This document shows positions 1 through 64,000 of a stretch of 64,000 bases of DNA, one piece after another (position 1 is the first letter of the stretch; the number at the start of each line of letters is the position of its first letter). The position numbers and the translations under genes are program-made. Source of the DNA: Heterotrichella gracilis (taxonomy: Eukaryota; Sar; Xanthophyceae; Tribonematales; Xanthonemataceae). A model generated the notes under the pieces. That model did no database searches. It was not told the origin of the DNA and saw only the letters and a program-made list of their open reading frames with translations. Location of the stretch: NCBI GenBank assembly GCA_032358255.1, contig JAULBX010016749.1, positions 25,889 to 89,888 on the forward strand, read 5' to 3'.

Positions 1-2200
1 GAAGCAGTCAGGCACTTTGGGTAGGTTGGCAACCCTACAACAGGGTTCTGTAGCTGGTCCCACGCGGAAACTGGCCCTATTGCGCTGTGCGTATGGTATC
101 GCATGTGTGCAGTAGGCCCCGCAGGTTGTGCGCCCTGCTGAGCTGTGATGCACTTACCTGTAGGGGGTGGACGAGAGGTTGAGCAACCCCACCAGGGGGT
201 TTGGTATTGACTTAGGGAGGCGGGGCACCCAGGTTGCACCACCACCTGCACCAGAGAGCAGCATGGTTGCAAGATGGTGGTTTGTAGATGCGAGTGCAAG
301 GGGATGGGTCTGCCCTGTGCAGGCACTGCAACGTGTGCAAACTGGGTAGGAGATGTGCGGTCTACCGCGTTAGAAACAACGCGCATGCCACCAATGGCGC
401 AGGAACTGGGGCAGGCGCGTGTGCATCACGCGCCCACAAACTAGCATGGTTGTTGGCAGCCAGGGGCACGTCTTCCTGGACTGCATGCGTGCAAGGCTAC
501 CCACACCCACCAGCTTGTAGCACAGTCTGCCTTGTTTCTCTGCCTTGCCTCACCCAGCAGGGCTTGCCAGGGCTACTGTTGCGTTTAAAGCTCAAGTTTT
601 TGCCTTTGAGGTGAGCAAACTGGGTTATATGGCTTGATAGACACGCGGACCCTAGCCGATGGGGCTGGCTGCAGAGCTTGGGTGCGCACATCAGAGGGGG
701 CATGCCATCGAAGAGTCAAAGATGCGGTTTGCAGTAGGTCTGCACTGTGTTGAAGCGCCCTAACAGAATAAACTACACTCGTTAGAGTCGGTGCGCAACA
801 ACTTTGCTGCAGCGAAGTGGGCTAGCCAGGGATAAGGCTGGCTAAATCAGGGCCAGCTTGAGCATGCGTAACGGGGAGGTATGCATGCATCTGCACACAT
901 AATGCATGCATGCAACCCAGGTATTTGAGAATAAAACCTCTAAGCCTGCCTGCAGAAGCACACGTACTAAGTGCTGTTTGTGTTGAACCTGCTGTGCTGA
1001 GTATGCCCTTTGTTCGAACTTAAACCAAACCAACCAGGTTTCCAGCGCACAGTTTCCTTGCTGGACGCTAGTGGTGCACCCGCGTCTCGCCGTTCCATAG
1101 TTTACCAATCACTTTGACGTTGCTGGTGCCGAAAACCACTTCGAAACGCTGGTCCTTAAAACCCCAGCACCTTGCGAGGTGAGCATGCATATGCCGCCAC
1201 CGTGGTGTGCATGCGCCGCTTGCGACTGCGCTGTGCACATTTACCACCTGCCCAGCTGGATGCAGTGCTTCCAAATAGCCTGCACAATATCACGCACCCC
1301 TCCCTATCGTTGCACGCTACAGCACTTAGCACGCACTTCACCGAGGTAGCCTGCCCCTGTACTTTGCAGACCCAGTAGCACATGCCCGTCCTTTTGCACT
1401 CGTTATCCTTTCAATGAGTGTGCACTCTGTCCACTGACAGGGATGTACACACAGGCTCCACACGATGGGCCACCCCAGCACTGCTGCGCCTGCCAGCATG
1501 GGAGCCACAACCCTTCTCTAGGGTTCAGAACGCCACAGCCGTTTTCCGTTCGATAAGGGTCAGGCCACAACAGGTGTAACCTTTCGGTAGGGTCAGGCTC
1601 ACACGCAGCTGCAGCGTGCCACAGGGTGCAAGCCCCAGGGGCCCCAAGGGAGGCACAGTATGAAGGGCGACGAGGGGTGGGGAGGCGGAGGGAGGGCAGG
1701 AGGACGGGGAGGCAGAGGAGGGAGGGGAGGGAGGGGAGGGAGGGGAGGGAGGGGAGGCAAGGTGTGCCCCACCCCTTGAATTGCCCTTGCATATGGGCAT
1801 GGTGTGCTCTTCACAGCTTCTGGGGTCCTAGGCACCGCACTTCCCGGTGCCTGTGGTGATATGCACATCGCTGTCACGGCAGATACCCACCTTTTTTCCT
1901 ATACTGCATTATATAAGACTACATCATGTACCCTTGCTCACTCAACCTCGCTGGCTGCTCATTTGTAAACCTCGTCAATGTAATCACTGGATAACCTGCA
2001 TCGAATCACCCATCCCATGCCCCAACACATGTTGCATCCCATATGGCCATGAATGCAGCAACGCCTTGCACTTCCAGTTTGCTACCATCTCTGAACCCTG
2101 CGCCCCCTGGTCCCATTTGCCGCAGTTCTTCAAGCGTGGCCCTGCCCTGCTGGCCCCTCACACCAAGTTCCGGGGGAAACCCCGCCCTGTGAAAACCCTA
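1..2200. other. Non-coding leader region, no gene recognised
   Basis: I see no reading frame here with exon-like splice sites, family similarity or biased composition. The only clear structure is a purine tract at about 1676-1760 made of GGGAG/GGGAGG repeats. CCCTA-type motifs are scattered around it. The right-hand end probably holds the promoter and 5' exon(s) of the BUD22-like gene. Confidence 0.5.
1676..1760. repeat. G-rich GGGAG microsatellite
   Basis: A run of imperfect GGGAG/GGGGA units gives a purine-only strand. It is low-complexity sequence and creates spurious open frames on both strands. The spaced G-runs could form a G-quadruplex. Confidence 0.8.
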
Positions 2201-2211
2201 GAGCAGTGCAC

Positions 2212-5200
2212 CAACAGGTGGCTCAGGGAGCTGCGCAAGGTGGGGTGTGAGGGGTTGTGGTAGGGTTTTACATGTGTTGGGAACCCCGGGACATTCTGAC
2301 TGCAGGAACCTTGTGACAGTGTTTCATACCAGCTTGGCTGGAATCTCCGCATCAAGTTTTGCTGTGCACCTGCGCGCCGCTAAGAACGCCGGTAGCTGCA
2401 TCATCCATGACATAAAAACCCTAGACGGCCCTAAAACCCTTAGCAAATGTGCATGTGCAGGCTGCCAAGATGGCCCTAGAAAACCCTTACAAGCCCTGCA
2501 CCAACCCCCCCAAACCCTTATCAAGTGCGCACCTGCAGGCCGCCAAGAAGGCCCGCAGCTTCCAGCTGCAGCGCATCATCAGGGATATAAAGGCGGGGAA
2601 GGAGGCCTCCGCCAAAGGTAGGGTTGCTTGCCGTGGTGCACCACTACCTAGTAAGCCACACTGCAATTCAGCATTGCAGCGAGATCACCAGCACATGGTT
2701 GGCTGTGGCCTTTGCAACCCTACACTGTGTTGCAAGAGTTCCCAGGGTTCTGGGGTTATGTGTCAGGTAATTTAATGACCGGCAAGTGGCTTTTGCCCGT
2801 ATGAATTGCAAGGTTTAGCCTGCTCATCAATTGCATTGCTTTCCCCCCTTGCAGACGACGTCGTCAGCCGCGGAGCCAAGAGCGAGGAGCTGCTCCCATT
2901 GGCCAGGAGCGTGCAGCTGGATGACATTGTGGAAAAGGTGGGCACGCGAGAAATTGCATGAATTGGGGTAACATTGGGGTGTTGGGCACCTGTGTGCTGG
3001 TCAGGGACTATCCATTGGATAAATACTAGAAAAATGTAAAAGATGGCAGGGAGGTATCTACTGAATGTGATGATGTAAGGGTGCATTTTGAATTTTTTTT
3101 AGCACGCACATGTCCACCACCCCTTGTGTGACAATAGAAGTATTTTTTACACGTTTGCACCTGGTGAGACCTTTCAGGAGCAAATAAGCATGCAATTGTA
3201 TTTCTTTATATAAAACTCTTACCTAGGCTTGATGCATGCAGGCCGCGTTCCTGTGTGGGATCGACCCACAAGCAGCCATGGAGTCCAAACCTGGTGCAAC
3301 ACCAGCCAATGACAAAGAAGATGAACCATCACCAGGCAATGAAGATGCACCTGGTTCATCACCGGCCAATGAGCAAGGAAATGACCCATCACCAGCCAAT
3401 GAGGAAGGAGGTGGTCCATCAGCAGCCAATGAGGAGCAGCCAGCAGCAGCCCCAGGCAATGGAGTCACAGGGGAGCTTCGAGACCGGCTGATGGGGCGCA
3501 TGCTTGGGTGCAAGTGCCTGAGGGAGCAGGTGGCTGCCATACTGGAGGAGAAGGCCAAGAGGGCAGGTGGGTGCTCGGATTTGATGGTTGTGAGGGAGCA
3601 GGGGCTGTGCAGTGATGTCACCCCCCTGGGCAATGTAGGGGCGTTTGGAGACCTGTTGTTAGGGTTTGTGGATTTGTCAGAGTTTATCCCGAAAGCGGCG
3701 ACCCAACTATATACAGGCATTGGTCCTTGCGCATCGCCAGGCTGTGGTGCATGCTGCTGGCCTCTTGAGTGGTTTTGCAGGAATGTGGGGCCCAGGTGGT
3801 GGCAGACTACATGGTCTGGTCTAGGTTGTTTGCCTCCCAACTCTACCCTTGTGTGTTCTCTATTTCTTTGTTGCTGCGTGCAGCTTGGGATGCTGCCAGG
3901 CTCATTTGCTGGTAACGGACTGGGACTGTGCAGCTGTGTTTAGGGTTTAGGTTTTGGTTTATCCTTGGTTGTTACCGTGCAGCTGCGGAGGCCAAGGAGG
4001 CAGAAGAAGAAGAAGATGCGCAAGGGGAGGAGACAGGGGTGTCCCCCCGCGCAGGCCCCAGCCAGCCTCCGCAAGGGGTGAAGAAGCCTGGTGGCAAGAA
4101 GCGTAAGGTGGAGAGCGGGAGTGACAGTGAAGGGGAGGTATCTGAGGATGGGGCTGCTGCGGGCCTGGTGCTGCAGCGCCTGGCGCATGCAAGGTGGGTA
4201 GGGCAGGGAAAAGAACATGGGGAGGGATTTGTGGATGCGCTCTAATCTTATCTTTTGCGTGTTCCCCTGATCTCGTACTCCACGTGTGTGTCTTGTGCAA
4301 CCACCCTTACTAAGCCTTGACAAGTTCTAATACCGGGAATTGGAAGCATGTGAATTTGGGTGTGATGGAGGTCCACTAAAATTTTGTTTCCTACCCGTGC
4401 AGGGATCAGGGGGAGGAATCAGGCAGTGATGAGTCGGGTGTGATCGGGTGGTCTGACATGGATGAGGAGGGGGGCAGCGATAGTGAGGAGGGGTCCTCTG
4501 GCGGGGAGGGCCACAGTCGGCATGGAGGGGGGAAAGAGAAGCCCGGGGCTGGTGGGAAGGTGCGTCCGCATGAGGAATACACTGAAGTGAAGGTGGACAG
4601 AGTTTTGGGTTGAAATTTGCATTGTCCAATGTGATGCGCTCCCTGGCAATTTCTTGGCTTCGACCCGATCATGGCAGGGAGGATGATTAAGTGCCTGCAT
4701 GGTGTATTTTTTCTTGACATGTGTCTGCTCTCCTCTATGAAATAGACGCACAAACAACCCTAACGCTCCAAAGCCCCTGGCAGTGCACCTCAACCTTGCC
4801 TTTGACAACCAGGGAAGGTCATGTATCAAAGCACAGCATATAAGTCAGGACCCAGTGTGAATTTGTTGAATTGCCTTTCTTTGGCCTTGTTTTGCAGGGC
4901 GGGGCCCCACCGCATCAGGGCGGCAAGGGGAGCGACAAACAGGAAAAGCAGGGGAAGGGACCACCCAAAAAGCAGCCCAAGAAGAAGAAAAATAGGCTGG
5001 GGCAGCGGGAGAGGAAGCGACTGGCGCTGGCCCCTGAAGGGGGACACGACAAGTGGAAGAAGGGCGGGGTGGAGAAACGGGGGGAGAAGGATATCCGCTT
5101 CAGGGAGAGGGGAGGGAAGCAGGGGGGGCAAGGGGAGCGGCTCCCACCCCCACCTCCCTGCACTCTGGCCAATGGTGGCGTGGCTGGGGGTGGCAGGGGG

Positions 5201-6085
5201 CCCGGGCGTGGGGCGGTGGGGGCCCGTGGCGGCAGGGGTGGGGGCCGCATGGGGGGTTCACGTGGGGCGCATGTGGCGCAGCCTGGTGGGAGGGGGCAAG
5301 GGGGGATGGCCAAGGCACAACCTCCCAAGGCGCAGCCAGCCAAGGTGGGTAAATTGCATTGGCAAGGGGAGTGGAGGCATGGGGTGTAGTGGTGGTGAAG
5401 TGCATGCTTTGCAGCATGGGGTGTGGCGGAAAGGGAATTGCGTTGCATTTCCGTGGCTTGACAGTGGTGAGCCTGGTGTGGGTATGGTGGCATGCAGTCT
5501 AGGTATAATTGAGGGATTTTATGCGGTCATTTTGCATTTTATCGTTTCCATTTGCAATCCTTGCTGACCCACCAGCAACAGCATCGTTTGCACAGTTNNN
5601 NNNNNNNNNNNNNNNNNNNNNNNNNNNNNNNNNNNNNNNNNNNNNNNNNNNNNNNNNNNNNNNNNNNNNNNNNNNNNNNNNNNNNNNNNNNNNNNNNGGT
5701 TTCCCGCCACTCAACCAGCAACAGCATCGTTTGCACAGTTGGTTTCCCGCCACTCAACCAGCAACAGCATCGTTTGCACAGTTGGTTTCCCGCCACTCAA
5801 CCAGCAACAGCATCGTTCGCACAGTTGGTTTCCCGCCACTCAACCAGCACCTTTCAGGCATGCTTGGCAGCTGGCGCTGTAGGGCAAACACATGTTGTCA
5901 TCCCGTGGCAAGACCTGCTGCATCGCCAGCCTGTCACTATCTGGCTTATGAAAAGGGGAAGCTGACTGTGATCAACGTGTGTGTAGGAGGAGGCGATGCA
6001 CCCGTCGTGGGTGGCCAAGAAGGCCATGCACCAAAAGATCAGCTTGGATGCGCCCAAGGGCAAGAAAGTGGTGTTTGATGATTGA
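2212..6085 (+). CDS. BUD22/SRFBP1-like ribosome biogenesis protein (5' end uncertain)
   Basis: Phase-consistent exons are 2539-2617, 2855-2937, 3242-3566, 3983-4193, 4403-4559, 4898-5344 and 5987-6085. A likely upstream exon encodes WLRELRK and ends at a donor near 2238. No start codon could be assigned. The N-terminal AAKKARSFQLQRIIRDIK resembles the basic helix that opens BUD22 proteins. The last exon gives HPSWVAKKAM and ends GKKVVFDD-stop, the diagnostic BUD22/SRFBP1 tail. Between them lie acidic Ser/Asp/Glu tracts, Lys-rich clusters and a Gly/Arg-rich stretch near 5160-5340, as expected of a nucleolar protein. Yeast BUD22 works in 40S subunit maturation. Exon 4 carries internal SPAN-type repeats of about 10 residues. 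The last intron holds an assembly gap. The family call is firm, the 5' end is not. Confidence 0.8.
2365..2480 (+). repeat. Two decayed partial copies of the next BUD22 exon
   Basis: The exon at 2539 begins after CACCTGCAG and reads GCCGCCAAGAAGGCCCGC. Upstream in the same intron, 2365-2417 reads CACCTGCGCGCCGCTAAGAACGCC and continues with a diverged CATCATCCATGACATAAA. About 2449-2475 reads CATGTGCAGGCTGCCAAGATGGCC. Both keep the flanking acceptor-like context and the order of the true exon, but key codons have changed. They look like tandem partial duplications of the acceptor plus exon start. Confidence 0.75.
5574..5848 (+). repeat. 43-bp tandem repeat interrupted by a 100-N assembly gap
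   Basis: The unit begins GGTTTCCCGCCACTCAACCA and ends GTTTGCACAGTT. Full copies lie at 5698-5740, 5741-5783 and 5784-5826, with a partial copy after them and another partial copy before the gap. Positions 5598-5697 are exactly 100 Ns, the usual placeholder for a gap of unknown size, so the array is probably longer than shown. It lies inside the last intron of the BUD22-like gene. Confidence 0.95.
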
Positions 6086-7391
6086 GGGCAGGGCAGGGAG
6101 TGGCGTTGCTGCCTGGCAATGAATCCCTCTCCACCCCCCGTGTGACACCGATTTGCCTGCGCGGTACTTGACCTCCTGTGGAGTCCCCAAGTTGCTGTTT
6201 CTCGTGCTCCCCTGGTGCAATAGAGGAGGATTATATTTTGTGCACAGCCCCGGTCACCAGAACGCCAGGATGTGTGTGCATACCGATGCTTCCTGTCATT
6301 ACTTCCTGCAGTCATGTTGTAGGACGATGTTGGTTGAGCGGTACCAGCATGGTACCAGTGCCACTGCAAGTGTCGTCCACGCATGCACATGGACGCATGC
6401 CGTGTGATTTTATTATATATTTGCCGGTGCGTAAGTGGCGTTGTCAATGATTGACAGGTTTCAAGCGCTCCAGATTGAGCATGCTTGTACATGTAAGCTG
6501 AGGTTTGTCGAGAGCTCCTGAGGTCTCAGACTGTGTCGTAGTGTGCACTGTACCCTGCCAACTTCCCCAGTGCATGGACTACAAAGTGGTGACCACAGGT
6601 GTCCAGTGCCACAATTGAACAACATCGACTGATGCCGGCGACACAGTGTACGCAGAGCAAAGGCAATCGTTATTATAGAGTGCAGTGCATGACCACCTTG
6701 CAGACCCCCTTTACTTCGCGCAGGTCTTCCCTTTCTTCCTTTTTGATTGCAGGCAATATTGCAAGTCACTACAAGGTTATCACTCTGACTTGGCGTGGGG
6801 ATAGTTCAACTGTCTCTGGGCCAGCCTGGGTGACCCATTCTTTCCACCCCCATAACCTCACTTTAGGGTTTAGGGTCAGCCTGGAGAACCAGTAGCCTAG
6901 ATGGTGACGTAGATGTGCAGATATCTGCAAATATATGCCCCGCGAGCAGGTTAACTTGTCTTCAAATGCGCGTGCGTGCGTACCCACTTTTTCATTTAAC
7001 GGCGCAGAGTGGTCCTGAAGTAGCAAACGGCCTGCCGTTGCCAGTCTGCATGCATGCATCTTTATGCATGCATACATGCCCACCTGTGCTTGCAGCGCCC
7101 TGCTGGCGCTCTATACCTAGCACACCCTGCAGATGACTCGAGATATAAATTCGCAGTGCAGCATGGTGGCAGCCTATTGCTAAAGCCTTCCCTTCCAAAC
7201 CCGCCGAGGCTATGCCATCCTCCTACTGGATTAGAAGCTAACAAGGGCCTTGAAAAGGCGTTGATGGGAAGCTAAACAGCGCCACAGCCACTGTTGACCC
7301 TCCAAGGGGGTATAATTTACTAACAGCCAGCCACAGGAGCAAGCGCACCGCAGCACCAGCGGTAGCCTCTGGGGTGGCACCCTGGCCTGTG
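6086..7391. other. Intergenic region
   Basis: This holds the 3' flank of the BUD22-like gene and the 5' flank of the cupin_8 gene. A TGTAA motif near 6490 matches the polyadenylation signal used by volvocalean algae. I saw no conserved coding segment, RNA gene or mobile element. Confidence 0.5.
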
Positions 7392-9994
7392 ATGCAGCCA
7401 GGCGTGCCTGCGCCATCCACATGCAAGGCCAGGAGAAAGGTGAGCATGGGAAACAACACGGCTTGCACAGCTGCCGGCCTATGGGTATGGCGGAGCAGTG
7501 TTGAGCCATGGGTAGCAAACCACAGGATGCAGTGTATCAACCCTTGGGAGGGTGGGTTGACACGCTGGGCGTGGCTTTGCTAGGGTAAACTCCCGGCGAC
7601 AGCTTGTGCACTGGCTCGCCACTTACCTTTGAACCTGCAAGTATTCACGGATGAAGGGATAGGGTACAATACTTGGCGCGTATGGTGCCACACCCGCTGC
7701 ACATTTATCCCTACAGAAACCCTTGAGAAAACCCTTGTACAGGGTTCTCGATGGCTGCGCCCCCTCCCGCTGCTATTGGCCATGCTCACCTGCTGCTCCC
7801 TGCTGGTCTACGCGTGGCTCAGCTGGACCCTAAGCAAGGGTTTCCGGGAGCCGGGGTACCGCGTTGTGCGGCGAAGGAACATAGGGCACAGCAAGCACAA
7901 GGTGAGCAGGGGCTAGGGTTTAGGGGTTTGGGAGCCCCAGTGGCAGCCTGGCTGAGGATGGGAACCCCTGTTGGGGTTCAGCATCCCCTTCGTTGCTGGG
8001 TGTAGGGTTTATCCCCGTTTTGCATGCCCTATACCCTTGGGGCCGCTTTGCGCCTCAGCTCTCTGCCTTGGAGAGTTTAATGGACATGACGAGGTATACC
8101 CTACTCCAAACCCTGCCATGTATTCTACACAGAAGCACGAGTGTTACTGCACAACCACAGGGCGATTGCAGGGTAGTAGACCTCACTCCAATGCCGTACC
8201 CTACCGGTCTGCAAGATACCCTAAAGCAAACCCTCCCGCAGGGCCATCATTGGACGGTGGACCACACCCAGTGGGGCGGCAGCGCCAGCGCGAGTGAAGC
8301 CACGTGCCGCCACCTGGCGACATTCGACGCCTCTGGGGATGGCAGGGGAAACGCGTTATATGTCAAGGGGGCGGCAGGGGGGTGGCCGGGGCTCAAGCTG
8401 CTGGGGAGGAAACACCTGGAGCGGAATTCATTTTTCAGGTGGGTGGGGTTTAGGGTGTAGGGTTTCAGATATATGGGGCTCGGGTTTAGGGTGGTACCTG
8501 GGTGCTGCATAAGGATTCAGAGGGTTAGTGGCTTGTGTTGCAATGGCTGGCTAAGCATTTCCCATTGACATACACTAACACTCTCCCCCCACTTTCCCTG
8601 CAGTGGGCAGCTATTAGTCTCCCCTACCCCCGTCTTCAGCATTTTCAACAACACCACGCAGCTAGCCGAAACAGCCTTCCAGGCCCCTAACGGCATCCTG
8701 CCGGGGCGCATCGTTGAAACCACATTTGCAGAATTTGTGCAACGAGCGGGGGGGCACCGGCGGGGCATAAATATGAAGCCTGTGGCGTGGCCCAAGGAGT
8801 GGTATTACTGGTCCAGCGTACCTCCCCAGTGGGGTGGGGTGAGGGAGATGCTGGGTGACCTCCCCTTTACCTGCTTTAATGCTTCCCAAGGTGGGTAGTG
8901 GAGGGGCGGGGGTGGTGATGGAGGTGGTGGTGAAACAATGTAGGATGGAGTAGCTGGGCAGCTGAATCATCAACAGATGCATGCATGCAAGCAGTGGGAA
9001 GCAACAGAATACCGAAAGCCTACCAATTCCGTGTCGCCACCAGTACATGGCGTCAACCAGCGGGGATGTGGACCACCCCGCCAAATCAGTCAAACCTAGA
9101 CCCCCCACTGCCACCTCCAAACACCCGCCAGTACTTCCAGCACACCACGGGGTCAAAACCCCTCCTCCAGAACCCCAAACCCTCCTTCAAATTTTGAACC
9201 CCGCCCCCACGCAGGTCCCCACCGGCGGCTGGCGGGAGGCGTGCGCATTGGCGGTGCCAGGCTGCGTGTGACCCCCAAGGGTGCTGAGCACATGCTGCAC
9301 TACGATGACGCAGCCAGCATGGTGGTGGTGGTGGAGGGCAGGAAGCAGGTGGGTGGGGGGTTGCGGGTGGGTGCAGGGGATGTGATAGTGGAGGGTGGTG
9401 GTGGGTGCATCTGCAGCCTGGATGCAGCCTTGGTATATACCTTAGGGCGCAGATGTCGTGACACGTGGCACATTTGTGTGGTGGACGTGTCACCACATCA
9501 GTGGCACATGACCACCCCCATGTGACAGTACATGTGCTGTTCGTGAACAAAAATCCCCCCATATGTAACCACCCACATGTGCACATGCCGCCCCTCATGT
9601 CCACGGCCAAGCGACCACGCATATCGTCCTCCCCTTGCGCCTCTCGGCACCCTACCAAGCACCCTACCAATATACCTTCCTTCCTCCCTACCAAGCACCC
9701 AGCAGCAGCAGCAGCAACATCCCATTCCCTCCTGCTCCACAGGTTACCCTTGTCTCCTCCCTTGAAGTGCCCTACACCTACCCCTACCCCCCCAACCACT
9801 ACCTCGCCAGGCGATCCCAAGTTGACCTCAACAACATCAATTTCACCGTGTTCCCCCTGGCCAAATTCTTGCATCCCCACAAGGTGGTGCTGGGTCCCGG
9901 GGATGCTGTTTTGTTCCCGCCCTACACGGCGCACGTGACAAAGAGCCTCACACCGGTGGTGTCACTATCTCTGAGGCTTAGAGCGCTGGACTAG
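7392..9994 (+). CDS. Type II membrane cupin_8/JmjC-like 2-oxoglutarate dioxygenase
   Basis: Six exons, all in phase: 7392-7439, 7743-7901, 8161-8438, 8604-8890, 9215-9348 and 9743-9994, giving 385 residues. A short basic N-terminus (STCKARRKGSRW) is followed by one hydrophobic helix, about residues 23-44, so a signal-anchored Golgi/ER lumenal protein is likely. The C-terminal third has the cupin_8 layout: a strand ending in LHYDD, then EGRKQVTLV, a VDLNN segment, LGPGD, and PPYTAHVTKSL. His286, Asp288 and His366 form the expected HxD...H iron triad. Members of this fold hydroxylate protein or tRNA side chains; the substrate here is unknown. The central region (residues about 70-258) is unrecognised. 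The start was chosen because it gives a perfect phase-0 join to the membrane helix. A partial copy of the last exon lies 330 bp downstream. Confidence 0.8.
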
Positions 9995-10324
9995 GGTTTG
10001 GGTAGGGGTTTTCCCTGTGGTTTGCCTGAGCCGGCGGGTCGTCAGTATCATTTTGTTTATGCTTACTTTGTCGCGCGTGTGATTACCAAAATTATTCCTG
10101 CGTTGCAACTCCTTGCTATTCAAGGCTCCTATGCTCTGTACACTAAACGCCAAACCCTTTTACATGCCATGCCTGCGGGCATTGGCTAACTAGGCCTCCG
10201 GGCCTACCCTTGACCAGCCGTTCTGGCTGGTGTGGTGCCCTGGTGCGAGCCAGTGGCCCCCCAACTACGCCTCTGTGCGTTCCCTTTCTTTCTTTCTTTC
10301 TTCTGGACCCTCAAAGAGCCCTAG

Positions 10325-10455
10325 GGGTACTGTTTCCGCCATACACGGCGCACGTGACCAAGAGCCTCACCCCCGTGGTGTCGCTGGCTCTGAGACTGAG
10401 GGCTGTGGACTAGGGCTTAGGGGTTGCCTATGCTTTGCCTGCGCCGCGGCGGTTA
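10325..10455 (+). other. Second copy of the cupin_8 gene's final coding segment
   Basis: This repeats the end of the preceding gene, from VLFPPYTAHVTKSL through the stop codon at 10411-10413, plus some 3' flank (TTTGCCTG..GCCG). Over about 29 codons I count 13 synonymous differences and only two amino-acid changes, Ser to Ala and Leu to Val. The metal-binding His and the stop are kept. A TTTC-rich pyrimidine tract (about 10280-10300) followed by AG lies just upstream, so it could act as an alternative last exon. It may instead be the remnant of a paralogue whose other exons are lost. Confidence 0.75.
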
Positions 10456-13400
10456 TACAGTACTGTTATTGATTCCCCTAGGGTTTTGTTCCCTCACAAC
10501 GTGAAGTCCTGTATATTTGTGACAATTCCAGTCTGAAATCTCTTTTTGCAGTATGCAGACTTCCAGTTCTGTGATTGTGACAGCAATCTGCAGAAAGCAA
10601 TACCGTACTTAGCGACGGTCTGTCTGTATAGTGTGTGCCCTTCCTCCTGAAGGGTTTGAGGCTTTCCTGTCTGTTGTAAGATGTGAGGCTATTCAGAAAC
10701 CTATCCAACCCCTCTAACCCTAACCCCAGGAACCTGTTCTCCAACAGCCTGGTTCGTCTTCCTTGTGGCACACTGGAAAAGAGCAATGCTCACTACCAGT
10801 GGACACTGGATGGAAGCCATGGGACACCTGTTGAGCGCAACTTGGGGTCTTTCCTATATTCTGTAAACTGGGCAAGTGCAGAACGCTTGAAGTGGCTTTG
10901 ATTTGGCTTACGGTGGCAAGCTACCCAAAAAGAGTGGTATCAGAGTGATATCAGATGTGTACTGTCTGTACAGCTGAATGACGCAGTAAACAGCCGTACA
11001 GAATTCCTTCCTTGACAAGAGGGATTCCTGGAAGCAAGCTATGTTTCCTATATCTTACAAGCCACATAGGGCAGAACTCTGCAAGCATAAGACCACACAG
11101 GGCAAAACAAAGCACTGGGTTGGAGTCGACCAACTGAGTGCCGCATGGCTATGTGGGTGCTACACTTGGGAACCACGCCGCGCTTGGTGAACCAACGACG
11201 CTACATACAATAGGGGTGCCAGCTAAACAACAACACAACAGGAAGGCACTATCTCAACTGGTAGTTCAAAAGTTTGTTGGGCCCGCGCTTTGCCAGGCCC
11301 GCGGGGGTGTACATCTTGCACATAAATATCTCCGAAAGCAACTGCAACCAGGCCGTTGTCGAGGACGGTAGAATACCCGAGCGCCAACAAGAAAGGGAAT
11401 GCGTTTATTCTGAATTGCCGCACACTTAGCGAAGGATTCCTGGTAGAAGGACCGCCCGGACAACCCTACCCTAGTCCGGGGCCGCGTCATGCCAATTCAC
11501 TGCAATAAAAACACAACAGGGGGGCAACACACCGACCATCTGCTTGGAAACCTTATTGCCCACCTACAGAAAAGCTACGCGCAGGCTGATCGGAACAACC
11601 TCCAACAGCCCAGCTGCCGTGCTGGCTGCCTCCATCCTGTCGCATCATCCTTGGTGGGCCTGCCTGGCTCACCCTTGGTGGTGGAGGTGGCCCTTCACCG
11701 CCCCCTTCACCGGGTCTATAGTGACCTCCTTCACTGGCTTGATAACGGCGTTATGTATCTCGTCCGCCAGGTTGGTCTCGCCCTTGGCCTCTCGTGCAGC
11801 CCTCCTCTTCTTCACCTTCCTGGCTATCAAGCTGAACGGGAAGCAACCCATTTGGTTGGTTGCTTGATGGGGGGTTGTTGTGGTCCAACGAAGGATGTGC
11901 AGTTGATTTAGTGAGAAAAGAAGTTGGTTTGGGATGGAAACTGTGGAATTGCCGCACTGAGGAGTGAACGCGCAATATACAGCCAACCTGTAAACACTGC
12001 AGTGACGCAAAGGAAGGCACAGGTGGAACAGTGGCCAAAAATGAGCCCTTAGGTCGGGTTTTGAGAAGAGGGTTTCGATCACAAGTTTAGGGTTTCGAAA
12101 ACACACCTTGCAAGGTGTTTTGTTTTCTTTTAAATAGAACAAGGGTTTTCAAAGCGTTTTCCATGGATGCTACTGGTACGGCCTTGAACACTGGAAGCAC
12201 GTTGTGCACAGACACCGATGCGCACACCGCAAGTCATGAGAAAGTCTTGCCATGGAGACACCCACCTTGGTCTTGAAGAGAGGAAGAAACAAACAAAACG
12301 CCCCCACACACGGTGGCACACCACAACCTGTAATGTTGAAAAACACAGACAGGCCAGGCAGCAACCAGTGGAACATGGCATTGGTCAGTAATAAGGGCAT
12401 AATAATACAATGCTACGCTTCCGGGAACTTTCCCCGGTGCATTGGTACCAAACCAAATTGTTAACAAACTTGGTCTTGAAGACGTGTTACGAACATATAT
12501 GCTTAAGAAAGGAAAAATAATGCGAATAATTTTCAGGGGCCCCATACCCCCAACATTTGATGCATTGCATACAATGCAGTGATCAACAAAGACCCCAAAG
12601 CTCTAACAAGAAACAAAATCATTTGCACATGCACTGCAAGTTGTTGCATTGCATCTGCATCAATTTGTCCCATAATATACGACAACCTTCATCTAAGCGG
12701 CCGTTCCAAAATTCACCATAAAACACACCAAAAACTGATAAGACTTGAATTTCCTTGAATCCAAAACGCGACGATGTGACCCAGATGTCACTAACAGTAT
12801 CCAATTCCAAATCATCTCCATGGCCTCCAAGTAAACGACCACATCTTCCCACATCTGGTGAGCAGCCAAATATTTGGTTGCTCTAAGCAATCATAAGACC
12901 GAATATTTTTCCAGTTTAATCCACAACGTGCAGTTGTCTAGAAAGGGTTGCTCAATGTACCGGGATCAGCGAGTCTTGGCTGCACGTCACTTAAGGCTTC
13001 ATAATGCAACCAATGGCTAGTTTCAAGCAAAAATTTTACGGAGCCTTCTACAGATAAAAAAAATATTCCTAGTATGATATCTTGAAGTCCTCTCAGGACA
13101 TTTCGAATTAGACGGTGGCTGTTTGTACTATCCATGCCAAATGCCCAGCACGAAACATCCTCGGCTCGCCAAAACCCTTGAGGTTGGAAGGCTTAGTCTG
13201 GGTGGTAGGGGGATGTCAACATCTGGCGGTGCCCTCACTAGTGCCTTTTAAAGTAGATTGCATCCCAGGTTGATGGCCACGTGTTGCTAAAGACGACATG
13301 GTATTGCGTAAATGACCACCCACGGGTGCCCTGCATTTATCGCCCCTTAGCCCCCGGAGCAATCCCCAAGCGGGCTGCCATCATTATCATCACCACACAC

Positions 13401-13683
13401 TGCGCAACCACAACACACAATGAGTACTTCAATGCACTCATGGATGATCCATTGCACATCCAATGGCCTGGTGGCTTCTGGCAATGGTTTTTATATATTG
13501 CATTGTGTGGCTGCGACCAAACCACCACACATGAATGATTCCAATCTCAGCCACAATTGGTGGTATGAGAATTATATACGCTATTCAATGGTAGTCATCA
13601 ACAGTTCAGTAGTGGTGGACTGCCGTCTTTGCATATTAAGAATCAAGAGATGGACATTCAAGTGGCATTGCATGGAGTGGGTG
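10456..13683. other. Mostly non-coding region
   Basis: The left part holds a candidate retroelement primer-binding motif near 10935. The middle has one possible minus-strand exon, described separately. About 12400-13090 is AT-richer with no convincing frame. About 13090-13683 is the 3' flank of the truncated giant-gene copy and is visibly similar to 24430-25280. No RNA gene was recognised. Confidence 0.45.
11673..11831 (-). CDS. Possible exon of an unrecognised basic protein
   Basis: On the minus strand an acceptor (CCGTTCAG) opens a frame beginning LIARKVKKRRAAREAKGE and continuing through NLADEIHNAVIKPVKEV to a GG|GTGAGC donor. The Lys/Arg/Glu composition with alternating charges looks coding rather than random. 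I could not connect it to a start or a terminal exon and do not recognise the family. It could be one exon of a small gene or a fossil. Confidence 0.3.
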
Positions 13684-16600
13684 TCACTGCATGGTGAGAA
13701 AAGTCGTGATCCAAAGGGCTTGCCAATGGAGAACAACGTAGTCATGGAAGGTCAAGCATCTAGGGGGGTTGTTGGTCTCACATTCTGGGCACTTGCAAGC
13801 CGCCGGATTTGCTGCACAGCACACACAAATCTGGTTGGTAAGGGAGCGGTTCACCACCCAACTGCGAAGCGCACAAATGTGCTTGCAAAGAGTGCAGTCC
13901 TTCAGTGCAGCCATGCATGTACAAAAACTACCTGTATCGCTTTGCCAGGTTCCAGAGCCACACACACAACACCTTGACATGATCCCCACTCCCATGCACT
14001 AATTGCACATCCTCGTGCATGCTCTCAAAGCAGACCATCATTGCCTCACCTTTGCAATACACACTCAGCAGATTGTCAGATGCCCCGCACATGGTCGAGG
14101 CCTCATCAATCGCATTGTCCAAAAGGTAGAGCCCTGCCACAGCAGGGCCCAGTGGTGTGGCAGCGGTGGCACCAATTGCGGCCTTCCATGCAGAAGCCAG
14201 CGTGGCATCCAAAATCTTGCTACCCACATAATTGGCCGCCTCCCCAGCCAGCCAGCCCATGATGGCTTCAGCTGTTGCCGCCCCGCTGCCGCCAGAGGGA
14301 GTCCCGCTGCCACCACTGCCCCAGGGCAAAAGTTGGGTGCCAGGAGTGCTACCGCCACTACTGCCAGTGCCCCCCCTAGCATTAGACACCCACGCCACGC
14401 TGCTGCCATCCCCATACACATTGCTGCCCCCGCCGCTGCCTTGAGGGCCAAACCCGGGGCTGATCACCACTGGCACAGTCCCGTTGACGCAGAAAATTGG
14501 GGTTGGGGTGGCATCGTTGAGGAAACATACCGCCTGGCGCACCGTGATGCCGCTCCACTTGGTCGCCATCTGGTCTGCAATCCCCACCCCCATGGCGATC
14601 ATCACCAGGGGGATTTGGTCACTGGAGGACGCGGTCCCCAGCAGCTGCCTGCGGCGGTGAAGCCCCAGGAGGTCTTGGAGAGCAGATCTGCGGCGGTAGC
14701 CATTGATAATCCCAATGGCAGCGCAGAAATCGTTGATGGGCTGCGCAAGGGGGGGCGCGCATGTGTTCAGCAGCCGCCGCACTCCAGCGGCGCGCCTCGT
14801 CAAGGGGTGGATGGATATGTCAAGGGACGGGGAGTCGAGGACCAGTGTGCGGCCGGAAAGGCTGGCGCCGCTGTTGGGGTTGGTTTGAAGGAGCTTGCGC
14901 CTCCGCTTGGCCCCCAGTTGACCGTTGTCCACAACCGACAGGCTCACCGAATCCCAGAAATCTGGGTTGTCCATCCCGAACTGCAGCACATCCGCCAGGC
15001 GGGGATAATAGTCCAGGTAGGAGCCATCGTCGTCAAACAAGGGGAGGGAAATGGCGAGGGCAGGTAGGCTAACCCAGGGGGGGCGGTGGCAACCACTGCA
15101 ATAGCATCATCCCCATCGGCATTGACACCGGGCTGGAAAAACTGCATTGTGACTCCCGAGGGGAGCGATGCTCTGAAGTTGGGACGCGTGGTTGGGCTGT
15201 TGAATGTGGTATTGATTGCATAGCCTGGGGCGCTTGGGAATGTGTAGTTGATTAAAATGGCGGAGGTGCCTGGAAGAAAGGAATGACACGGAATAAGGTT
15301 AGCTATTATTTACAGTTGGGCAGTTGAGGGAGGCACTCATGTAGTGGATATGATTGCAGGAGTGCATGGGATGTGGGAAAGCTGTTGCAGGCAAAAATTG
15401 TGGGAAGGAATGCAAGGAAAGTGTGCGTGGGGTGGCAATGAGGCAGAAGATGGGAATACTGGAAGAAGACAAGGGTAAGTTGAGACAAGGGCAATCCGGG
15501 CTGCCCCTGCGTGGCGTGGGAGGCATACAATGTCAGGTAATCCTTACAGTTTTGCGGGGGAGAGGGAAGAATTGGGAGGAACCAATCACGGGTAGTGAAA
15601 ATTAACATTGTGTAACAGAAATGCCACTGTTACTAAATGCTGCCTATTTCCTGAGACCCTAAGCCAGGATTAGGGTCTGGGCCCGCGAGATTACCCTACA
15701 TTGGGGTAATGACTGGATGATCTGTTCATCGTGTGGGCAATTGTAGCACAGCTCATTTGAAGGCTATTAGCGGCATGCGAGTGTGCGTGCAATTGCTATT
15801 TCACAGCAGCGTACCTACTAAGCACTCGACGCTATTAGCACGCTGAGCATGCACCTGCTGCCTCAGAGCGGTGCAGCTTCTAAAAATAAGGCTGCATGCT
15901 GACTAAGAGGAAGAGTCACCAAGATGCACCTTCTACAATGCGCACTCCCTCTTATCCTGCACCTGCTAGACTGCCGAGCTTATTACGGTGCAAGTGCACC
16001 ACAGCTAGACAACTTAGAACTTGAAGAGTATATAAGCTGAGATCGGCAACAGACCACAACCTTCAAGTTCACTAAGAAACTGCTGCTAAACTAGACATCC
16101 CGTTACACATTGGTAAGAATCGTGGGAGTACTTGGCACCCACAACTTTTATAGTAGGGGCGAGAACATGCGCGAGGATTTGGAGGAAAGGGAGGTAAAGT
16201 TTGGGCGAAAATGCATGAAGGAGGGTAAGGAATCAACATGATGCATGCACAGTGCCTTACCGACTGTTGTGGTGAAGAAACCCTTGGCAGCTAGGTTTGC
16301 GACAATTCGAGGGGAGACAACGTTGGACTGCAGCGGGCACAGTGTGAGAGTGGTAAATGACGTGTCCTTCCTGTCAAGGTAATCGCAATCAGCCCCGGAT
16401 TTGTCAGCCACATCCTGTCTGTCCGCATTTGCGCCACATGAGGTGGCATCCCAGCAGCCGCTGGGGCAGAATTGGCGCTGGACGCACTGCGGCTGACCAG
16501 TGTCTGGGTCGGTTGCGCTAGTTGCGCAAGAGACGTAGCAGCGGCATGCGGTGGTGTTTGCAATGGCCTTGTACCTCGCCCCGCTGGCATTGTAGAGGTT

Positions 16601-19600
16601 GCACTGGCCTGCGGGAGGGAGACATCATGGTCTAACATCATGGTCACAAAATCCTATAATATTTCCGCCCACAAGAGCGTGGTAATAGCCATCATGATGG
16701 TGCAATGGCCAAGGCGCATTTGCATCAAACAGGGTATTGGAAGAGATGCAGGTAGGGCTGGCACCTGGCAGCGGCTTGCCAAGGGTAGGGTTTAGGGTTC
16801 AGTGCTTAGGATTCGGCGGCTTGTCTAGGAGAGGGGTGGAAGGCGGGGGACCATGACTGGTAAATGCGCCCCACCTGGAGCATGCATGTAGCTGTGGTGA
16901 AAAGGCACCCATGAACGTAAACGGTTTTCATGGCACCGAGGGCAGGTACTGTGCACTGGCAGGTCCTTTGAGAAGCAATGCGCAATGTCTGCCTTTAGTC
17001 TTCCTTCACTATATTAAAAATCAATATATATTTTTGCAATACAATGTGATTCCTGTAGTGAAAAGAGGGTGGCAAGGAGTGTGTGCCAGGGGCTTGAAAA
17101 TCACACGTGATGGAGGCGGGTGGTACATTTACTTACCTTTTGTGGGGTTGGGGCAGTGCGCTGTGAAGCCTGCAGACAAGGGGATGCGCCAACGATGAGA
17201 TTGGACTATACTACAGATGAGCCAAGGGTGAGGTTGGACAATTTTACAAATGCGAACTTGGTTAACTCGCAATTGCACCACCTTGACACCCTATAAGAAT
17301 ATGTGCATCTCTATCCAACGGCCTCAGTCAAAATAATAGATGTTGTTCTTAATGGATGACAACATATATGTGAATATATTATGCCAATAGAACTACATAA
17401 TCTAATGAATACACCAATGCGAGCTGATTTGGCATTGCAAAGCCACCCCACACATGGACTCCCTCACTGTGCAAGCTTTTGACTGCTATAGAAGTGCAAA
17501 AATCGAAAGGCTCAATGGGTTTTCCTTAATCAGTATGGTGAAACCATAGCTCAGTTGGGCCAAGTCTGGGAGAACATCTTCAAGGGTTGTTATCTGTGGA
17601 ACAGCCTACTTGGGCGGGCCTGAACATCCCGGGCATGCAAAATTTAATTCTCTGCAATCGCTAGTCAAAAGGTTTCCATAAACCATCATAGTATACACTG
17701 AAGACTTGCAGCAATGAAACAAATGAGTCTAGAATGAGCCCTCTGTCGACTCCTCCAAATAGCACCAACCGTAGTATCATCCTTACCTGGGTCGTTGCTG
17801 TACACGTTGATTGCATCAGCATTAGACATCGGGGTGAAGGGGGTCACTGCCCCAAAGTTCTTGCAATTTGTCACGTTCCCTTGCCAGCAGGTTGTTGAGC
17901 AAAACTGCCAGTATGCCACAGGCGTGCTGCCACTTTGGTAGTTTGTGTAGAAATTATACAGCTCCTTGGCTCGGGTGTAGCACTGGAGGGGTGATGAGCT
18001 GGGGTACCCAACTGAGCTTCCCACAATGGCCAGAGTGGGAGAGAAGGCGATGCAAGTGCCTACAGGGGTGGGGGCAGGTGGGGGCAGTACAAGGGGAGGG
18101 GGCACAAACACCTGCTTTTGTACATGTGACAGTACGAACAACCGCATTTCAATTGAGGGCGGTACAAGTGAGTCAATCATGTGACGGCTGTATACATGTG
18201 CGGGGTACAAGTTTGAGTACAAGCATGTACCGTACTCACCAAGGGGAGCGCTCACATTGAAAGTTGCAGGAGGGCACTTGGGTGCTGAACCTGCGACACA
18301 GCAAAGCGAAATTACCCGTCATGCGATTGTACCGCGGCATAGCCATCAGCCGCATTTCATGTGCGCACAGGAGGGAGACATGCAGCATGGACTCAACAAT
18401 CTCAAATGGACAAGCCTTTAACCCTAGGACCTATAATGTTTTTGACGGAATGCACAAGCTCCTGGTTAATCTGGTGGACATGGGCCCTAGCCACCCATCA
18501 AATATCGCCAGCACCTGTACTGCCTCTTACCTTGGCAGATGCTGCTGTCAAGCACGTTGCCCTCATTGTATGGTAGCAGGGGCATGGTGGCCTGGCAGGC
18601 TTCATCGCTCAGGCCACAGCTTGCATCGCAGTACTGGGTGGTCTGGACATTGGAAAGGAGGGAGTTCTGCGCTTGGCACAGGCAGTAGGATACGTTTCGT
18701 AGGGTGTAGAGCACGTTGTTGTTCTTGTTGGGGTAGGTGAAGCAGGAGCCTGTAGGAGGGGAGGTATGTATAAGAGGAAAACCCTAGTGGAGGGTTTCTC
18801 CGGGTTTTCGGTGCATAGCTGGAAAACAGGTGTGTGCTCCTTAGCTGCACGTACAAACCCTACGGGGATATCAAATGTCCAGGTTGAACTTTATTAGGGT
18901 TATTCACTTGTGGGATACGGCTAGCAGCTTGACCATATACTTGTATAAATGCCCTCATGCAATGCAACCCAACGCTGCATGTTGGGCAATGCAGAAACCC
19001 TGAACCCTACAACAGCAATTCCAGATAGACCAAACTTTATTTTTAAAGAAGAAACAAATGGACCTTGTACTCACCGCGGCTGCCAAGGGCGTTTGTTGGG
19101 CAGTGGGGCTTGAAACCTGCAGAAAAACACAATGACAGATGTGCTTAAGTCCAGTATCATCAGATCTTCACAAACGAAACGTGTGATGGGTCCGTGCAAG
19201 GCCGAAGGACCCTGAAATGGTCCCATATGTGCACTGAATGGCTCCTGATACAAGACAAGCTTTCATCAAACAGCATCAAACAGCACTTAATTCGATGGTT
19301 ACTCATGTTGAAGGTTGACTTACCTGCAACACATGCACCACCGAACAACTGAGATAGAATTGCACCAAATAAGATATCGGAAGAGCCCACCCTGGCCCTG
19401 CAATGGTCAAATACAACCCTAACGAAACTTCCTGTTGGTCTAATAGTACCTGCTGCGCACCACTCCCCAGCCAAGTTCTCACTGGAGTACCGAGGCAGCA
19501 CAGAGTTGATGCAATCAGTGAGTGGCCCCCAGCACTTGTCGCAGAAGCGCAGGTAGTAGGTGCCGGACAGTGCGTTCCATTGCGAGGCGCACTGGCAGGG

Positions 19601-22600
19601 GCTGAGGTTGGTCATGTTCCCGATCAGCTTGCCTGTCGAGTCTAAGAAGACGCATGTGCCTGCAGTATGCATGAGGGAGATGTGTTAGGGTTCAGAATTT
19701 AGGGTTCAGGGTTTGCAATTGAGCTGGAGTAGCACAAACAGATGGTAGGGACTGAGAGAATGACCTTGAACCAAAAACGCTGACCAGCCTCCGCGGATGA
19801 ACCCCACTGATTTGTCGTAACCAATGCCCTTGCGCTCGAGAGGAGGAGCGCATCCTATTTCTTTGCTTGTTTAGTTGTGGCACAGCAGAAAAGCGCTCAC
19901 AAGCCACCAGCTGTCGTGAACCCAGCGCACCAATCAAGTTTGATTTCAGAGCTTACCTATTGAGCTTGATGGTTTCAGAGCTGCCGGAGGGCATGCTGCA
20001 GGCTGCTCCACGGGGCAGTATGTTGGTAAGACTGTCAGGTAATAGCTCCAGGAGTATTTGGGGGTTGTTGTGACCAGGTTGGTTGTGCAGGTGTTGATAT
20101 CTTTCCAGCAGCCGTTGGCACAGAATGTGTACCTGTGAGTGGGCAACAACAGAACTTTTCAAGCCTGATATCCTGTGGCTTGCCCTATACCCCAGTCAAC
20201 CCTAATGTACACAGACAACTTGTGACGTGCTTCAAATGGCCCTGTGCTAACAGAACTTGTTTGGTGCAAATGCAACACAATGGTGTGAGTGATCTCAGGA
20301 CAGTACTGCTTGTCGGTGCATATACACATCATGGGGATTACAGACTAAAAGATTGATGATAAAAAGTCATAGTGATTAGTCTAAACATGGAATGAAGAGC
20401 ATAGGTGGACTCCTAGGTGGAGTCATTTAGGGGAAATTTTAGGAAATGGAGGGGGCAGTCATGGCAAGACCTGCCTCAATTGCGGCTGTCATGGGCAGCG
20501 GTGCACGGGGCGCATTCCATGGTAACCAAGTGCACGTGCATGCATACATGCACTCAAATGCACAAGGTTACACAGGAATGCGCATAGTAGGTTCCCATTA
20601 ATATTGTATTACCCTTGTATGTGCTCACCTGGGTGCCACATCGTAGGCCCTTTGATTGCACACACATTCCGACACATTTGTCAAGGGGGAGCCCACCACC
20701 TGCTTCAGGGAGTTGTCATACATGACACACGTGCCTGCAGGGGAGGTAAACAGAGCCGGTATGTCAAGGGTCAACAAGGCCTGCATGCACCTGTCAGGAA
20801 CAAAGTTCAGCAGGTCAATCCTGAGCCACATGCAAATTACACGCCACAAACAAACATCTGACCTATCCCTATTTACAGGACATTCAGTAGAGGAAACAAA
20901 TCCTAATCAAGAGTTTGTCAGCCTCTAAAACCCTATTTGCCGGTTGACCAAACCCTTACCCAGTGATCCTGCTCCATCGCTGCTCACAAAGCTCTTATCC
21001 GGGCAGAAGGCCTTGTAGCCTGCGCACACCAATTTGTCTCAAGAGGTTTGGAAACTTCCAGCTCATGAAGGCTTAGCGTGGTTGAGCAGAGAGATAATCA
21101 GCAAGCCTCCTTTGGGCAGTGGAACAAGACAGGGTACGCAGAGGTTTTGGGCTTTCAAGACTGGCAACTTAAACATTAGTAGGGACCTTCCACGATTGCA
21201 TGGGTGACATGAGAATCGCGCTTTGCTGCTGCCGCTTGTGAAGGCAGGTGTGCATGGTATGCGGCCACCATCAATGGATGCATCCCACCTGGGACATGTT
21301 CGTATCTGTACTTGCTCGTGGTGATAACAAACAGCCTACCTGTGTCGCATTCATTGGAGAAACCTGTTCGGAACATAGGGGCTGCTTTGGAGCACAGCCC
21401 CAGCTTGTTGGCAGGCCAGCATGAGCCATCACAGAACTGGTAGTAGTACGCGTTGACCATCACGCTTGCCCTCTGGCTACAGATGCAGTTGCTTGTGTTG
21501 CTGAGGGTAGAGACCAGGGCTCCAAGGTTGGTGTACAAGTTGCACGTGCCTGCAGGGGAGGGAATGGGGAGTCAGCGAGTGTGTGCTGGGAGGAGGGCAT
21601 AGGAGTCGGATTGTGTAAAGATCCGCTGTTAAGGCTTGAGTTTGCAAAGAATAGAGCAAAGAACCCTAATGCAAACCCTAGCAAGGGTGTCAAGGGTAGG
21701 AGCAAGGCGTTCTGGCATACTAAGTGAGGGATATGGGCTGAAAATCTAAACAGTGCACCAGACAAGTGTGCAGAAGCAAGGCGGACCAGCCAACAACATG
21801 GCTTCCACCAGTTCCAGCGTGCAGGGGTTTTGAGGCAGAGGTTGAGGGTTTCTTACCTAGGGTGATTGTGTCCCTTGGAATGGTGAGTGGGTAGGCGCCT
21901 TCACATCGGGGCTGGTACACTGCAGAAGGAAGCCAAAAGCACTTGATATAAAACCAGGAGATATCCCAGTCTAATTAAAAATGGAAAGATCCTCCATTGA
22001 TCATCTATTGATGCCGCTTTGAGACCCCATGCGAGACTATTTCAAATGTACTTGAGGTTGAATTTTCTATCGAGCCATCTAAGGGTGGGATATAGATGTT
22101 TAGAAAACAACCACCAGGACAATCTTGTGTGCATGGCCCCACAATGACACCGTGCACGCAAAACAAGTCCAAATATACACCTCTCAAAGCTTCCCTTTGC
22201 ACCTCTTCTATATGCCTGGCAAGGGTTCAGGTTTTAGGGTTTAGGGTTTAGTACCTTCTCCATATGCCTGGCAAACCAGGTTCTCGGAAATGATATACAA
22301 GTTGTTCAAGTAGGACAGCTTTGCCTGGCACATCCCCAGCTTGCCCGCCCAGCATCTGCTATCGCAGAATTGGCGGTTGGGGTATCTGTTGGGGTCTAGT
22401 CGGGATTTCTGGTAGCAGGCGCAAGGGGTGGTATTGTTGATGGTTAGGACCAGGGAGTAGGAGTCATCCAAGAGGAAGCAGGTCCCCGTGGCTGCACAAC
22501 AGGGGAGGGAGGAATATTAGGGGAATGGGATGGAGGGGGGATGCGGGTGAGAGGTGTGACTGAGTGATGGGTGGGTATGATCACATCTGGGGAAGTATTG

Positions 22601-23796
22601 GCTGAGAGTGAGCAAAGGGTGGACAAGGCTTTATGTCTTCATACTCCACTGGGCAGCGGGAGTGTACATGGCTGCAGCATGTGATACACATAGCACACAG
22701 CGTAACAGCTTGCAAGCACTTTACTCCATACCAGGCAAGAGTTTAGGGTCTACACCATTGACAGGCATGTGGAGATTAGTGCCACATTGTCATCATCCAA
22801 GCAGCTGCAAGGTAGAAACATTACGCATGCAACAGGGAGGTCACCCACCACCAACTCCAGTGTCAAAGCCATCACAGCTGCGCAGTTGGGCAGTGGAGTT
22901 GAAGGGGCAGATGGCGCGGTAGCCTGCGCGGGTGGGGATTGGGCTCGGCAAAGTGGGGATTGAAGTAAGACACAGAACTGCAATTAAGCAAAGCGCCAGG
23001 CGGACGCATGTGGGGATTGCAGTGCAATTCTAGTGCACTTATATTTGGATCCATATTGAATCCACACATGCAAAACAACGCATAGCCACACGTTCACATG
23101 CACCCTCCCATATTGCTCTCTGTGCAATCAGTGTGCATTGTGCATTGGAATGATCAGCTGGCTAGGGTTTTAGCGTCAGGGTTCAGGCCTCAGGCCCACT
23201 CCTCCCGCTGCAGCACTCACGGTCAGCAGTTGCGCATTTTGCATTTGAGTTATCTGACATCATCGGCACGTAGGCACGGCACCCAGGGGCGTTGCCAGAC
23301 CAGCACGCGTTGTCGCAGAACTGGCGGTAGTCGGCTCCAAAGCTGTACTGGTTGTTGTAGCAGGTGCAAGGACTGACGGAGGTGTAGGTCTTGACCAGTA
23401 CCAGGTTGGAGTCATACAGGTAGCAGCTGCCTGTAGCCATAGGGATGAAGGTGTTACGTTTTGGGAGATGGGGAGGAACATGGCGGGGGCCATTGGGGGA
23501 TCATGATTTCGAGTGAGAAAAGGACCCCCTTGCACACAGTGAGTAGAAATTGCGCATTCCAGCTCTGAAGCCAAAATAGTATACAAGGGGATATATGTAC
23601 TTAAGAACATAGCATGGCAGGAGGAGAGTGGGGCGAGCATATACATACATGCTGCTTGCTGTAGTATTGCTGGTTGCGTGCCAAAATGGCCATTGCAACA
23701 GCAAGGGTCTACTACAACTGAGATGCAATTTGCATCCCTCGGGGATTGTTAGCTCACCTACGAAGTTCTCGGTGGTCGCACATGCTGTACCATCAT
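13684..23796 (-). pseudogene. Truncated, frameshifted copy of the giant Cys-rich modular gene
   Basis: Eighteen exons match the last eighteen of the neighbouring gene in order, size and phase: 23758-23796, 23221-23430, 22852-22923, 22255-22491, 21857-21919, 21340-21549, 20960-21019, 20629-20734, 19957-20132, 19450-19659, 19075-19116, 18531-18749, 18240-18290, 17787-18059, 17137-17169, 16261-16608, 14050-15269 and 13684-13811. The signal peptide, the Pro-rich domain and the first seven Cys modules are absent. The promoter-like block at 23965-24425 lies almost directly upstream of the first exon. The C-terminal exon is 1,220 nt, not a multiple of three. One base is missing near 15069 (TAGGCTAACC against TAGGCCTAACC in the intact gene), which shifts the frame early in the C-terminal domain. 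All other module exons remain open with their Cys kept, so inactivation is recent or the missing base is a sequencing error. Confidence 0.75.
22226..22250. repeat. Interstitial telomere-like repeat
   Basis: A short TTTTAGGGTTTAGGGTTTAG run in an intron of the truncated copy matches the plant/green-algal telomere unit TTTAGGG. Confidence 0.8.
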
Positions 23797-25281
23797 CTGT
23801 GGCAGGGATCACTCATTAGTATAATATAAACGAATAAATAAACAATGAGCTACGCAGCACTCATTAGTATACAACAGCATCTTATCAGAGTATCACGGCT
23901 TGTTATTGCCAGCAGAGTATGATGCCTGGTAAAACCCTTTCCCCACAAAGGGTGCACGCCACTAATCGAGTAACTTTGAGAGGTGATAAAGGTAATTAGG
24001 GTCAACATCGCCGAACGGCGCGCACTTTGTACTGGGACAGCCTGTCGCTATCCACAAGAGTCACAGCCACTGGCTTTGTTTACCACAAGAGTCGCAGCTA
24101 GTTGGTGCGGGGCAACGCAAGTAAGCAGTATAGTGCACGGCAGTGTGGCCATTTCTTTATGTCGCCACAATCGACGTCGTCCTTCTTCCTGGTACGGTAC
24201 AACAGTGCGCACCCGTATTCATATATGTATTGATACACACAATTCATTCCCTCTTAGCAGACTGTCGAAAGCAGACTGTCGAAAGCAACGTGAAATCGAA
24301 TAGCGCTTGTAACTGAAAATTCTATCCCCATAAGAGAAAGTAAACCTTCGCGTTTCCACGCTGGGTGAATCTAGTGCTATGCAACTTGAACATGAACATA
24401 CCCTGTACAGCTGCATGAGCAGAGGCGATGAGCAGTCCTCTCATGACATCTCGACTTGTATATGATGGCCGTTATAAGTATCCATGCCAAATGGGCAAAG
24501 TATCCTCAGCACGCCAACAATCCTTGAGGCAGTGAAGTCTTCCCCAGCGTGGCATTTCATTTCCCCATTAAGGTTGCATAAAAATGAAATGTTTATAAGT
24601 TATTTGGGCCGAGTTCGGGCACACAGCGAGTCGCTGTGCGTTGTTGCATCCAACTAGTTACTTTAGCCTCTCTCAATGTGCTTGCCAAACCTTGGTTGCT
24701 ATATCGCACGTATATGGCATGTATTGGTCCAGAAGTGCCACGTCACTGCTGACGTGGCACCCAGTTACCGGGCCTCAGAGGGGTGGGGAAATGAAATGAT
24801 AGCACCATGGTGGCACCTCGTGTAGGGGCCCGCGATGTCCAGAGCTGGCCTTGTCCTCCCCTACTGCCTTCTATGTAATTTGCATCCCTTGATGACCAAA
24901 TTTGCTAATGACGACCTCTGCGTGCCATGTGTGCAAGGCTCCTAGCCCTCGGAGCAATCCCCAAGTGGGCTGCCATCATCACAGCCTGCACAGTCACCAC
25001 ACACAGTGAGTACATCTAGTACAAGCAAGAATGAAAATGTGCACATCCTGTGGGCATGTGGCTCCTGGCAATGGTGTGTTGCAACCACATTACGAGATGG
25101 ATTGCAATCTTACCCACGATCGGTGGTACAGAAATTGTCTACACTGTCAATTTGGCACTCAGGCAGCGGCAGCGCAATGGATAGAGGGAGACGGACAGTC
25201 AAGTTGGGTTGTGCATGCCATGGTGCACACTAGCGTGGGTGGCACTGAATGGTGATAAAATACGTGCAATCCAAGGTCTGC
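23797..25281. other. Spacer between the tandem giant genes; duplication junction
   Basis: About 23965-24400 resembles the upstream region of the intact gene (44930-45104 plus 45638-45870). About 24430-25281 resembles the 3' flank of the truncated copy (13090-13683). The tandem duplication junction therefore lies close to 24425. A 14-base direct repeat, CACTCATTAGTATA, occurs at about 23810-23823 and 23861-23874. No signal-peptide exon is visible between the promoter-like block and the first surviving exon of the copy. Confidence 0.7.
23965..24425 (-). promoter_or_regulatory. Promoter-like block of the truncated copy
   Basis: This is similar over several hundred bases to the region upstream of the intact giant gene. 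Shared landmarks are TGGTGCGGGGCAA, TTCTTCCTGGTACGGT, GTGCGCAC, a TATA-like element (minus strand TATATGAATA at 24216-24225), GTCGAAAGCAAC and a final CCACGCTGG..AGTGCTATGC. Similarity of a non-coding block in both copies suggests it belonged to the duplicated unit. Whether it is active is unknown. Confidence 0.55.
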
Positions 25282-28200
25282 TCAATGGAGGCTGACCCAG
25301 TCAACTAAGGTCAAACCAAGGGGGGTGTTGATCTCACCTGCTGGGCACTTGCACGCCGCTGGGTTTGCTGCACACCACACACGCACACACATGGTCGGTG
25401 ACAGGGCCGCTGGATGGTATGGTGACCAAAAGCGCACCACATGCTTGTGCTGGGTACAAATGAGCTTAAGCAATTGCAGATGTCAGTGATATCACTGCAA
25501 ATAATGGTGCAAATCGTGCAAAACTTTGCAATGATATGCACATGCATCCTATCTGTATTGCCATGGCATATTCAACAGCCAAATGCAACACTATGACATG
25601 ATCACCATACACATGCACACAGAGCACATCCTCATGCATGCTCCCCAACCAGATCATCCCTGCCTCACCTTTGCAGTACACATTCAGAATATTGTCAGAC
25701 GCCCCGCACATGGTTGATGCCTCATCGATCGCATGGTCCAATAGGTAGAGCCCCGCCACCACAGGGCCCAGTGGCGTGGCAGCAGTGGCACCAATTGCAG
25801 CCTTCCAAGCAGCGTCCAGCGTGGCATCCAGGATCTTGTTCCCCACATAATTGGCCGCCTCCCCAGCCAGCCATTCCATAATGGCTTCGGCTGTCGCTGC
25901 ACCGCTGCCGCCAGAGGGAGTCCCACTGCCGCCGCTACCCCAGGGCACAAGCGAGGTGCCAGGAGTACCACCGCCAGTGCCGGTACCACCACTGCCTCCA
26001 GTACCACCAGTGCCACCAGTCCCACCAGTGCCACCAGTACCGCCAGTGCCACCGGTGCCACCAGTACCACCAGTGCCACCAGTATTGCCAGTGCCATCGG
26101 GGACCCAGGCCACATTGCTGCCATCCCCATACACATTGCTGCCCCCGCCGCTGCCTTGAGGGCTAAACCCGGGGCTGACCACCACCGGCACAGTCCCGTT
26201 GACGCAAAACACTGGGGTTGGGGTGGCATCGTTGAGGAAACACACAGCCTGGCGCACGGTGACGCTGCCCCAGTTGGTCGCCATCTGCTCTGCAATCCCC
26301 ACCCCCATGGCAATCATCACCAGGGGGATCTGGTCACTCGAGGACGCACTCCCCAGCAGCTGCCTGCGACGGTGAAGGCCCAGGAGGTCTTGGAGGGCGG
26401 TTTTGGGGCGGTAGCCGTTCACTACGCCAACGGCAGCGCAGAAATCGTTGATGGGCTGCGCGATGGGGGGGGCGCACGCGTCCAGCAGCCGCCGCACCCC
26501 CGCAGCGCGCCCCGCCAAGGGGTGGATGGTAGTGTCAAGGGAGGGGGGGTCCAGGACCAGTGTGCGGTGGGAAAGGCTTGCGCCACTGTTGGGGTTGGTC
26601 TGCAGGAGCTTGCGCCTGCGCTTGGCCCCCAGTTGGCCATTGTCCACAACCGACAGGCTCACCAAATCCCAGAAATCCGGGTTGTTCATCCCAAACTGGA
26701 GCACATCAGCCAGGCGGGGATAATAGTCCAGGTAGGAACCATCGTCGTCAAACAAGGGGAGGGAAATGGTGAGGGCAGGTAGGCCTAACCCAGGGGGTGC
26801 GGTGGCAATCACTGCGATAGCATCATCCCCATCCACATTGACACCCGGCTGGAAGAACTGCATTGTGAACCCTGAGGGAAGCGATGCTCTGAAGTTGGGG
26901 CGCATGGTTGGGCTGTTGAATGTGGTGTTGATTGCATAGCCTGGGGCGCTTGGGAATGTGTAGTTGATGGAGATGGCAGAGGTGCCTGGAAAAAGAAAGG
27001 GATGACATGGGATTAACATTTAGACAGCTGAGCGTGAGGCAACAATATAGATGATATGATTTGGGGGGGTGCATGAGATAGGGTGAGGCTCAACGTGAAA
27101 CGTGCGGCAAGGAATGCGAGGGAGGTGTGCGTGTGCGGCAGAGAGGCATATAGTGGAATGCTGGAAGAAAACAAAGGGGATGCATATAACTCCAGATAAT
27201 GCGTACAGGTTGCACAGAATTCAGTGGACAAGGGGATGAATAAATCTTAGGGAGGGCCAATCACGGCGAGGAAGCAAACTTATGTAAAACATGGGAAAAC
27301 TTGCTATTCAGAGAATTGGCGGAAAAAGTGCGTGGGGAGTGGGAGGCAAACTAATGGCCAAAGGAGGGGAGGCGAATGCCATATTGCATGCACAGTGCCT
27401 TACCAACTGTTGTGGTGAAGAAACCCTTGGCAGCTAGGGTTGCAACAATCCGAGGGGAGACCACCGTGGACTGCAGGGGGCACAGTGTTGGGATGGTGAA
27501 GGACATGTCCTTCCCATCAGGGTAGTCGCAATCAGCCCCAGTCTTGTCACCAGCATCCTGCCTGTCCGCATTTGCGCCACATGAGGTGGTGTCCCAGCAG
27601 CCGTTGGGGCAGAACTGGCGCTGGATGCACGTGGTGGGGTTGGTCGCGCAAGAGACATAGCAGCGGCACGCGGTGGTGTTTGCAATGGCCTTGTACTTCA
27701 CCCCGCTGGCGTTGTAGAGGTTGCACTGGCCTGGAGAGGCGGACGGGAGATAAGGGTCCGACCTGACGGTGATACTGGTGCAATGGCAGCGGCGTACGGC
27801 ATGTGCATCAAAAGGGACCTTGCACGAGATGGGGCTGGCCCCTGGCATGGGCTTGCCAAGCATAGGGTTCAGGGTTTAAGTTTTGGCGGCTTGCCAAGGG
27901 TGTAGGGTGGAAGGCAGGTGGGGCGCAATTGGTGGATGCGCACCACCTGCAGCATGCATGCAACTGTAGTGATTATTTGCGCGGTGCTTCTCCAAGTACC
28001 TGCCTCTATACCTTGAATTCAAAATGCAATGGCTGCTTCACTAGCTATAAAATAAGCGTTTCTTGCAATACAATGTGACTGCTGTGAAGGACAGAGGGTG
28101 GCAAGTTGTGTGACAGGGGCTTGGAAATCACACGTGATGGAGGAGGGATGGTGCATTTGCTTACCTTTTGTGGGGTTGGGGCAATGTGCTGCAAAGCCTG

Positions 28201-31200
28201 CAGGCAAGGGGGTGAGCCAAGGGTGAGAATGTACCATTGCAACCCTAAACCCTAAACCCCTCATGGCCAAATGTGCCAACTGGTTGACTTGAGAGCATTG
28301 CACCACCCAGCCTACAAAGTCAATTCATTCATGTGTACCCCAATGGACTGGCAGGAAATTAGTACGGCCTCCACTGGTTGACAATTCAATGTGAAAGAAC
28401 AAACTACACATCTAATGCCATACCATACCACGCAAGCTCAGATGCAAAGGGCGACCCGCCCATGAATTCCCTCGCATGTGCAAAAACTCCGAGTGCTTTG
28501 CAAGTGCCAATTGAACTGGGATTTCACCATTTCGTAAATTAAGTGACGATGGTGAAATCATCACAGGGCAAGCAAGAGTACATCCATGAGGATTTCTGAT
28601 AAACATGTGCCATGGCCTACCTGGATCGCTGCTGTACACCTTGCTTGCCTCAGCATTGTATGTCGAGGTGAAAGGGGTCACCGCCCCAAAGCTTTTGCAG
28701 GCTGTTACGTTCCCTTGCCAGCAGGATGCTGAGCAGAACTGCCAGTATGCCACAGGCGTGTTGGTGTAAAAGTTGAACAGCTCCTTGGCTCGGGTGTAGC
28801 ACTGGAAGGGCGATGCGCTGGGGTACCCGGATGAGTTGCCCACGGTGGCCAGAGAGGCTGTGAACGCGAGGCAAGTGCCTGCAGGGGTTTGGGTCAATTA
28901 AGGGCAGTACAAGGGTGAGAGCAGTACGAGGAGGGGGGGGTAAAATACCTGCTCTGCCTGCACTTTGGCATGTGAGGGCAGGATATACAGCTGCTTGTAC
29001 AAGTGAGGGCGGTGCACGTCTCGTACACACATGCGCACATGAGTGCATGGAGGAGGATTCAGCAGGCAGTGGCTGGGCATGTTCACAAGAACTTTAAACC
29101 CTAAGCTCTAAACCCTGCGATCTCCCGGGGCCAGGGGGAGTGTTACATTTTACAATAAGGCGGAGTACCTTGGGGTGAACCTCGCCCCTCCTGACCTAGC
29201 AATACCTGCAGTTGCGATGCATCAACTGTTGCAGAACCAGGATATGGAACTGCTTAGCAACGCATGTGCACGTCTGCTGCCAACCTGGCTATGTCCCTGG
29301 ACGCGTGGCAAAAAATGGCAGGTCCTGGATCTGGTACCCTACTCACCAAGGGGAGTGCTTGCATTGAAACTCGCAGGGGGGCACTTGGGGGCTGAGCCTG
29401 CGACACAAGCAAAGGGGATGTTACTGCCACAGCCTTCAAACGTCAGCACCTACATTGTAGCAGAAAATATGTGCAAGCCAAAACGTTAATCATGCATGCA
29501 ACTCTACAGCGGCGCAGCCTTCTGCCACATGTCACACAGATGGCAGGCAGGCAGTGTGGAGTTAGCACTATCGAATTCATTTCAAATGCTGGAACGCATG
29601 AGCTACTACCCTGTCAATTTGACTTGAGACCCAGTTGCCCATCAAAACTTACAAAGACACCGGGGCAACCCTTCCAGGCCGCAAGTGACTTGCGATGCAG
29701 GGCATGTCCCCTAAACCCTAAGCCCTAAACAGGTACCTGCCACGCGTTAGCAAGTAGCTTCCCCCCCCCCCCCCTTTCTCTGCCTTTCCTCCCCTGCACG
29801 GCCCCGTACCTTGGCAGATGTTGACGTTGGCCTCGTTGGCCTCGTTGTAAGGTACTAGGGGCATGGTGGCCTGGCAGGCGGCATCGGTCAGGCCACAGCT
29901 GGCATCGCAGTACTGGGTGGTCTGGACATTGGAAAGGAGGGAGTTCTGGGCTTGGCACAGGCAGTGGGACGCGTTTCGTAGGGTGTAGAGCACGTTGTTG
30001 TTGCTGGTGGGGTAGGCAAAGCAGGAGCCTGTGAGGGGGGAGTGAGGTGTTAGAGGAAAACCCTAGTGGAGGGTTTCTCTGAGTCCTATCCCTGCTGGCT
30101 AGAATTGGCTCCTGTCTCCTGCCTCCGATTTGGCCCAATGTTCTGAAAGCCAATCGACATCAAATCCCCGGCCCCCCATCCCCGCCGCGCACTATGCATG
30201 CGAGGAAATGCCCAACGAACATCCCACTCAGAATGACTACAAGTCTACCCAAATGCGGGCCACCCTCGTTACGTTGCTAGAAATAAGCTAGAAAACAGCA
30301 GTGTGCTTCTTAGCTGCAGGTGCACACCCTAAGGGGATTGATCAAGTGCGCAGGTTGAAACATTTAAGGGTTTCTCACTCAAAACCCTAGCAGGGTATGG
30401 CCGGCAGCTTCAACATTCACATGTACAGCCCCTATGGAAGTGCAACACAATGCGTTTGTTGGCCAATGCACCAATTGATACTGCCAGCTCTTTGAAGCAG
30501 ACCAGGAAGGAGTGTCAACGATAAGAGATGGACCCTGCACGTACCACGGCTGCCAAAGGTGGTGGTTGGACACTGGGGCTGGAAACCTGCGGAGGCAAAC
30601 CAGCCACAGATTCAGTAAAATCCAGTGCCTTCGGATGCGGACCATATGGTGAGGTCCGCCCTGGAGCTTGTACTGCTGCCATCACAGGCGGCGTGCACAC
30701 GCATGATACACACATGTGAGCACGCATGTGGACACGTCATAACTTTATTTGCAGCAGCAGCAAGCATAAAAGGGGCGACTACCATCCCATATGACCCAGC
30801 GCTATTATTTATACATCCTATGTACAAGGCCTTTTCTTATAATTTAGAAACAAATACGATCACAGATAATCACTAGGGCTATTGGGCCCAATATAACCCC
30901 ACAAGGGCCCAATTTAGCCATGTGATTTCCAAATGCAAGCCTGATGAACCCTCCTGGTGGTGAAGCAGTACCTGCATCGCACCACTCCCCAGTCAAGCTG
31001 AACCCATTGGAGTACCGAGGCAGCACAGAGCTGAGGCAATCAGCCGTTGAACCCCAGCACTTGTCACAGAAGCGCAGGTAGTAGGTGCCTGGCACTGCGT
31101 TCCATTGCGAGGCGCACTGGCAGGGGCTGAGGTTGGTCATGTTGGCAATCAGCTTGCCTGTCCCGTCGGAGAAGAAGCAGGTGCCTGCAGGGTGTGTGCA

Positions 31201-34200
31201 TGAGTTTTAGGGTTTAGGGTTTGCAGGTGAGGTGTGGGTGCGCCATTAAGAGCTGGGTGGGACGACAGACGGTAGGGGCAAGGTGAGGGGATGACCCTGG
31301 GGATGACCAGCATCCCAGGATGGCTCTCGATTACTCTGTCTCTTCCTCAATTATCACCCTTGCACTTGAGATGAGGAGCGCATTTTAATTTCCTGTTTCC
31401 TATCCGTGGCACAGGCAGAACAGCGCCTCACACAGCCACCTGTCACCCGTGCGCAGCTAGTGATCTTTTTGGTTTTAGAGCGCACCTATTGAGGTTGATG
31501 GTTTCAGAGCTGCGGGAGGGCATGCTGCAGGCTGCTGCACGGGGCAGTAGGTTGGGTAGTCTGGCAGGAAGCCGGCGGGGAAGTAGTTGGGGGATTTCGT
31601 GCCCAGGTTGGTTTTGCAAGCGTTGATGTCCCTCCAGCATGCGTTGGAGCAGAATGTGTACCTGTGAGAGGGCAGCAACAGGAGGTCAGGGTTTAGGGTA
31701 AACCTAGTAAACCCTACTGTGATTGTATCATAAATTGTATAGAATGGGTATCTGTGAGAGGGCAGCAACAGGAGATTTCAAGCATAGAAGGGTATACCAC
31801 CAAACCCTAGTCAACCCTGGTGTGCATAGACAACTTGTGAATGGGCAGCAACAGGAGATTACAAGCACAACAGGGTCTACCCTAAACCCTAGTCAACCCT
31901 ACAGGGCAGCAACAGGAGATTACAAGCACAGCATGGTCTACCCTAGACGCTAGTAAACCCTACAGGGCAGCAGCAGGAGGTAACAAGCACAACAGGGTCT
32001 AACCAAAACCCTTGTAAACCCTATCAATACAGGGCAGCAACAGGAGATGACAGGCGCAGTGATCCTGCGAGCTTGGCCCAACAGGATCTTAGCTCGCTAA
32101 ACCTAGGTGACGAGGTGGTCTATGTAAGGAGAAAACTGCCCTTGGCTGTCTAAAGAAGTGGCACATATGTGTGCTCATACCAGTGTATGCGTGCATGTGT
32201 TCACCTGGTTGCCACCTCATAGGTCCTTTGGTTGCACACGCATTCCGACACATTTGTCACGGGGGAACCTGCAACTTGCTTCAGGGAGTCATCATACATG
32301 ACGCAGGTGCCTGTAGGGGAGGGAAACAGAGCCATTATGCTGGGCAAGAGAGTGCACAGGCCCACAAGGGCCTTCACGCACCTATCAAGGACAGAGGTCA
32401 GGAGTGCGATCCAGAGCCACAAGCACATTTCACATCAAAAGTGAACATCTGGCCCTATAATAGATGATTGCCTAGGGCCCACATTTTACAGGACATTCAG
32501 TAGAGGAAACAAAACAAGGGTTTATGAGTAATCTGCTTCTCCTAAATAAGGGTATATCAGCTAATTAAACCCTAGTCGCCGGTTGACCAAGTCCCTACCC
32601 AGTGATCCTGCTCCATCGCTGCTCACAAAGCTCTTATCTGGGCAGAAGGCCTTGTAGCCTGCGCACAAGGATTTGCCTCAGCAGGTTTTGACAAGCAAGT
32701 GGGGAGCGGCAAGACTCCTTCGATACTGGAACAGCGTTGGTTTGCCAACCAGGTTTTGAACCAGTGCACAGGATTAATCAATATCGGCACATGTGAAGAG
32801 TAGGTGCTGCTGCTTTGAAGACAGAAAATCATGATTTTCAAACAATCAAAAGCATGTGGCCACCATTTATGGATGCAAACAATCAAAGCATCCCACCTAC
32901 GCCATCTGTTTTATTTCCGTAATTTGCCCATGGCACTGAAGAAACTCCTACCTGTGCTGCATTCAGCAGTGCCCCCAGTTCGGAACATGGGGGCTGATTT
33001 GGAGCACAGCCCCAGCTTGTTTGCAGGCCAGCAGGAACCATCACAGAACTGGTAGTAGTACGCGTTGACCATCACGCTTGCCTTCTGGGCACAAATGCAG
33101 TTGCTGATGTTGCTGACGCTGGCAACCAGGGCTCCAAGGTTGGTGTACAAGTTGCACGTGCCTGCAGGGGAGGCAACAGGAAGCAAGGCCGTTCAATGGG
33201 GGTATGGGCGGCAAACAGGCGCTGCTTGCTGTCAGATTCAATCAGAATTTGTACACAGATGTGCTGTCCAGGAACTGCCTGCTATAACATCATATACAGA
33301 TGTGCCGTTGAGGAGTACGCTTGCGATGCAACACAATATACATGCGGTTGTAAAGCAAGACCCTGAATGAAAACCTCAGCAAGGGTGTGAGCAAGGCGCG
33401 GTACAATTTGGGGGATATGGGTGACCTGGAGACCCAACAACGCATTGGCGATTGTGCAGATGCAGGACAGCAGTGCAGACCGGCCAAACAGGTTCTTCTG
33501 CCTGATTCCTGATATTTTGGGGGGCAAGGGTTTCCCTTGGGGGTACGCCTTACCCAGGGTGATTGTGTCCTTTGGAATGGTGAGCGGGTAGGCGCCTTCA
33601 CACCGGGGCTGGTACACTGCAGAAGGGAGCCAAAAGCACAGGAGGGTTGAGAATTAAACCAGGGAGGGAACCCGGTAAAGTCCAATCGCAGCGGCCTGCC
33701 ATGCAACGTTGAGGATCCTCGATAATCCGTTGTGGGGCAAGTGAGAGTCAACAGGTGCTGCTGGCATTGGCTAAAGGCCTGCGCAGGACCAGCTGTCCTA
33801 ATGGTTGTGGTGCCTTGGGGTGAGCCTTATGGCTTGCACTTGTGACCCATAAACCTTTACCTCTAAACCTTTTGGCAGGCGTTTGTGCCCCTTAAACCTA
33901 AACCCTCCACCATTGGCAAGGGTAATAAGATAATAATAGGAGTATTATCATCTTATTACCCTTGTCATTGGGCTTGCACTTGTGCCTACACCCACACCAG
34001 CCCAAACTTCACCCCGCCCCTCCAAAAATCTCCCCGTTCGCACCTCCTCCATATGCCTGGCAAACCATGTTGTCGGGGATGCTTTCCCAGTTGTTCAGGT
34101 ATCCCAGCTTTGCCTGGCACGATCCCAGGTTGCCTGCCCAGCAGCTGCTGTCGCAGAACTGGCGGTTGGGGTACCTGCTGGTGGCATCCAGCTGGGATTT

Positions 34201-37200
34201 CTGGAAGCATGCGCAAGGGGTAGTATTGTTGATGGTGAGGACCAGGTTGTAGGATTCATCTGAGAGGAAGCAGGTGCCGGTAGCTGCACAACAGGGGGAG
34301 CGAGGAGCATCAAGGGAAAGCGGGTGGGGGTGCACATGCGCAGGGGGGGGGATAGAAGTGACTAGGAGAAACAAAGGGTCATGGATTGTCTTCCTCCTGA
34401 CATGAGAGAGAATGAGTGAGTGAAGGGTGGAATTTTCCAGTACAACTCATAACTCAATAATCGCAGCGGGCATGCTCAATGGATCTGGCGTTTAAAATGC
34501 ACAGGGCAGGAGCGTAATCATTTGGTACGCATAGCACACAATGCACACAGCTTGCTTGCAGGTTCCTGTCAAGCCAGTCAAGGGTTAGGTTTACAGACCT
34601 CTGCCAAGCAAGGCAAGCACATGGAACGTGTGCAGAGGGTCGTCATCCACATCCATCGCAACCAGATGCAAGGGAGAAACACGTGTGTGCAAGTAAGGGG
34701 AGTACACCCACCACCGCCTCCTGTGTCGAACCCATCACAGCTGCGCAGTTGGGCAGTGGAGTTGAAGGGGCAGATGGCGCGGTAGCCTGCAGGATGGGGA
34801 CTGGGCTTGGCACAGCGGGGATTGCAAGGAAGACTGAATTTAAAGTATGGCGCCATGCAGAATTACGGGGATGCGTAGTGTGCATTTTTATATAGCACGG
34901 GATGATGTGAGTCACAATAGGGACTTGGGTTTCCAGCTGGGGATTGGATGGTGGGAGTGTGGGCATAATATTGTGAGGGGGAGGTGTGCAGCAACCACCG
35001 GCATATTGCCCTACAGCCAACGATTACCCATCCTGTGCTGCATGCAGGTGCAGGTGCAGGTGCATTGCATGCATGCCACATGTACATAACCACACCCGCG
35101 ATGCACACGGGGGGGTGGTATCACCAGGGGGACTAGAATAGGGTTTTAAGGTTTATGGCACAGGGGATACTGCTTCTTCCATGCCACAAATGACCAGCAG
35201 CTTATGGTTTAGGGTTTAGGCCACCGGTGCAACTGCCCCTCCCTGGGTACAGCTGGTCACTCGTATGTTCAGGGTTTAGGGGTCCAGACCCATTGCTCCT
35301 TCCGTGCCACTCATGGTCACCAATTTAGGGTTTAGGGTTCAGGGCACCGGTGCTACTGCAGTCCCCGGGGCACTCACGATCAGCAGTTTGGGGTTAGGGT
35401 TTAGGGCACCAGGTGCCATTGCAACCTCCGGGGCACTCGAGATCAAAAGCTTAGGTTTTAGGGTTCAGGGCATCGGTGCAGCAGTTTATGGTTTAGGGCA
35501 ACATCTGGGGCACTCACGATCAGCAGTTGCGCATTTAGAGTTTGAGTTATCTGACACCATGGGCACGTAGGCGCGGCACCCAGCGGCGTTGCCGGACCAG
35601 CACGTGTTGTCGCAGAACTGGCGGTAGTACGCCCCCAAGCTGGCCTGGTTGTTGAAGCATGTGCAGGCACTGACAAAGGTGTAGGTTTTGAATAGTGCAA
35701 TGGAGAAGTCATACAGGTAGCAGCTGCCTGTAGGAGGGGGGTGGGGAGGGGGGGGGGTCTGATTTAGGATAATTGGGGTGGGGAGGCAAGGGTTGGGGCT
35801 ATAAGGTGGAGTGAAGTTCAAGTGAGATGAGGAGTTGAGACAGGGATAATTGTACTGGATTTGCACAGAGAGGAAGGGGTATGCGTCTTCGGCAACACGG
35901 CACAGCAGGCATGGGGATAAAACATGGGTCTGAAAATTGTTCACATATATGTTAAATATATGCTGCTATGTAGGCTGCTTGCTGTGGTATTTGAAAAGGA
36001 AGGTAATCTACAACTGGGACGCGTTCTGCATCCCTGGGGATTGTCAGCTCACCTACGGGGTTCTTGTTGGTCGCACATGCTGTACCATCATCTGTGGTGG
36101 GGGTACTGCTTAGTATTCTCACATTTAAAAAAATTTGGAAACAATCAAGGGTCACCTCATCAGCGGCACTGCTTCACATGTGGCCCTCACCAGCAGCAAG
36201 GAACAGGGGAAAGGCAACCTTAACAATGTTGGCATGGACACAGGTATGGTGAACAAGAAATGGGTATTGAGCAGGATTCCTTTCCGAAAGAGATAAAATT
36301 TACAGGGAGTTCATTTCCCTGCAATGTAATGTTGGCACCCATTTGTATATCCATTTGCGTTTGACCCACCAAGGTAAAATTGGGACCCATGCATACATTT
36401 ATTTTGTCCCTTCTGGACACCCCATGCGGATGCTCACCACCAATGCACCCAAGCACGCATATGCATGTGACTGTCAAGCGTACACCACCCATTCACCACA
36501 GTGCAGGGTACCAAATACACCTGACACTCTACCAGCGCCCCAATAGCATCACATCAGCAGCAGCATCCCCTGCGCACCCACCAACCCCCTTTTCAGGGCA
36601 TTTTTTGCGCCCCGCACCTGACATACTGGCAAAAGTTTCCTTGCAGTAGGCATATGACCAGGCATCAGAGGTAGCTGCAGTGGCAAGCTGGCGGGTAGTT
36701 GACAAGCACGTTTTGTAGTTGTCGGCCCCATTATAGCACGCGCTGTCGCAGAATTTGAAGTAGGCTGCGGTGGTGGTGCCAAAGCGGCGGGAGGCGCAGT
36801 GGCAAGGGGAGACGTTGAGTGTGGTGGAGATGTTTTTGTTGCCGGCATCATACAGCACGCATGCCCCTGCAGCCATGAGAGTTGCGGGTGACAAACCATA
36901 AACCATACACAAGACATCTTTGAACCCTATACTCACATCCCCCTGTAGGCACGGGTTTCTCATATCGGAAACCCTACACCCTACACGCTATGCAGGCATG
37001 GGAGTTTCATTCAAAACCCGACACATGGCATCCTTGACCCTACTACACCACGCAGCCATGGGATTGGCAACCACAACCTGAGAGCACGAGTATGCACGTA
37101 AGGAGTGGGTTGTTCCGTGTGTGGCAGTACATGTACGTATGACAAGAGGAGCAGCCATTAGATGCACAATCTGGTACAATTATTAATGTAGAGCAGCCAT

Positions 37201-40200
37201 TAGATGCACAATTCGATATGATTACCTAGAGTGGAGCAGCCAGTAGATACACAATCAGCTGCATAGGCCCAGGAACTGTACCATGGCTGGTAGTCCGCTG
37301 CAAAAAACACGAACATGTGTCAGAGAACACAGCAAACTACCTTTGCAACACACAAAACTACCAATATTTATGTTTTCAAATTTGATTGGCGCCATTGTGG
37401 GGATTGGCTGTCCCAAGAGTGGATCCCCACAAACCAGCAAACATTAGGAATGCACAAAGATGTAGATGCACCAGAGTGGCCTACTGATTGCCTGTCATTG
37501 CACAAAACCCTACACAAGGGTGTGCAACGGTCCACCCTGTCACAGCACAAAACCCTACAGTGCCAGTCAGTGCACAAAACCCTACCGCCGCTGCATCCAC
37601 TGCCCACAACTGCAGACAGGGGCTGCAAGTACAGCTTTGCCGCACACTCATTCAGCTTTCCCGGGGACCAGCAAGAGGAGTCGCAAAACTGGCGGAAAGC
37701 AGCTTTGGGGATTGTGGCTTGCAGCTGGTGGCACAGGCAAGGGGAGGAACTGGAATAAGTTGCAATTCGGGTGAACTTGGAATCATAGAGGAGACAGGTG
37801 CCTGCAGGGTGGAATGTGTGTATGTGAGAAAGGAAATTACAGGCGTGATGGCAGGCGTGTAGTCAACGCATGCCGATGTGGTATGCATGTAGCCAATGCC
37901 TTTGCATGATACACAACAAAGCGCATGATACACAATAAAGCGCATGCAATTGCCAAAGCATGCACGCAGCTATCCCCGCATTCAGAACAACGGGCTCCAC
38001 AATGTGACAAGACCTTGCACTGCTCTGCACACCCATGAGGTCAACCTCTAGGACCAGCATGTCAGGAAGTTCCTCCAAAGGTATGAGTTCAACACGCTCG
38101 TATGTGTTGTGCAGCAGTGTAAAATTGAATGCATTTTTACAATTCAATACATTTTATACTTTATTGAAGTATATTGCCTACCATTTGCATTGGTGATGGC
38201 CGGACAAGGAGGCGTGTACCCTGCATGTGGCAATAGCACGGGTCACATGGTGGAATATAGCAGTGCGCTCAGATGTATCATTGGCAATCATTGGAAATGA
38301 GCAGTGCGGTCGGATGGATCATTTGGCCAATATTGGAAATGAGCAGTGCGTCTAGATGGATCATTTGGCAATCATTGGAAATGAGCAGTGCGTTCAGGTA
38401 GAGCGCAGGTAGAAAATATCCTTCCTGTTGCAGGAAAATGGGTTCCTTGTTCTTGCATCCCTTTGCTGAGGTGCGCGCAAATCCCAAAATTTGTATGGGA
38501 ACACCGCCGCTATGCAGATACTATACCGTATGCAATTTTTTATGGGAATACTATGGGAATACCACCGCTGTGCAGACAAGCATGCACCCTATCAACACAG
38601 TAGGACCTTGGTGGGTGCCTGCTGCAAGAACTTTAACCCTAATTGAGGTCAAAGAAGGACAGTCGAGGAAAGAATGAGTCCCACATTCCCAGGAAGCGCA
38701 AGCCATCCACACCACCAATGTGCACACAAGTAAAACCAATGCAACCTTTTTGTACACCTGGCGCAGAGACCTGATTCCGCACCTGGTTTGCAGTAATCGT
38801 CCAGTGATTGATCCACCGACTGTACTGGTAAATAGGCCCTGCACATTTTGAGGTCCGGCCAGCACAAAGAGGCACAGAACTTGCGGTATTTGGCCCCCGA
38901 AACCAGCCTAGCCATTTGCCCGCAGCTGCAGGTGGATGTGTTACTCAAAGTGGACAGGAGGCCCATGGTGGAGGAGTAGATGTAGCATGTGCCAAGGGTG
39001 CCTGGTCGGGGAATGGGATTCTGAGTCTCATATGAAATATTTTCGAGTCTGTCAAAAGCATGGGATTTTGCTCGAAAGCTTGCTTTCTGGCCAGACCATT
39101 CGAGAGATTTTAGTACCAATTGTGCTTGCATCAGGACCATGCAGAACAAGCTATAATTTGACAGAAGGGTCTCTGGCGGCAGATCCATTATTTCTTGCGG
39201 CTATAGAAAAATCTAGGGGGTTCTGCAACAGGTAAGTTAACCCTGCGGGGTTTGTGCGCACTTGTGGTTGTGGCGCTATGGGGGAGCAGGTTGGGTATAG
39301 TCTGGATACGTGCGGGGGGTTTAGGGTATATGTGTAGGGTTTAGGGTTCTGTTCCCACCTTGTGGCTGTGGCGCTGTGGGGGAGCAGGTTGGCGTGTAGT
39401 CTGGATACATGCGGGAGACAAACAGACAGGGTTAGCAAGCCAAACATTGGTGCAGCGGCCCCAAGTAAACCCAGCAATTGGTACAAATGCGAGGATTCTG
39501 TTAAGAGTTGTCAGGGGCTCGACTCACCATGGAGGGCAATATGAATGCCTTTGATTTGAAAAGCAATTTGATTGCCTGCATTTGGATGCTTTTCACCCAT
39601 GACCCACTGTGAATTGATAGTGCGGTGTATTGGTGATTTAAGGAGCAATAACGTGGGGTGCGCTGGGGCGTGGACTGTATACATACATGCATGAGGGGCA
39701 AGCAGTGAGGTTCAGCAAGACACACATACATCTACCCACCAGGAGATGCCTCATGCAGGCACCCACATCCCCACTCCCCACACCCGCATCCCCACTCCCC
39801 ACTCTTATAGGCGTGCACGTACCGTTCCCCTCAAACCCGCACCCCGTCTGCAGCCCTTGGTCATTCGCTCCCGCAGCCACCAGCAGCGTTGCGCTGACGC
39901 ACACCGCCAGGTTGCCACCGTAGCACGACGCGTCGCAGAATCGGCGGTAGGCGGCGCCGTGCGTGGTGCGCCCCTTGCGGTAGCAGTTGCACGGGGTGGT
40001 ATTGTCGGTGCGCGCCATCTGTTTGCGAAGTTTATTGTACACCAGGCAAGTGCCAGTGGCGTTGCTGACAGGGGTGCGGCTGCCTGGGAGGCCAAGTGGT
40101 AGGGTTTGAGTAGGGTTTTGGGTAGGGTGTAGGTTGTGGTTTTGGAGCGGGTGGTAGGTGTAGGAGCCCACCTGTTATGGCTCCAAAGGTGATGTTGGAA

Positions 40201-43200
40201 AGGTTGGGTGAGTGGGTGGTGACATGGGGTGATCGCGAGCGATTGCAAGGTGGTAGATATTGTGTAGAAGGTAAGTGAAGCAAGGAGGGCGAAGGCGCGG
40301 AGGAATTACTGCAGGAGAACTACTGTGAGATGGGTTGAGGCATGCACTTGTGCCAGATGGCACAGGCTAGCACTTGCAATTGAACAAACTTGAGGAATTG
40401 CCTAGGGATTTGACCAGGTCCACAGTGTGTATAAGTTGGGCTTTTATTATTATTATTGTTATGTTGGAATAGCGGACCCACTCATAGTGGATGTGGGTGA
40501 AAGGGCCAAGCTAGGTGCTGTGGATGCTCATCCAGCCGCCAAAAGAGACCCTAGCTAGGGTATTGAATGGAGCACAGTTGGTGGCAATGAGCTGCAAGGG
40601 TCCTGCCGTGTCCTGTACCTAGCCAAGGGTTTTGGTGGTGGGCTATGGGTTAGCGCACCTGAGCTGAAGGGGCATCCCAGGGATCCTGGCACGTAGTCTG
40701 CAAAACCAAAATTCAAAGGCTTAGGGTTATGATATTATGCATGGGAGTGTCCAGGAATTCCAAGCTTGTTGGTCACAGGCTGAATGGATGCAGGTATCCA
40801 GTTGGTTGCACATGCAGAAAGCAGATGCACATGCCTTGTCCGAATCAGTAATCGTTTGTGTAGTTTCCTCAAACCATAACCCTAAATGTTAAACAGATTG
40901 CATGCCCTGCAAGAAGCAGCAGCCAGCACACTAATCTATCATCACCACCCCCTTGTTGCCTGCACCCGCGCACCGCTGCTGCACACGCTGTCGAAATCGG
41001 CAGTTGGAACCGGCAGCAGCGGTGCAGTGTCCTGGCAGGCCTTCACATCCCCGCCCCAGCAGCTTGCGTCGCAGAAGCTGTAGTAGGTTGCTGTGTACAG
41101 GCTGTAGTAATTGCCCAGCTGCTGGCACTGGCAGGCAGTGGTGTTGGCCAGCGATGTGATGATGATGGGGGTCCTGTCGTAGAGGACGCAGGTGCCTACA
41201 ATAGGTGGGGGAAACGGTGCGGTAGGTCAGGTGGATCTGGCATGATGTTGAGGGGGAAAACACATGGTGCCTGTGATGGCGATACTCGACGAGATTCTCT
41301 GACAGGAAAGGCTGGAAATGGCTTGATGTTCAGTTCTGAAGATGTGACGGGGCTAACCATGGGGTTGGAAATGACTGGGTGTTCATTTTCAAACGATGAA
41401 AAAGCTGATCAAGGGGTTGGAAATGACTGGGTGTTCATTTTGAAGCGATGAAAGAGTTGGTCATGGGGTTGGAAATGACTGGGTGTTTATTTTGAAGCGA
41501 TGAAAGAGTTGGTCATGGGGTTGGGAATTAGACAGGGCATAGGGAAGTAGCAACAGGGGCAATGGGCTAACACATCTGCCAGGGCAGCCAAGAGATGGGA
41601 CGAAAATGCATGTCGAGAGACACAATTACACAACTGGCTTACACCACCGTGTGTGGTACTAAAGTTGGCAGGATTGCATGCCACTGTACAGAATCACCCC
41701 ATCGACGTGTTTTCAAGGCACCTGTGGAGCGCGAGGGTGCGGCTGGGCAGATCGGCTGGTATAGCTTGACACCTGCAAGGAAGAAAACCCTAGGTTAGGG
41801 TCTGCACCAGGACAAAACGCACAACCCTACGTTGGGATGCGAAATGTCCACTACAGCATGAGAAGGCATGATGCAAGATTGAACCAGCGTCCAAACGAGG
41901 GGAATGGGTCCACTGAACATGCATGACTGTAGATGGAGCACGCACCATTGTTGAGGTAGTTGCACCGTGCAGCAACAGCCGAATCCGCGTCTGTAAAAAA
42001 GTCGCCAACGATCATGCTAGGGTTTTCGTAGGGTTGCTGTGCGCGGCAGGCATCGAGGTTGTTGCCCCAGCATGCCTTGTCGCAGTACTGGAAAGCGGCG
42101 GCGGTGTTATCGTAGAAGTAGTTTGCGTATTGGTAACACTGGCAGATGGAGATTTGGAAGGCATCGGTGAGTGTGAGGGTCTTGTCGTACAGGAGGCAGG
42201 TGCCTGTGACAAGGGGGAATGGGGGGGAAGGCTGTCATTTGATGCGTGAGTGGAGATAGTTGATCATAAAAGCTGTACAACACATGAAACCTTCCCAAGG
42301 GTGGTGAACACTTGCCACAAAAAGGAGGGTGCCAAGAACACCAGGGTGCCTGGGACAGGCGGGGCTGGGGGAGGGAGCAGGGGGATTTTGAAACCTGCCA
42401 AAGGGTTATATGGGCACACGGCGTGGCATCTTCTCCATGCAGCAAATAGTGTAGTGGAGACTCCACACCATGTCGTGGGGTCCATCAGGCACGTGAAGTG
42501 TGATGCATCAGGCACTTACTACTCACAACCCTCCCGGAGCATGAGCCGTTTCAAATTGTTGCAGGTGTTATGGCTTACCTATCGAGCTCCCCTTGGGCTT
42601 GCACTGGGGCGAGTAGGGTACTGCACAGGGTACACGGGGTGACATGTGGCACTGAGTCAGTTGCAAACACATGTGACACATGGCGCTGTGTCAGCAGGAT
42701 ATGACATGTGGTAGTGCTGAGTCAGCAGGTGTGCATGTGCTAATTCAGCCCGCCTCACTGAATAAGGATGTGTGCGGCATGTATCGACCTGTACAGAGTG
42801 ATAAGCATATGAATAATGGGTTCAGCAACGTTATAAACGAATTCACACCGTGATAATGCACGAACCAAGGGCAGTCCACCCCGTCTCTGTTGTCGGCAGT
42901 CATGTATGGCAGGGTAGCCTGGCAGATGGCCTGCTGCCCCGCCCAGCAGTATGCATCGCAGTAGTGGCGGTAGGTGGCGCCATCTGTTTTCCTCTGCTTG
43001 TCCCAGCAGTAGCAAGGGTTTGTGTTGCCGATGGTAGCGATCAGAGCAAGGGAGTCGTCATACAGGAGGCAGGTGCCTGCGGATGGAGGGCGGAAGGGTT
43101 GGCATATGAAACCCTAGCGAAGGGTTGGCAACGTGCGGGTTTGAAGGGTGTGGGTCCCATACCTCTGGTCCCCGGGACGCTTGTGGGTTGTGAGCCGGAA

Positions 43201-44736
43201 GAGGCCGCACCCCCAGTTGCCTTGGCTGGTGATGGGGAGGGTGGGGGTGGAGACGGAGGTGATGGTGGTGGGGACGGAGACGGTGAGGGTGGCGTAGGTG
43301 GTGACGGTGGTGGTGGCGTTGGCGGTGGTGGCGACGGCGAGGGTGAGGGTGGCTTGGGTGGTGGGGATGGCGAAGCAGTGGGTGGTGACGGTGGAGGTGG
43401 TGTTGGTGGTGGCGGGGATGGTGGTGGTGGTTTGGGTGGTGGCGATGGTGATGTTGTAGGTGGTGATGGTGGTGGTGGTGATGGTGTTGGTGGTGGCTTG
43501 GGTGGTGGTGATGGTGATGTTTTGGGTGGTGACGGTGGTGGTGGCGCTGGTGGTGGTGGTTTGGGTGGTGGTGATGGCGATGTTGTGGGAGGTGACGGTG
43601 GTGGTGGTGTGGGTGGTGGTGGGGATGGTGGTGGTGGCTTGGGTGGTGGTGAAGGCGATGTTGTGGGAGGTGACGGTGGTGGTGGTGTGGGTGGTGGTGG
43701 TGAAGGCGGTGGTGGATTAGGTGGTGGTGGTTTAGGTGGTGGTGGCTTAGGTGGTGGCGACCGCGATGTTGTGGGTGGTGTGGGTGGTGGTGGTGAAGGC
43801 GGTGGTGGTGTAGGTGGTGGTGGCTTAGGTGGTGGCGACCGCGATGTTGTGGCTGGTGACGGTGGTGGTGGTGATGGTGGTGGTGATGGTGGTGGTGGGG
43901 ATGGTGGTGGCTTGGGTGGTGGTGAAGGCGATATTTTGGGTGGTGACGGTGGTGGTGGTGTGGGTGGTGGTGGGGATGGTGGTGGACGAGGAGGTGGAGA
44001 CGCTTGAAGCAAGCTCCGACCTACAGTGCAGGGAGCGGGCCTTTGTATGCCAAACATAGAGGCTAAGCTAGCCCCTGTGGTTGGCTCAGCTGGGTTGGAG
44101 TGCGCTCAAACAACTCCAGTCACTTGCAAGGCATGTTTTAAAACCCTTTCGGGGTTTCACTTGACAAATAGCCAGGCTGCAGAGATGACAGGTGGGTGCT
44201 GTTTTGGCAAGGCAAGCCAGATCTGTAGAGCACGTGCACGCTTGGCCTAACCCCGTGGGCACAGAACTGGAATACTTGCAAGCCGTTGTGCTAGCTATAG
44301 CAGCTAGAGCCTGGTGCCAGTGTACTATAGTCCGCTTTGCAGTATGCTACAGTAAGCTTGTCGCATATGCAGGTGCTTGCAGAGTCTGCAAAGAAACGCG
44401 GAAAAGGACCCTCGTGACGAAGCTTCAGGTTCGGTTGCTTGCACCGCATCAGCAGAAAAAGCACACCCCATAGCCATCCAGCGGTTTAACTGTCCTCAAA
44501 GCACAATCGTTTACCACCCAAAGCCTGTCGAAGGCTCCTGGGTGAACAACCTTGGGCGAAACGCCGGTGTGTGCATGTACCGGGCTGGCTGGTCTGCTTA
44601 GAATATTGTGTCATGCCGTACGATTTTCGTTGCCGCCAGGTTGTCTTTCGCCCTCAGCCGCTTGCGCGCCAAGCTGGGAAGCCCCGATCAACGCCAGTAG
44701 CAGCAGCAGCGCGCATGGCACCCTGCTGCCTGCCAT
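25282..44736 (-). CDS. Giant secreted Pro-rich, Cys-module extracellular matrix-type protein
   Basis: I predict 33 exons and about 2,210 residues. Order: signal-peptide exon (44622-44736), Pro-rich exon (43163-44020), 15 Cys-rich A modules alternating with 13 short B linkers, a 439-residue C-terminal exon (25669-26985) and a short Cys-containing last exon (25282-25367). Nearly all junctions are phase 1, so A and B exons are symmetrical and can be duplicated or lost without a frameshift. The protein enters the secretory pathway, and the Pro-rich part should be hydroxylated and glycosylated. No enzymatic motif was seen, so a structural cell-wall, matrix or adhesion role is inferred. The donor of exon 1 (C|GTACGG) is weak; it was chosen because the phase fits and gives RRSLLQ, close to the RRLLQ motif of volvocalean secreted proteins. 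Gene boundaries rest on hand splicing; fusion of two genes is not excluded. Confidence 0.75.
25669..26985 (-). other. C-terminal domain of the giant protein
   Basis: A single 439-residue exon opens GTSAISINYTFPSAPGYAI and includes PSGFTMQFFQPGVN, an acidic FDDDGSYLDYYP segment and RRRKLLQ. Further RR-LL motifs follow (VRRLLD, HRRRQLLG). A Thr-Gly-Gly repeat then precedes a helical Ala-rich end (AAWKAAIGATAAT) and a Cys pair before the final exon, which adds NPAACKCPAGE. I do not recognise the fold. The same domain exists in the truncated neighbour with a much shorter Gly/Thr linker. Three RR-x-LL motifs could be proprotein processing sites; that is inference. Confidence 0.7.
25975..26095 (-). 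repeat. Coding Thr-Gly-Gly minisatellite
   Basis: A 9-bp repeat (GGTGGTACT and variants on the minus strand) encodes about a dozen Thr-Gly-Gly units in the C-terminal domain of the giant protein. The truncated paralogue has only a few such residues at the same place. This accounts for almost all of the 97-nt length difference between the two exons. Confidence 0.9.
28239..28260. repeat. Interstitial telomere-like repeat
   Basis: AACCCTAAACCCTAAACCCC in an intron of the giant gene is the C-strand form of TTTAGGG repeats. Confidence 0.8.
29760..29775. repeat. Poly-C tract
   Basis: A run of about 14 C bases lies in an intron of the giant gene just after the A13 exon donor. It is a simple homopolymer and a likely place for length errors in the assembly. 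Confidence 0.85.
31663..32062 (-). repeat. Intronic minisatellite carrying copies of a splice acceptor
   Basis: Read on the minus strand, the intron before exon 31486-31661 contains about six repeats of a unit of roughly 60 bases with TCTCCTGTTGCTGCCC, the same pyrimidine tract that precedes the true acceptor. One copy (about 31740-31770) also includes CTCTCACAG followed by ATACCCATTCTA, an imitation of the first bases of the exon (GTACACATTCTG). CCCTAAACCC-type strings are embedded in the unit. The truncated paralogue lacks the expansion. Confidence 0.8.
35170..35520 (-). repeat. Intronic minisatellite carrying copies of a splice donor
   Basis: Immediately downstream of the A8 exon donor (GATC|GTGAGTGCCCC at 35518) the intron has four to five repeats of about 60-70 bases. 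Each holds a variant of GGGGCACTCACGATCAGCAG, the plus-strand version of the exon end plus donor, followed by TTTAGGGTTTAGGG. The copy near 35370-35395 is almost perfect. The equivalent intron of the truncated paralogue has one copy only. Confidence 0.8.
39255..39315 (-). pseudogene. Decayed duplicate of a B linker exon
   Basis: The functional linker exon at 39359-39400 (encoding DYTPTCSPTAPQPQG) has a second copy about 100 bp further along the minus strand, in the next intron. The copy keeps the TATCCAG acceptor and most bases. It lacks one base (ACTATACCCAACC against ACTACACGCCAACC), which shifts the frame. Its donor is also damaged (CAAGTGCGC against CAAGGTGGG). Confidence 0.8.
43163..44020 (-). 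repeat. Coding minisatellite: hydroxyproline-rich SPP/TPP/KPP domain
   Basis: About 286 residues begin RSLLQASPPPRPPP and end with a Gln/Ser/Val-rich exit (SGSQPTSVPGTRG). The core is Pro-Ser/Thr-Pro runs punctuated by a recurring SPSPPPKPPP or SRSPPPKPPP unit, roughly nine times. Composition matches pherophorin and other chlorophyte hydroxyproline-rich glycoproteins, which form extended rods. The plus strand reads as long Gly-rich and Val-rich open frames, which are shadows. Confidence 0.9.
44622..44736 (-). other. Signal-peptide exon of the giant gene
   Basis: The ATG at 44736 opens MAGSRVPCALLLLLALIGAS, then QLGAQA. That is a short polar N-terminus, a run of Leu/Ala/Ile, and small residues before a likely cleavage site near AQA|AEG, a textbook secretory signal. 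The frame stops a few codons beyond the proposed donor, so splicing must occur. The exon ends in phase 1, matching the next exon. Confidence 0.7.
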
Positions 44737-45103
44737 CTTGCGCTGGCTTTGGCTTGGCGATGGCCCTCGGCACACTCTCGCGCCCATTCAGCCGACTAGC
44801 CGGTTCGCCTCGAGAAACCTTCGAGTTCAGCGAACTGTCAATATATGTACAGAAAGAAGGTTGCCCGACGGCACCGCGAGGCTTGGTGGTATAGCTGCGG
44901 CTGCAAAGGGTTGTAGCATATGTTTCGGTTGAGAGGTGATTAGGGTGAACGTCGATGAACGGTGCGCCGTTTGTACCCGGTACACCCTGTCGTTAGCCTG
45001 GCACAAGAGTTGCAGCTAATTGGTGCGGGGCAAGGCAAATCCGCAGTATAGCTTTCAAGGTGTGTGTCGGGACAATAACGCTGGCGCAGAAGTTCTTCCT
45101 GGT

Positions 45104-45637
45104 ACGGTGTACCAGAATAACAGAATAACAGAATAATGATGAAAAGCCCGCCGCAGTCCGAAAACCATGGGCAACTCCCGGGCGGGGCGATTTCCCGATC
45201 CCGGGGAGGCATGCAAAGAGCAAATTCGCGCTCTAAATTCAAAAAATTCACATTACAAGATTTACAAGATTTTATTTGACAGTCACATTCAGGGAGCCAA
45301 CCCGGGCTCACAAGACTGTTTGGGGTGCTTGAAAAAGTCACCCCGCTTACTAAATAAACTGTGATTTAATGGAGCCACATTGGCCCCACATTTACTACCA
45401 AAAAAGCTAAACAGGTTTCTTGAAATGCCATTATAGCAGCTCTGAAATGCTTCTCTAACATCGTGGTATAGTGGACATTCAAAAATAAAGTGGTGTTCAT
45501 CTTCAACGTGATGTTGTCCAATCGTCTCACAATATTTGCACAACCTATGTTCATAATAAATGCGTCTCCATCTGCCAGTTTCAACCTTTAAAACAGGAAA
45601 AACTGGTAAAATGCATAAAAATCGAAAACGGTGTACC
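45104..45637. repeat. Target-site duplication flanking the LINE fragment
   Basis: Direct repeats ACGGTGTACC lie at 45104-45113 and 45628-45637, one copy on each side of the insertion, as target-primed reverse transcription leaves. The empty site near 24191-24200 reads TACGGTACAAC. Confidence 0.8.
45114..45627 (-). mobile_element. 5'-truncated non-LTR (LINE) retrotransposon fragment
   Basis: The minus-strand frame from 45660 to 45289 contains GRWRRIYYEHRLCKYC and VEDEHHFIFECPLYHDVR. This Cys-x2-Cys...His...Cys pattern is typical of the C-terminal end of LINE reverse-transcriptase polyproteins. The same 10-base string, ACGGTGTACC, flanks it at 45104-45113 and 45628-45637, and the equivalent uninterrupted site exists upstream of the truncated paralogue. 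The element's 3' end is at the low-coordinate side and finishes in tandem ATTCTGTT units rather than poly-A. The reverse transcriptase itself is missing, so it is a dead-on-arrival 5' truncation. Confidence 0.85.
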
Positions 45638-45663
45638 GCTGGGCCGCACAGTGTGCGCACTCG

Positions 45664-45671
45664 TATTTATA
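45664..45671 (-). promoter_or_regulatory. Candidate TATA box of the giant gene
   Basis: The minus strand reads CAATATATAAATACGAG, containing TATAAATA. The corresponding place in the duplicated block upstream of the truncated copy has the weaker TATATGAATA (24216-24225). It lies within the conserved block, about 930 bp upstream of the ATG (about 410 bp if the inserted element and its duplication are discounted). Confidence 0.45.
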
Positions 45672-46058
45672 TATTGATACACACGTTCTGTTACTAACAG
45701 ATTGCTAGAACAGCCAGGACTCTTTTTAAAGTGTCGAAAGCAACCTGAAACACAAGTTGTGCTGAGAATGCTTTACGTCTATGTATAAACATAATTGGAA
45801 GTAAAATCTTCGACTTATATATCCACGCTGGGGAACCCCAGTGCTATGCGAACTGGCGAATGGTGGAAAAGCAACTTAACATCTGGGTTATCTGCATATT
45901 GAACACTTTTGAGCGTAAACGTGCTGGTGAGAGTTACGTTTTGTCAAGGCACGCTGCAGCTGGCAAGTGTGCAGGTAATAACACTCGTCTTAGTTGGCCA
46001 ACTATACCTCTGTTCCGCGACCTTTGAGGAGGGTTTTGGTAGGAGGCGTTTCACAAGC

Positions 46059-49000
46059 ATGGCGGACAACCTGGCCTCCACTAAAAGCTACTCCGCAAAA
46101 CAGGTACGTTGACGCTTGAAAGTGTCGCGCCATTCGCAATGCATGCACTATTGCATATGCATGCATTTGCCAAGGTTGTGATGCGTTGGTGTATATGCAT
46201 GCTTTGCGTACTGGTCGGCCCCACTATGCAGCTTGTTGGTTAAAAGATTTTTTTGCGCATCCAACCTCGAAACTGCCTTTGAAAGTCCCTTAAAGGACGG
46301 TGAAACACCTGCTTCAGTTGCGATGCCTTGCTCGCTGCCACAGGAGTTTGTGCTCCGAGCGCCAGGGGCATCACACGCATTCACAACATACTATCTCTCC
46401 AAGTTCCCATCGGTAAGCACCCACGCAAGCTGGCCCGTGCCCTCACTGTCTGGGGTGGCGCAGTTGCAGTGTACAGCTTTGTACCTATAGGGTTTGCACA
46501 CAAGAGGAATGCACTGCATACTGGGAGCGCTGCACTTGTTGGGCTTGTTGTTGTGAAGTTCTGTATGAACCCCCACAGGGGCAGGTGTTGCCGTGTTGGT
46601 GGGTTGCGTGCATGCCTGCAGGTGTCATAGGGACGTGTCACAGGTGTTTGTTTGTTCCTGGAAGCTGGGGGAGTTACTGAGGGGTTGCCACAGTAATTGA
46701 GGGTGTTGTGCGGTGCAGGGTCTGCCTGTGTTCCAGGACCAGCAGAAAACCCTACAATGGGACATGAAACCCTTGACAGACGAAGACAGGCGGGCAAAGC
46801 AGGCGGCGGCCAGCAGCAGCGCAACCGAAAGGTACACCCTTGAACAGGGTTACCCCCCTGTGCACAGCCATACGCACCCCTCGTGCATCATCAATAGCGC
46901 ACAAACTCACCTTCCATGGTCGCGGACGCACCCACAACCATTGGGGTGGTTTGCACATAAAAACCCTAAATCCCAAACCATGCATTCACCTCCAGTGCTA
47001 GTGGGTGCACACAATGCTACACCATGCAGGTTTGTACCCCAGTCAATTAGCGCCATTCCCTGCAAGTTTAGTGGTCTGGGCACTGGGGATACGACTGGGG
47101 TTTTGGTGCCGTCATCAGCAAGAACACCTGCATGATCGAACCGCAACCTGCACTCCCCCACCCGCCCATCCTTCGCAGGCCGGCCCCCAGGGGGTGGGAA
47201 CTCAACGAGAGGACCCGTGGGGAGAAACACAAGGGCAGCTTGGAGGGGGGCATGCGCGGCTCGGGTGCCACCTACTTTCTGTTTGTGAAGGAGGGGGCGG
47301 ACTTTGTGGCGCTGCCGGTGAGAACCCTTGCCTAGGGTTCCAGGGTGGGCTGGCGTGGGATGAGGGCCTGTGTGGTGGAGGCTGTCCTGGTGTGCTGGAA
47401 TCTGCATTCTAGTTTGAGAGTTCTGGCAGGCGAATTGGCCACCAAATAAACACTGCTTTAGGGTGTAGTGTGTTTTGGAGGGTTTTGAACACGGTTTTTC
47501 TCACACCCTGCTTATCTCCCTGAAGGTGGGGAACCACATTGCTATTGTTGTGCAGGGATGTGGTTAGGGTGTTGGCTAGGGTATCAGCTTGGTTAGGGTT
47601 TCTGCTAGGGTATCAGTCATGCTGCTTGCCAAGACAAAGCTGGGTGGCACAAGCTGTGCGAGGTTGTCTGTTAATCTGGCTGTGCCGATGCAACGCATGT
47701 GTCTAACTAAATTCCTGCCCTCCCCTTAGGTTGGTGACTGGTACACCTTCCGGCCGCAGAGTCGGCCAGGGGTGGTGAAGACGATCGAGCAGGTGGAGGA
47801 GGAAATGGAGGGCAGGGAGGGGGCGGGGGGTGCGGGCACCTCCAAATTGGCGGCAATGCTCAAGGCTCAGGGAGGTGCGAGAAACCCTTCACGAGGGTTG
47901 TTGTAGGGTTTCTGCTGTGTTGTGCAGCAGATTGCGGTACACCGTGTATAAATAGGGGATATGGCACTGAATTGGGTGATTTGGCGCCTTCCTTCCGCCG
48001 CAATGTGCTCCAGCCTTGTACCAACCCCTGCCTAAGCAGCATTGGATAGGAATTATCTGCTGCCCGATGCATACCCTAGTTCAGTGAATCATATTCAACT
48101 TCCAAATCCCGGTGGAGAGGTCATTAACCCCAGGGAGCCATGCATGAGCAACATAAGCCCCATTATGGAGCTGCACTGGCCCCATACGCCCCATTATTAT
48201 TCCCATACCCCCTCGGCTGACCTCACCTGTGTGGCTTTTGTACCGCAGCTCCCCTTGGCAGCGACGATGAGGGTGGTGGTGGTGGTGGCAAGGGGAGCGA
48301 CGATGATGAAGAGGAGGGCAGGGGAGGGCGGCGGGGCCCCAGGAACGCTGCGCGGCCACCCACGAAAGCTGATATGGGGGATGGTGGGGATGATGACGAG
48401 GACAATGTGAATGTGACCAACCCTGATGACATAGTGGCGCTGGGTGGGGACAAGGTGAGTGAGGGATGATGGGGAGTGGGGGTGGTGGGGTGGGAAGGGG
48501 TTTCCCTGCAATTGCAGCAGGGGTGGTTAATGGTGGTGGTGGTGGAGTGGTTTTCCTTGTGATTACGGGGCGGGTGGTGGTGTGGTGGGGTGTGGTGGGG
48601 AGGCGGGTGCCATGCAAGTGCTTCCCCAGCATTTTGGGGGTGCTGTGGCAGATGGGTTGGGAAGCACAAAAGGTGGTCCTATGCATGAATGCTCATTATG
48701 TAAGGGGTACCCTTTGAACTGAAAATGCATCCTATATATGCATCCTTCTTGCCCAGACCCCCTCAAAATATTTTCAATCCACTCACCTACTGTACCAAAA
48801 ATTATTTTTGGGGGGTCATGTCTAAACGTTTTTGCAATATGTGAACCACTGGTACATGAGTACCAAGGCCATGCTGGCAGTGGCTTATGAGCAGGGGTGG
48901 CAATGCCTGGCCACATCGTGTGCAATGGGGGATAACATAGGGTAAAGCAGAAACAGCAAATAACCAGGGTGTATACACACAAGGGCATGTGCAGCGTGAG

Positions 49001-51174
49001 GACTTTGCTTTCCTTTTCTTATCAAGGTTTTTAACACTTCATTTGTGTGCAGCGTGAGGACTGGGAGCATGTCCAGGAGGCTGCTGATGACGACATCGAC
49101 ATGGGGGAGGGGGATATATTGGATGATGACGAGGGCGTCACCGCGTTCAAGAGGTAGGGTAAAGGGTTTTAGGGTTCAGGGTTCAGGGTTTTAGCGACAC
49201 AGTGTTCAAAAGGTAGGGTCATCCCTGGTTTGTGGGGTGCCGCCCATTGTGGGGGCGTTCTGTTTGCATGTTATCCTGGTCCAGTCCCCAGTGCTTCATT
49301 TGCACTTGTGGTCGCCACACAATTGCTCAACGCACCCTTGAGAATTCTGCATGCCTGGTCATTGCTGGAAACCGGCCGTTCCCTAAACCCCCACCCTCCC
49401 TACCCCCTCCAGTCCAGCCACCCCTAGGCTTGGGCCCCACTGTGTGGGTTGTGGCAGGGCTGTAGGGGGTGAGTCATACGAGGATGTGGATGGGAAACAT
49501 TCGCTGAATAGCCACCCCAAGCCCAGCCTGACTATTCTTGCATTTCCTGACGAGAACAAAATCTACTAATTCCATATAATATTCAAAATTAATTACATGC
49601 GTGTCACGTTGCTGCATCTTTTGCGCGTGTGCAGGGCGGTAGGAGGGGGTGAGTCTGACGACGAGGAGGACGAGGATGGCAACAAGCTCAGCAGTTCAGG
49701 CAAGGAGCTGCAGCAGCTGCTGAAGAAGACAGGAATCGCATCGGACTCGGATGACGAGGACAGGTAGGGAAAAACCCAAACCCTAGCCTAGGTTTTCCCT
49801 AGATTCTAGGGCCTAGGGGAAACAAAAATCCTAGGGAAAACCTAGCGATGCTGTTTATAGGGCTTTTGGTGCAGGAGGGGTTTAGGTGGTTAGCATGGGC
49901 ACCAAATCATGCGCGGAGGGCCAGGACAGGTAGGTGGACCTTAGGGGGCCCTGCAGTAGGGTATTTGTGAGGGGCGTGGCGTTGGAAGTTGACTGGACTC
50001 CCTTGGTACCTCTACACTCCCAAGAAAGTACATTGCAATTACAATCAGCATCACTCATGTCAGCATCATGCGACCATCACGTCATCATCCCAACTGATCG
50101 CTGCGCTGGATCGTTCAGGCCACGTGCGGGATCGGAGGACGAGGAGGATTACGACGATTTGGATCGCATGGCGTCCACCATGCTCCCTGAAGCCTCCCCC
50201 CCTGCGGCCCAGCAGCTGGCGCCGGCACCCACCGCCCCTGTGGCCGGTGACCAACCCAGGGTAAGGAGTGCAGCGGTGGGGGTTTTGTCGTATGGTGGGG
50301 GTGGTGGGTGTTAGTGGGGTATAGTCTGCAAGCTGGGGTCACATGGTGCAAGGAGGGGCAAGTAAGGGGGCATGGGGAGTGCAAGTGGGTGACAATTGTT
50401 GCTATTGATTGGGACCCCCGGGGAGTGCAAGGGGATGATGAGTTGTGTGCAAAGGGGTGTCACCCGCAGCGACCCCATTGGGTGGTGGCCAACCCTGGGC
50501 GGGAGTTGCCATCTGGGGTCGAGAAACACACCAAAAACCTGCCTAGGGTTCCCACACCTTTTCTAACGCCCTGCCACCCTGCCTGAAACCCTACTCAAGG
50601 TATTGACAACCCTAACACCTGCTTGAAACCCCCTGCTGAAGGAGGCAGCCAAAGCTGCCCGCAAGCGCAAGCCCCCCTCTCCCACCGCTCCAAAGGCAGG
50701 GGCAAAAAAGAGCAAAACCGGGGAGGGCGAGGCAGCCCCCAGCACGAGTGGGGGTGTGAGCGAGCAGGATGTGGTTTCGCATCTGGCATCCACCGGGCCC
50801 ATCCCCATCAGCGAGCTGTCCAACAGGTTCAAGACGCGGCTCAAGGTGGGTGGAAACCCTTGGAAAAGGCCCTTGAGGTTCCCTAAAACTCTAGATAGAA
50901 ATCCTAGAATATCACCCACATTCCAGCTTAATGTATCAACATCCATAATTGTGTTGCCGGAGCAGAGTGGCCCTCCTCCCCACTTCATGATCTGCACCAG
51001 CCATGATACATCACATTCCGGCGTAGCAATATCCTAAACCCTCGCCCTCTACTTGTGCAGACTCCGGAAGACAAGAAGGCTTTCACCGCCATTGTGAAAA
51101 AGGTGGCCAAAATGGAGGAGCACCCTGCTGGATCTGGGGTCAAATGCGTAACCCTTAAGGTGAAGCCAGCCTGA
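46059..51174 (+). CDS. Transcription initiation factor IIF subunit alpha (RAP74)
   Basis: Eleven exons: 46059-46103, 46344-46412, 46719-46831, 47179-47317, 47730-47874, 48249-48454, 49053-49153, 49635-49763, 50119-50260, 50642-50845 and 51061-51174. All join in phase to give 468 residues. TFIIF binds RNA polymerase II and helps assemble the pre-initiation complex; alpha pairs with the beta (RAP30) subunit. The N-terminal dimerisation domain shows EFVLRAP, GSGATYFLFVKEG, FVALPVGDWYTFRP and VEEEM, in the family order. A long acidic middle (residues about 172-345, DDDEE-type runs) follows. The C-terminal winged helix (about 397-468) reads SEQDVVSHLASTGPIPISEL and ends VTLKVKPA. The start MADNLASTKS is the only in-frame ATG before the first donor. 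Introns after exons 7 and 8 hold partial copies of exon ends. Confidence 0.92.
49191..49490 (+). repeat. Partial copies of TFIIF alpha exon 7 end and exon 8 start
   Basis: Exon 7 ends GCGTTCAAGAG|GTAGGGT; 49198-49219 reads GTGTTCAAAAGGTAGGGT. Exon 8 begins GCAG|GGCGGTAGGAGGGGG with TGAGTCTGACGACGAGG after it; 49452-49485 reads GGCAGGGCTGTAGGGGGTGAG followed by TCATACGAGGATG. In each case the copied piece contains the splice site and the adjacent exon bases. A weaker echo of the exon 8 donor (GGACAGGTAGG) lies near 49922-49934. Confidence 0.65.
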
Positions 51175-53039
51175 GCATGGAACGGGGAGGGGGGCGGGTT
51201 TCAATCTGCAACGAGGGTTGGTTGGTCACCCCTTGTGTGCACCCCATCGCAGTCACAATTTTGGCTTCCTTGTTTGCCATCCACTGGGTGGTCCAGTGGT
51301 CAGCCAATGACAGGCCAGCAAGAGTGTTGGGTGCGTTTAGGATGGCTGTTTGATGCATCTTAGCGAGGGCATGATGCCCACACAGAACAGCGCGATTGTT
51401 TCGGTGGTTATAGTTACATTACAGCACACCGGCACAGACGCCAGATCAGCAATCAGCCTAGCACAAGCGCGATTATTCTGGTGATGGTTTTTTCTAACCC
51501 ACAGCTACTGGATATTGATACCCACAGCAACTGTGATATACCACAATGGGCTGGCCAGCACCACTGCCATTGCGCATCCCATTGTGCATGCATACCCCCA
51601 GCTCAATTGGGCGTCATCAACGTCTGCAACGCCCGCGGACGATCGGAGACCCAGGCAATAGCACACTAGTAAGTGATTCTTCAAAGCTCCTTGTAATTGT
51701 GTATACAATCGTATCGAAAGGAAGGTCCCTTTGCCCGCCTGCCCATCCCCATGGGATCATGTGGAGTCCCAGTAAGCTTCTAGTATGTTTATCCCGATGC
51801 ATACCACTTGAAAACCAGGGGCACCAGGTTGATCGGCCACTTCAACGTTTATGCAAGTTGTAACCTACCCCATCGATTCCGTTTGCAAGAGGTCACGACA
51901 CACATGCATGCATACAGGGCATGCATAAATGCATAAAAGGACTTAACCATGCATATGCATTGGCGTTGCTGAACAGCAGCCATCCTTGTGGTACGCACAC
52001 CCCCGCGGCCATACATGTGGAGGCGTCTAATATGCCCTGCTGTGCGTACTGGTTTTTGCTTACTGGAAAGCCGCGCGTCGCGCACCGCCGGCCAGCACTG
52101 CCGGCCGCGGCGCGCCGATCAAGTCGCCGACCGTCGCGTCGCCGACCGAAGTTACGTGGCCAACCGTTCGCGTGGTGGGGGAGGTTGCGTGTTCGTTTCC
52201 TTGCTGCGATTCCGCAGTGCAAGCGGCGCCGTATAAATGTGTCGCCAGTGAAGTTCTCAAGGCTGTGTCTTCAAAGCCAGTTTGCACTGTCCGATGCATG
52301 TGTGATGCCACCGGCTGATAGTACGCGAACTTGTAAAGTTTATCATATCACAACCTAGTTGGAGTGATTCTGTGTCGTCAGTTACAGCTGAACCAAGTTC
52401 TGAAAGGTCGGAAGTGTGACTTGGGTCATCATTAGGTTCACTGGGAGCCAGTTGTTGGAGGCTTCGGAAGGACCTAGGTAGGCACCGTCGACCCATAGGG
52501 AGGCACCCCTTTCAACTGCAGAACAGCTTTCTCAAAGACCTGATATATATATCGCAGCGAATTGTCTATTTTGTGCTGTCTCTGTTGAATCCAGTATCTG
52601 GCTCTTGCCTGGTGTCCAACATGCATATGTGTGGCGTGCATGCAACAGGTGAAACAGGTGGGTCCTCACTGGTGACACCCAGCGCTGTACTGACCACTCA
52701 CTGTGTATCCCAAGTGATGAATACACGAGACACTGACATACTAGCTGCTCAGATTACACCCCTCCTCATCACGTGCAATGCCCCTACCCCCCTCCCTCAC
52801 CCACCCTCCAAGGGATCGCCCCTCCCCCCCTATACTCCCCCCTCTCCCCACACCACATACCAGCCCCCCATAGGGCCCCAACCAGCAGACAAAACCCCAA
52901 CCCCTGACCCCCCACCCCTCAGACCCCCCACCCCGCAGACCCCCACCCCCATCAACAGCGCACTATGCGCAGCCACCCGCGTGCACAAGCGGCTGTGGGC
53001 GGACGGGGCCGCACCACCCACAATAACCATGCACACCAC
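51175..53039. other. Intergenic region
   Basis: This includes the 3' flank of TFIIF alpha (TGTAA motifs near 51691 and 51858) and the 5' flank of the lactone oxidase gene. About 52060-52160 is GC-rich with CGCCG/GTCGCC repeats. About 52780-52960 is C-rich. I saw no supported gene. Confidence 0.45.
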
Positions 53040-56000
53040 ATGACCCTCCAGCCTATGACAGGCGCCATTGCGGTGCTATGTGTGGCGCTGCTGGCCAGTG
53101 ATGCCCTGGCGCAGCAGTGCCGCATGCCCCCTTCAGCCGCACCCACAAGCTGCGGCCTGCCAGTGAAGCTGGCCAATTTCCAAGGTGGACAATGGGGTGG
53201 ATTTGATGGGGATATGTGTGACGAGGGCAGGGTGGATGCCATTGGGTGTTACAATACGTTATGTCATGTGCACCCTCTCTTGTGTCTCCTCCCCTCACAG
53301 ACGCCGCACACTTCCCTCCCCCTACACCCCCATTCCAACACTTTACAGCCCGCTTCCACGCCCTTGCGCAGGGTATTGAACCTCATGGAACCCCCTAACA
53401 TTAGTCTCTGCACCCTAACCCCATTCCCAAACCCTTGCGCAGGGTATCACGGCTGCAGCGGTGGTGTGATGGTTGGTAGGCCCCGCAACATCACCCAGGC
53501 ACAGGCCATGATCCAGAAATTCGACAAAGTCAAGGCGGTGGCGGTGGGGGCATCTTGGAACGAGGCCCAATTCTGTGCCGGGATTGACAGCCGGTCTATC
53601 AACATTGTGATGACTGAGCTGGACAACGTGCTGGCATTGTAAGTTATGACTAGGTTGTGATTAGCTGGGATAGGTTATAATTATGTAGGATGACTGAGAT
53701 GGACGACGTGCTGGCGTTGTGGGTTGTGATTGTGTGCTGCGCGTGTGCGCATGCTCGCGGGCGATGTCCTGCATATGCATGCATGCAAATGTGAGGAATC
53801 GATCACCCCTGATTTGTCCCTCGCCACAAAATCGACTACCTTGTCACTCATGCGTCATGCTTGCCGCCACCCCAGTGACCTCCATCCTCCACCTCCCCTG
53901 CACATGCCATCACAATAGGATGCCCAGAGTTACCTAAACCCTAAACCCTGCCCTGAAACCCTTGAAGTTGCCCTAAACCCTTAAACTTGCCCCTCTCATG
54001 CAGCATCCTGTCCAATGGCGATGCATCCCAAGTGGCCCCAGGCCAGTTCCCTATTCAAGTCAACGAATCAGAGCCATCCGTGACCGTGGATGCGGGCATA
54101 CCCCAGCGCATGCTGCTCGACTACCTGGCGGGGTACAACAAGGGGAGTAACCCCAAGGGGTGGACCCTCCCCGCCTTCAGCTGGTTTGTGGACCAGACAA
54201 TCGGCGGCGCTGTGGCCACCGGCACGCATGGGAGCTCCTTCAGATATGGCAGCCTGTCCAGCCAGGTAGGGAAACACAAACTATTTTGATAACTAGAATA
54301 ATGTACAGGCCAAGGTGGCACGAAAGTGAGGAAGTGTGCTAGGAGGGACACGCTTACTTGCCATGCCCTGCAACAATAAAGAAAATTGTTGAACACATAA
54401 ATTCCGTGTATCCCTTTTCTGCTTTCCTCCCCGATTCTGTGCATTAACACACCCTTCAACTTCCCCGCTTCTCACAGACCCTGGCCATCCAAGTCCTGCT
54501 GGCAAACGGCACACTCACATGGTTCACACCCCGCGCCCACCCTCACCTCTACCGCGCCCTCATGGTCAGCGTTGGCCGGCTGGGGATAATCACAAAGCTG
54601 AAAATGAGGATCATTCCCCAGCGATCGGTCAAGCGCACCCGCACCGACCTCAAGTTCGATGCCATGGTGAACCAGCTTGGAGCGGTGCAGGATGCGTACA
54701 ATCAAGCAAAGGAGGCGAGGTCTGCGGCTGCGCTGCAGGCCGCCCTGCTGCAGCTGGACCGCACACAGGCAAACCCCTAAACCCTGGACCCTAAACCTTT
54801 GGATAGGGTATTGCTATGCTGGATTGAGGCGCCAGCTGGGTGCATATGCCAGCATGCAGAGCATTTGTCAGCGGGTTTTGGTGCTTTCAATACAGAATGA
54901 TGTGATACCATGACAATGAATCATCAGATGCAAAGCCCATCCCAGTCCTGCATATAATAGTATGAATGTTCAAAAGATTCGTAACACAGCTTCCCTTCCC
55001 ACCTGCAGATGTTTTGGTTTGTGCCCACTGCCCAGGCCTGGCGCGTGGATTACCAGCCCCTGGATACCGACCCTGTGGAGGCCATCCTGAATCTGGATGA
55101 TGGGGAGCCAGGGGTACTGGGGTTCAGTGGTGCGCCAGCCCTGCATACTTAAACCTGAATCCCTAATCCTACATTCAAATTCCATGCGCACCCTCAAAGC
55201 TTTGAGACAGGGGTTCGCCCCAAGTCCTTGCATTTGAAATCCCCATTTGAGAGGTTGTCATGTATATACTGAGCGGCACCTATGCGAGAGCGGAAAACCA
55301 GCTGCTCTGCTCAGTACATACATGACAACCTCCCAAAAAATGTTTCTCAATTTTGGCAAAATTCCATTGCCCCTTTCTCCCCAGGTGACACGGTCAGCGC
55401 AGACGGCGTCTACCCACAGAAGGCCAAGCGCCCCGCGGGCGCCAACTCTGCCTTTGGAGCCAACGCCGCATTCTGGAGCAACTTCTTCTCAATGACACTG
55501 CAGCCAATCACCCAGAGCGGCACCTATGACTCGCGCAAGTCCTACCTGTCGGTGACTACCGCCAAGACCAGATATGATGGGTCCAATCCCTATGACCAGT
55601 ACGAGGTGTCCATTCCTCTGGAGTATGCTGCCTCCTGCCTCAAGGAGGTGGGTGGAAGGGGGGGGGGAACCCCTAGGAGGCTATTCTTAGGCCAGTGTGC
55701 AGTGACTGCATTTTGCTGCCCAGTGCATCAAGGTGAAATTGGGGTTGAATTGTGCTGATGAGCTGATGGGTCCAACCCCTATGATCAGTATGAGGTGTCC
55801 ATTCCTCTGGAGTATGCTGCCTCCTGCCTCAAGGAGGTGGGTGGAAGGCAGATAGTTTTTTGTTCATTTTCTAATTCATTTACTATATTGAATTTGAAAT
55901 TTTGTATTTTAACAAACAAAATATCCTAGGAGGGGCTTGAGGGCAATACCCCATGGGTCAAGGGCAGGGTCAACAGGGGGGGAGAGGGATTTGTGTGTGA

Positions 56001-57235
56001 AACAGGATGGTTTAAATGCCCCTTCTTAAAACTGAGCACCCCCCTCCCTCCAGGTTGGCTCCCAGGTGTATGCTGAGGGTCTGAACGAGGGCTTCCGCAC
56101 CCCCGCCCTCATCCGCTTTGTGGCTGGCGAGCAGGCCTACCTGTCAAACACCAACGGGGGCCCACGCATGTACATCAACATGGAGGACTATGTGTCATGC
56201 GCAACAGGTGGGTGGGGGTGGGGGTGGGGGTGTGCTTAAGCACCCCACCTGTTGCATGATCTACGTGATGTGCGCATACGCTACAGGTGGGTGCAAGTGT
56301 GCATATGCGCTAGCAGGCGGCCACGCTCTGCTTAAACATGGGACATTTGATGATGAAATTCACTGAATATGAGAAAAAGATTGCCGTGTACCACAGACGG
56401 GTACAGTTTTTTGTGCGCATGCATGTGCAACCCTCCTTAGTTCATCAACACCCCACCTGCCTCAACCTTTCCCAGCTCTCTAAAACCCTAACAACACCCT
56501 AATGTCCCCTTCCCAGGCAAGAACAACACCAACTTCCTGCGCACGATTGACCTGTTCCGCTCCAAATGTGGCGCGCGCCTGCACTGGGGCAAGTCGGGCT
56601 GGCCTCGATTTGCATCCTGCTTCGATGGAGCCCTGGAGTACCCCCAGTCATGGTGCCACTTTGGCTGCGCCGTCAAGGTGCGTGCAGGGCAAATGATTGA
56701 ATTGTGCACACTCAAAATATTAATCTTTTCTCCCAGGGAAATGCGCACGTTTACATGCGTGCATGTGGATGCGCGCATTCTACGCATGCACACGAATACA
56801 AGTGTGCTGGATGGGTTTTGCGTGCGTACATGTAGGGGCATGGCACGTGTGTGCGTATATATATACGGCTTGTGTGAGCATCATCCATCAGACAGTCAGT
56901 GTTTGGAAATTTGAAAAATCTGAACAATATTACCGTACCAGTGAGGGCCCATTGCGCACCTTCAAGACACCTAATTTATATTGCCACTGCGACCATACTG
57001 CGCACCACAACCGGTATGGGTTTTCATTTTGTTTTTATTTTTCATCGATTTTATGTGCGCCACCCTGCAGGAGCTCGACCCCTCTGACAAGTTCTCCACC
57101 ACGTCCCCTGTGTGGCAATGGAGGGCTACACGCGGGGGGCAGGAGGTGCCCCTAGCCACCTGCTGCGGGCCACACGGCTTCAACTACAACGCCTGCCAAT
57201 GCGCGCCCAGGACCAGCTGCCAGGCCAGCAGCTAA
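53040..57235 (+). CDS. Secreted FAD-dependent sugar-lactone oxidase (gulonolactone oxidase/ALO family)
   Basis: Nine exons: 53040-53184, 53443-53638, 54004-54265, 54478-54768, 55009-55129, 55385-55647, 56054-56207, 56517-56677 and 57071-57235; 585 residues. The family oxidises aldonolactones such as L-gulono- or D-arabinono-lactone with O2, often toward ascorbate-type products. An N-terminal signal peptide (TGAIAVLCVALLASDALA) implies secretion. A PCMH-type FAD domain follows (RPRNITQAQAM, VAVGASWNEAQF, GGAVATGTHGSSFRYGSLS). The C-terminal ALO domain carries HWGK at about 500-503. The usual His of the GGHSW flavin-linking motif is replaced (GASWN), so FAD is probably not covalently bound there. 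The extreme C-terminus is Cys-rich (TCCGPHGF, CQCAPRTSC), unlike cytosolic members. Intron 4 appears to use a GC donor (CACAG|GCAAAC). The exact lactone is not deducible. Confidence 0.88.
53683..53722 (+). repeat. Copy of the lactone oxidase exon 2 end
   Basis: Exon 2 ends GATGACTGAGCTGGACAACG then TGCTGGCATT|GTAAGT. Forty-five bases into the intron the sequence repeats as GATGACTGAGATGGACGACG then TGCTGGCGTTGTGGGT. Most differences are single bases and the donor is altered. A copy of the preceding acceptor (CCCTTGCGCAGGGTAT) also lies at about 53362-53380, ahead of the real one. Confidence 0.8.
55756..55855 (+). repeat. Near-perfect copy of the lactone oxidase exon 6 end and donor
   Basis: The last 70-odd coding bases of exon 6, from GATGGGTCCAA to CTCAAGGAG, plus the donor GTGGGTGGAAGG, recur about 190 bp downstream in the intron. 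Only three coding bases differ, all at third codon positions (AAT/AAC, GAC/GAT, TAC/TAT), so the encoded peptide is unchanged. A second functional-looking donor therefore exists in the intron. Confidence 0.9.
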
Positions 57236-58353
57236 ACATTGTTCATGTCATACCCGGGGCCAGATGTAGAGGGCTGGAGTATGGCCAACCTGGAATCAAC
57301 TTTGAGCCTCATGGTATAGCTAGCTGGTCTGGCAATATTTAATGGCAGCAATGGTTTACTGCGCTAAGTGCCTGTAGGACCTGCCTCTGGATCAGCAGCT
57401 AGACTGCCAGGTTGGTAGTGCTAAAAGGAGCCAGATTATGTAGGCTCCGCGGTTGGAATTTGTCGCCCTTTAGGAATCAGACTATGCTCCCTGTTGAATG
57501 AATGTCAACTTGAAACGAACCTTGAATCTGCCGCAGATGAAAGTGACCAACGTCGTTTAATAATTAATATTCTCATGCGGCCCACGGCATTGACGCAGTG
57601 ACGTCGACATTGCCAACAGCTGTACTAGTACTCTGTATGGGACGTCCAATGAACAATTCATTGGAATATATATACCAAATAGTTATATAAAAATGCATAC
57701 AGGTCTTGCGTCTTTCGACTCCAGACAAGCGTTTCCCATCACTTGCTGATATCATGTTATAGATGGTTACATTTAATGGGCCAGGCAGTGTAATTCACAA
57801 TGTGCTGAGAATAACTCACTCAGTGAGAATAACTCACTCAGTCTGACAGGTTGGATTGCAATCATATTTGTCACTCAAATCGCTCCAGCATTATTATTTG
57901 TTTATTAAGTGCCTGGCCAGCCGTCAGGCTCTGGTTGGTTCAGCTAGCCTGAGGACTGTCACAGCTGTTTGCGCCTTCCCCTTGTCCCGAACCACTACGA
58001 TGCATGCTGCCAGCGATGCACCTTCAAGATGTCATACCCCCTCGCTAAACCCTAAACCCTATGCAGTCAACAGTCACTGCTGCGGCCCACAGCCAGCGGC
58101 GCACCCGTAAGATACCCCTTCCCTGAACCCCAAAAAGTCACAGTCAACGCGAAGCTCACGGAAACACAGGGCAATGAGCCAAAGTCGGTTTGGAATCGCC
58201 TTCTACTGTAACTGTAATATCATTGCTAAGCAGCGTACATTGCGGTACCCTGCGGAAAACTGCTGCAAGGGGCATCCTAGGGGCAGCTTCCCCCAGCACA
58301 ACGGCCCCGCTTGCCGCCAAACCCTATGGATCCTCCATTAGGGCATTCCTATG
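57236..58353. other. Convergent intergenic region
   Basis: This holds the 3' ends of the lactone oxidase (+) and the MCUR1-like gene (-). A TGTAA motif lies near 57788 on the plus strand and the reverse TTACA near 57768, so the two transcripts may overlap slightly. No gene was seen. Confidence 0.5.
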
Positions 58354-60821
58354 TCAGTGCATGAGTAGCCGTGCTGCACCCAGCCCCGCTGTGATGAGAC
58401 CCAGCATCGTGGCCAGGGCGTATTTTATGGTTTCGTTCTTGGTTTGCTCCATCCCCGCCTTGAGGGAGTTGAAATCCCGGTCGATCTTGATCTCGAGCTC
58501 ACTGGTCTTGTCGCGCACAATCTGCGGGTGGTGGTGGGCAGGTGTGGGCGGAAGTGTCAAAGCAACATGGGTGGATTGCCCATGCGATGTTTAGGGTTCG
58601 GGGTTTAGGGTCAAAGCAGCAGGGGTGGTTGGCCCACGCAAGGGAAGAGGGCCACCCATGCAACATTGTTCAATTGCAGCCACATCCGACGATCGCATCA
58701 ATGCATGTGTGCACCAGCATGAGGCCATCGGCACAATATTGCCTCAAAGTTCCACCCATTGCTGCCCCATGTTTGACCCCCTTCCCACCTGCATTTCATC
58801 CCGCATCCTCCCCTTTTCCAGATTGAGGTCCAATCGCTGGCTGGCAGTCAGCTTGTCAATCTCATACCTGGGGAGAAAAACCACAGTAGGGTTTATGCAT
58901 AAATACCCATTTCCTACAAGTTTTGTGCCATGTCTATGCCAGGAGCCGATGCAATTGATGCATTGTGCAGTTGGTTCCAAACTATTGGCGTGTGTGGGAT
59001 GCACAGAGGGACAGGGGGAGCGATGCTTGCACATCCCATGCACCCGCATCCCACCCCACCCACCCCATGCACACCCAATCCTATATCCCCTCCCTCTCCC
59101 CAAGTCCCCTCCCTCTCACTTTATCTCCGCTTTGATCTTCTCTATGCTGTTCTGCAGCCTGTCTGTGTCCCGTGTGAATGAGGCCATGTGCAGCTCCTGA
59201 GTCTTCAGCACCTCGTTCTTCAGGCCAGCGATGTGCGCATCCTGCTCCATATGGGACTGCAAAGGGGGGTTTTAGGGTTAAAGGTTAGGGTTTAGGGAAT
59301 GCAAGGGTGGGGGGAGTGGGGGGTTGGAGATGCCCTTCAGGGCACAAGGCAATGGGGCTGATGGCGGCTGGAAATGCCTTTTACTGGTGCTGCATTATCA
59401 TGATAAAAACTGCATTATCATAAACTGCGCACCCAGGAACTGCAGGAGGGGAGGTGTGTTGGGCGGGCAGCGGGGTGCGCATGGACCCTAGCACCAGTTC
59501 TGAAGAAGTCATGCAGCTTTGAGAAAGAAACATGCTCCAATACCTGTCGTCCCATCAAAACCCATCCCTCCAAAGCCTACCCCCTGTTCTCGCACACTTT
59601 TAGGGTTTAGGATTTAAGGTTTAGCGTGCAGGGTTTGCCCTCCACTCCCCTCATCGGCACAGACCCATCCACCTTGCCCGCTGCCTGCTTGGGTGCCACC
59701 TTCACCGCTCCTGCACCTTCTCATTGCTTGCCATTAACCCTAAACCCAAAATCCTGTGCCGTAGATGCGTTCACAGGACATGTCCTGCGTTCACTGCACC
59801 CCCTCCAACCCCTTCCACCCACTCTTCCAGCGGCTGCGCAACATGCATCCCCCACCCATCCCCGGTCACCTTCTCCAGCGCATGCTTTGCAGCAAACTGC
59901 TCCTGCATCTCCTCTGCTGGACATGGACCTGAGTCATGTGCACACCCTGTCCCTTTCCCCCTTTCCCCCTCTCCAGCACCCGGATGCGTGTGCATTCCCC
60001 CCCCGTCCCTCCCCTCCCTCCCCACCACCCCCCACCCTCACCTTGTCCAGCGCCTGCTTGGACGCAAACTGCTCCTGCATCTTCTCCTTGTTTGCGCATA
60101 TGACCTGCGTGATGTGCACCGTCAGCTGCTCAGCCTGCTTGCGACTCAGGCCAGCCTCCTCAAGGGACTTCATCTGGGGGAAGGGAAACGGGGAGGTCAG
60201 GTGTGGGAGGGTAGGTGGGTGGGGTGGGAGTGGGAGTGGGGCGTTGGTTAGGGTTGGGGGTAGGGAGGGAGGGGGGTGCGACTGTGGATGTGAGGGTGGC
60301 TGTCTTGGGGCGCCTAGGGCGTTCCGTCAACAAGACGGTCCAAAGGGGGAGTAGGAGATCTAGATACTTTGGTACGGACGTTGTTTAGGGTTTAGGGTTT
60401 TCATGGGCCTGGTGTGCAACCTAAGGGGTTTGTTTTTCAGTGCGTATGGCTGGCAAGGTAGGCCTGCACAGCTGGCACATGCAGTGACACATGTGGCCAT
60501 CCTAGCGAGCACACACCCGCCTGATAATTAAACACACCTTCGTGATTTTACACCACAAAGTGCAGGTCTTCCCGTCTATGAAATTGTGTCAACCAGCAAG
60601 TGTGGTACATGCAGGGCACCTACCAGTCCCAGCGTGTCCACCAACAGGTTGCGTGCAATCGACGAAATATTGTGGGCATCGGAGGGTACCAAGCTGGAGT
60701 TCAGCCTTGCTAACTGCGAGGAACCTGCTGGCCATAGCGTTTGTTGGGCAGTGGGTGCTGCCACCAAATTTTGGCGCCAAGCTGTTTGAATCAGCTTCCC
60801 AGCCAAGCCCCTCGCCCGCAT
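58354..60821 (-). CDS. MCUR1/CCDC90/FMP32-like mitochondrial coiled-coil membrane protein
   Basis: Five exons on the minus strand: 60624-60821, 60042-60173, 59120-59256, 58789-58867 and 58354-58521; 237 residues, close to CCDC90 proteins. The N-terminus (MRARGLAGKLIQTAWRQNLV) is basic and amphipathic without acidic residues, a typical mitochondrial presequence. The family head motif follows across the first intron: VDTLGL then MKSLEEAGLSRKQAEQL. The middle is a heptad-rich coiled coil (QELHMASFTRDTDRLQNSIE, VRDKTSELEIKIDRDFNSL). One membrane helix near the C-terminus (YALATMLGLITAGLGAARLL) ends in a two-residue tail. Human MCUR1 acts with the calcium uniporter or cytochrome c oxidase assembly and yeast FMP32 in complex IV stability; which applies here is unknown. 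It is arranged head-to-head with chloroplast EF-G. Confidence 0.88.
59672..59735 (-). repeat. Degenerate copy of the MCUR1-like exon 2 end
   Basis: On the minus strand GAGAAGGTGCAGGAGC and CCCAAGCAGGCAGCGGGCAAG with GTGGATGG echo the exon 2 end GAGAAGATGCAGGAGCAG and TCCAAGCAGGCGCTGGACAAG|GTGAGG. Internal bases are lost, so this is an older copy than the one at 59863-59920. Confidence 0.55.
59863..59920 (-). repeat. Copy of the MCUR1-like exon 2 end with donor
   Basis: Minus strand: GAGGAGATGCAGGAGCAGTT then TGCTGCAAAGCATGCGCTGG and AGAAGGTGACC, against the true exon end GAGAAGATGCAGGAGCAGTT, TGCGTCCAAGCAGGCGCTGG, ACAAGGTGAGG. The frame is kept and the donor is still plausible. It lies about 130 bp into the intron. 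Confidence 0.85.
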
Positions 60822-61554
60822 CGGAACGTTATGAAATAGAAAAGCTGCACCTTAAGAACCGAAAAAGCGGGAAAAGCCAAATAGATACACGATGTCTTCG
60901 TCCAAACAACGAATCGCTGCTATTGGCCGACTGCTATCGTTTGTTGGGATGGAAGGGGATGCGATGAACCGTTGGACGCAGCTAGTCAACACTGCATTTT
61001 AGGTATTTGGTAACTATTCAAGCGCTGAAACAAACGGGTTGGGTTGTGCGTCGGGGTATTCACTTCTCAATCACAGCTGGCAATATGCATGCATTGTCGA
61101 AATGTGGTTGTGCAACCAGACAACCTGAGCTTGATTCTTTATCAATTATAACAATTGTTGCCAAGACTAGTATAGATAGCTTCAAAATAGGTGGTATCAG
61201 CCCAACAGCGCCCACTTTGAACTACGCGGGTTTTTCAGCAGGGGATTATTGACTTTTTGTAAACAGGGGAGGTCAGGATAAGATGTTTCGACCCAGCGCT
61301 CAGTCGACTCATGAGTCGCTAAGCTGAGTATGGCGGCAGCAGGCAGTGTGGAAATGCCACGACTGCCCTGCAAACCACAGCCACACCCAAACCTGCCCAC
61401 GAAAAAAAACAGTTGTGTGGCAAACGCACAAGAAGCCCTTTCAACCGTACCCCACCCGCACACCCGCCCGCTGCCCCCACTCAGCAGCACGATCCACAAC
61501 CAGCGCCAGCAACCCCGGGCTGCGACAAGCACCCACCACCTCACCCACACAACC
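60822..61554. promoter_or_regulatory. Head-to-head spacer between the MCUR1-like and EF-G genes
   Basis: About 730 bp separate the two opposing start codons, so a shared or overlapping promoter is likely. No clear TATA box was chosen. A longer upstream in-frame ATG for EF-G exists at 61330, but the one at 61555 (ACC ATG GAC) has the better start context. Confidence 0.45.
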
Positions 61555-62798
61555 ATGGACACGAGAAGTGTGTGTGGCGCGGGTGTGTCTGCCGGGGTGA
61601 CTCCCAAGCAGGCCACCCCAGTGCGCGCCAGCTCCCGCACCTCCGTGCCCTCAACCACCCACAGGGCGCAGCTCTCAAGCTTCAATGGTCTCCGCAGGGT
61701 GGCAATGCCAGGAGCACAGGTTGGATACCGCTGCCTTAACGCTTGTACTAAGCGCCTGGACTTCACCCCACTCGTGCAGTAACCCTGCCCATAGTTGATA
61801 CGTTACTTGAAGTTTCCTGAGCGCCGTTTGCACCCCCGCAGGCCGCCCGCCAGAGCACCAAGGCCGCTGCAGGCCGCAGCAACTTGGTGGTGCTGGCAGC
61901 AGCAGGTGGGTATGCTTTGTACTGGCGTTGGTACACGTTTCCCCTGACACAATGCGCTACACCAGGGCTGTGTGTGATCGTATAATAATACTAAACGCAC
62001 CCGTTTTGCCCCTGCAGAGAAGCGCGTGACCCCCCTTGATATGTACCGCAACATCGGTATCATGGCGCACATCGACGCTGGCAAGGTGGGGCACCTGTTC
62101 TAACCCCAGAGTGCCTGCTGTAAACCCCCTGACGCCTGTATATGAGTCTGTGCTGTGCTCTAAGGCAGGACCTTGTGGGTTTTGACTTCTGTTGGGTATG
62201 CCATTGCAACCTGTGGGGGATAGACCACCCTGCTAGTCCCTAACCTAGCCACAGGTGGGCCACAGCCTATTTGTAGATGAGATAGAGCTTATGTGCTCTC
62301 AAACCTATTTTCCATGTGCTGAGTGGTGGCTCAAACGCCCGCCAAGCTGTGCAAGGTGCGGGACCCTGCGTGTGGGTAGTCCCAAACCCTGGGGTAGGGC
62401 CTGGTGTCGCACACTGGCAGGCGTTGGATGGTACCCTTCAACCCCAGCCCCTCCCCTTGCAGACCATTTGCACAGAGCAGGGACGTGCTGTACAATCACC
62501 GCCACACCCTTGTCCAGACCCTAATGCCTTCAATGCACGTCTTCCCTACCCCGGTGGCCCCCTCCTGAGCTGGCTCTGATATACCGTCAAACTACCCTAC
62601 GTCCCAGCGTGTTGCCATGGTTTTTAAGGCGCGGCGGGTACTCAGTATTCTTTCTTAGTCTTACCCTCACCAAACCCTGAAACCCTTATGCTGACCCTAA
62701 CCCTTATTTCCCCCCCGCAGACCACCTGCACAGAGCGCGTGCTGTACTACACTGGCAAGTCCTACAAGATCGGCGAGGTGCACGAGGGCACCGCCACC

Positions 62799-62830
<32 letters not shown>

Positions 62831-63752
62831 CATCACCATCACCTCCGCCGCCACCACCTGCATGTGGAACGACCACCAGATCAACATCATCGACACCCCG
62901 GGCCACGTGGACTTCACCCTGGAGGTGGAGCGCGCGCTGCGCGTGCTGGATGGCGCGGTGGCGCTGTTTGATTCCGTGGCGGGCGTGGAGCCGCAGTCGG
63001 AGACGGTCTGGCGCCAGGTGCGGGGCGGGCAAGGGATTTTGCTGTATGGTTTTGGTGCCGTGAAGTCCAGGTGGACGCCAGATGTGGGGCTGGCGGGGCG
63101 GGGAAATATGATTTTGGATTTAAGAGAGCAGGGATTTAAATGCAGGGTTAGTTCTGGGTGGTGGTGTCACCGTTGTCGTTCGGACGCCAGATGGGGGGTG
63201 GGGTGAGGGCAAGGGCATAGTTGGATGGTGTCGTTGCGGTGGCAGGGTTGGAGCGCAGATGGAGGAGGCCTGGCGTCAGGTGTGGGTGCAGGGGAAGGGA
63301 GCGGGTGGCTGGTGCTCCCGGTTGGCTCATGGGGCGTTGGCACCATAGTCGTCAAATTTACATGTATGTGGACCCCCACCATGGTTACCCACCACCCTCA
63401 GGCTGACAAAAAACCCTAAACCCTAAACCCTAAACCATCCTGGGTTGACTTGGGCACTCGCGACATGGTCATCTCACCCAGAACAAACTGACAAATTCGT
63501 TTAGAAACGCGTTGACAATACAAAATGTTGATTTTCCGCCACCATCTGCAGGCCGACAAGTACAAGGTCCCCCGCCTGTGCTTTGTGAACAAGATGGACC
63601 GCATGGGCGCCAACTTCATGCGCACCCGCGACATGGTCATCTCCAATCTGGGGGCAAACCCCCTGGTGCTGCAGCTGCCAATCGGGGCTGAGGACACCTT
63701 TGAGGGGGTGGTGGATCTGGTCAAGATGAAGGCGCTAGTGTGGGGCGGAGAG
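61555..63752 (+). CDS. Chloroplast elongation factor G (incomplete at the window edge)
   Basis: Exons found: 61555-61719, 61842-61905, 62018-62085, 62721-63017 and 63552-63752, in phase, 265 residues; the rest lies beyond the window. EF-G is the GTPase that drives ribosomal translocation. Residues 1 to about 76 are rich in Ser/Thr/Ala/Arg ([20 protein letters not shown]) and act as a plastid transit peptide. The GTPase motifs follow: [16 protein letters not shown] (P-loop), [32 protein letters not shown] and [12 protein letters not shown]. The third intron splits the P-loop exactly between Lys99 and Thr100. [18 protein letters not shown] and [11 protein letters not shown] fit plastid/bacterial-type EF-G rather than cytosolic EF2. 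At least three partial exon copies sit in its introns. Confidence 0.93.
62456..62500 (+). repeat. Decayed copy of the EF-G exon 4 start with acceptor
   Basis: TTGCAGACCATTTGCACAGA followed by GCAGGGACGTGCTGTACAA imitates the true junction CCGCAG|ACCACCTGCACAGA, GCGCGTGCTGTACTA. Two extra bases shift the frame after the first few codons, so use of this acceptor would break the protein. Confidence 0.75.
63409..63436. repeat. Interstitial telomere-like repeat
   Basis: AAACCCTAAACCCTAAACCC followed by TAAACC is four tandem C-strand telomere units (TTTAGGG on the other strand) in an EF-G intron. Confidence 0.9.
63440..63475 (+). repeat. Copy of an internal piece of EF-G exon 5
   Basis: GGGCACTCGCGACATGGTCATCTC at about 63449-63472 matches exon 5 GCGCACCCGCGACATGGTCATCTC at 63618-63641 with a few changes. 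It lies about 80 bp before the true acceptor and is not bounded by splice sites. Confidence 0.7.
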
Positions 63753-63827
63753 GTGAGCGTTTGTGGGGAGGTGGAGGGGATTTGAGATTAGGAAGGGGAT
63801 GGTTGTGGGTGGTGGTGGTGATTTTTG

Positions 63828-63912
63828 CTGGTGCTGCAGCTGCCAAGAGGTGCTGAGGACACCCTCGAGGGGGTGGTGGATCTGGTGAAGATGGTGGGGG
63901 GCGGAGAGGGGA
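63828..63912 (+). repeat. Copy of the EF-G exon 5 end
   Basis: CTGGTGCTGCAGCTGCCAAG to GATCTGGTGAAGATG and GGCGGAGAG repeats the last part of exon 5 (CTGGTGCTGCAGCTGCCAAT to GATCTGGTCAAGATG, GGCGGAGAG). Ile-Gly becomes Arg-Gly, Phe becomes Leu, and a short segment is deleted, so this copy is drifting. The donor is changed to GGGGAAA. Confidence 0.85.
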
Positions 63913-63949
63913 AATGTGCCAGTGGGGAAATTGTGGGGTGTATATGGGG

Positions 63950-63950
<1 letters not shown>

Positions 63951-64000
<50 letters not shown>
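63951..64000. repeat. 50-base poly-G run to the window edge
   Basis: The last 50 bases are all G. This is either the edge of a long homopolymer or a sequencing/assembly artefact such as two-colour no-signal G calls. EF-G coding must resume beyond it. Confidence 0.9.

Follow-up and report, generated by a model that had tools for sequence, protein, structure and literature searches.

Worn copies of exon edges within the introns of Heterotrichella gracilis

The origin of intron length and of decoy splice sites is an open question. In the H. gracilis DNA analysed here, which includes a stretch of 64,000 nucleotides (the window), introns often contain worn, same-strand duplicates of the adjoining exon border together with its splice site. 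A copy of a flanking exon was recognisable in 28 of 268 inner introns (189 kb), about one in ten, so that the rate, age and placement of the underlying process are measurable. This count is a strict one, omitting five of 37 events (gene ends, MCUR1 and the last EF-G copy); a looser count found an exon-derived copy in 31 of 267 introns. Gene models were ab initio throughout.

The initial annotation had listed partial copies of exon ends in the introns of several genes. Same-strand local repeats were found at all 12 of the 12 listed places and also past the stop codon of the cupin_8 gene (Table 1), but two of them are not exon edges: the 15-bp exon predicted at the pair near 39255 is not credible, so the pair was counted as intronic, and the repeat near 63440 copies the interior of an exon. 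Where a score is given, the locus was compared with controls (the null), of which either the maximum or the number reaching the score is quoted. More than one copy of a single edge is present in the BUD22-like, MCUR1-like and EF-G genes; both MCUR1-like copies derive from the exon edge near 60041, and EF-G has two further marginal copies with scores of 27 and 28, reached by 2 and 1 of 462 controls. When the whole TFIIF alpha exon was the query, the score was 35 (reached by 1 of 446 controls), and no copy was found of the TFIIF alpha donor at 49763 (score 18, reached by 289 of 446 controls). In genome searches the loci at 55764 (lactone oxidase) and 63828 (EF-G) were both unique. Further arrays lie in the window at 5698, 38251 and 41310.

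Table 1. Copies and arrays in the window; positions count from its first nucleotide.
Gene and copied feature	Position	Strand	Source and match
BUD22-like, acceptor/exon start, decayed copy	2363-2397	+	source 2526-2560; AG lost; score 42, null maximum 31 in 456
BUD22-like, acceptor junction 2538/2539	2434-2476	+	source 2512-2554; AG kept; 84% over 43 bp
cupin_8, terminal exon and stop, copy beyond stop	10331-10446	+	source 9912-10033; 80% over 122 bp
Giant gene, array of ~61-bp period	31651-32058	-	first copy extends 11 bp into predicted exon 31486-31661
Giant gene, array of ~63-bp period	35171-35528	-	extends 11 bp into exon with donor 35517/35518
Giant gene, intronic pair 39248-39316 / 39344-39415	39248-39415	-	88% over 72 bp
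TFIIF alpha, donor junction 49153/49154	49194-49219	+	GT kept; score 36, null maximum 32 in 448
TFIIF alpha, acceptor junction 49634/49635	49451-49495	+	score 43, null maximum 37 in 445
Lactone oxidase, exon end and donor	53689-53729	+	source 53609-53649; GT kept; 85% over 41 bp
Lactone oxidase, exon end and donor	55764-55848	+	source 55575-55659; GT kept; 96% over 85 bp
MCUR1/CCDC90-like, exon end and donor	59849-59943	-	source 60022-60119; score 98, null maximum 37 in 450
MCUR1/CCDC90-like, second, older copy of same exon end	59664-59739	-	score 60, null maximum 37 in 450
EF-G, acceptor and exon start	62453-62493	+	source 62711-62747; AG kept; 78% over 41 bp
EF-G, donor 63017/63018	63249-63300	+	source 62986-63036; score 53, null maximum 29 in 462
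EF-G, exon interior	63451-63475	+	source 63619-63643; 92% over 25 bp, E ≤ 1e-3
EF-G, exon end and donor	63828-63912	+	source 63663-63756; GT lost; 82% over 94 bp

When 60-bp segments were compared with their surroundings, a same-strand copy within 1 kb scoring at least 48 was found for 22 of the 283 predicted donors and 24 of the 280 predicted acceptors (a tally that includes, and double-counts, decoy exons placed by the gene finder within copies). Segments from the interior of introns had such a copy in 4 of 227 cases and those from the interior of exons in 1 of 148; for inverted copies the same test gave 0 of 283, 0 of 280, 1 of 227 and 2 of 148, respectively. With cleaned models, in which 35 decoy or very short exons were merged, 6.7% of 415 junction-centred 40-bp windows had a copy scoring at least 36. 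The corresponding figures were 2.1-4.8% for windows shifted into the exon and 2.7-6.0% for those shifted into the intron, with 0-1.2% for inverted copies and 0-0.7% at a distance. The copy rate is higher than that of random intronic segments, the excess being several-fold and not total.

Not all local pairs involve a junction: of the 64 examined, 18 lie entirely outside exons, and in nine both copies are exonic. The source touches or nearly touches an exon edge in 34 of 37 exon-source events under a looser edge rule; an earlier tally that used uncleaned models and a stricter junction rule assigned 13 of the 52 sources to exons and 21 to junctions. The junction share of 34/52 compares with 0.325 (P = 1.2e-6; about fourfold odds) in a simulation that included decay and used nearly the same detector, with lengths, indel rates and uniform ages assumed. 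In hand-chosen, family-supported stretches the share was 23/29 versus 0.388 (P = 1e-5), and circular shifting with uncleaned models gave 27 junction-touching pairs versus 17.2 ± 3.6. The size of the junction excess depends on the method, and the rate of the process may be ordinary among genomes; if the excess holds genome-wide, it would point to a mutational process that favours splice borders.

Direct local pairs outnumber inverted ones by 48 to 2 (18 + 19 + 11 versus 0 + 2 + 0) in 164 kb at E ≤ 1e-3. Across the 37 exon-source events, start-to-start offsets are 57-419 bp within a search radius of 600 bp, aligned lengths are 25-122 bp (quartiles 40, 47 and 72) and gaps are 11-307 bp (lower quartile 53). 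Exon-derived copies are 71-96% identical to their sources and intronic pairs up to 100%. The short, nearby, same-strand copies of graded decay described in the initial annotation are thus borne out, and this spread of identities, together with junction pairs in excess of the decay-calibrated neutral expectation, agrees with its proposal of a continuing local duplication process. The copy lies beyond the nearer exon edge in 36 of 37 events, the sole exception being an MCUR1 exon that the gene finder assigned to the wrong strand, and all 24 of the 24 junction copies that were mapped (12 donor, 12 acceptor) lie within the intron bounding that junction.

The available excerpts of Pace et al. (2009; PMC2671141) describe repair-mediated duplications in vertebrates that are short and local, occur just once elsewhere in the genome and lie apart from the source; filler is present at many breakpoints, and exon and splice-site copies are among the duplications. 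The class criteria given there are an insertion of at least 50 bp, more than 50 bp between source and copy, a source within 5 kb, a copy that is not dispersed through the genome, and microhomology, filler or deletion at the breakpoints when these are compared with an empty site. Among 824 human donors, four were partial exon/intron, two full-exon and two intron/exon/intron; the mean length of proximal copies was 162 bp, and one of the duplicated exons lay in inverted orientation. As in those excerpts, the sources in H. gracilis lie less than 5 kb away (within a search radius of 600 bp) and the copies are not dispersed (two of two loci unique, distant controls near zero); unlike in them, aligned copies here measure 25-122 bp, the pairs are almost always direct, and most sources are exon edges. 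A literature search for exon-edge copies in introns, judged from the search results alone, found no report.

A break-repair type of local duplication that recurs at exon edges is the most likely explanation, with a probability of about 0.45. A segment of the aligned length would be doubled in the same orientation, as by fill-in and joining of the ends of a staggered break, and extra DNA would often be placed between the two copies. A duplication within an exon would break the gene and be lost; one that was intronic or lay across an exon edge would leave an exon-attached copy to preserve the gene, while the other copy would stay behind within the intron, carrying an exon edge and its splice site, and then decay neutrally. 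Repeated rounds at one edge would yield several copies of differing age, with spacers of partly related sequence in about half of the pairs and unrelated filler in the other half. Of this account, the copies with their orientation, distance, anchoring at exon edges and neutral decay, the multiple copies at some edges and the junction excess are observed, whereas breaks, fill-in and a raised event rate at exon edges are inferred. Alternatively, strand annealing or a switch of template by the polymerase might copy a nearby segment and insert it at a break within an intron; the local, same-strand copies and the often unrelated spacers would suit such templated capture, which resembles the described repair-mediated duplications. 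Exon-interior sources number 3 of 37 (a class that falls to 3 solely under the looser edge rule), versus an expected share of 0.29 with random non-exonic pasting (P = 0.002) and of 0.03 under the simulated duplication with filler. Templated capture also predicts copies on either side of the exon, but the near side was used in 10 of the 11 events that have a non-exonic mirror place, the eleventh being the mis-modelled MCUR1 exon. Random pasting of copies is therefore disfavoured, and we consider templated capture unlikely.

Small tandem duplications formed by fill-in at staggered breaks are reportedly treated by Vaughn and Bennetzen (2014). Excerpts of Schimmel et al. (2021; PMC8355091) describe such duplications, with tens of bases between opposed nicks; the pairs here are likewise direct and tens of bases long, but whereas those copies are scored as immediately adjoining, 22 of 46 pairs here have a spacer unrelated to its surroundings. 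Of the 46 spacers, 9 match an outer flank, 18 match a copy and 24 match one or the other, about two matches being expected by chance from four tests per pair at 2 of 200. Wholly unrelated filler was accordingly rejected as the rule, and several rounds at one edge seem common. The same matches mean that many pairs may be explained by array growth, in which tandem duplication or replication slippage is blurred later and exon edges are conspicuous mainly through their conserved exonic copy. The arrays at 5698, 31651, 35171, 38251 and 41310 and a strict tandem triplet on another contig (C2:4678) fit this explanation; the pairs whose spacers match neither flank nor copy do not, and they include one of 93% identity (C794:36932). 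Moreover, the decay advantage of exonic copies is already in the simulation, which falls short of the observed junction share. We regard array growth as somewhat unlikely. The lactone oxidase pair 55575/55764 has a 104-bp spacer with a weak match to a copy; other pairs of at least 93% identity lie at C794:18125 and C169up:3240.

Non-local matches within the 189 kb searched were found for 5 of 47 spacers, to telomere-like or simple sequence in four and to a dispersed element in the cupin_8 spacer. Telomere-like bases in spacers number 335 versus 150 ± 42 (reached in 0 of 1000 controls), the enrichment being 3.0- and 3.5-fold in the terminal 30 bp at either end of a spacer, 1.0-fold mid-spacer, 1.2-1.6-fold in the 30 bp that flank the pair externally and 2.3-fold in the non-exonic parts of copies. 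Telomerase extension of both break ends was rejected: the G-strand would be expected after the left copy and the C-strand before the right copy, and the orientations (6 G of 15 on the left, 8 C of 12 on the right) do not fit. Base composition steps at exon edges (G+C 62% in exons, 51% in introns). It is conceivable, if unlikely, that in this lineage recurrent break-and-fill duplication has genuine hot spots at exon-intron junctions, perhaps linked to transcription or to the composition step, with telomere-like DNA concentrated inside the pair. In that case introns would grow through repeated duplication of their borders, and intron growth and decoy splice sites would come from one mutational source.

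Introner elements, which account for many introns in certain algae, are dispersed repeats. The copies in H. gracilis are instead local, and a mobile or introner-like origin was rejected on near-zero distant copies, the unique loci and spacers that are unrelated across loci (189 kb). Intron gain by AGGT tandem duplication predicts in-register homology of intron ends. Excerpts of PMC4974935 and PMC3443670 describe it as a local duplication across splice-site sequence, as seen here, but in-register donor and acceptor identities over 265 introns were 0.251 and 0.248 versus 0.250 ± 0.005, and intron birth of this kind was rejected. An assembly artefact, such as diverged haplotypes placed in tandem, might be suspected in a draft of 903 contigs and 68.5 Mb that includes bacterial sequences and leaves a gap within the window, but the graded decay, exon-edge placement and neutral codon pattern make it scarcely credible. 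Two bacterial contigs, 50 kb of each, had 2 direct and 0 inverted pairs (C1) and 14 direct and 4 inverted pairs (C111); they are not a clean assembly control, and the pairs of C111 count against the favoured explanation. A gene for the large RuBisCO subunit was looked for and none was found.

Mismatches at codon positions 1-3 were 38/426, 33/424 and 86/426 (8.9, 7.8 and 20.2%) in a pool of 25 events whose authentic copy was picked by hand, and 14.5% in intronic parts, a pattern that fits one constrained and one neutral copy; coding constraint on both copies was not seen in the pool, the cupin_8 copy excepted. The splice dinucleotide is retained in 19 of 23 mappable copies, a count that leaves out the 63828 copy, and since mean identity predicts 16-17, selection is evident neither for nor against retention. 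The copies may thus be called putative decoy splice sites, as had been proposed, on the strength of their sequence. Their suggested role as raw material for new exons found weak or no support. Several decoys were called exons by the ab initio model, a warning for gene finding. Such calls might be taken to mean that the copies function as alternative exons or as mutually exclusive ones, but given the neutral pooled codon pattern and the roughly neutral retention of splice dinucleotides this is very improbable. Possible exceptions are the cupin_8 and 55764 copies, which differ from their sources mainly at third codon positions (2, 0 and 11 mismatches at positions 1-3 in the former; 0, 0 and 3 in the latter).

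Sampled genes of H. gracilis contain same-strand partial duplicates of exon edges or nearby DNA (hereafter copies, each separated from its source by a spacer). The initial annotation had proposed that introns repeatedly hold such copies of neighbouring exon ends with their splice sites, and alignments of them were indeed obtained, the clearest pairs being 82-96% identical where identity is given (table). The proposed orientation was borne out in 164 kb (three large pieces), where 48 direct and 2 inverted pairs were found at E ≤ 1e-3 once the 43.0-44.1 kb repetitive frame had been set aside; part of the 48 are exon-exon repeats. Beyond the window, an ABC1 kinase gene on contig C2 of the same assembly has three junction copies (C2:17684, 18218, 18373) and the Sec24 and Sec39 genes have several. 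A flanking-exon copy was held by 28 of 268 inner introns, and both loci tried in whole-locus genome searches were unique.

Features of the window and their coordinates; the four copy pairs are among the clearest alignments
Feature	Coordinates	Identity	Remark
Copy pair	55575-55659 / 55764-55848	96%	
Copy pair	63663-63756 / 63828-63912	82%	
Copy pair	60022-60119 / 59849-59943		
Copy pair	53609-53649 / 53689-53729		
cupin_8 (putative) terminal exon and copy	9912-10033 / 10331-10446		
Dispersed element	10076-10302	up to 98%	about 227 bp, separates the end of the cupin_8 gene from its copy; at least 40 other matching places in the genome
Minisatellite, 43-bp	5571-5849		adjoins N run (100 N in window), within predicted intron
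Giant gene, minus strand	16442-42971		short Cys-containing motif 16 times, spaced about 0.9-4.3 kb
Long frame	43000-44100		glycine/aspartate-rich short repeats; excluded from repeat counts
Telomere-like heptamers (example)	63410-63436		
Long G run	63955-64000		at contig end; perhaps a sequencing or assembly stop

The analysis covered one genome, 189 kb of it sampled, with ab initio gene models. The assembly consists of 68.5 Mb in 903 contigs, and the DNA of the window (G000:C169:25889-89888) is eukaryotic and intron-rich, with TTTAGGG-type repeats and TGCAG/G acceptors. A small hidden Markov gene finder was trained on some 186 kb of eukaryotic DNA; its final models comprise 313 exons and 300 introns, and its splice motifs are CAG/GTGNG for donors and YYYTGCAG/G for acceptors. 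Pfam supports the host genes EF-G, ALO plus FAD_binding_4, CCDC90-like, ABC1, Sec23/24, p25-alpha, protein kinase, SRP54 and Sec39; the BUD22 match is weak and below cut-off, and TFIIF alpha and cupin_8 are putative names from the initial annotation.

The first junction test counted decoy exons twice and was redone with 40-bp windows at 418 junctions after 35 decoy or very short exons were merged. A local copy was present for 6.7% of 415 junction-centred windows, compared with 2.1-4.8% of exon-side windows and 2.7-6.0% of intron-side windows, 0-1.2% for inverted copies and 0-0.7% for distant copies. Therefore, local direct duplication is general in the sampled genes and maximal at junctions. 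The 64 pairs comprise 30 whose source spans an exon edge, four with a source within 20 bp of one, three with a source deeper in an exon, and 18 non-exonic pairs; the nine with both copies exonic were dropped from further counts. When uncleaned models and a stricter definition of a junction were used instead, 21 sources were classed as junction, 13 as exonic and 18 as intronic.

A conserved exonic source keeps its pair detectable for longer, and survival alone might therefore produce a junction excess. When 3176 events, each comprising two same-orientation copies around extra DNA, were placed in real sequences, left to decay neutrally outside exons and to acquire indels, and then searched with a near-identical detector, 0.745 of junction events and 0.582 of intronic events were detected. 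The observed junction share was 34/52 against 0.325 expected (P 1.2e-6), and 23/29 in hand-chosen, family-supported stretches against 0.388 (P 1e-5), an expectation that borrows the detection rates of the same simulation. Circular shift of uncleaned models gave a smaller excess (27 junction-touching pairs versus 17.2±3.6; junction share 19/36 versus 0.28). We read the junction excess as real yet method-dependent, about two- to fourfold.

In 25 events with a hand-picked authentic exon, codon positions 1, 2 and 3 carried 38/426, 33/424 and 86/426 mismatches, respectively, and the intronic parts 46/318, the pattern predicted for a neutral copy of a constrained exon. The splice dinucleotide was retained in 19 of 23 mappable copies. 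The copy of the cupin_8 terminal exon looks coding-constrained; its differences fall almost exclusively at third positions (2, 0 and 11 at codon positions 1-3), which suggests that it could be an alternative terminal exon or the remnant of a gene copy.

All 24 mapped junction copies lie inside the intron bounding their own junction, and 36 of 37 events place the copy outside the exon on the side of its nearer edge, the exception being the MCUR1 exon, assigned to the wrong strand by the gene finder. Of 46 spacers, 9 resemble an outer flank, 18 resemble a copy and 24 resemble at least one of these, including 55575 (weak) and C794:43443 on another contig; 22 match neither, including C794:36932 (93%). 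Therefore, half of the pairs look like a duplicated segment on either side of unrelated filler, and the other half like repeated rounds or arrays. We favour, at a probability of roughly 0.45, recurrent break-and-fill repair near exon edges, in which a DNA break would underlie each duplication. The frequency with which spacers match a copy weakens this reading and strengthens growth of arrays by tandem duplication or slippage, which we rate as the less likely source. Intron birth by AGGT duplication is disfavoured as a general source, since an in-register comparison of each intron's donor region with its acceptor region shows no homology (identity 0.251 and 0.248 versus 0.250±0.005 in 265 introns). 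The nearest described kind of event is repair-mediated duplication (PMC2671141), a small share of whose cases are exon and splice-site copies; the nearest enzymology is that of staggered breaks that yield small tandem duplications (PMC8355091). A limited literature search found no report of junction-enriched copies.

Rotations of CCCTAAA on both strands are 4.7- to 12-fold enriched in introns over composition-matched permutations and 1.0-1.1-fold in exons. Spacers contain 335 telomere-like bases versus 150±42 (0/1000), clustering within 30 bp of either spacer end, and the non-exonic parts of copies are enriched 2.3-fold. Telomerase acting at both ends was rejected: G-type repeats are expected on the left and C-type on the right, and were found in 6/15 and 8/12. 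The association itself stands. Elsewhere in the assembly, 50 kb were sampled from each of contigs C1 and C111 (L009-L018; nearly 0.9 Mb); with a G+C content of 33-43% and long open frames, these samples look like bacterial DNA, from companions or assembly contaminants.
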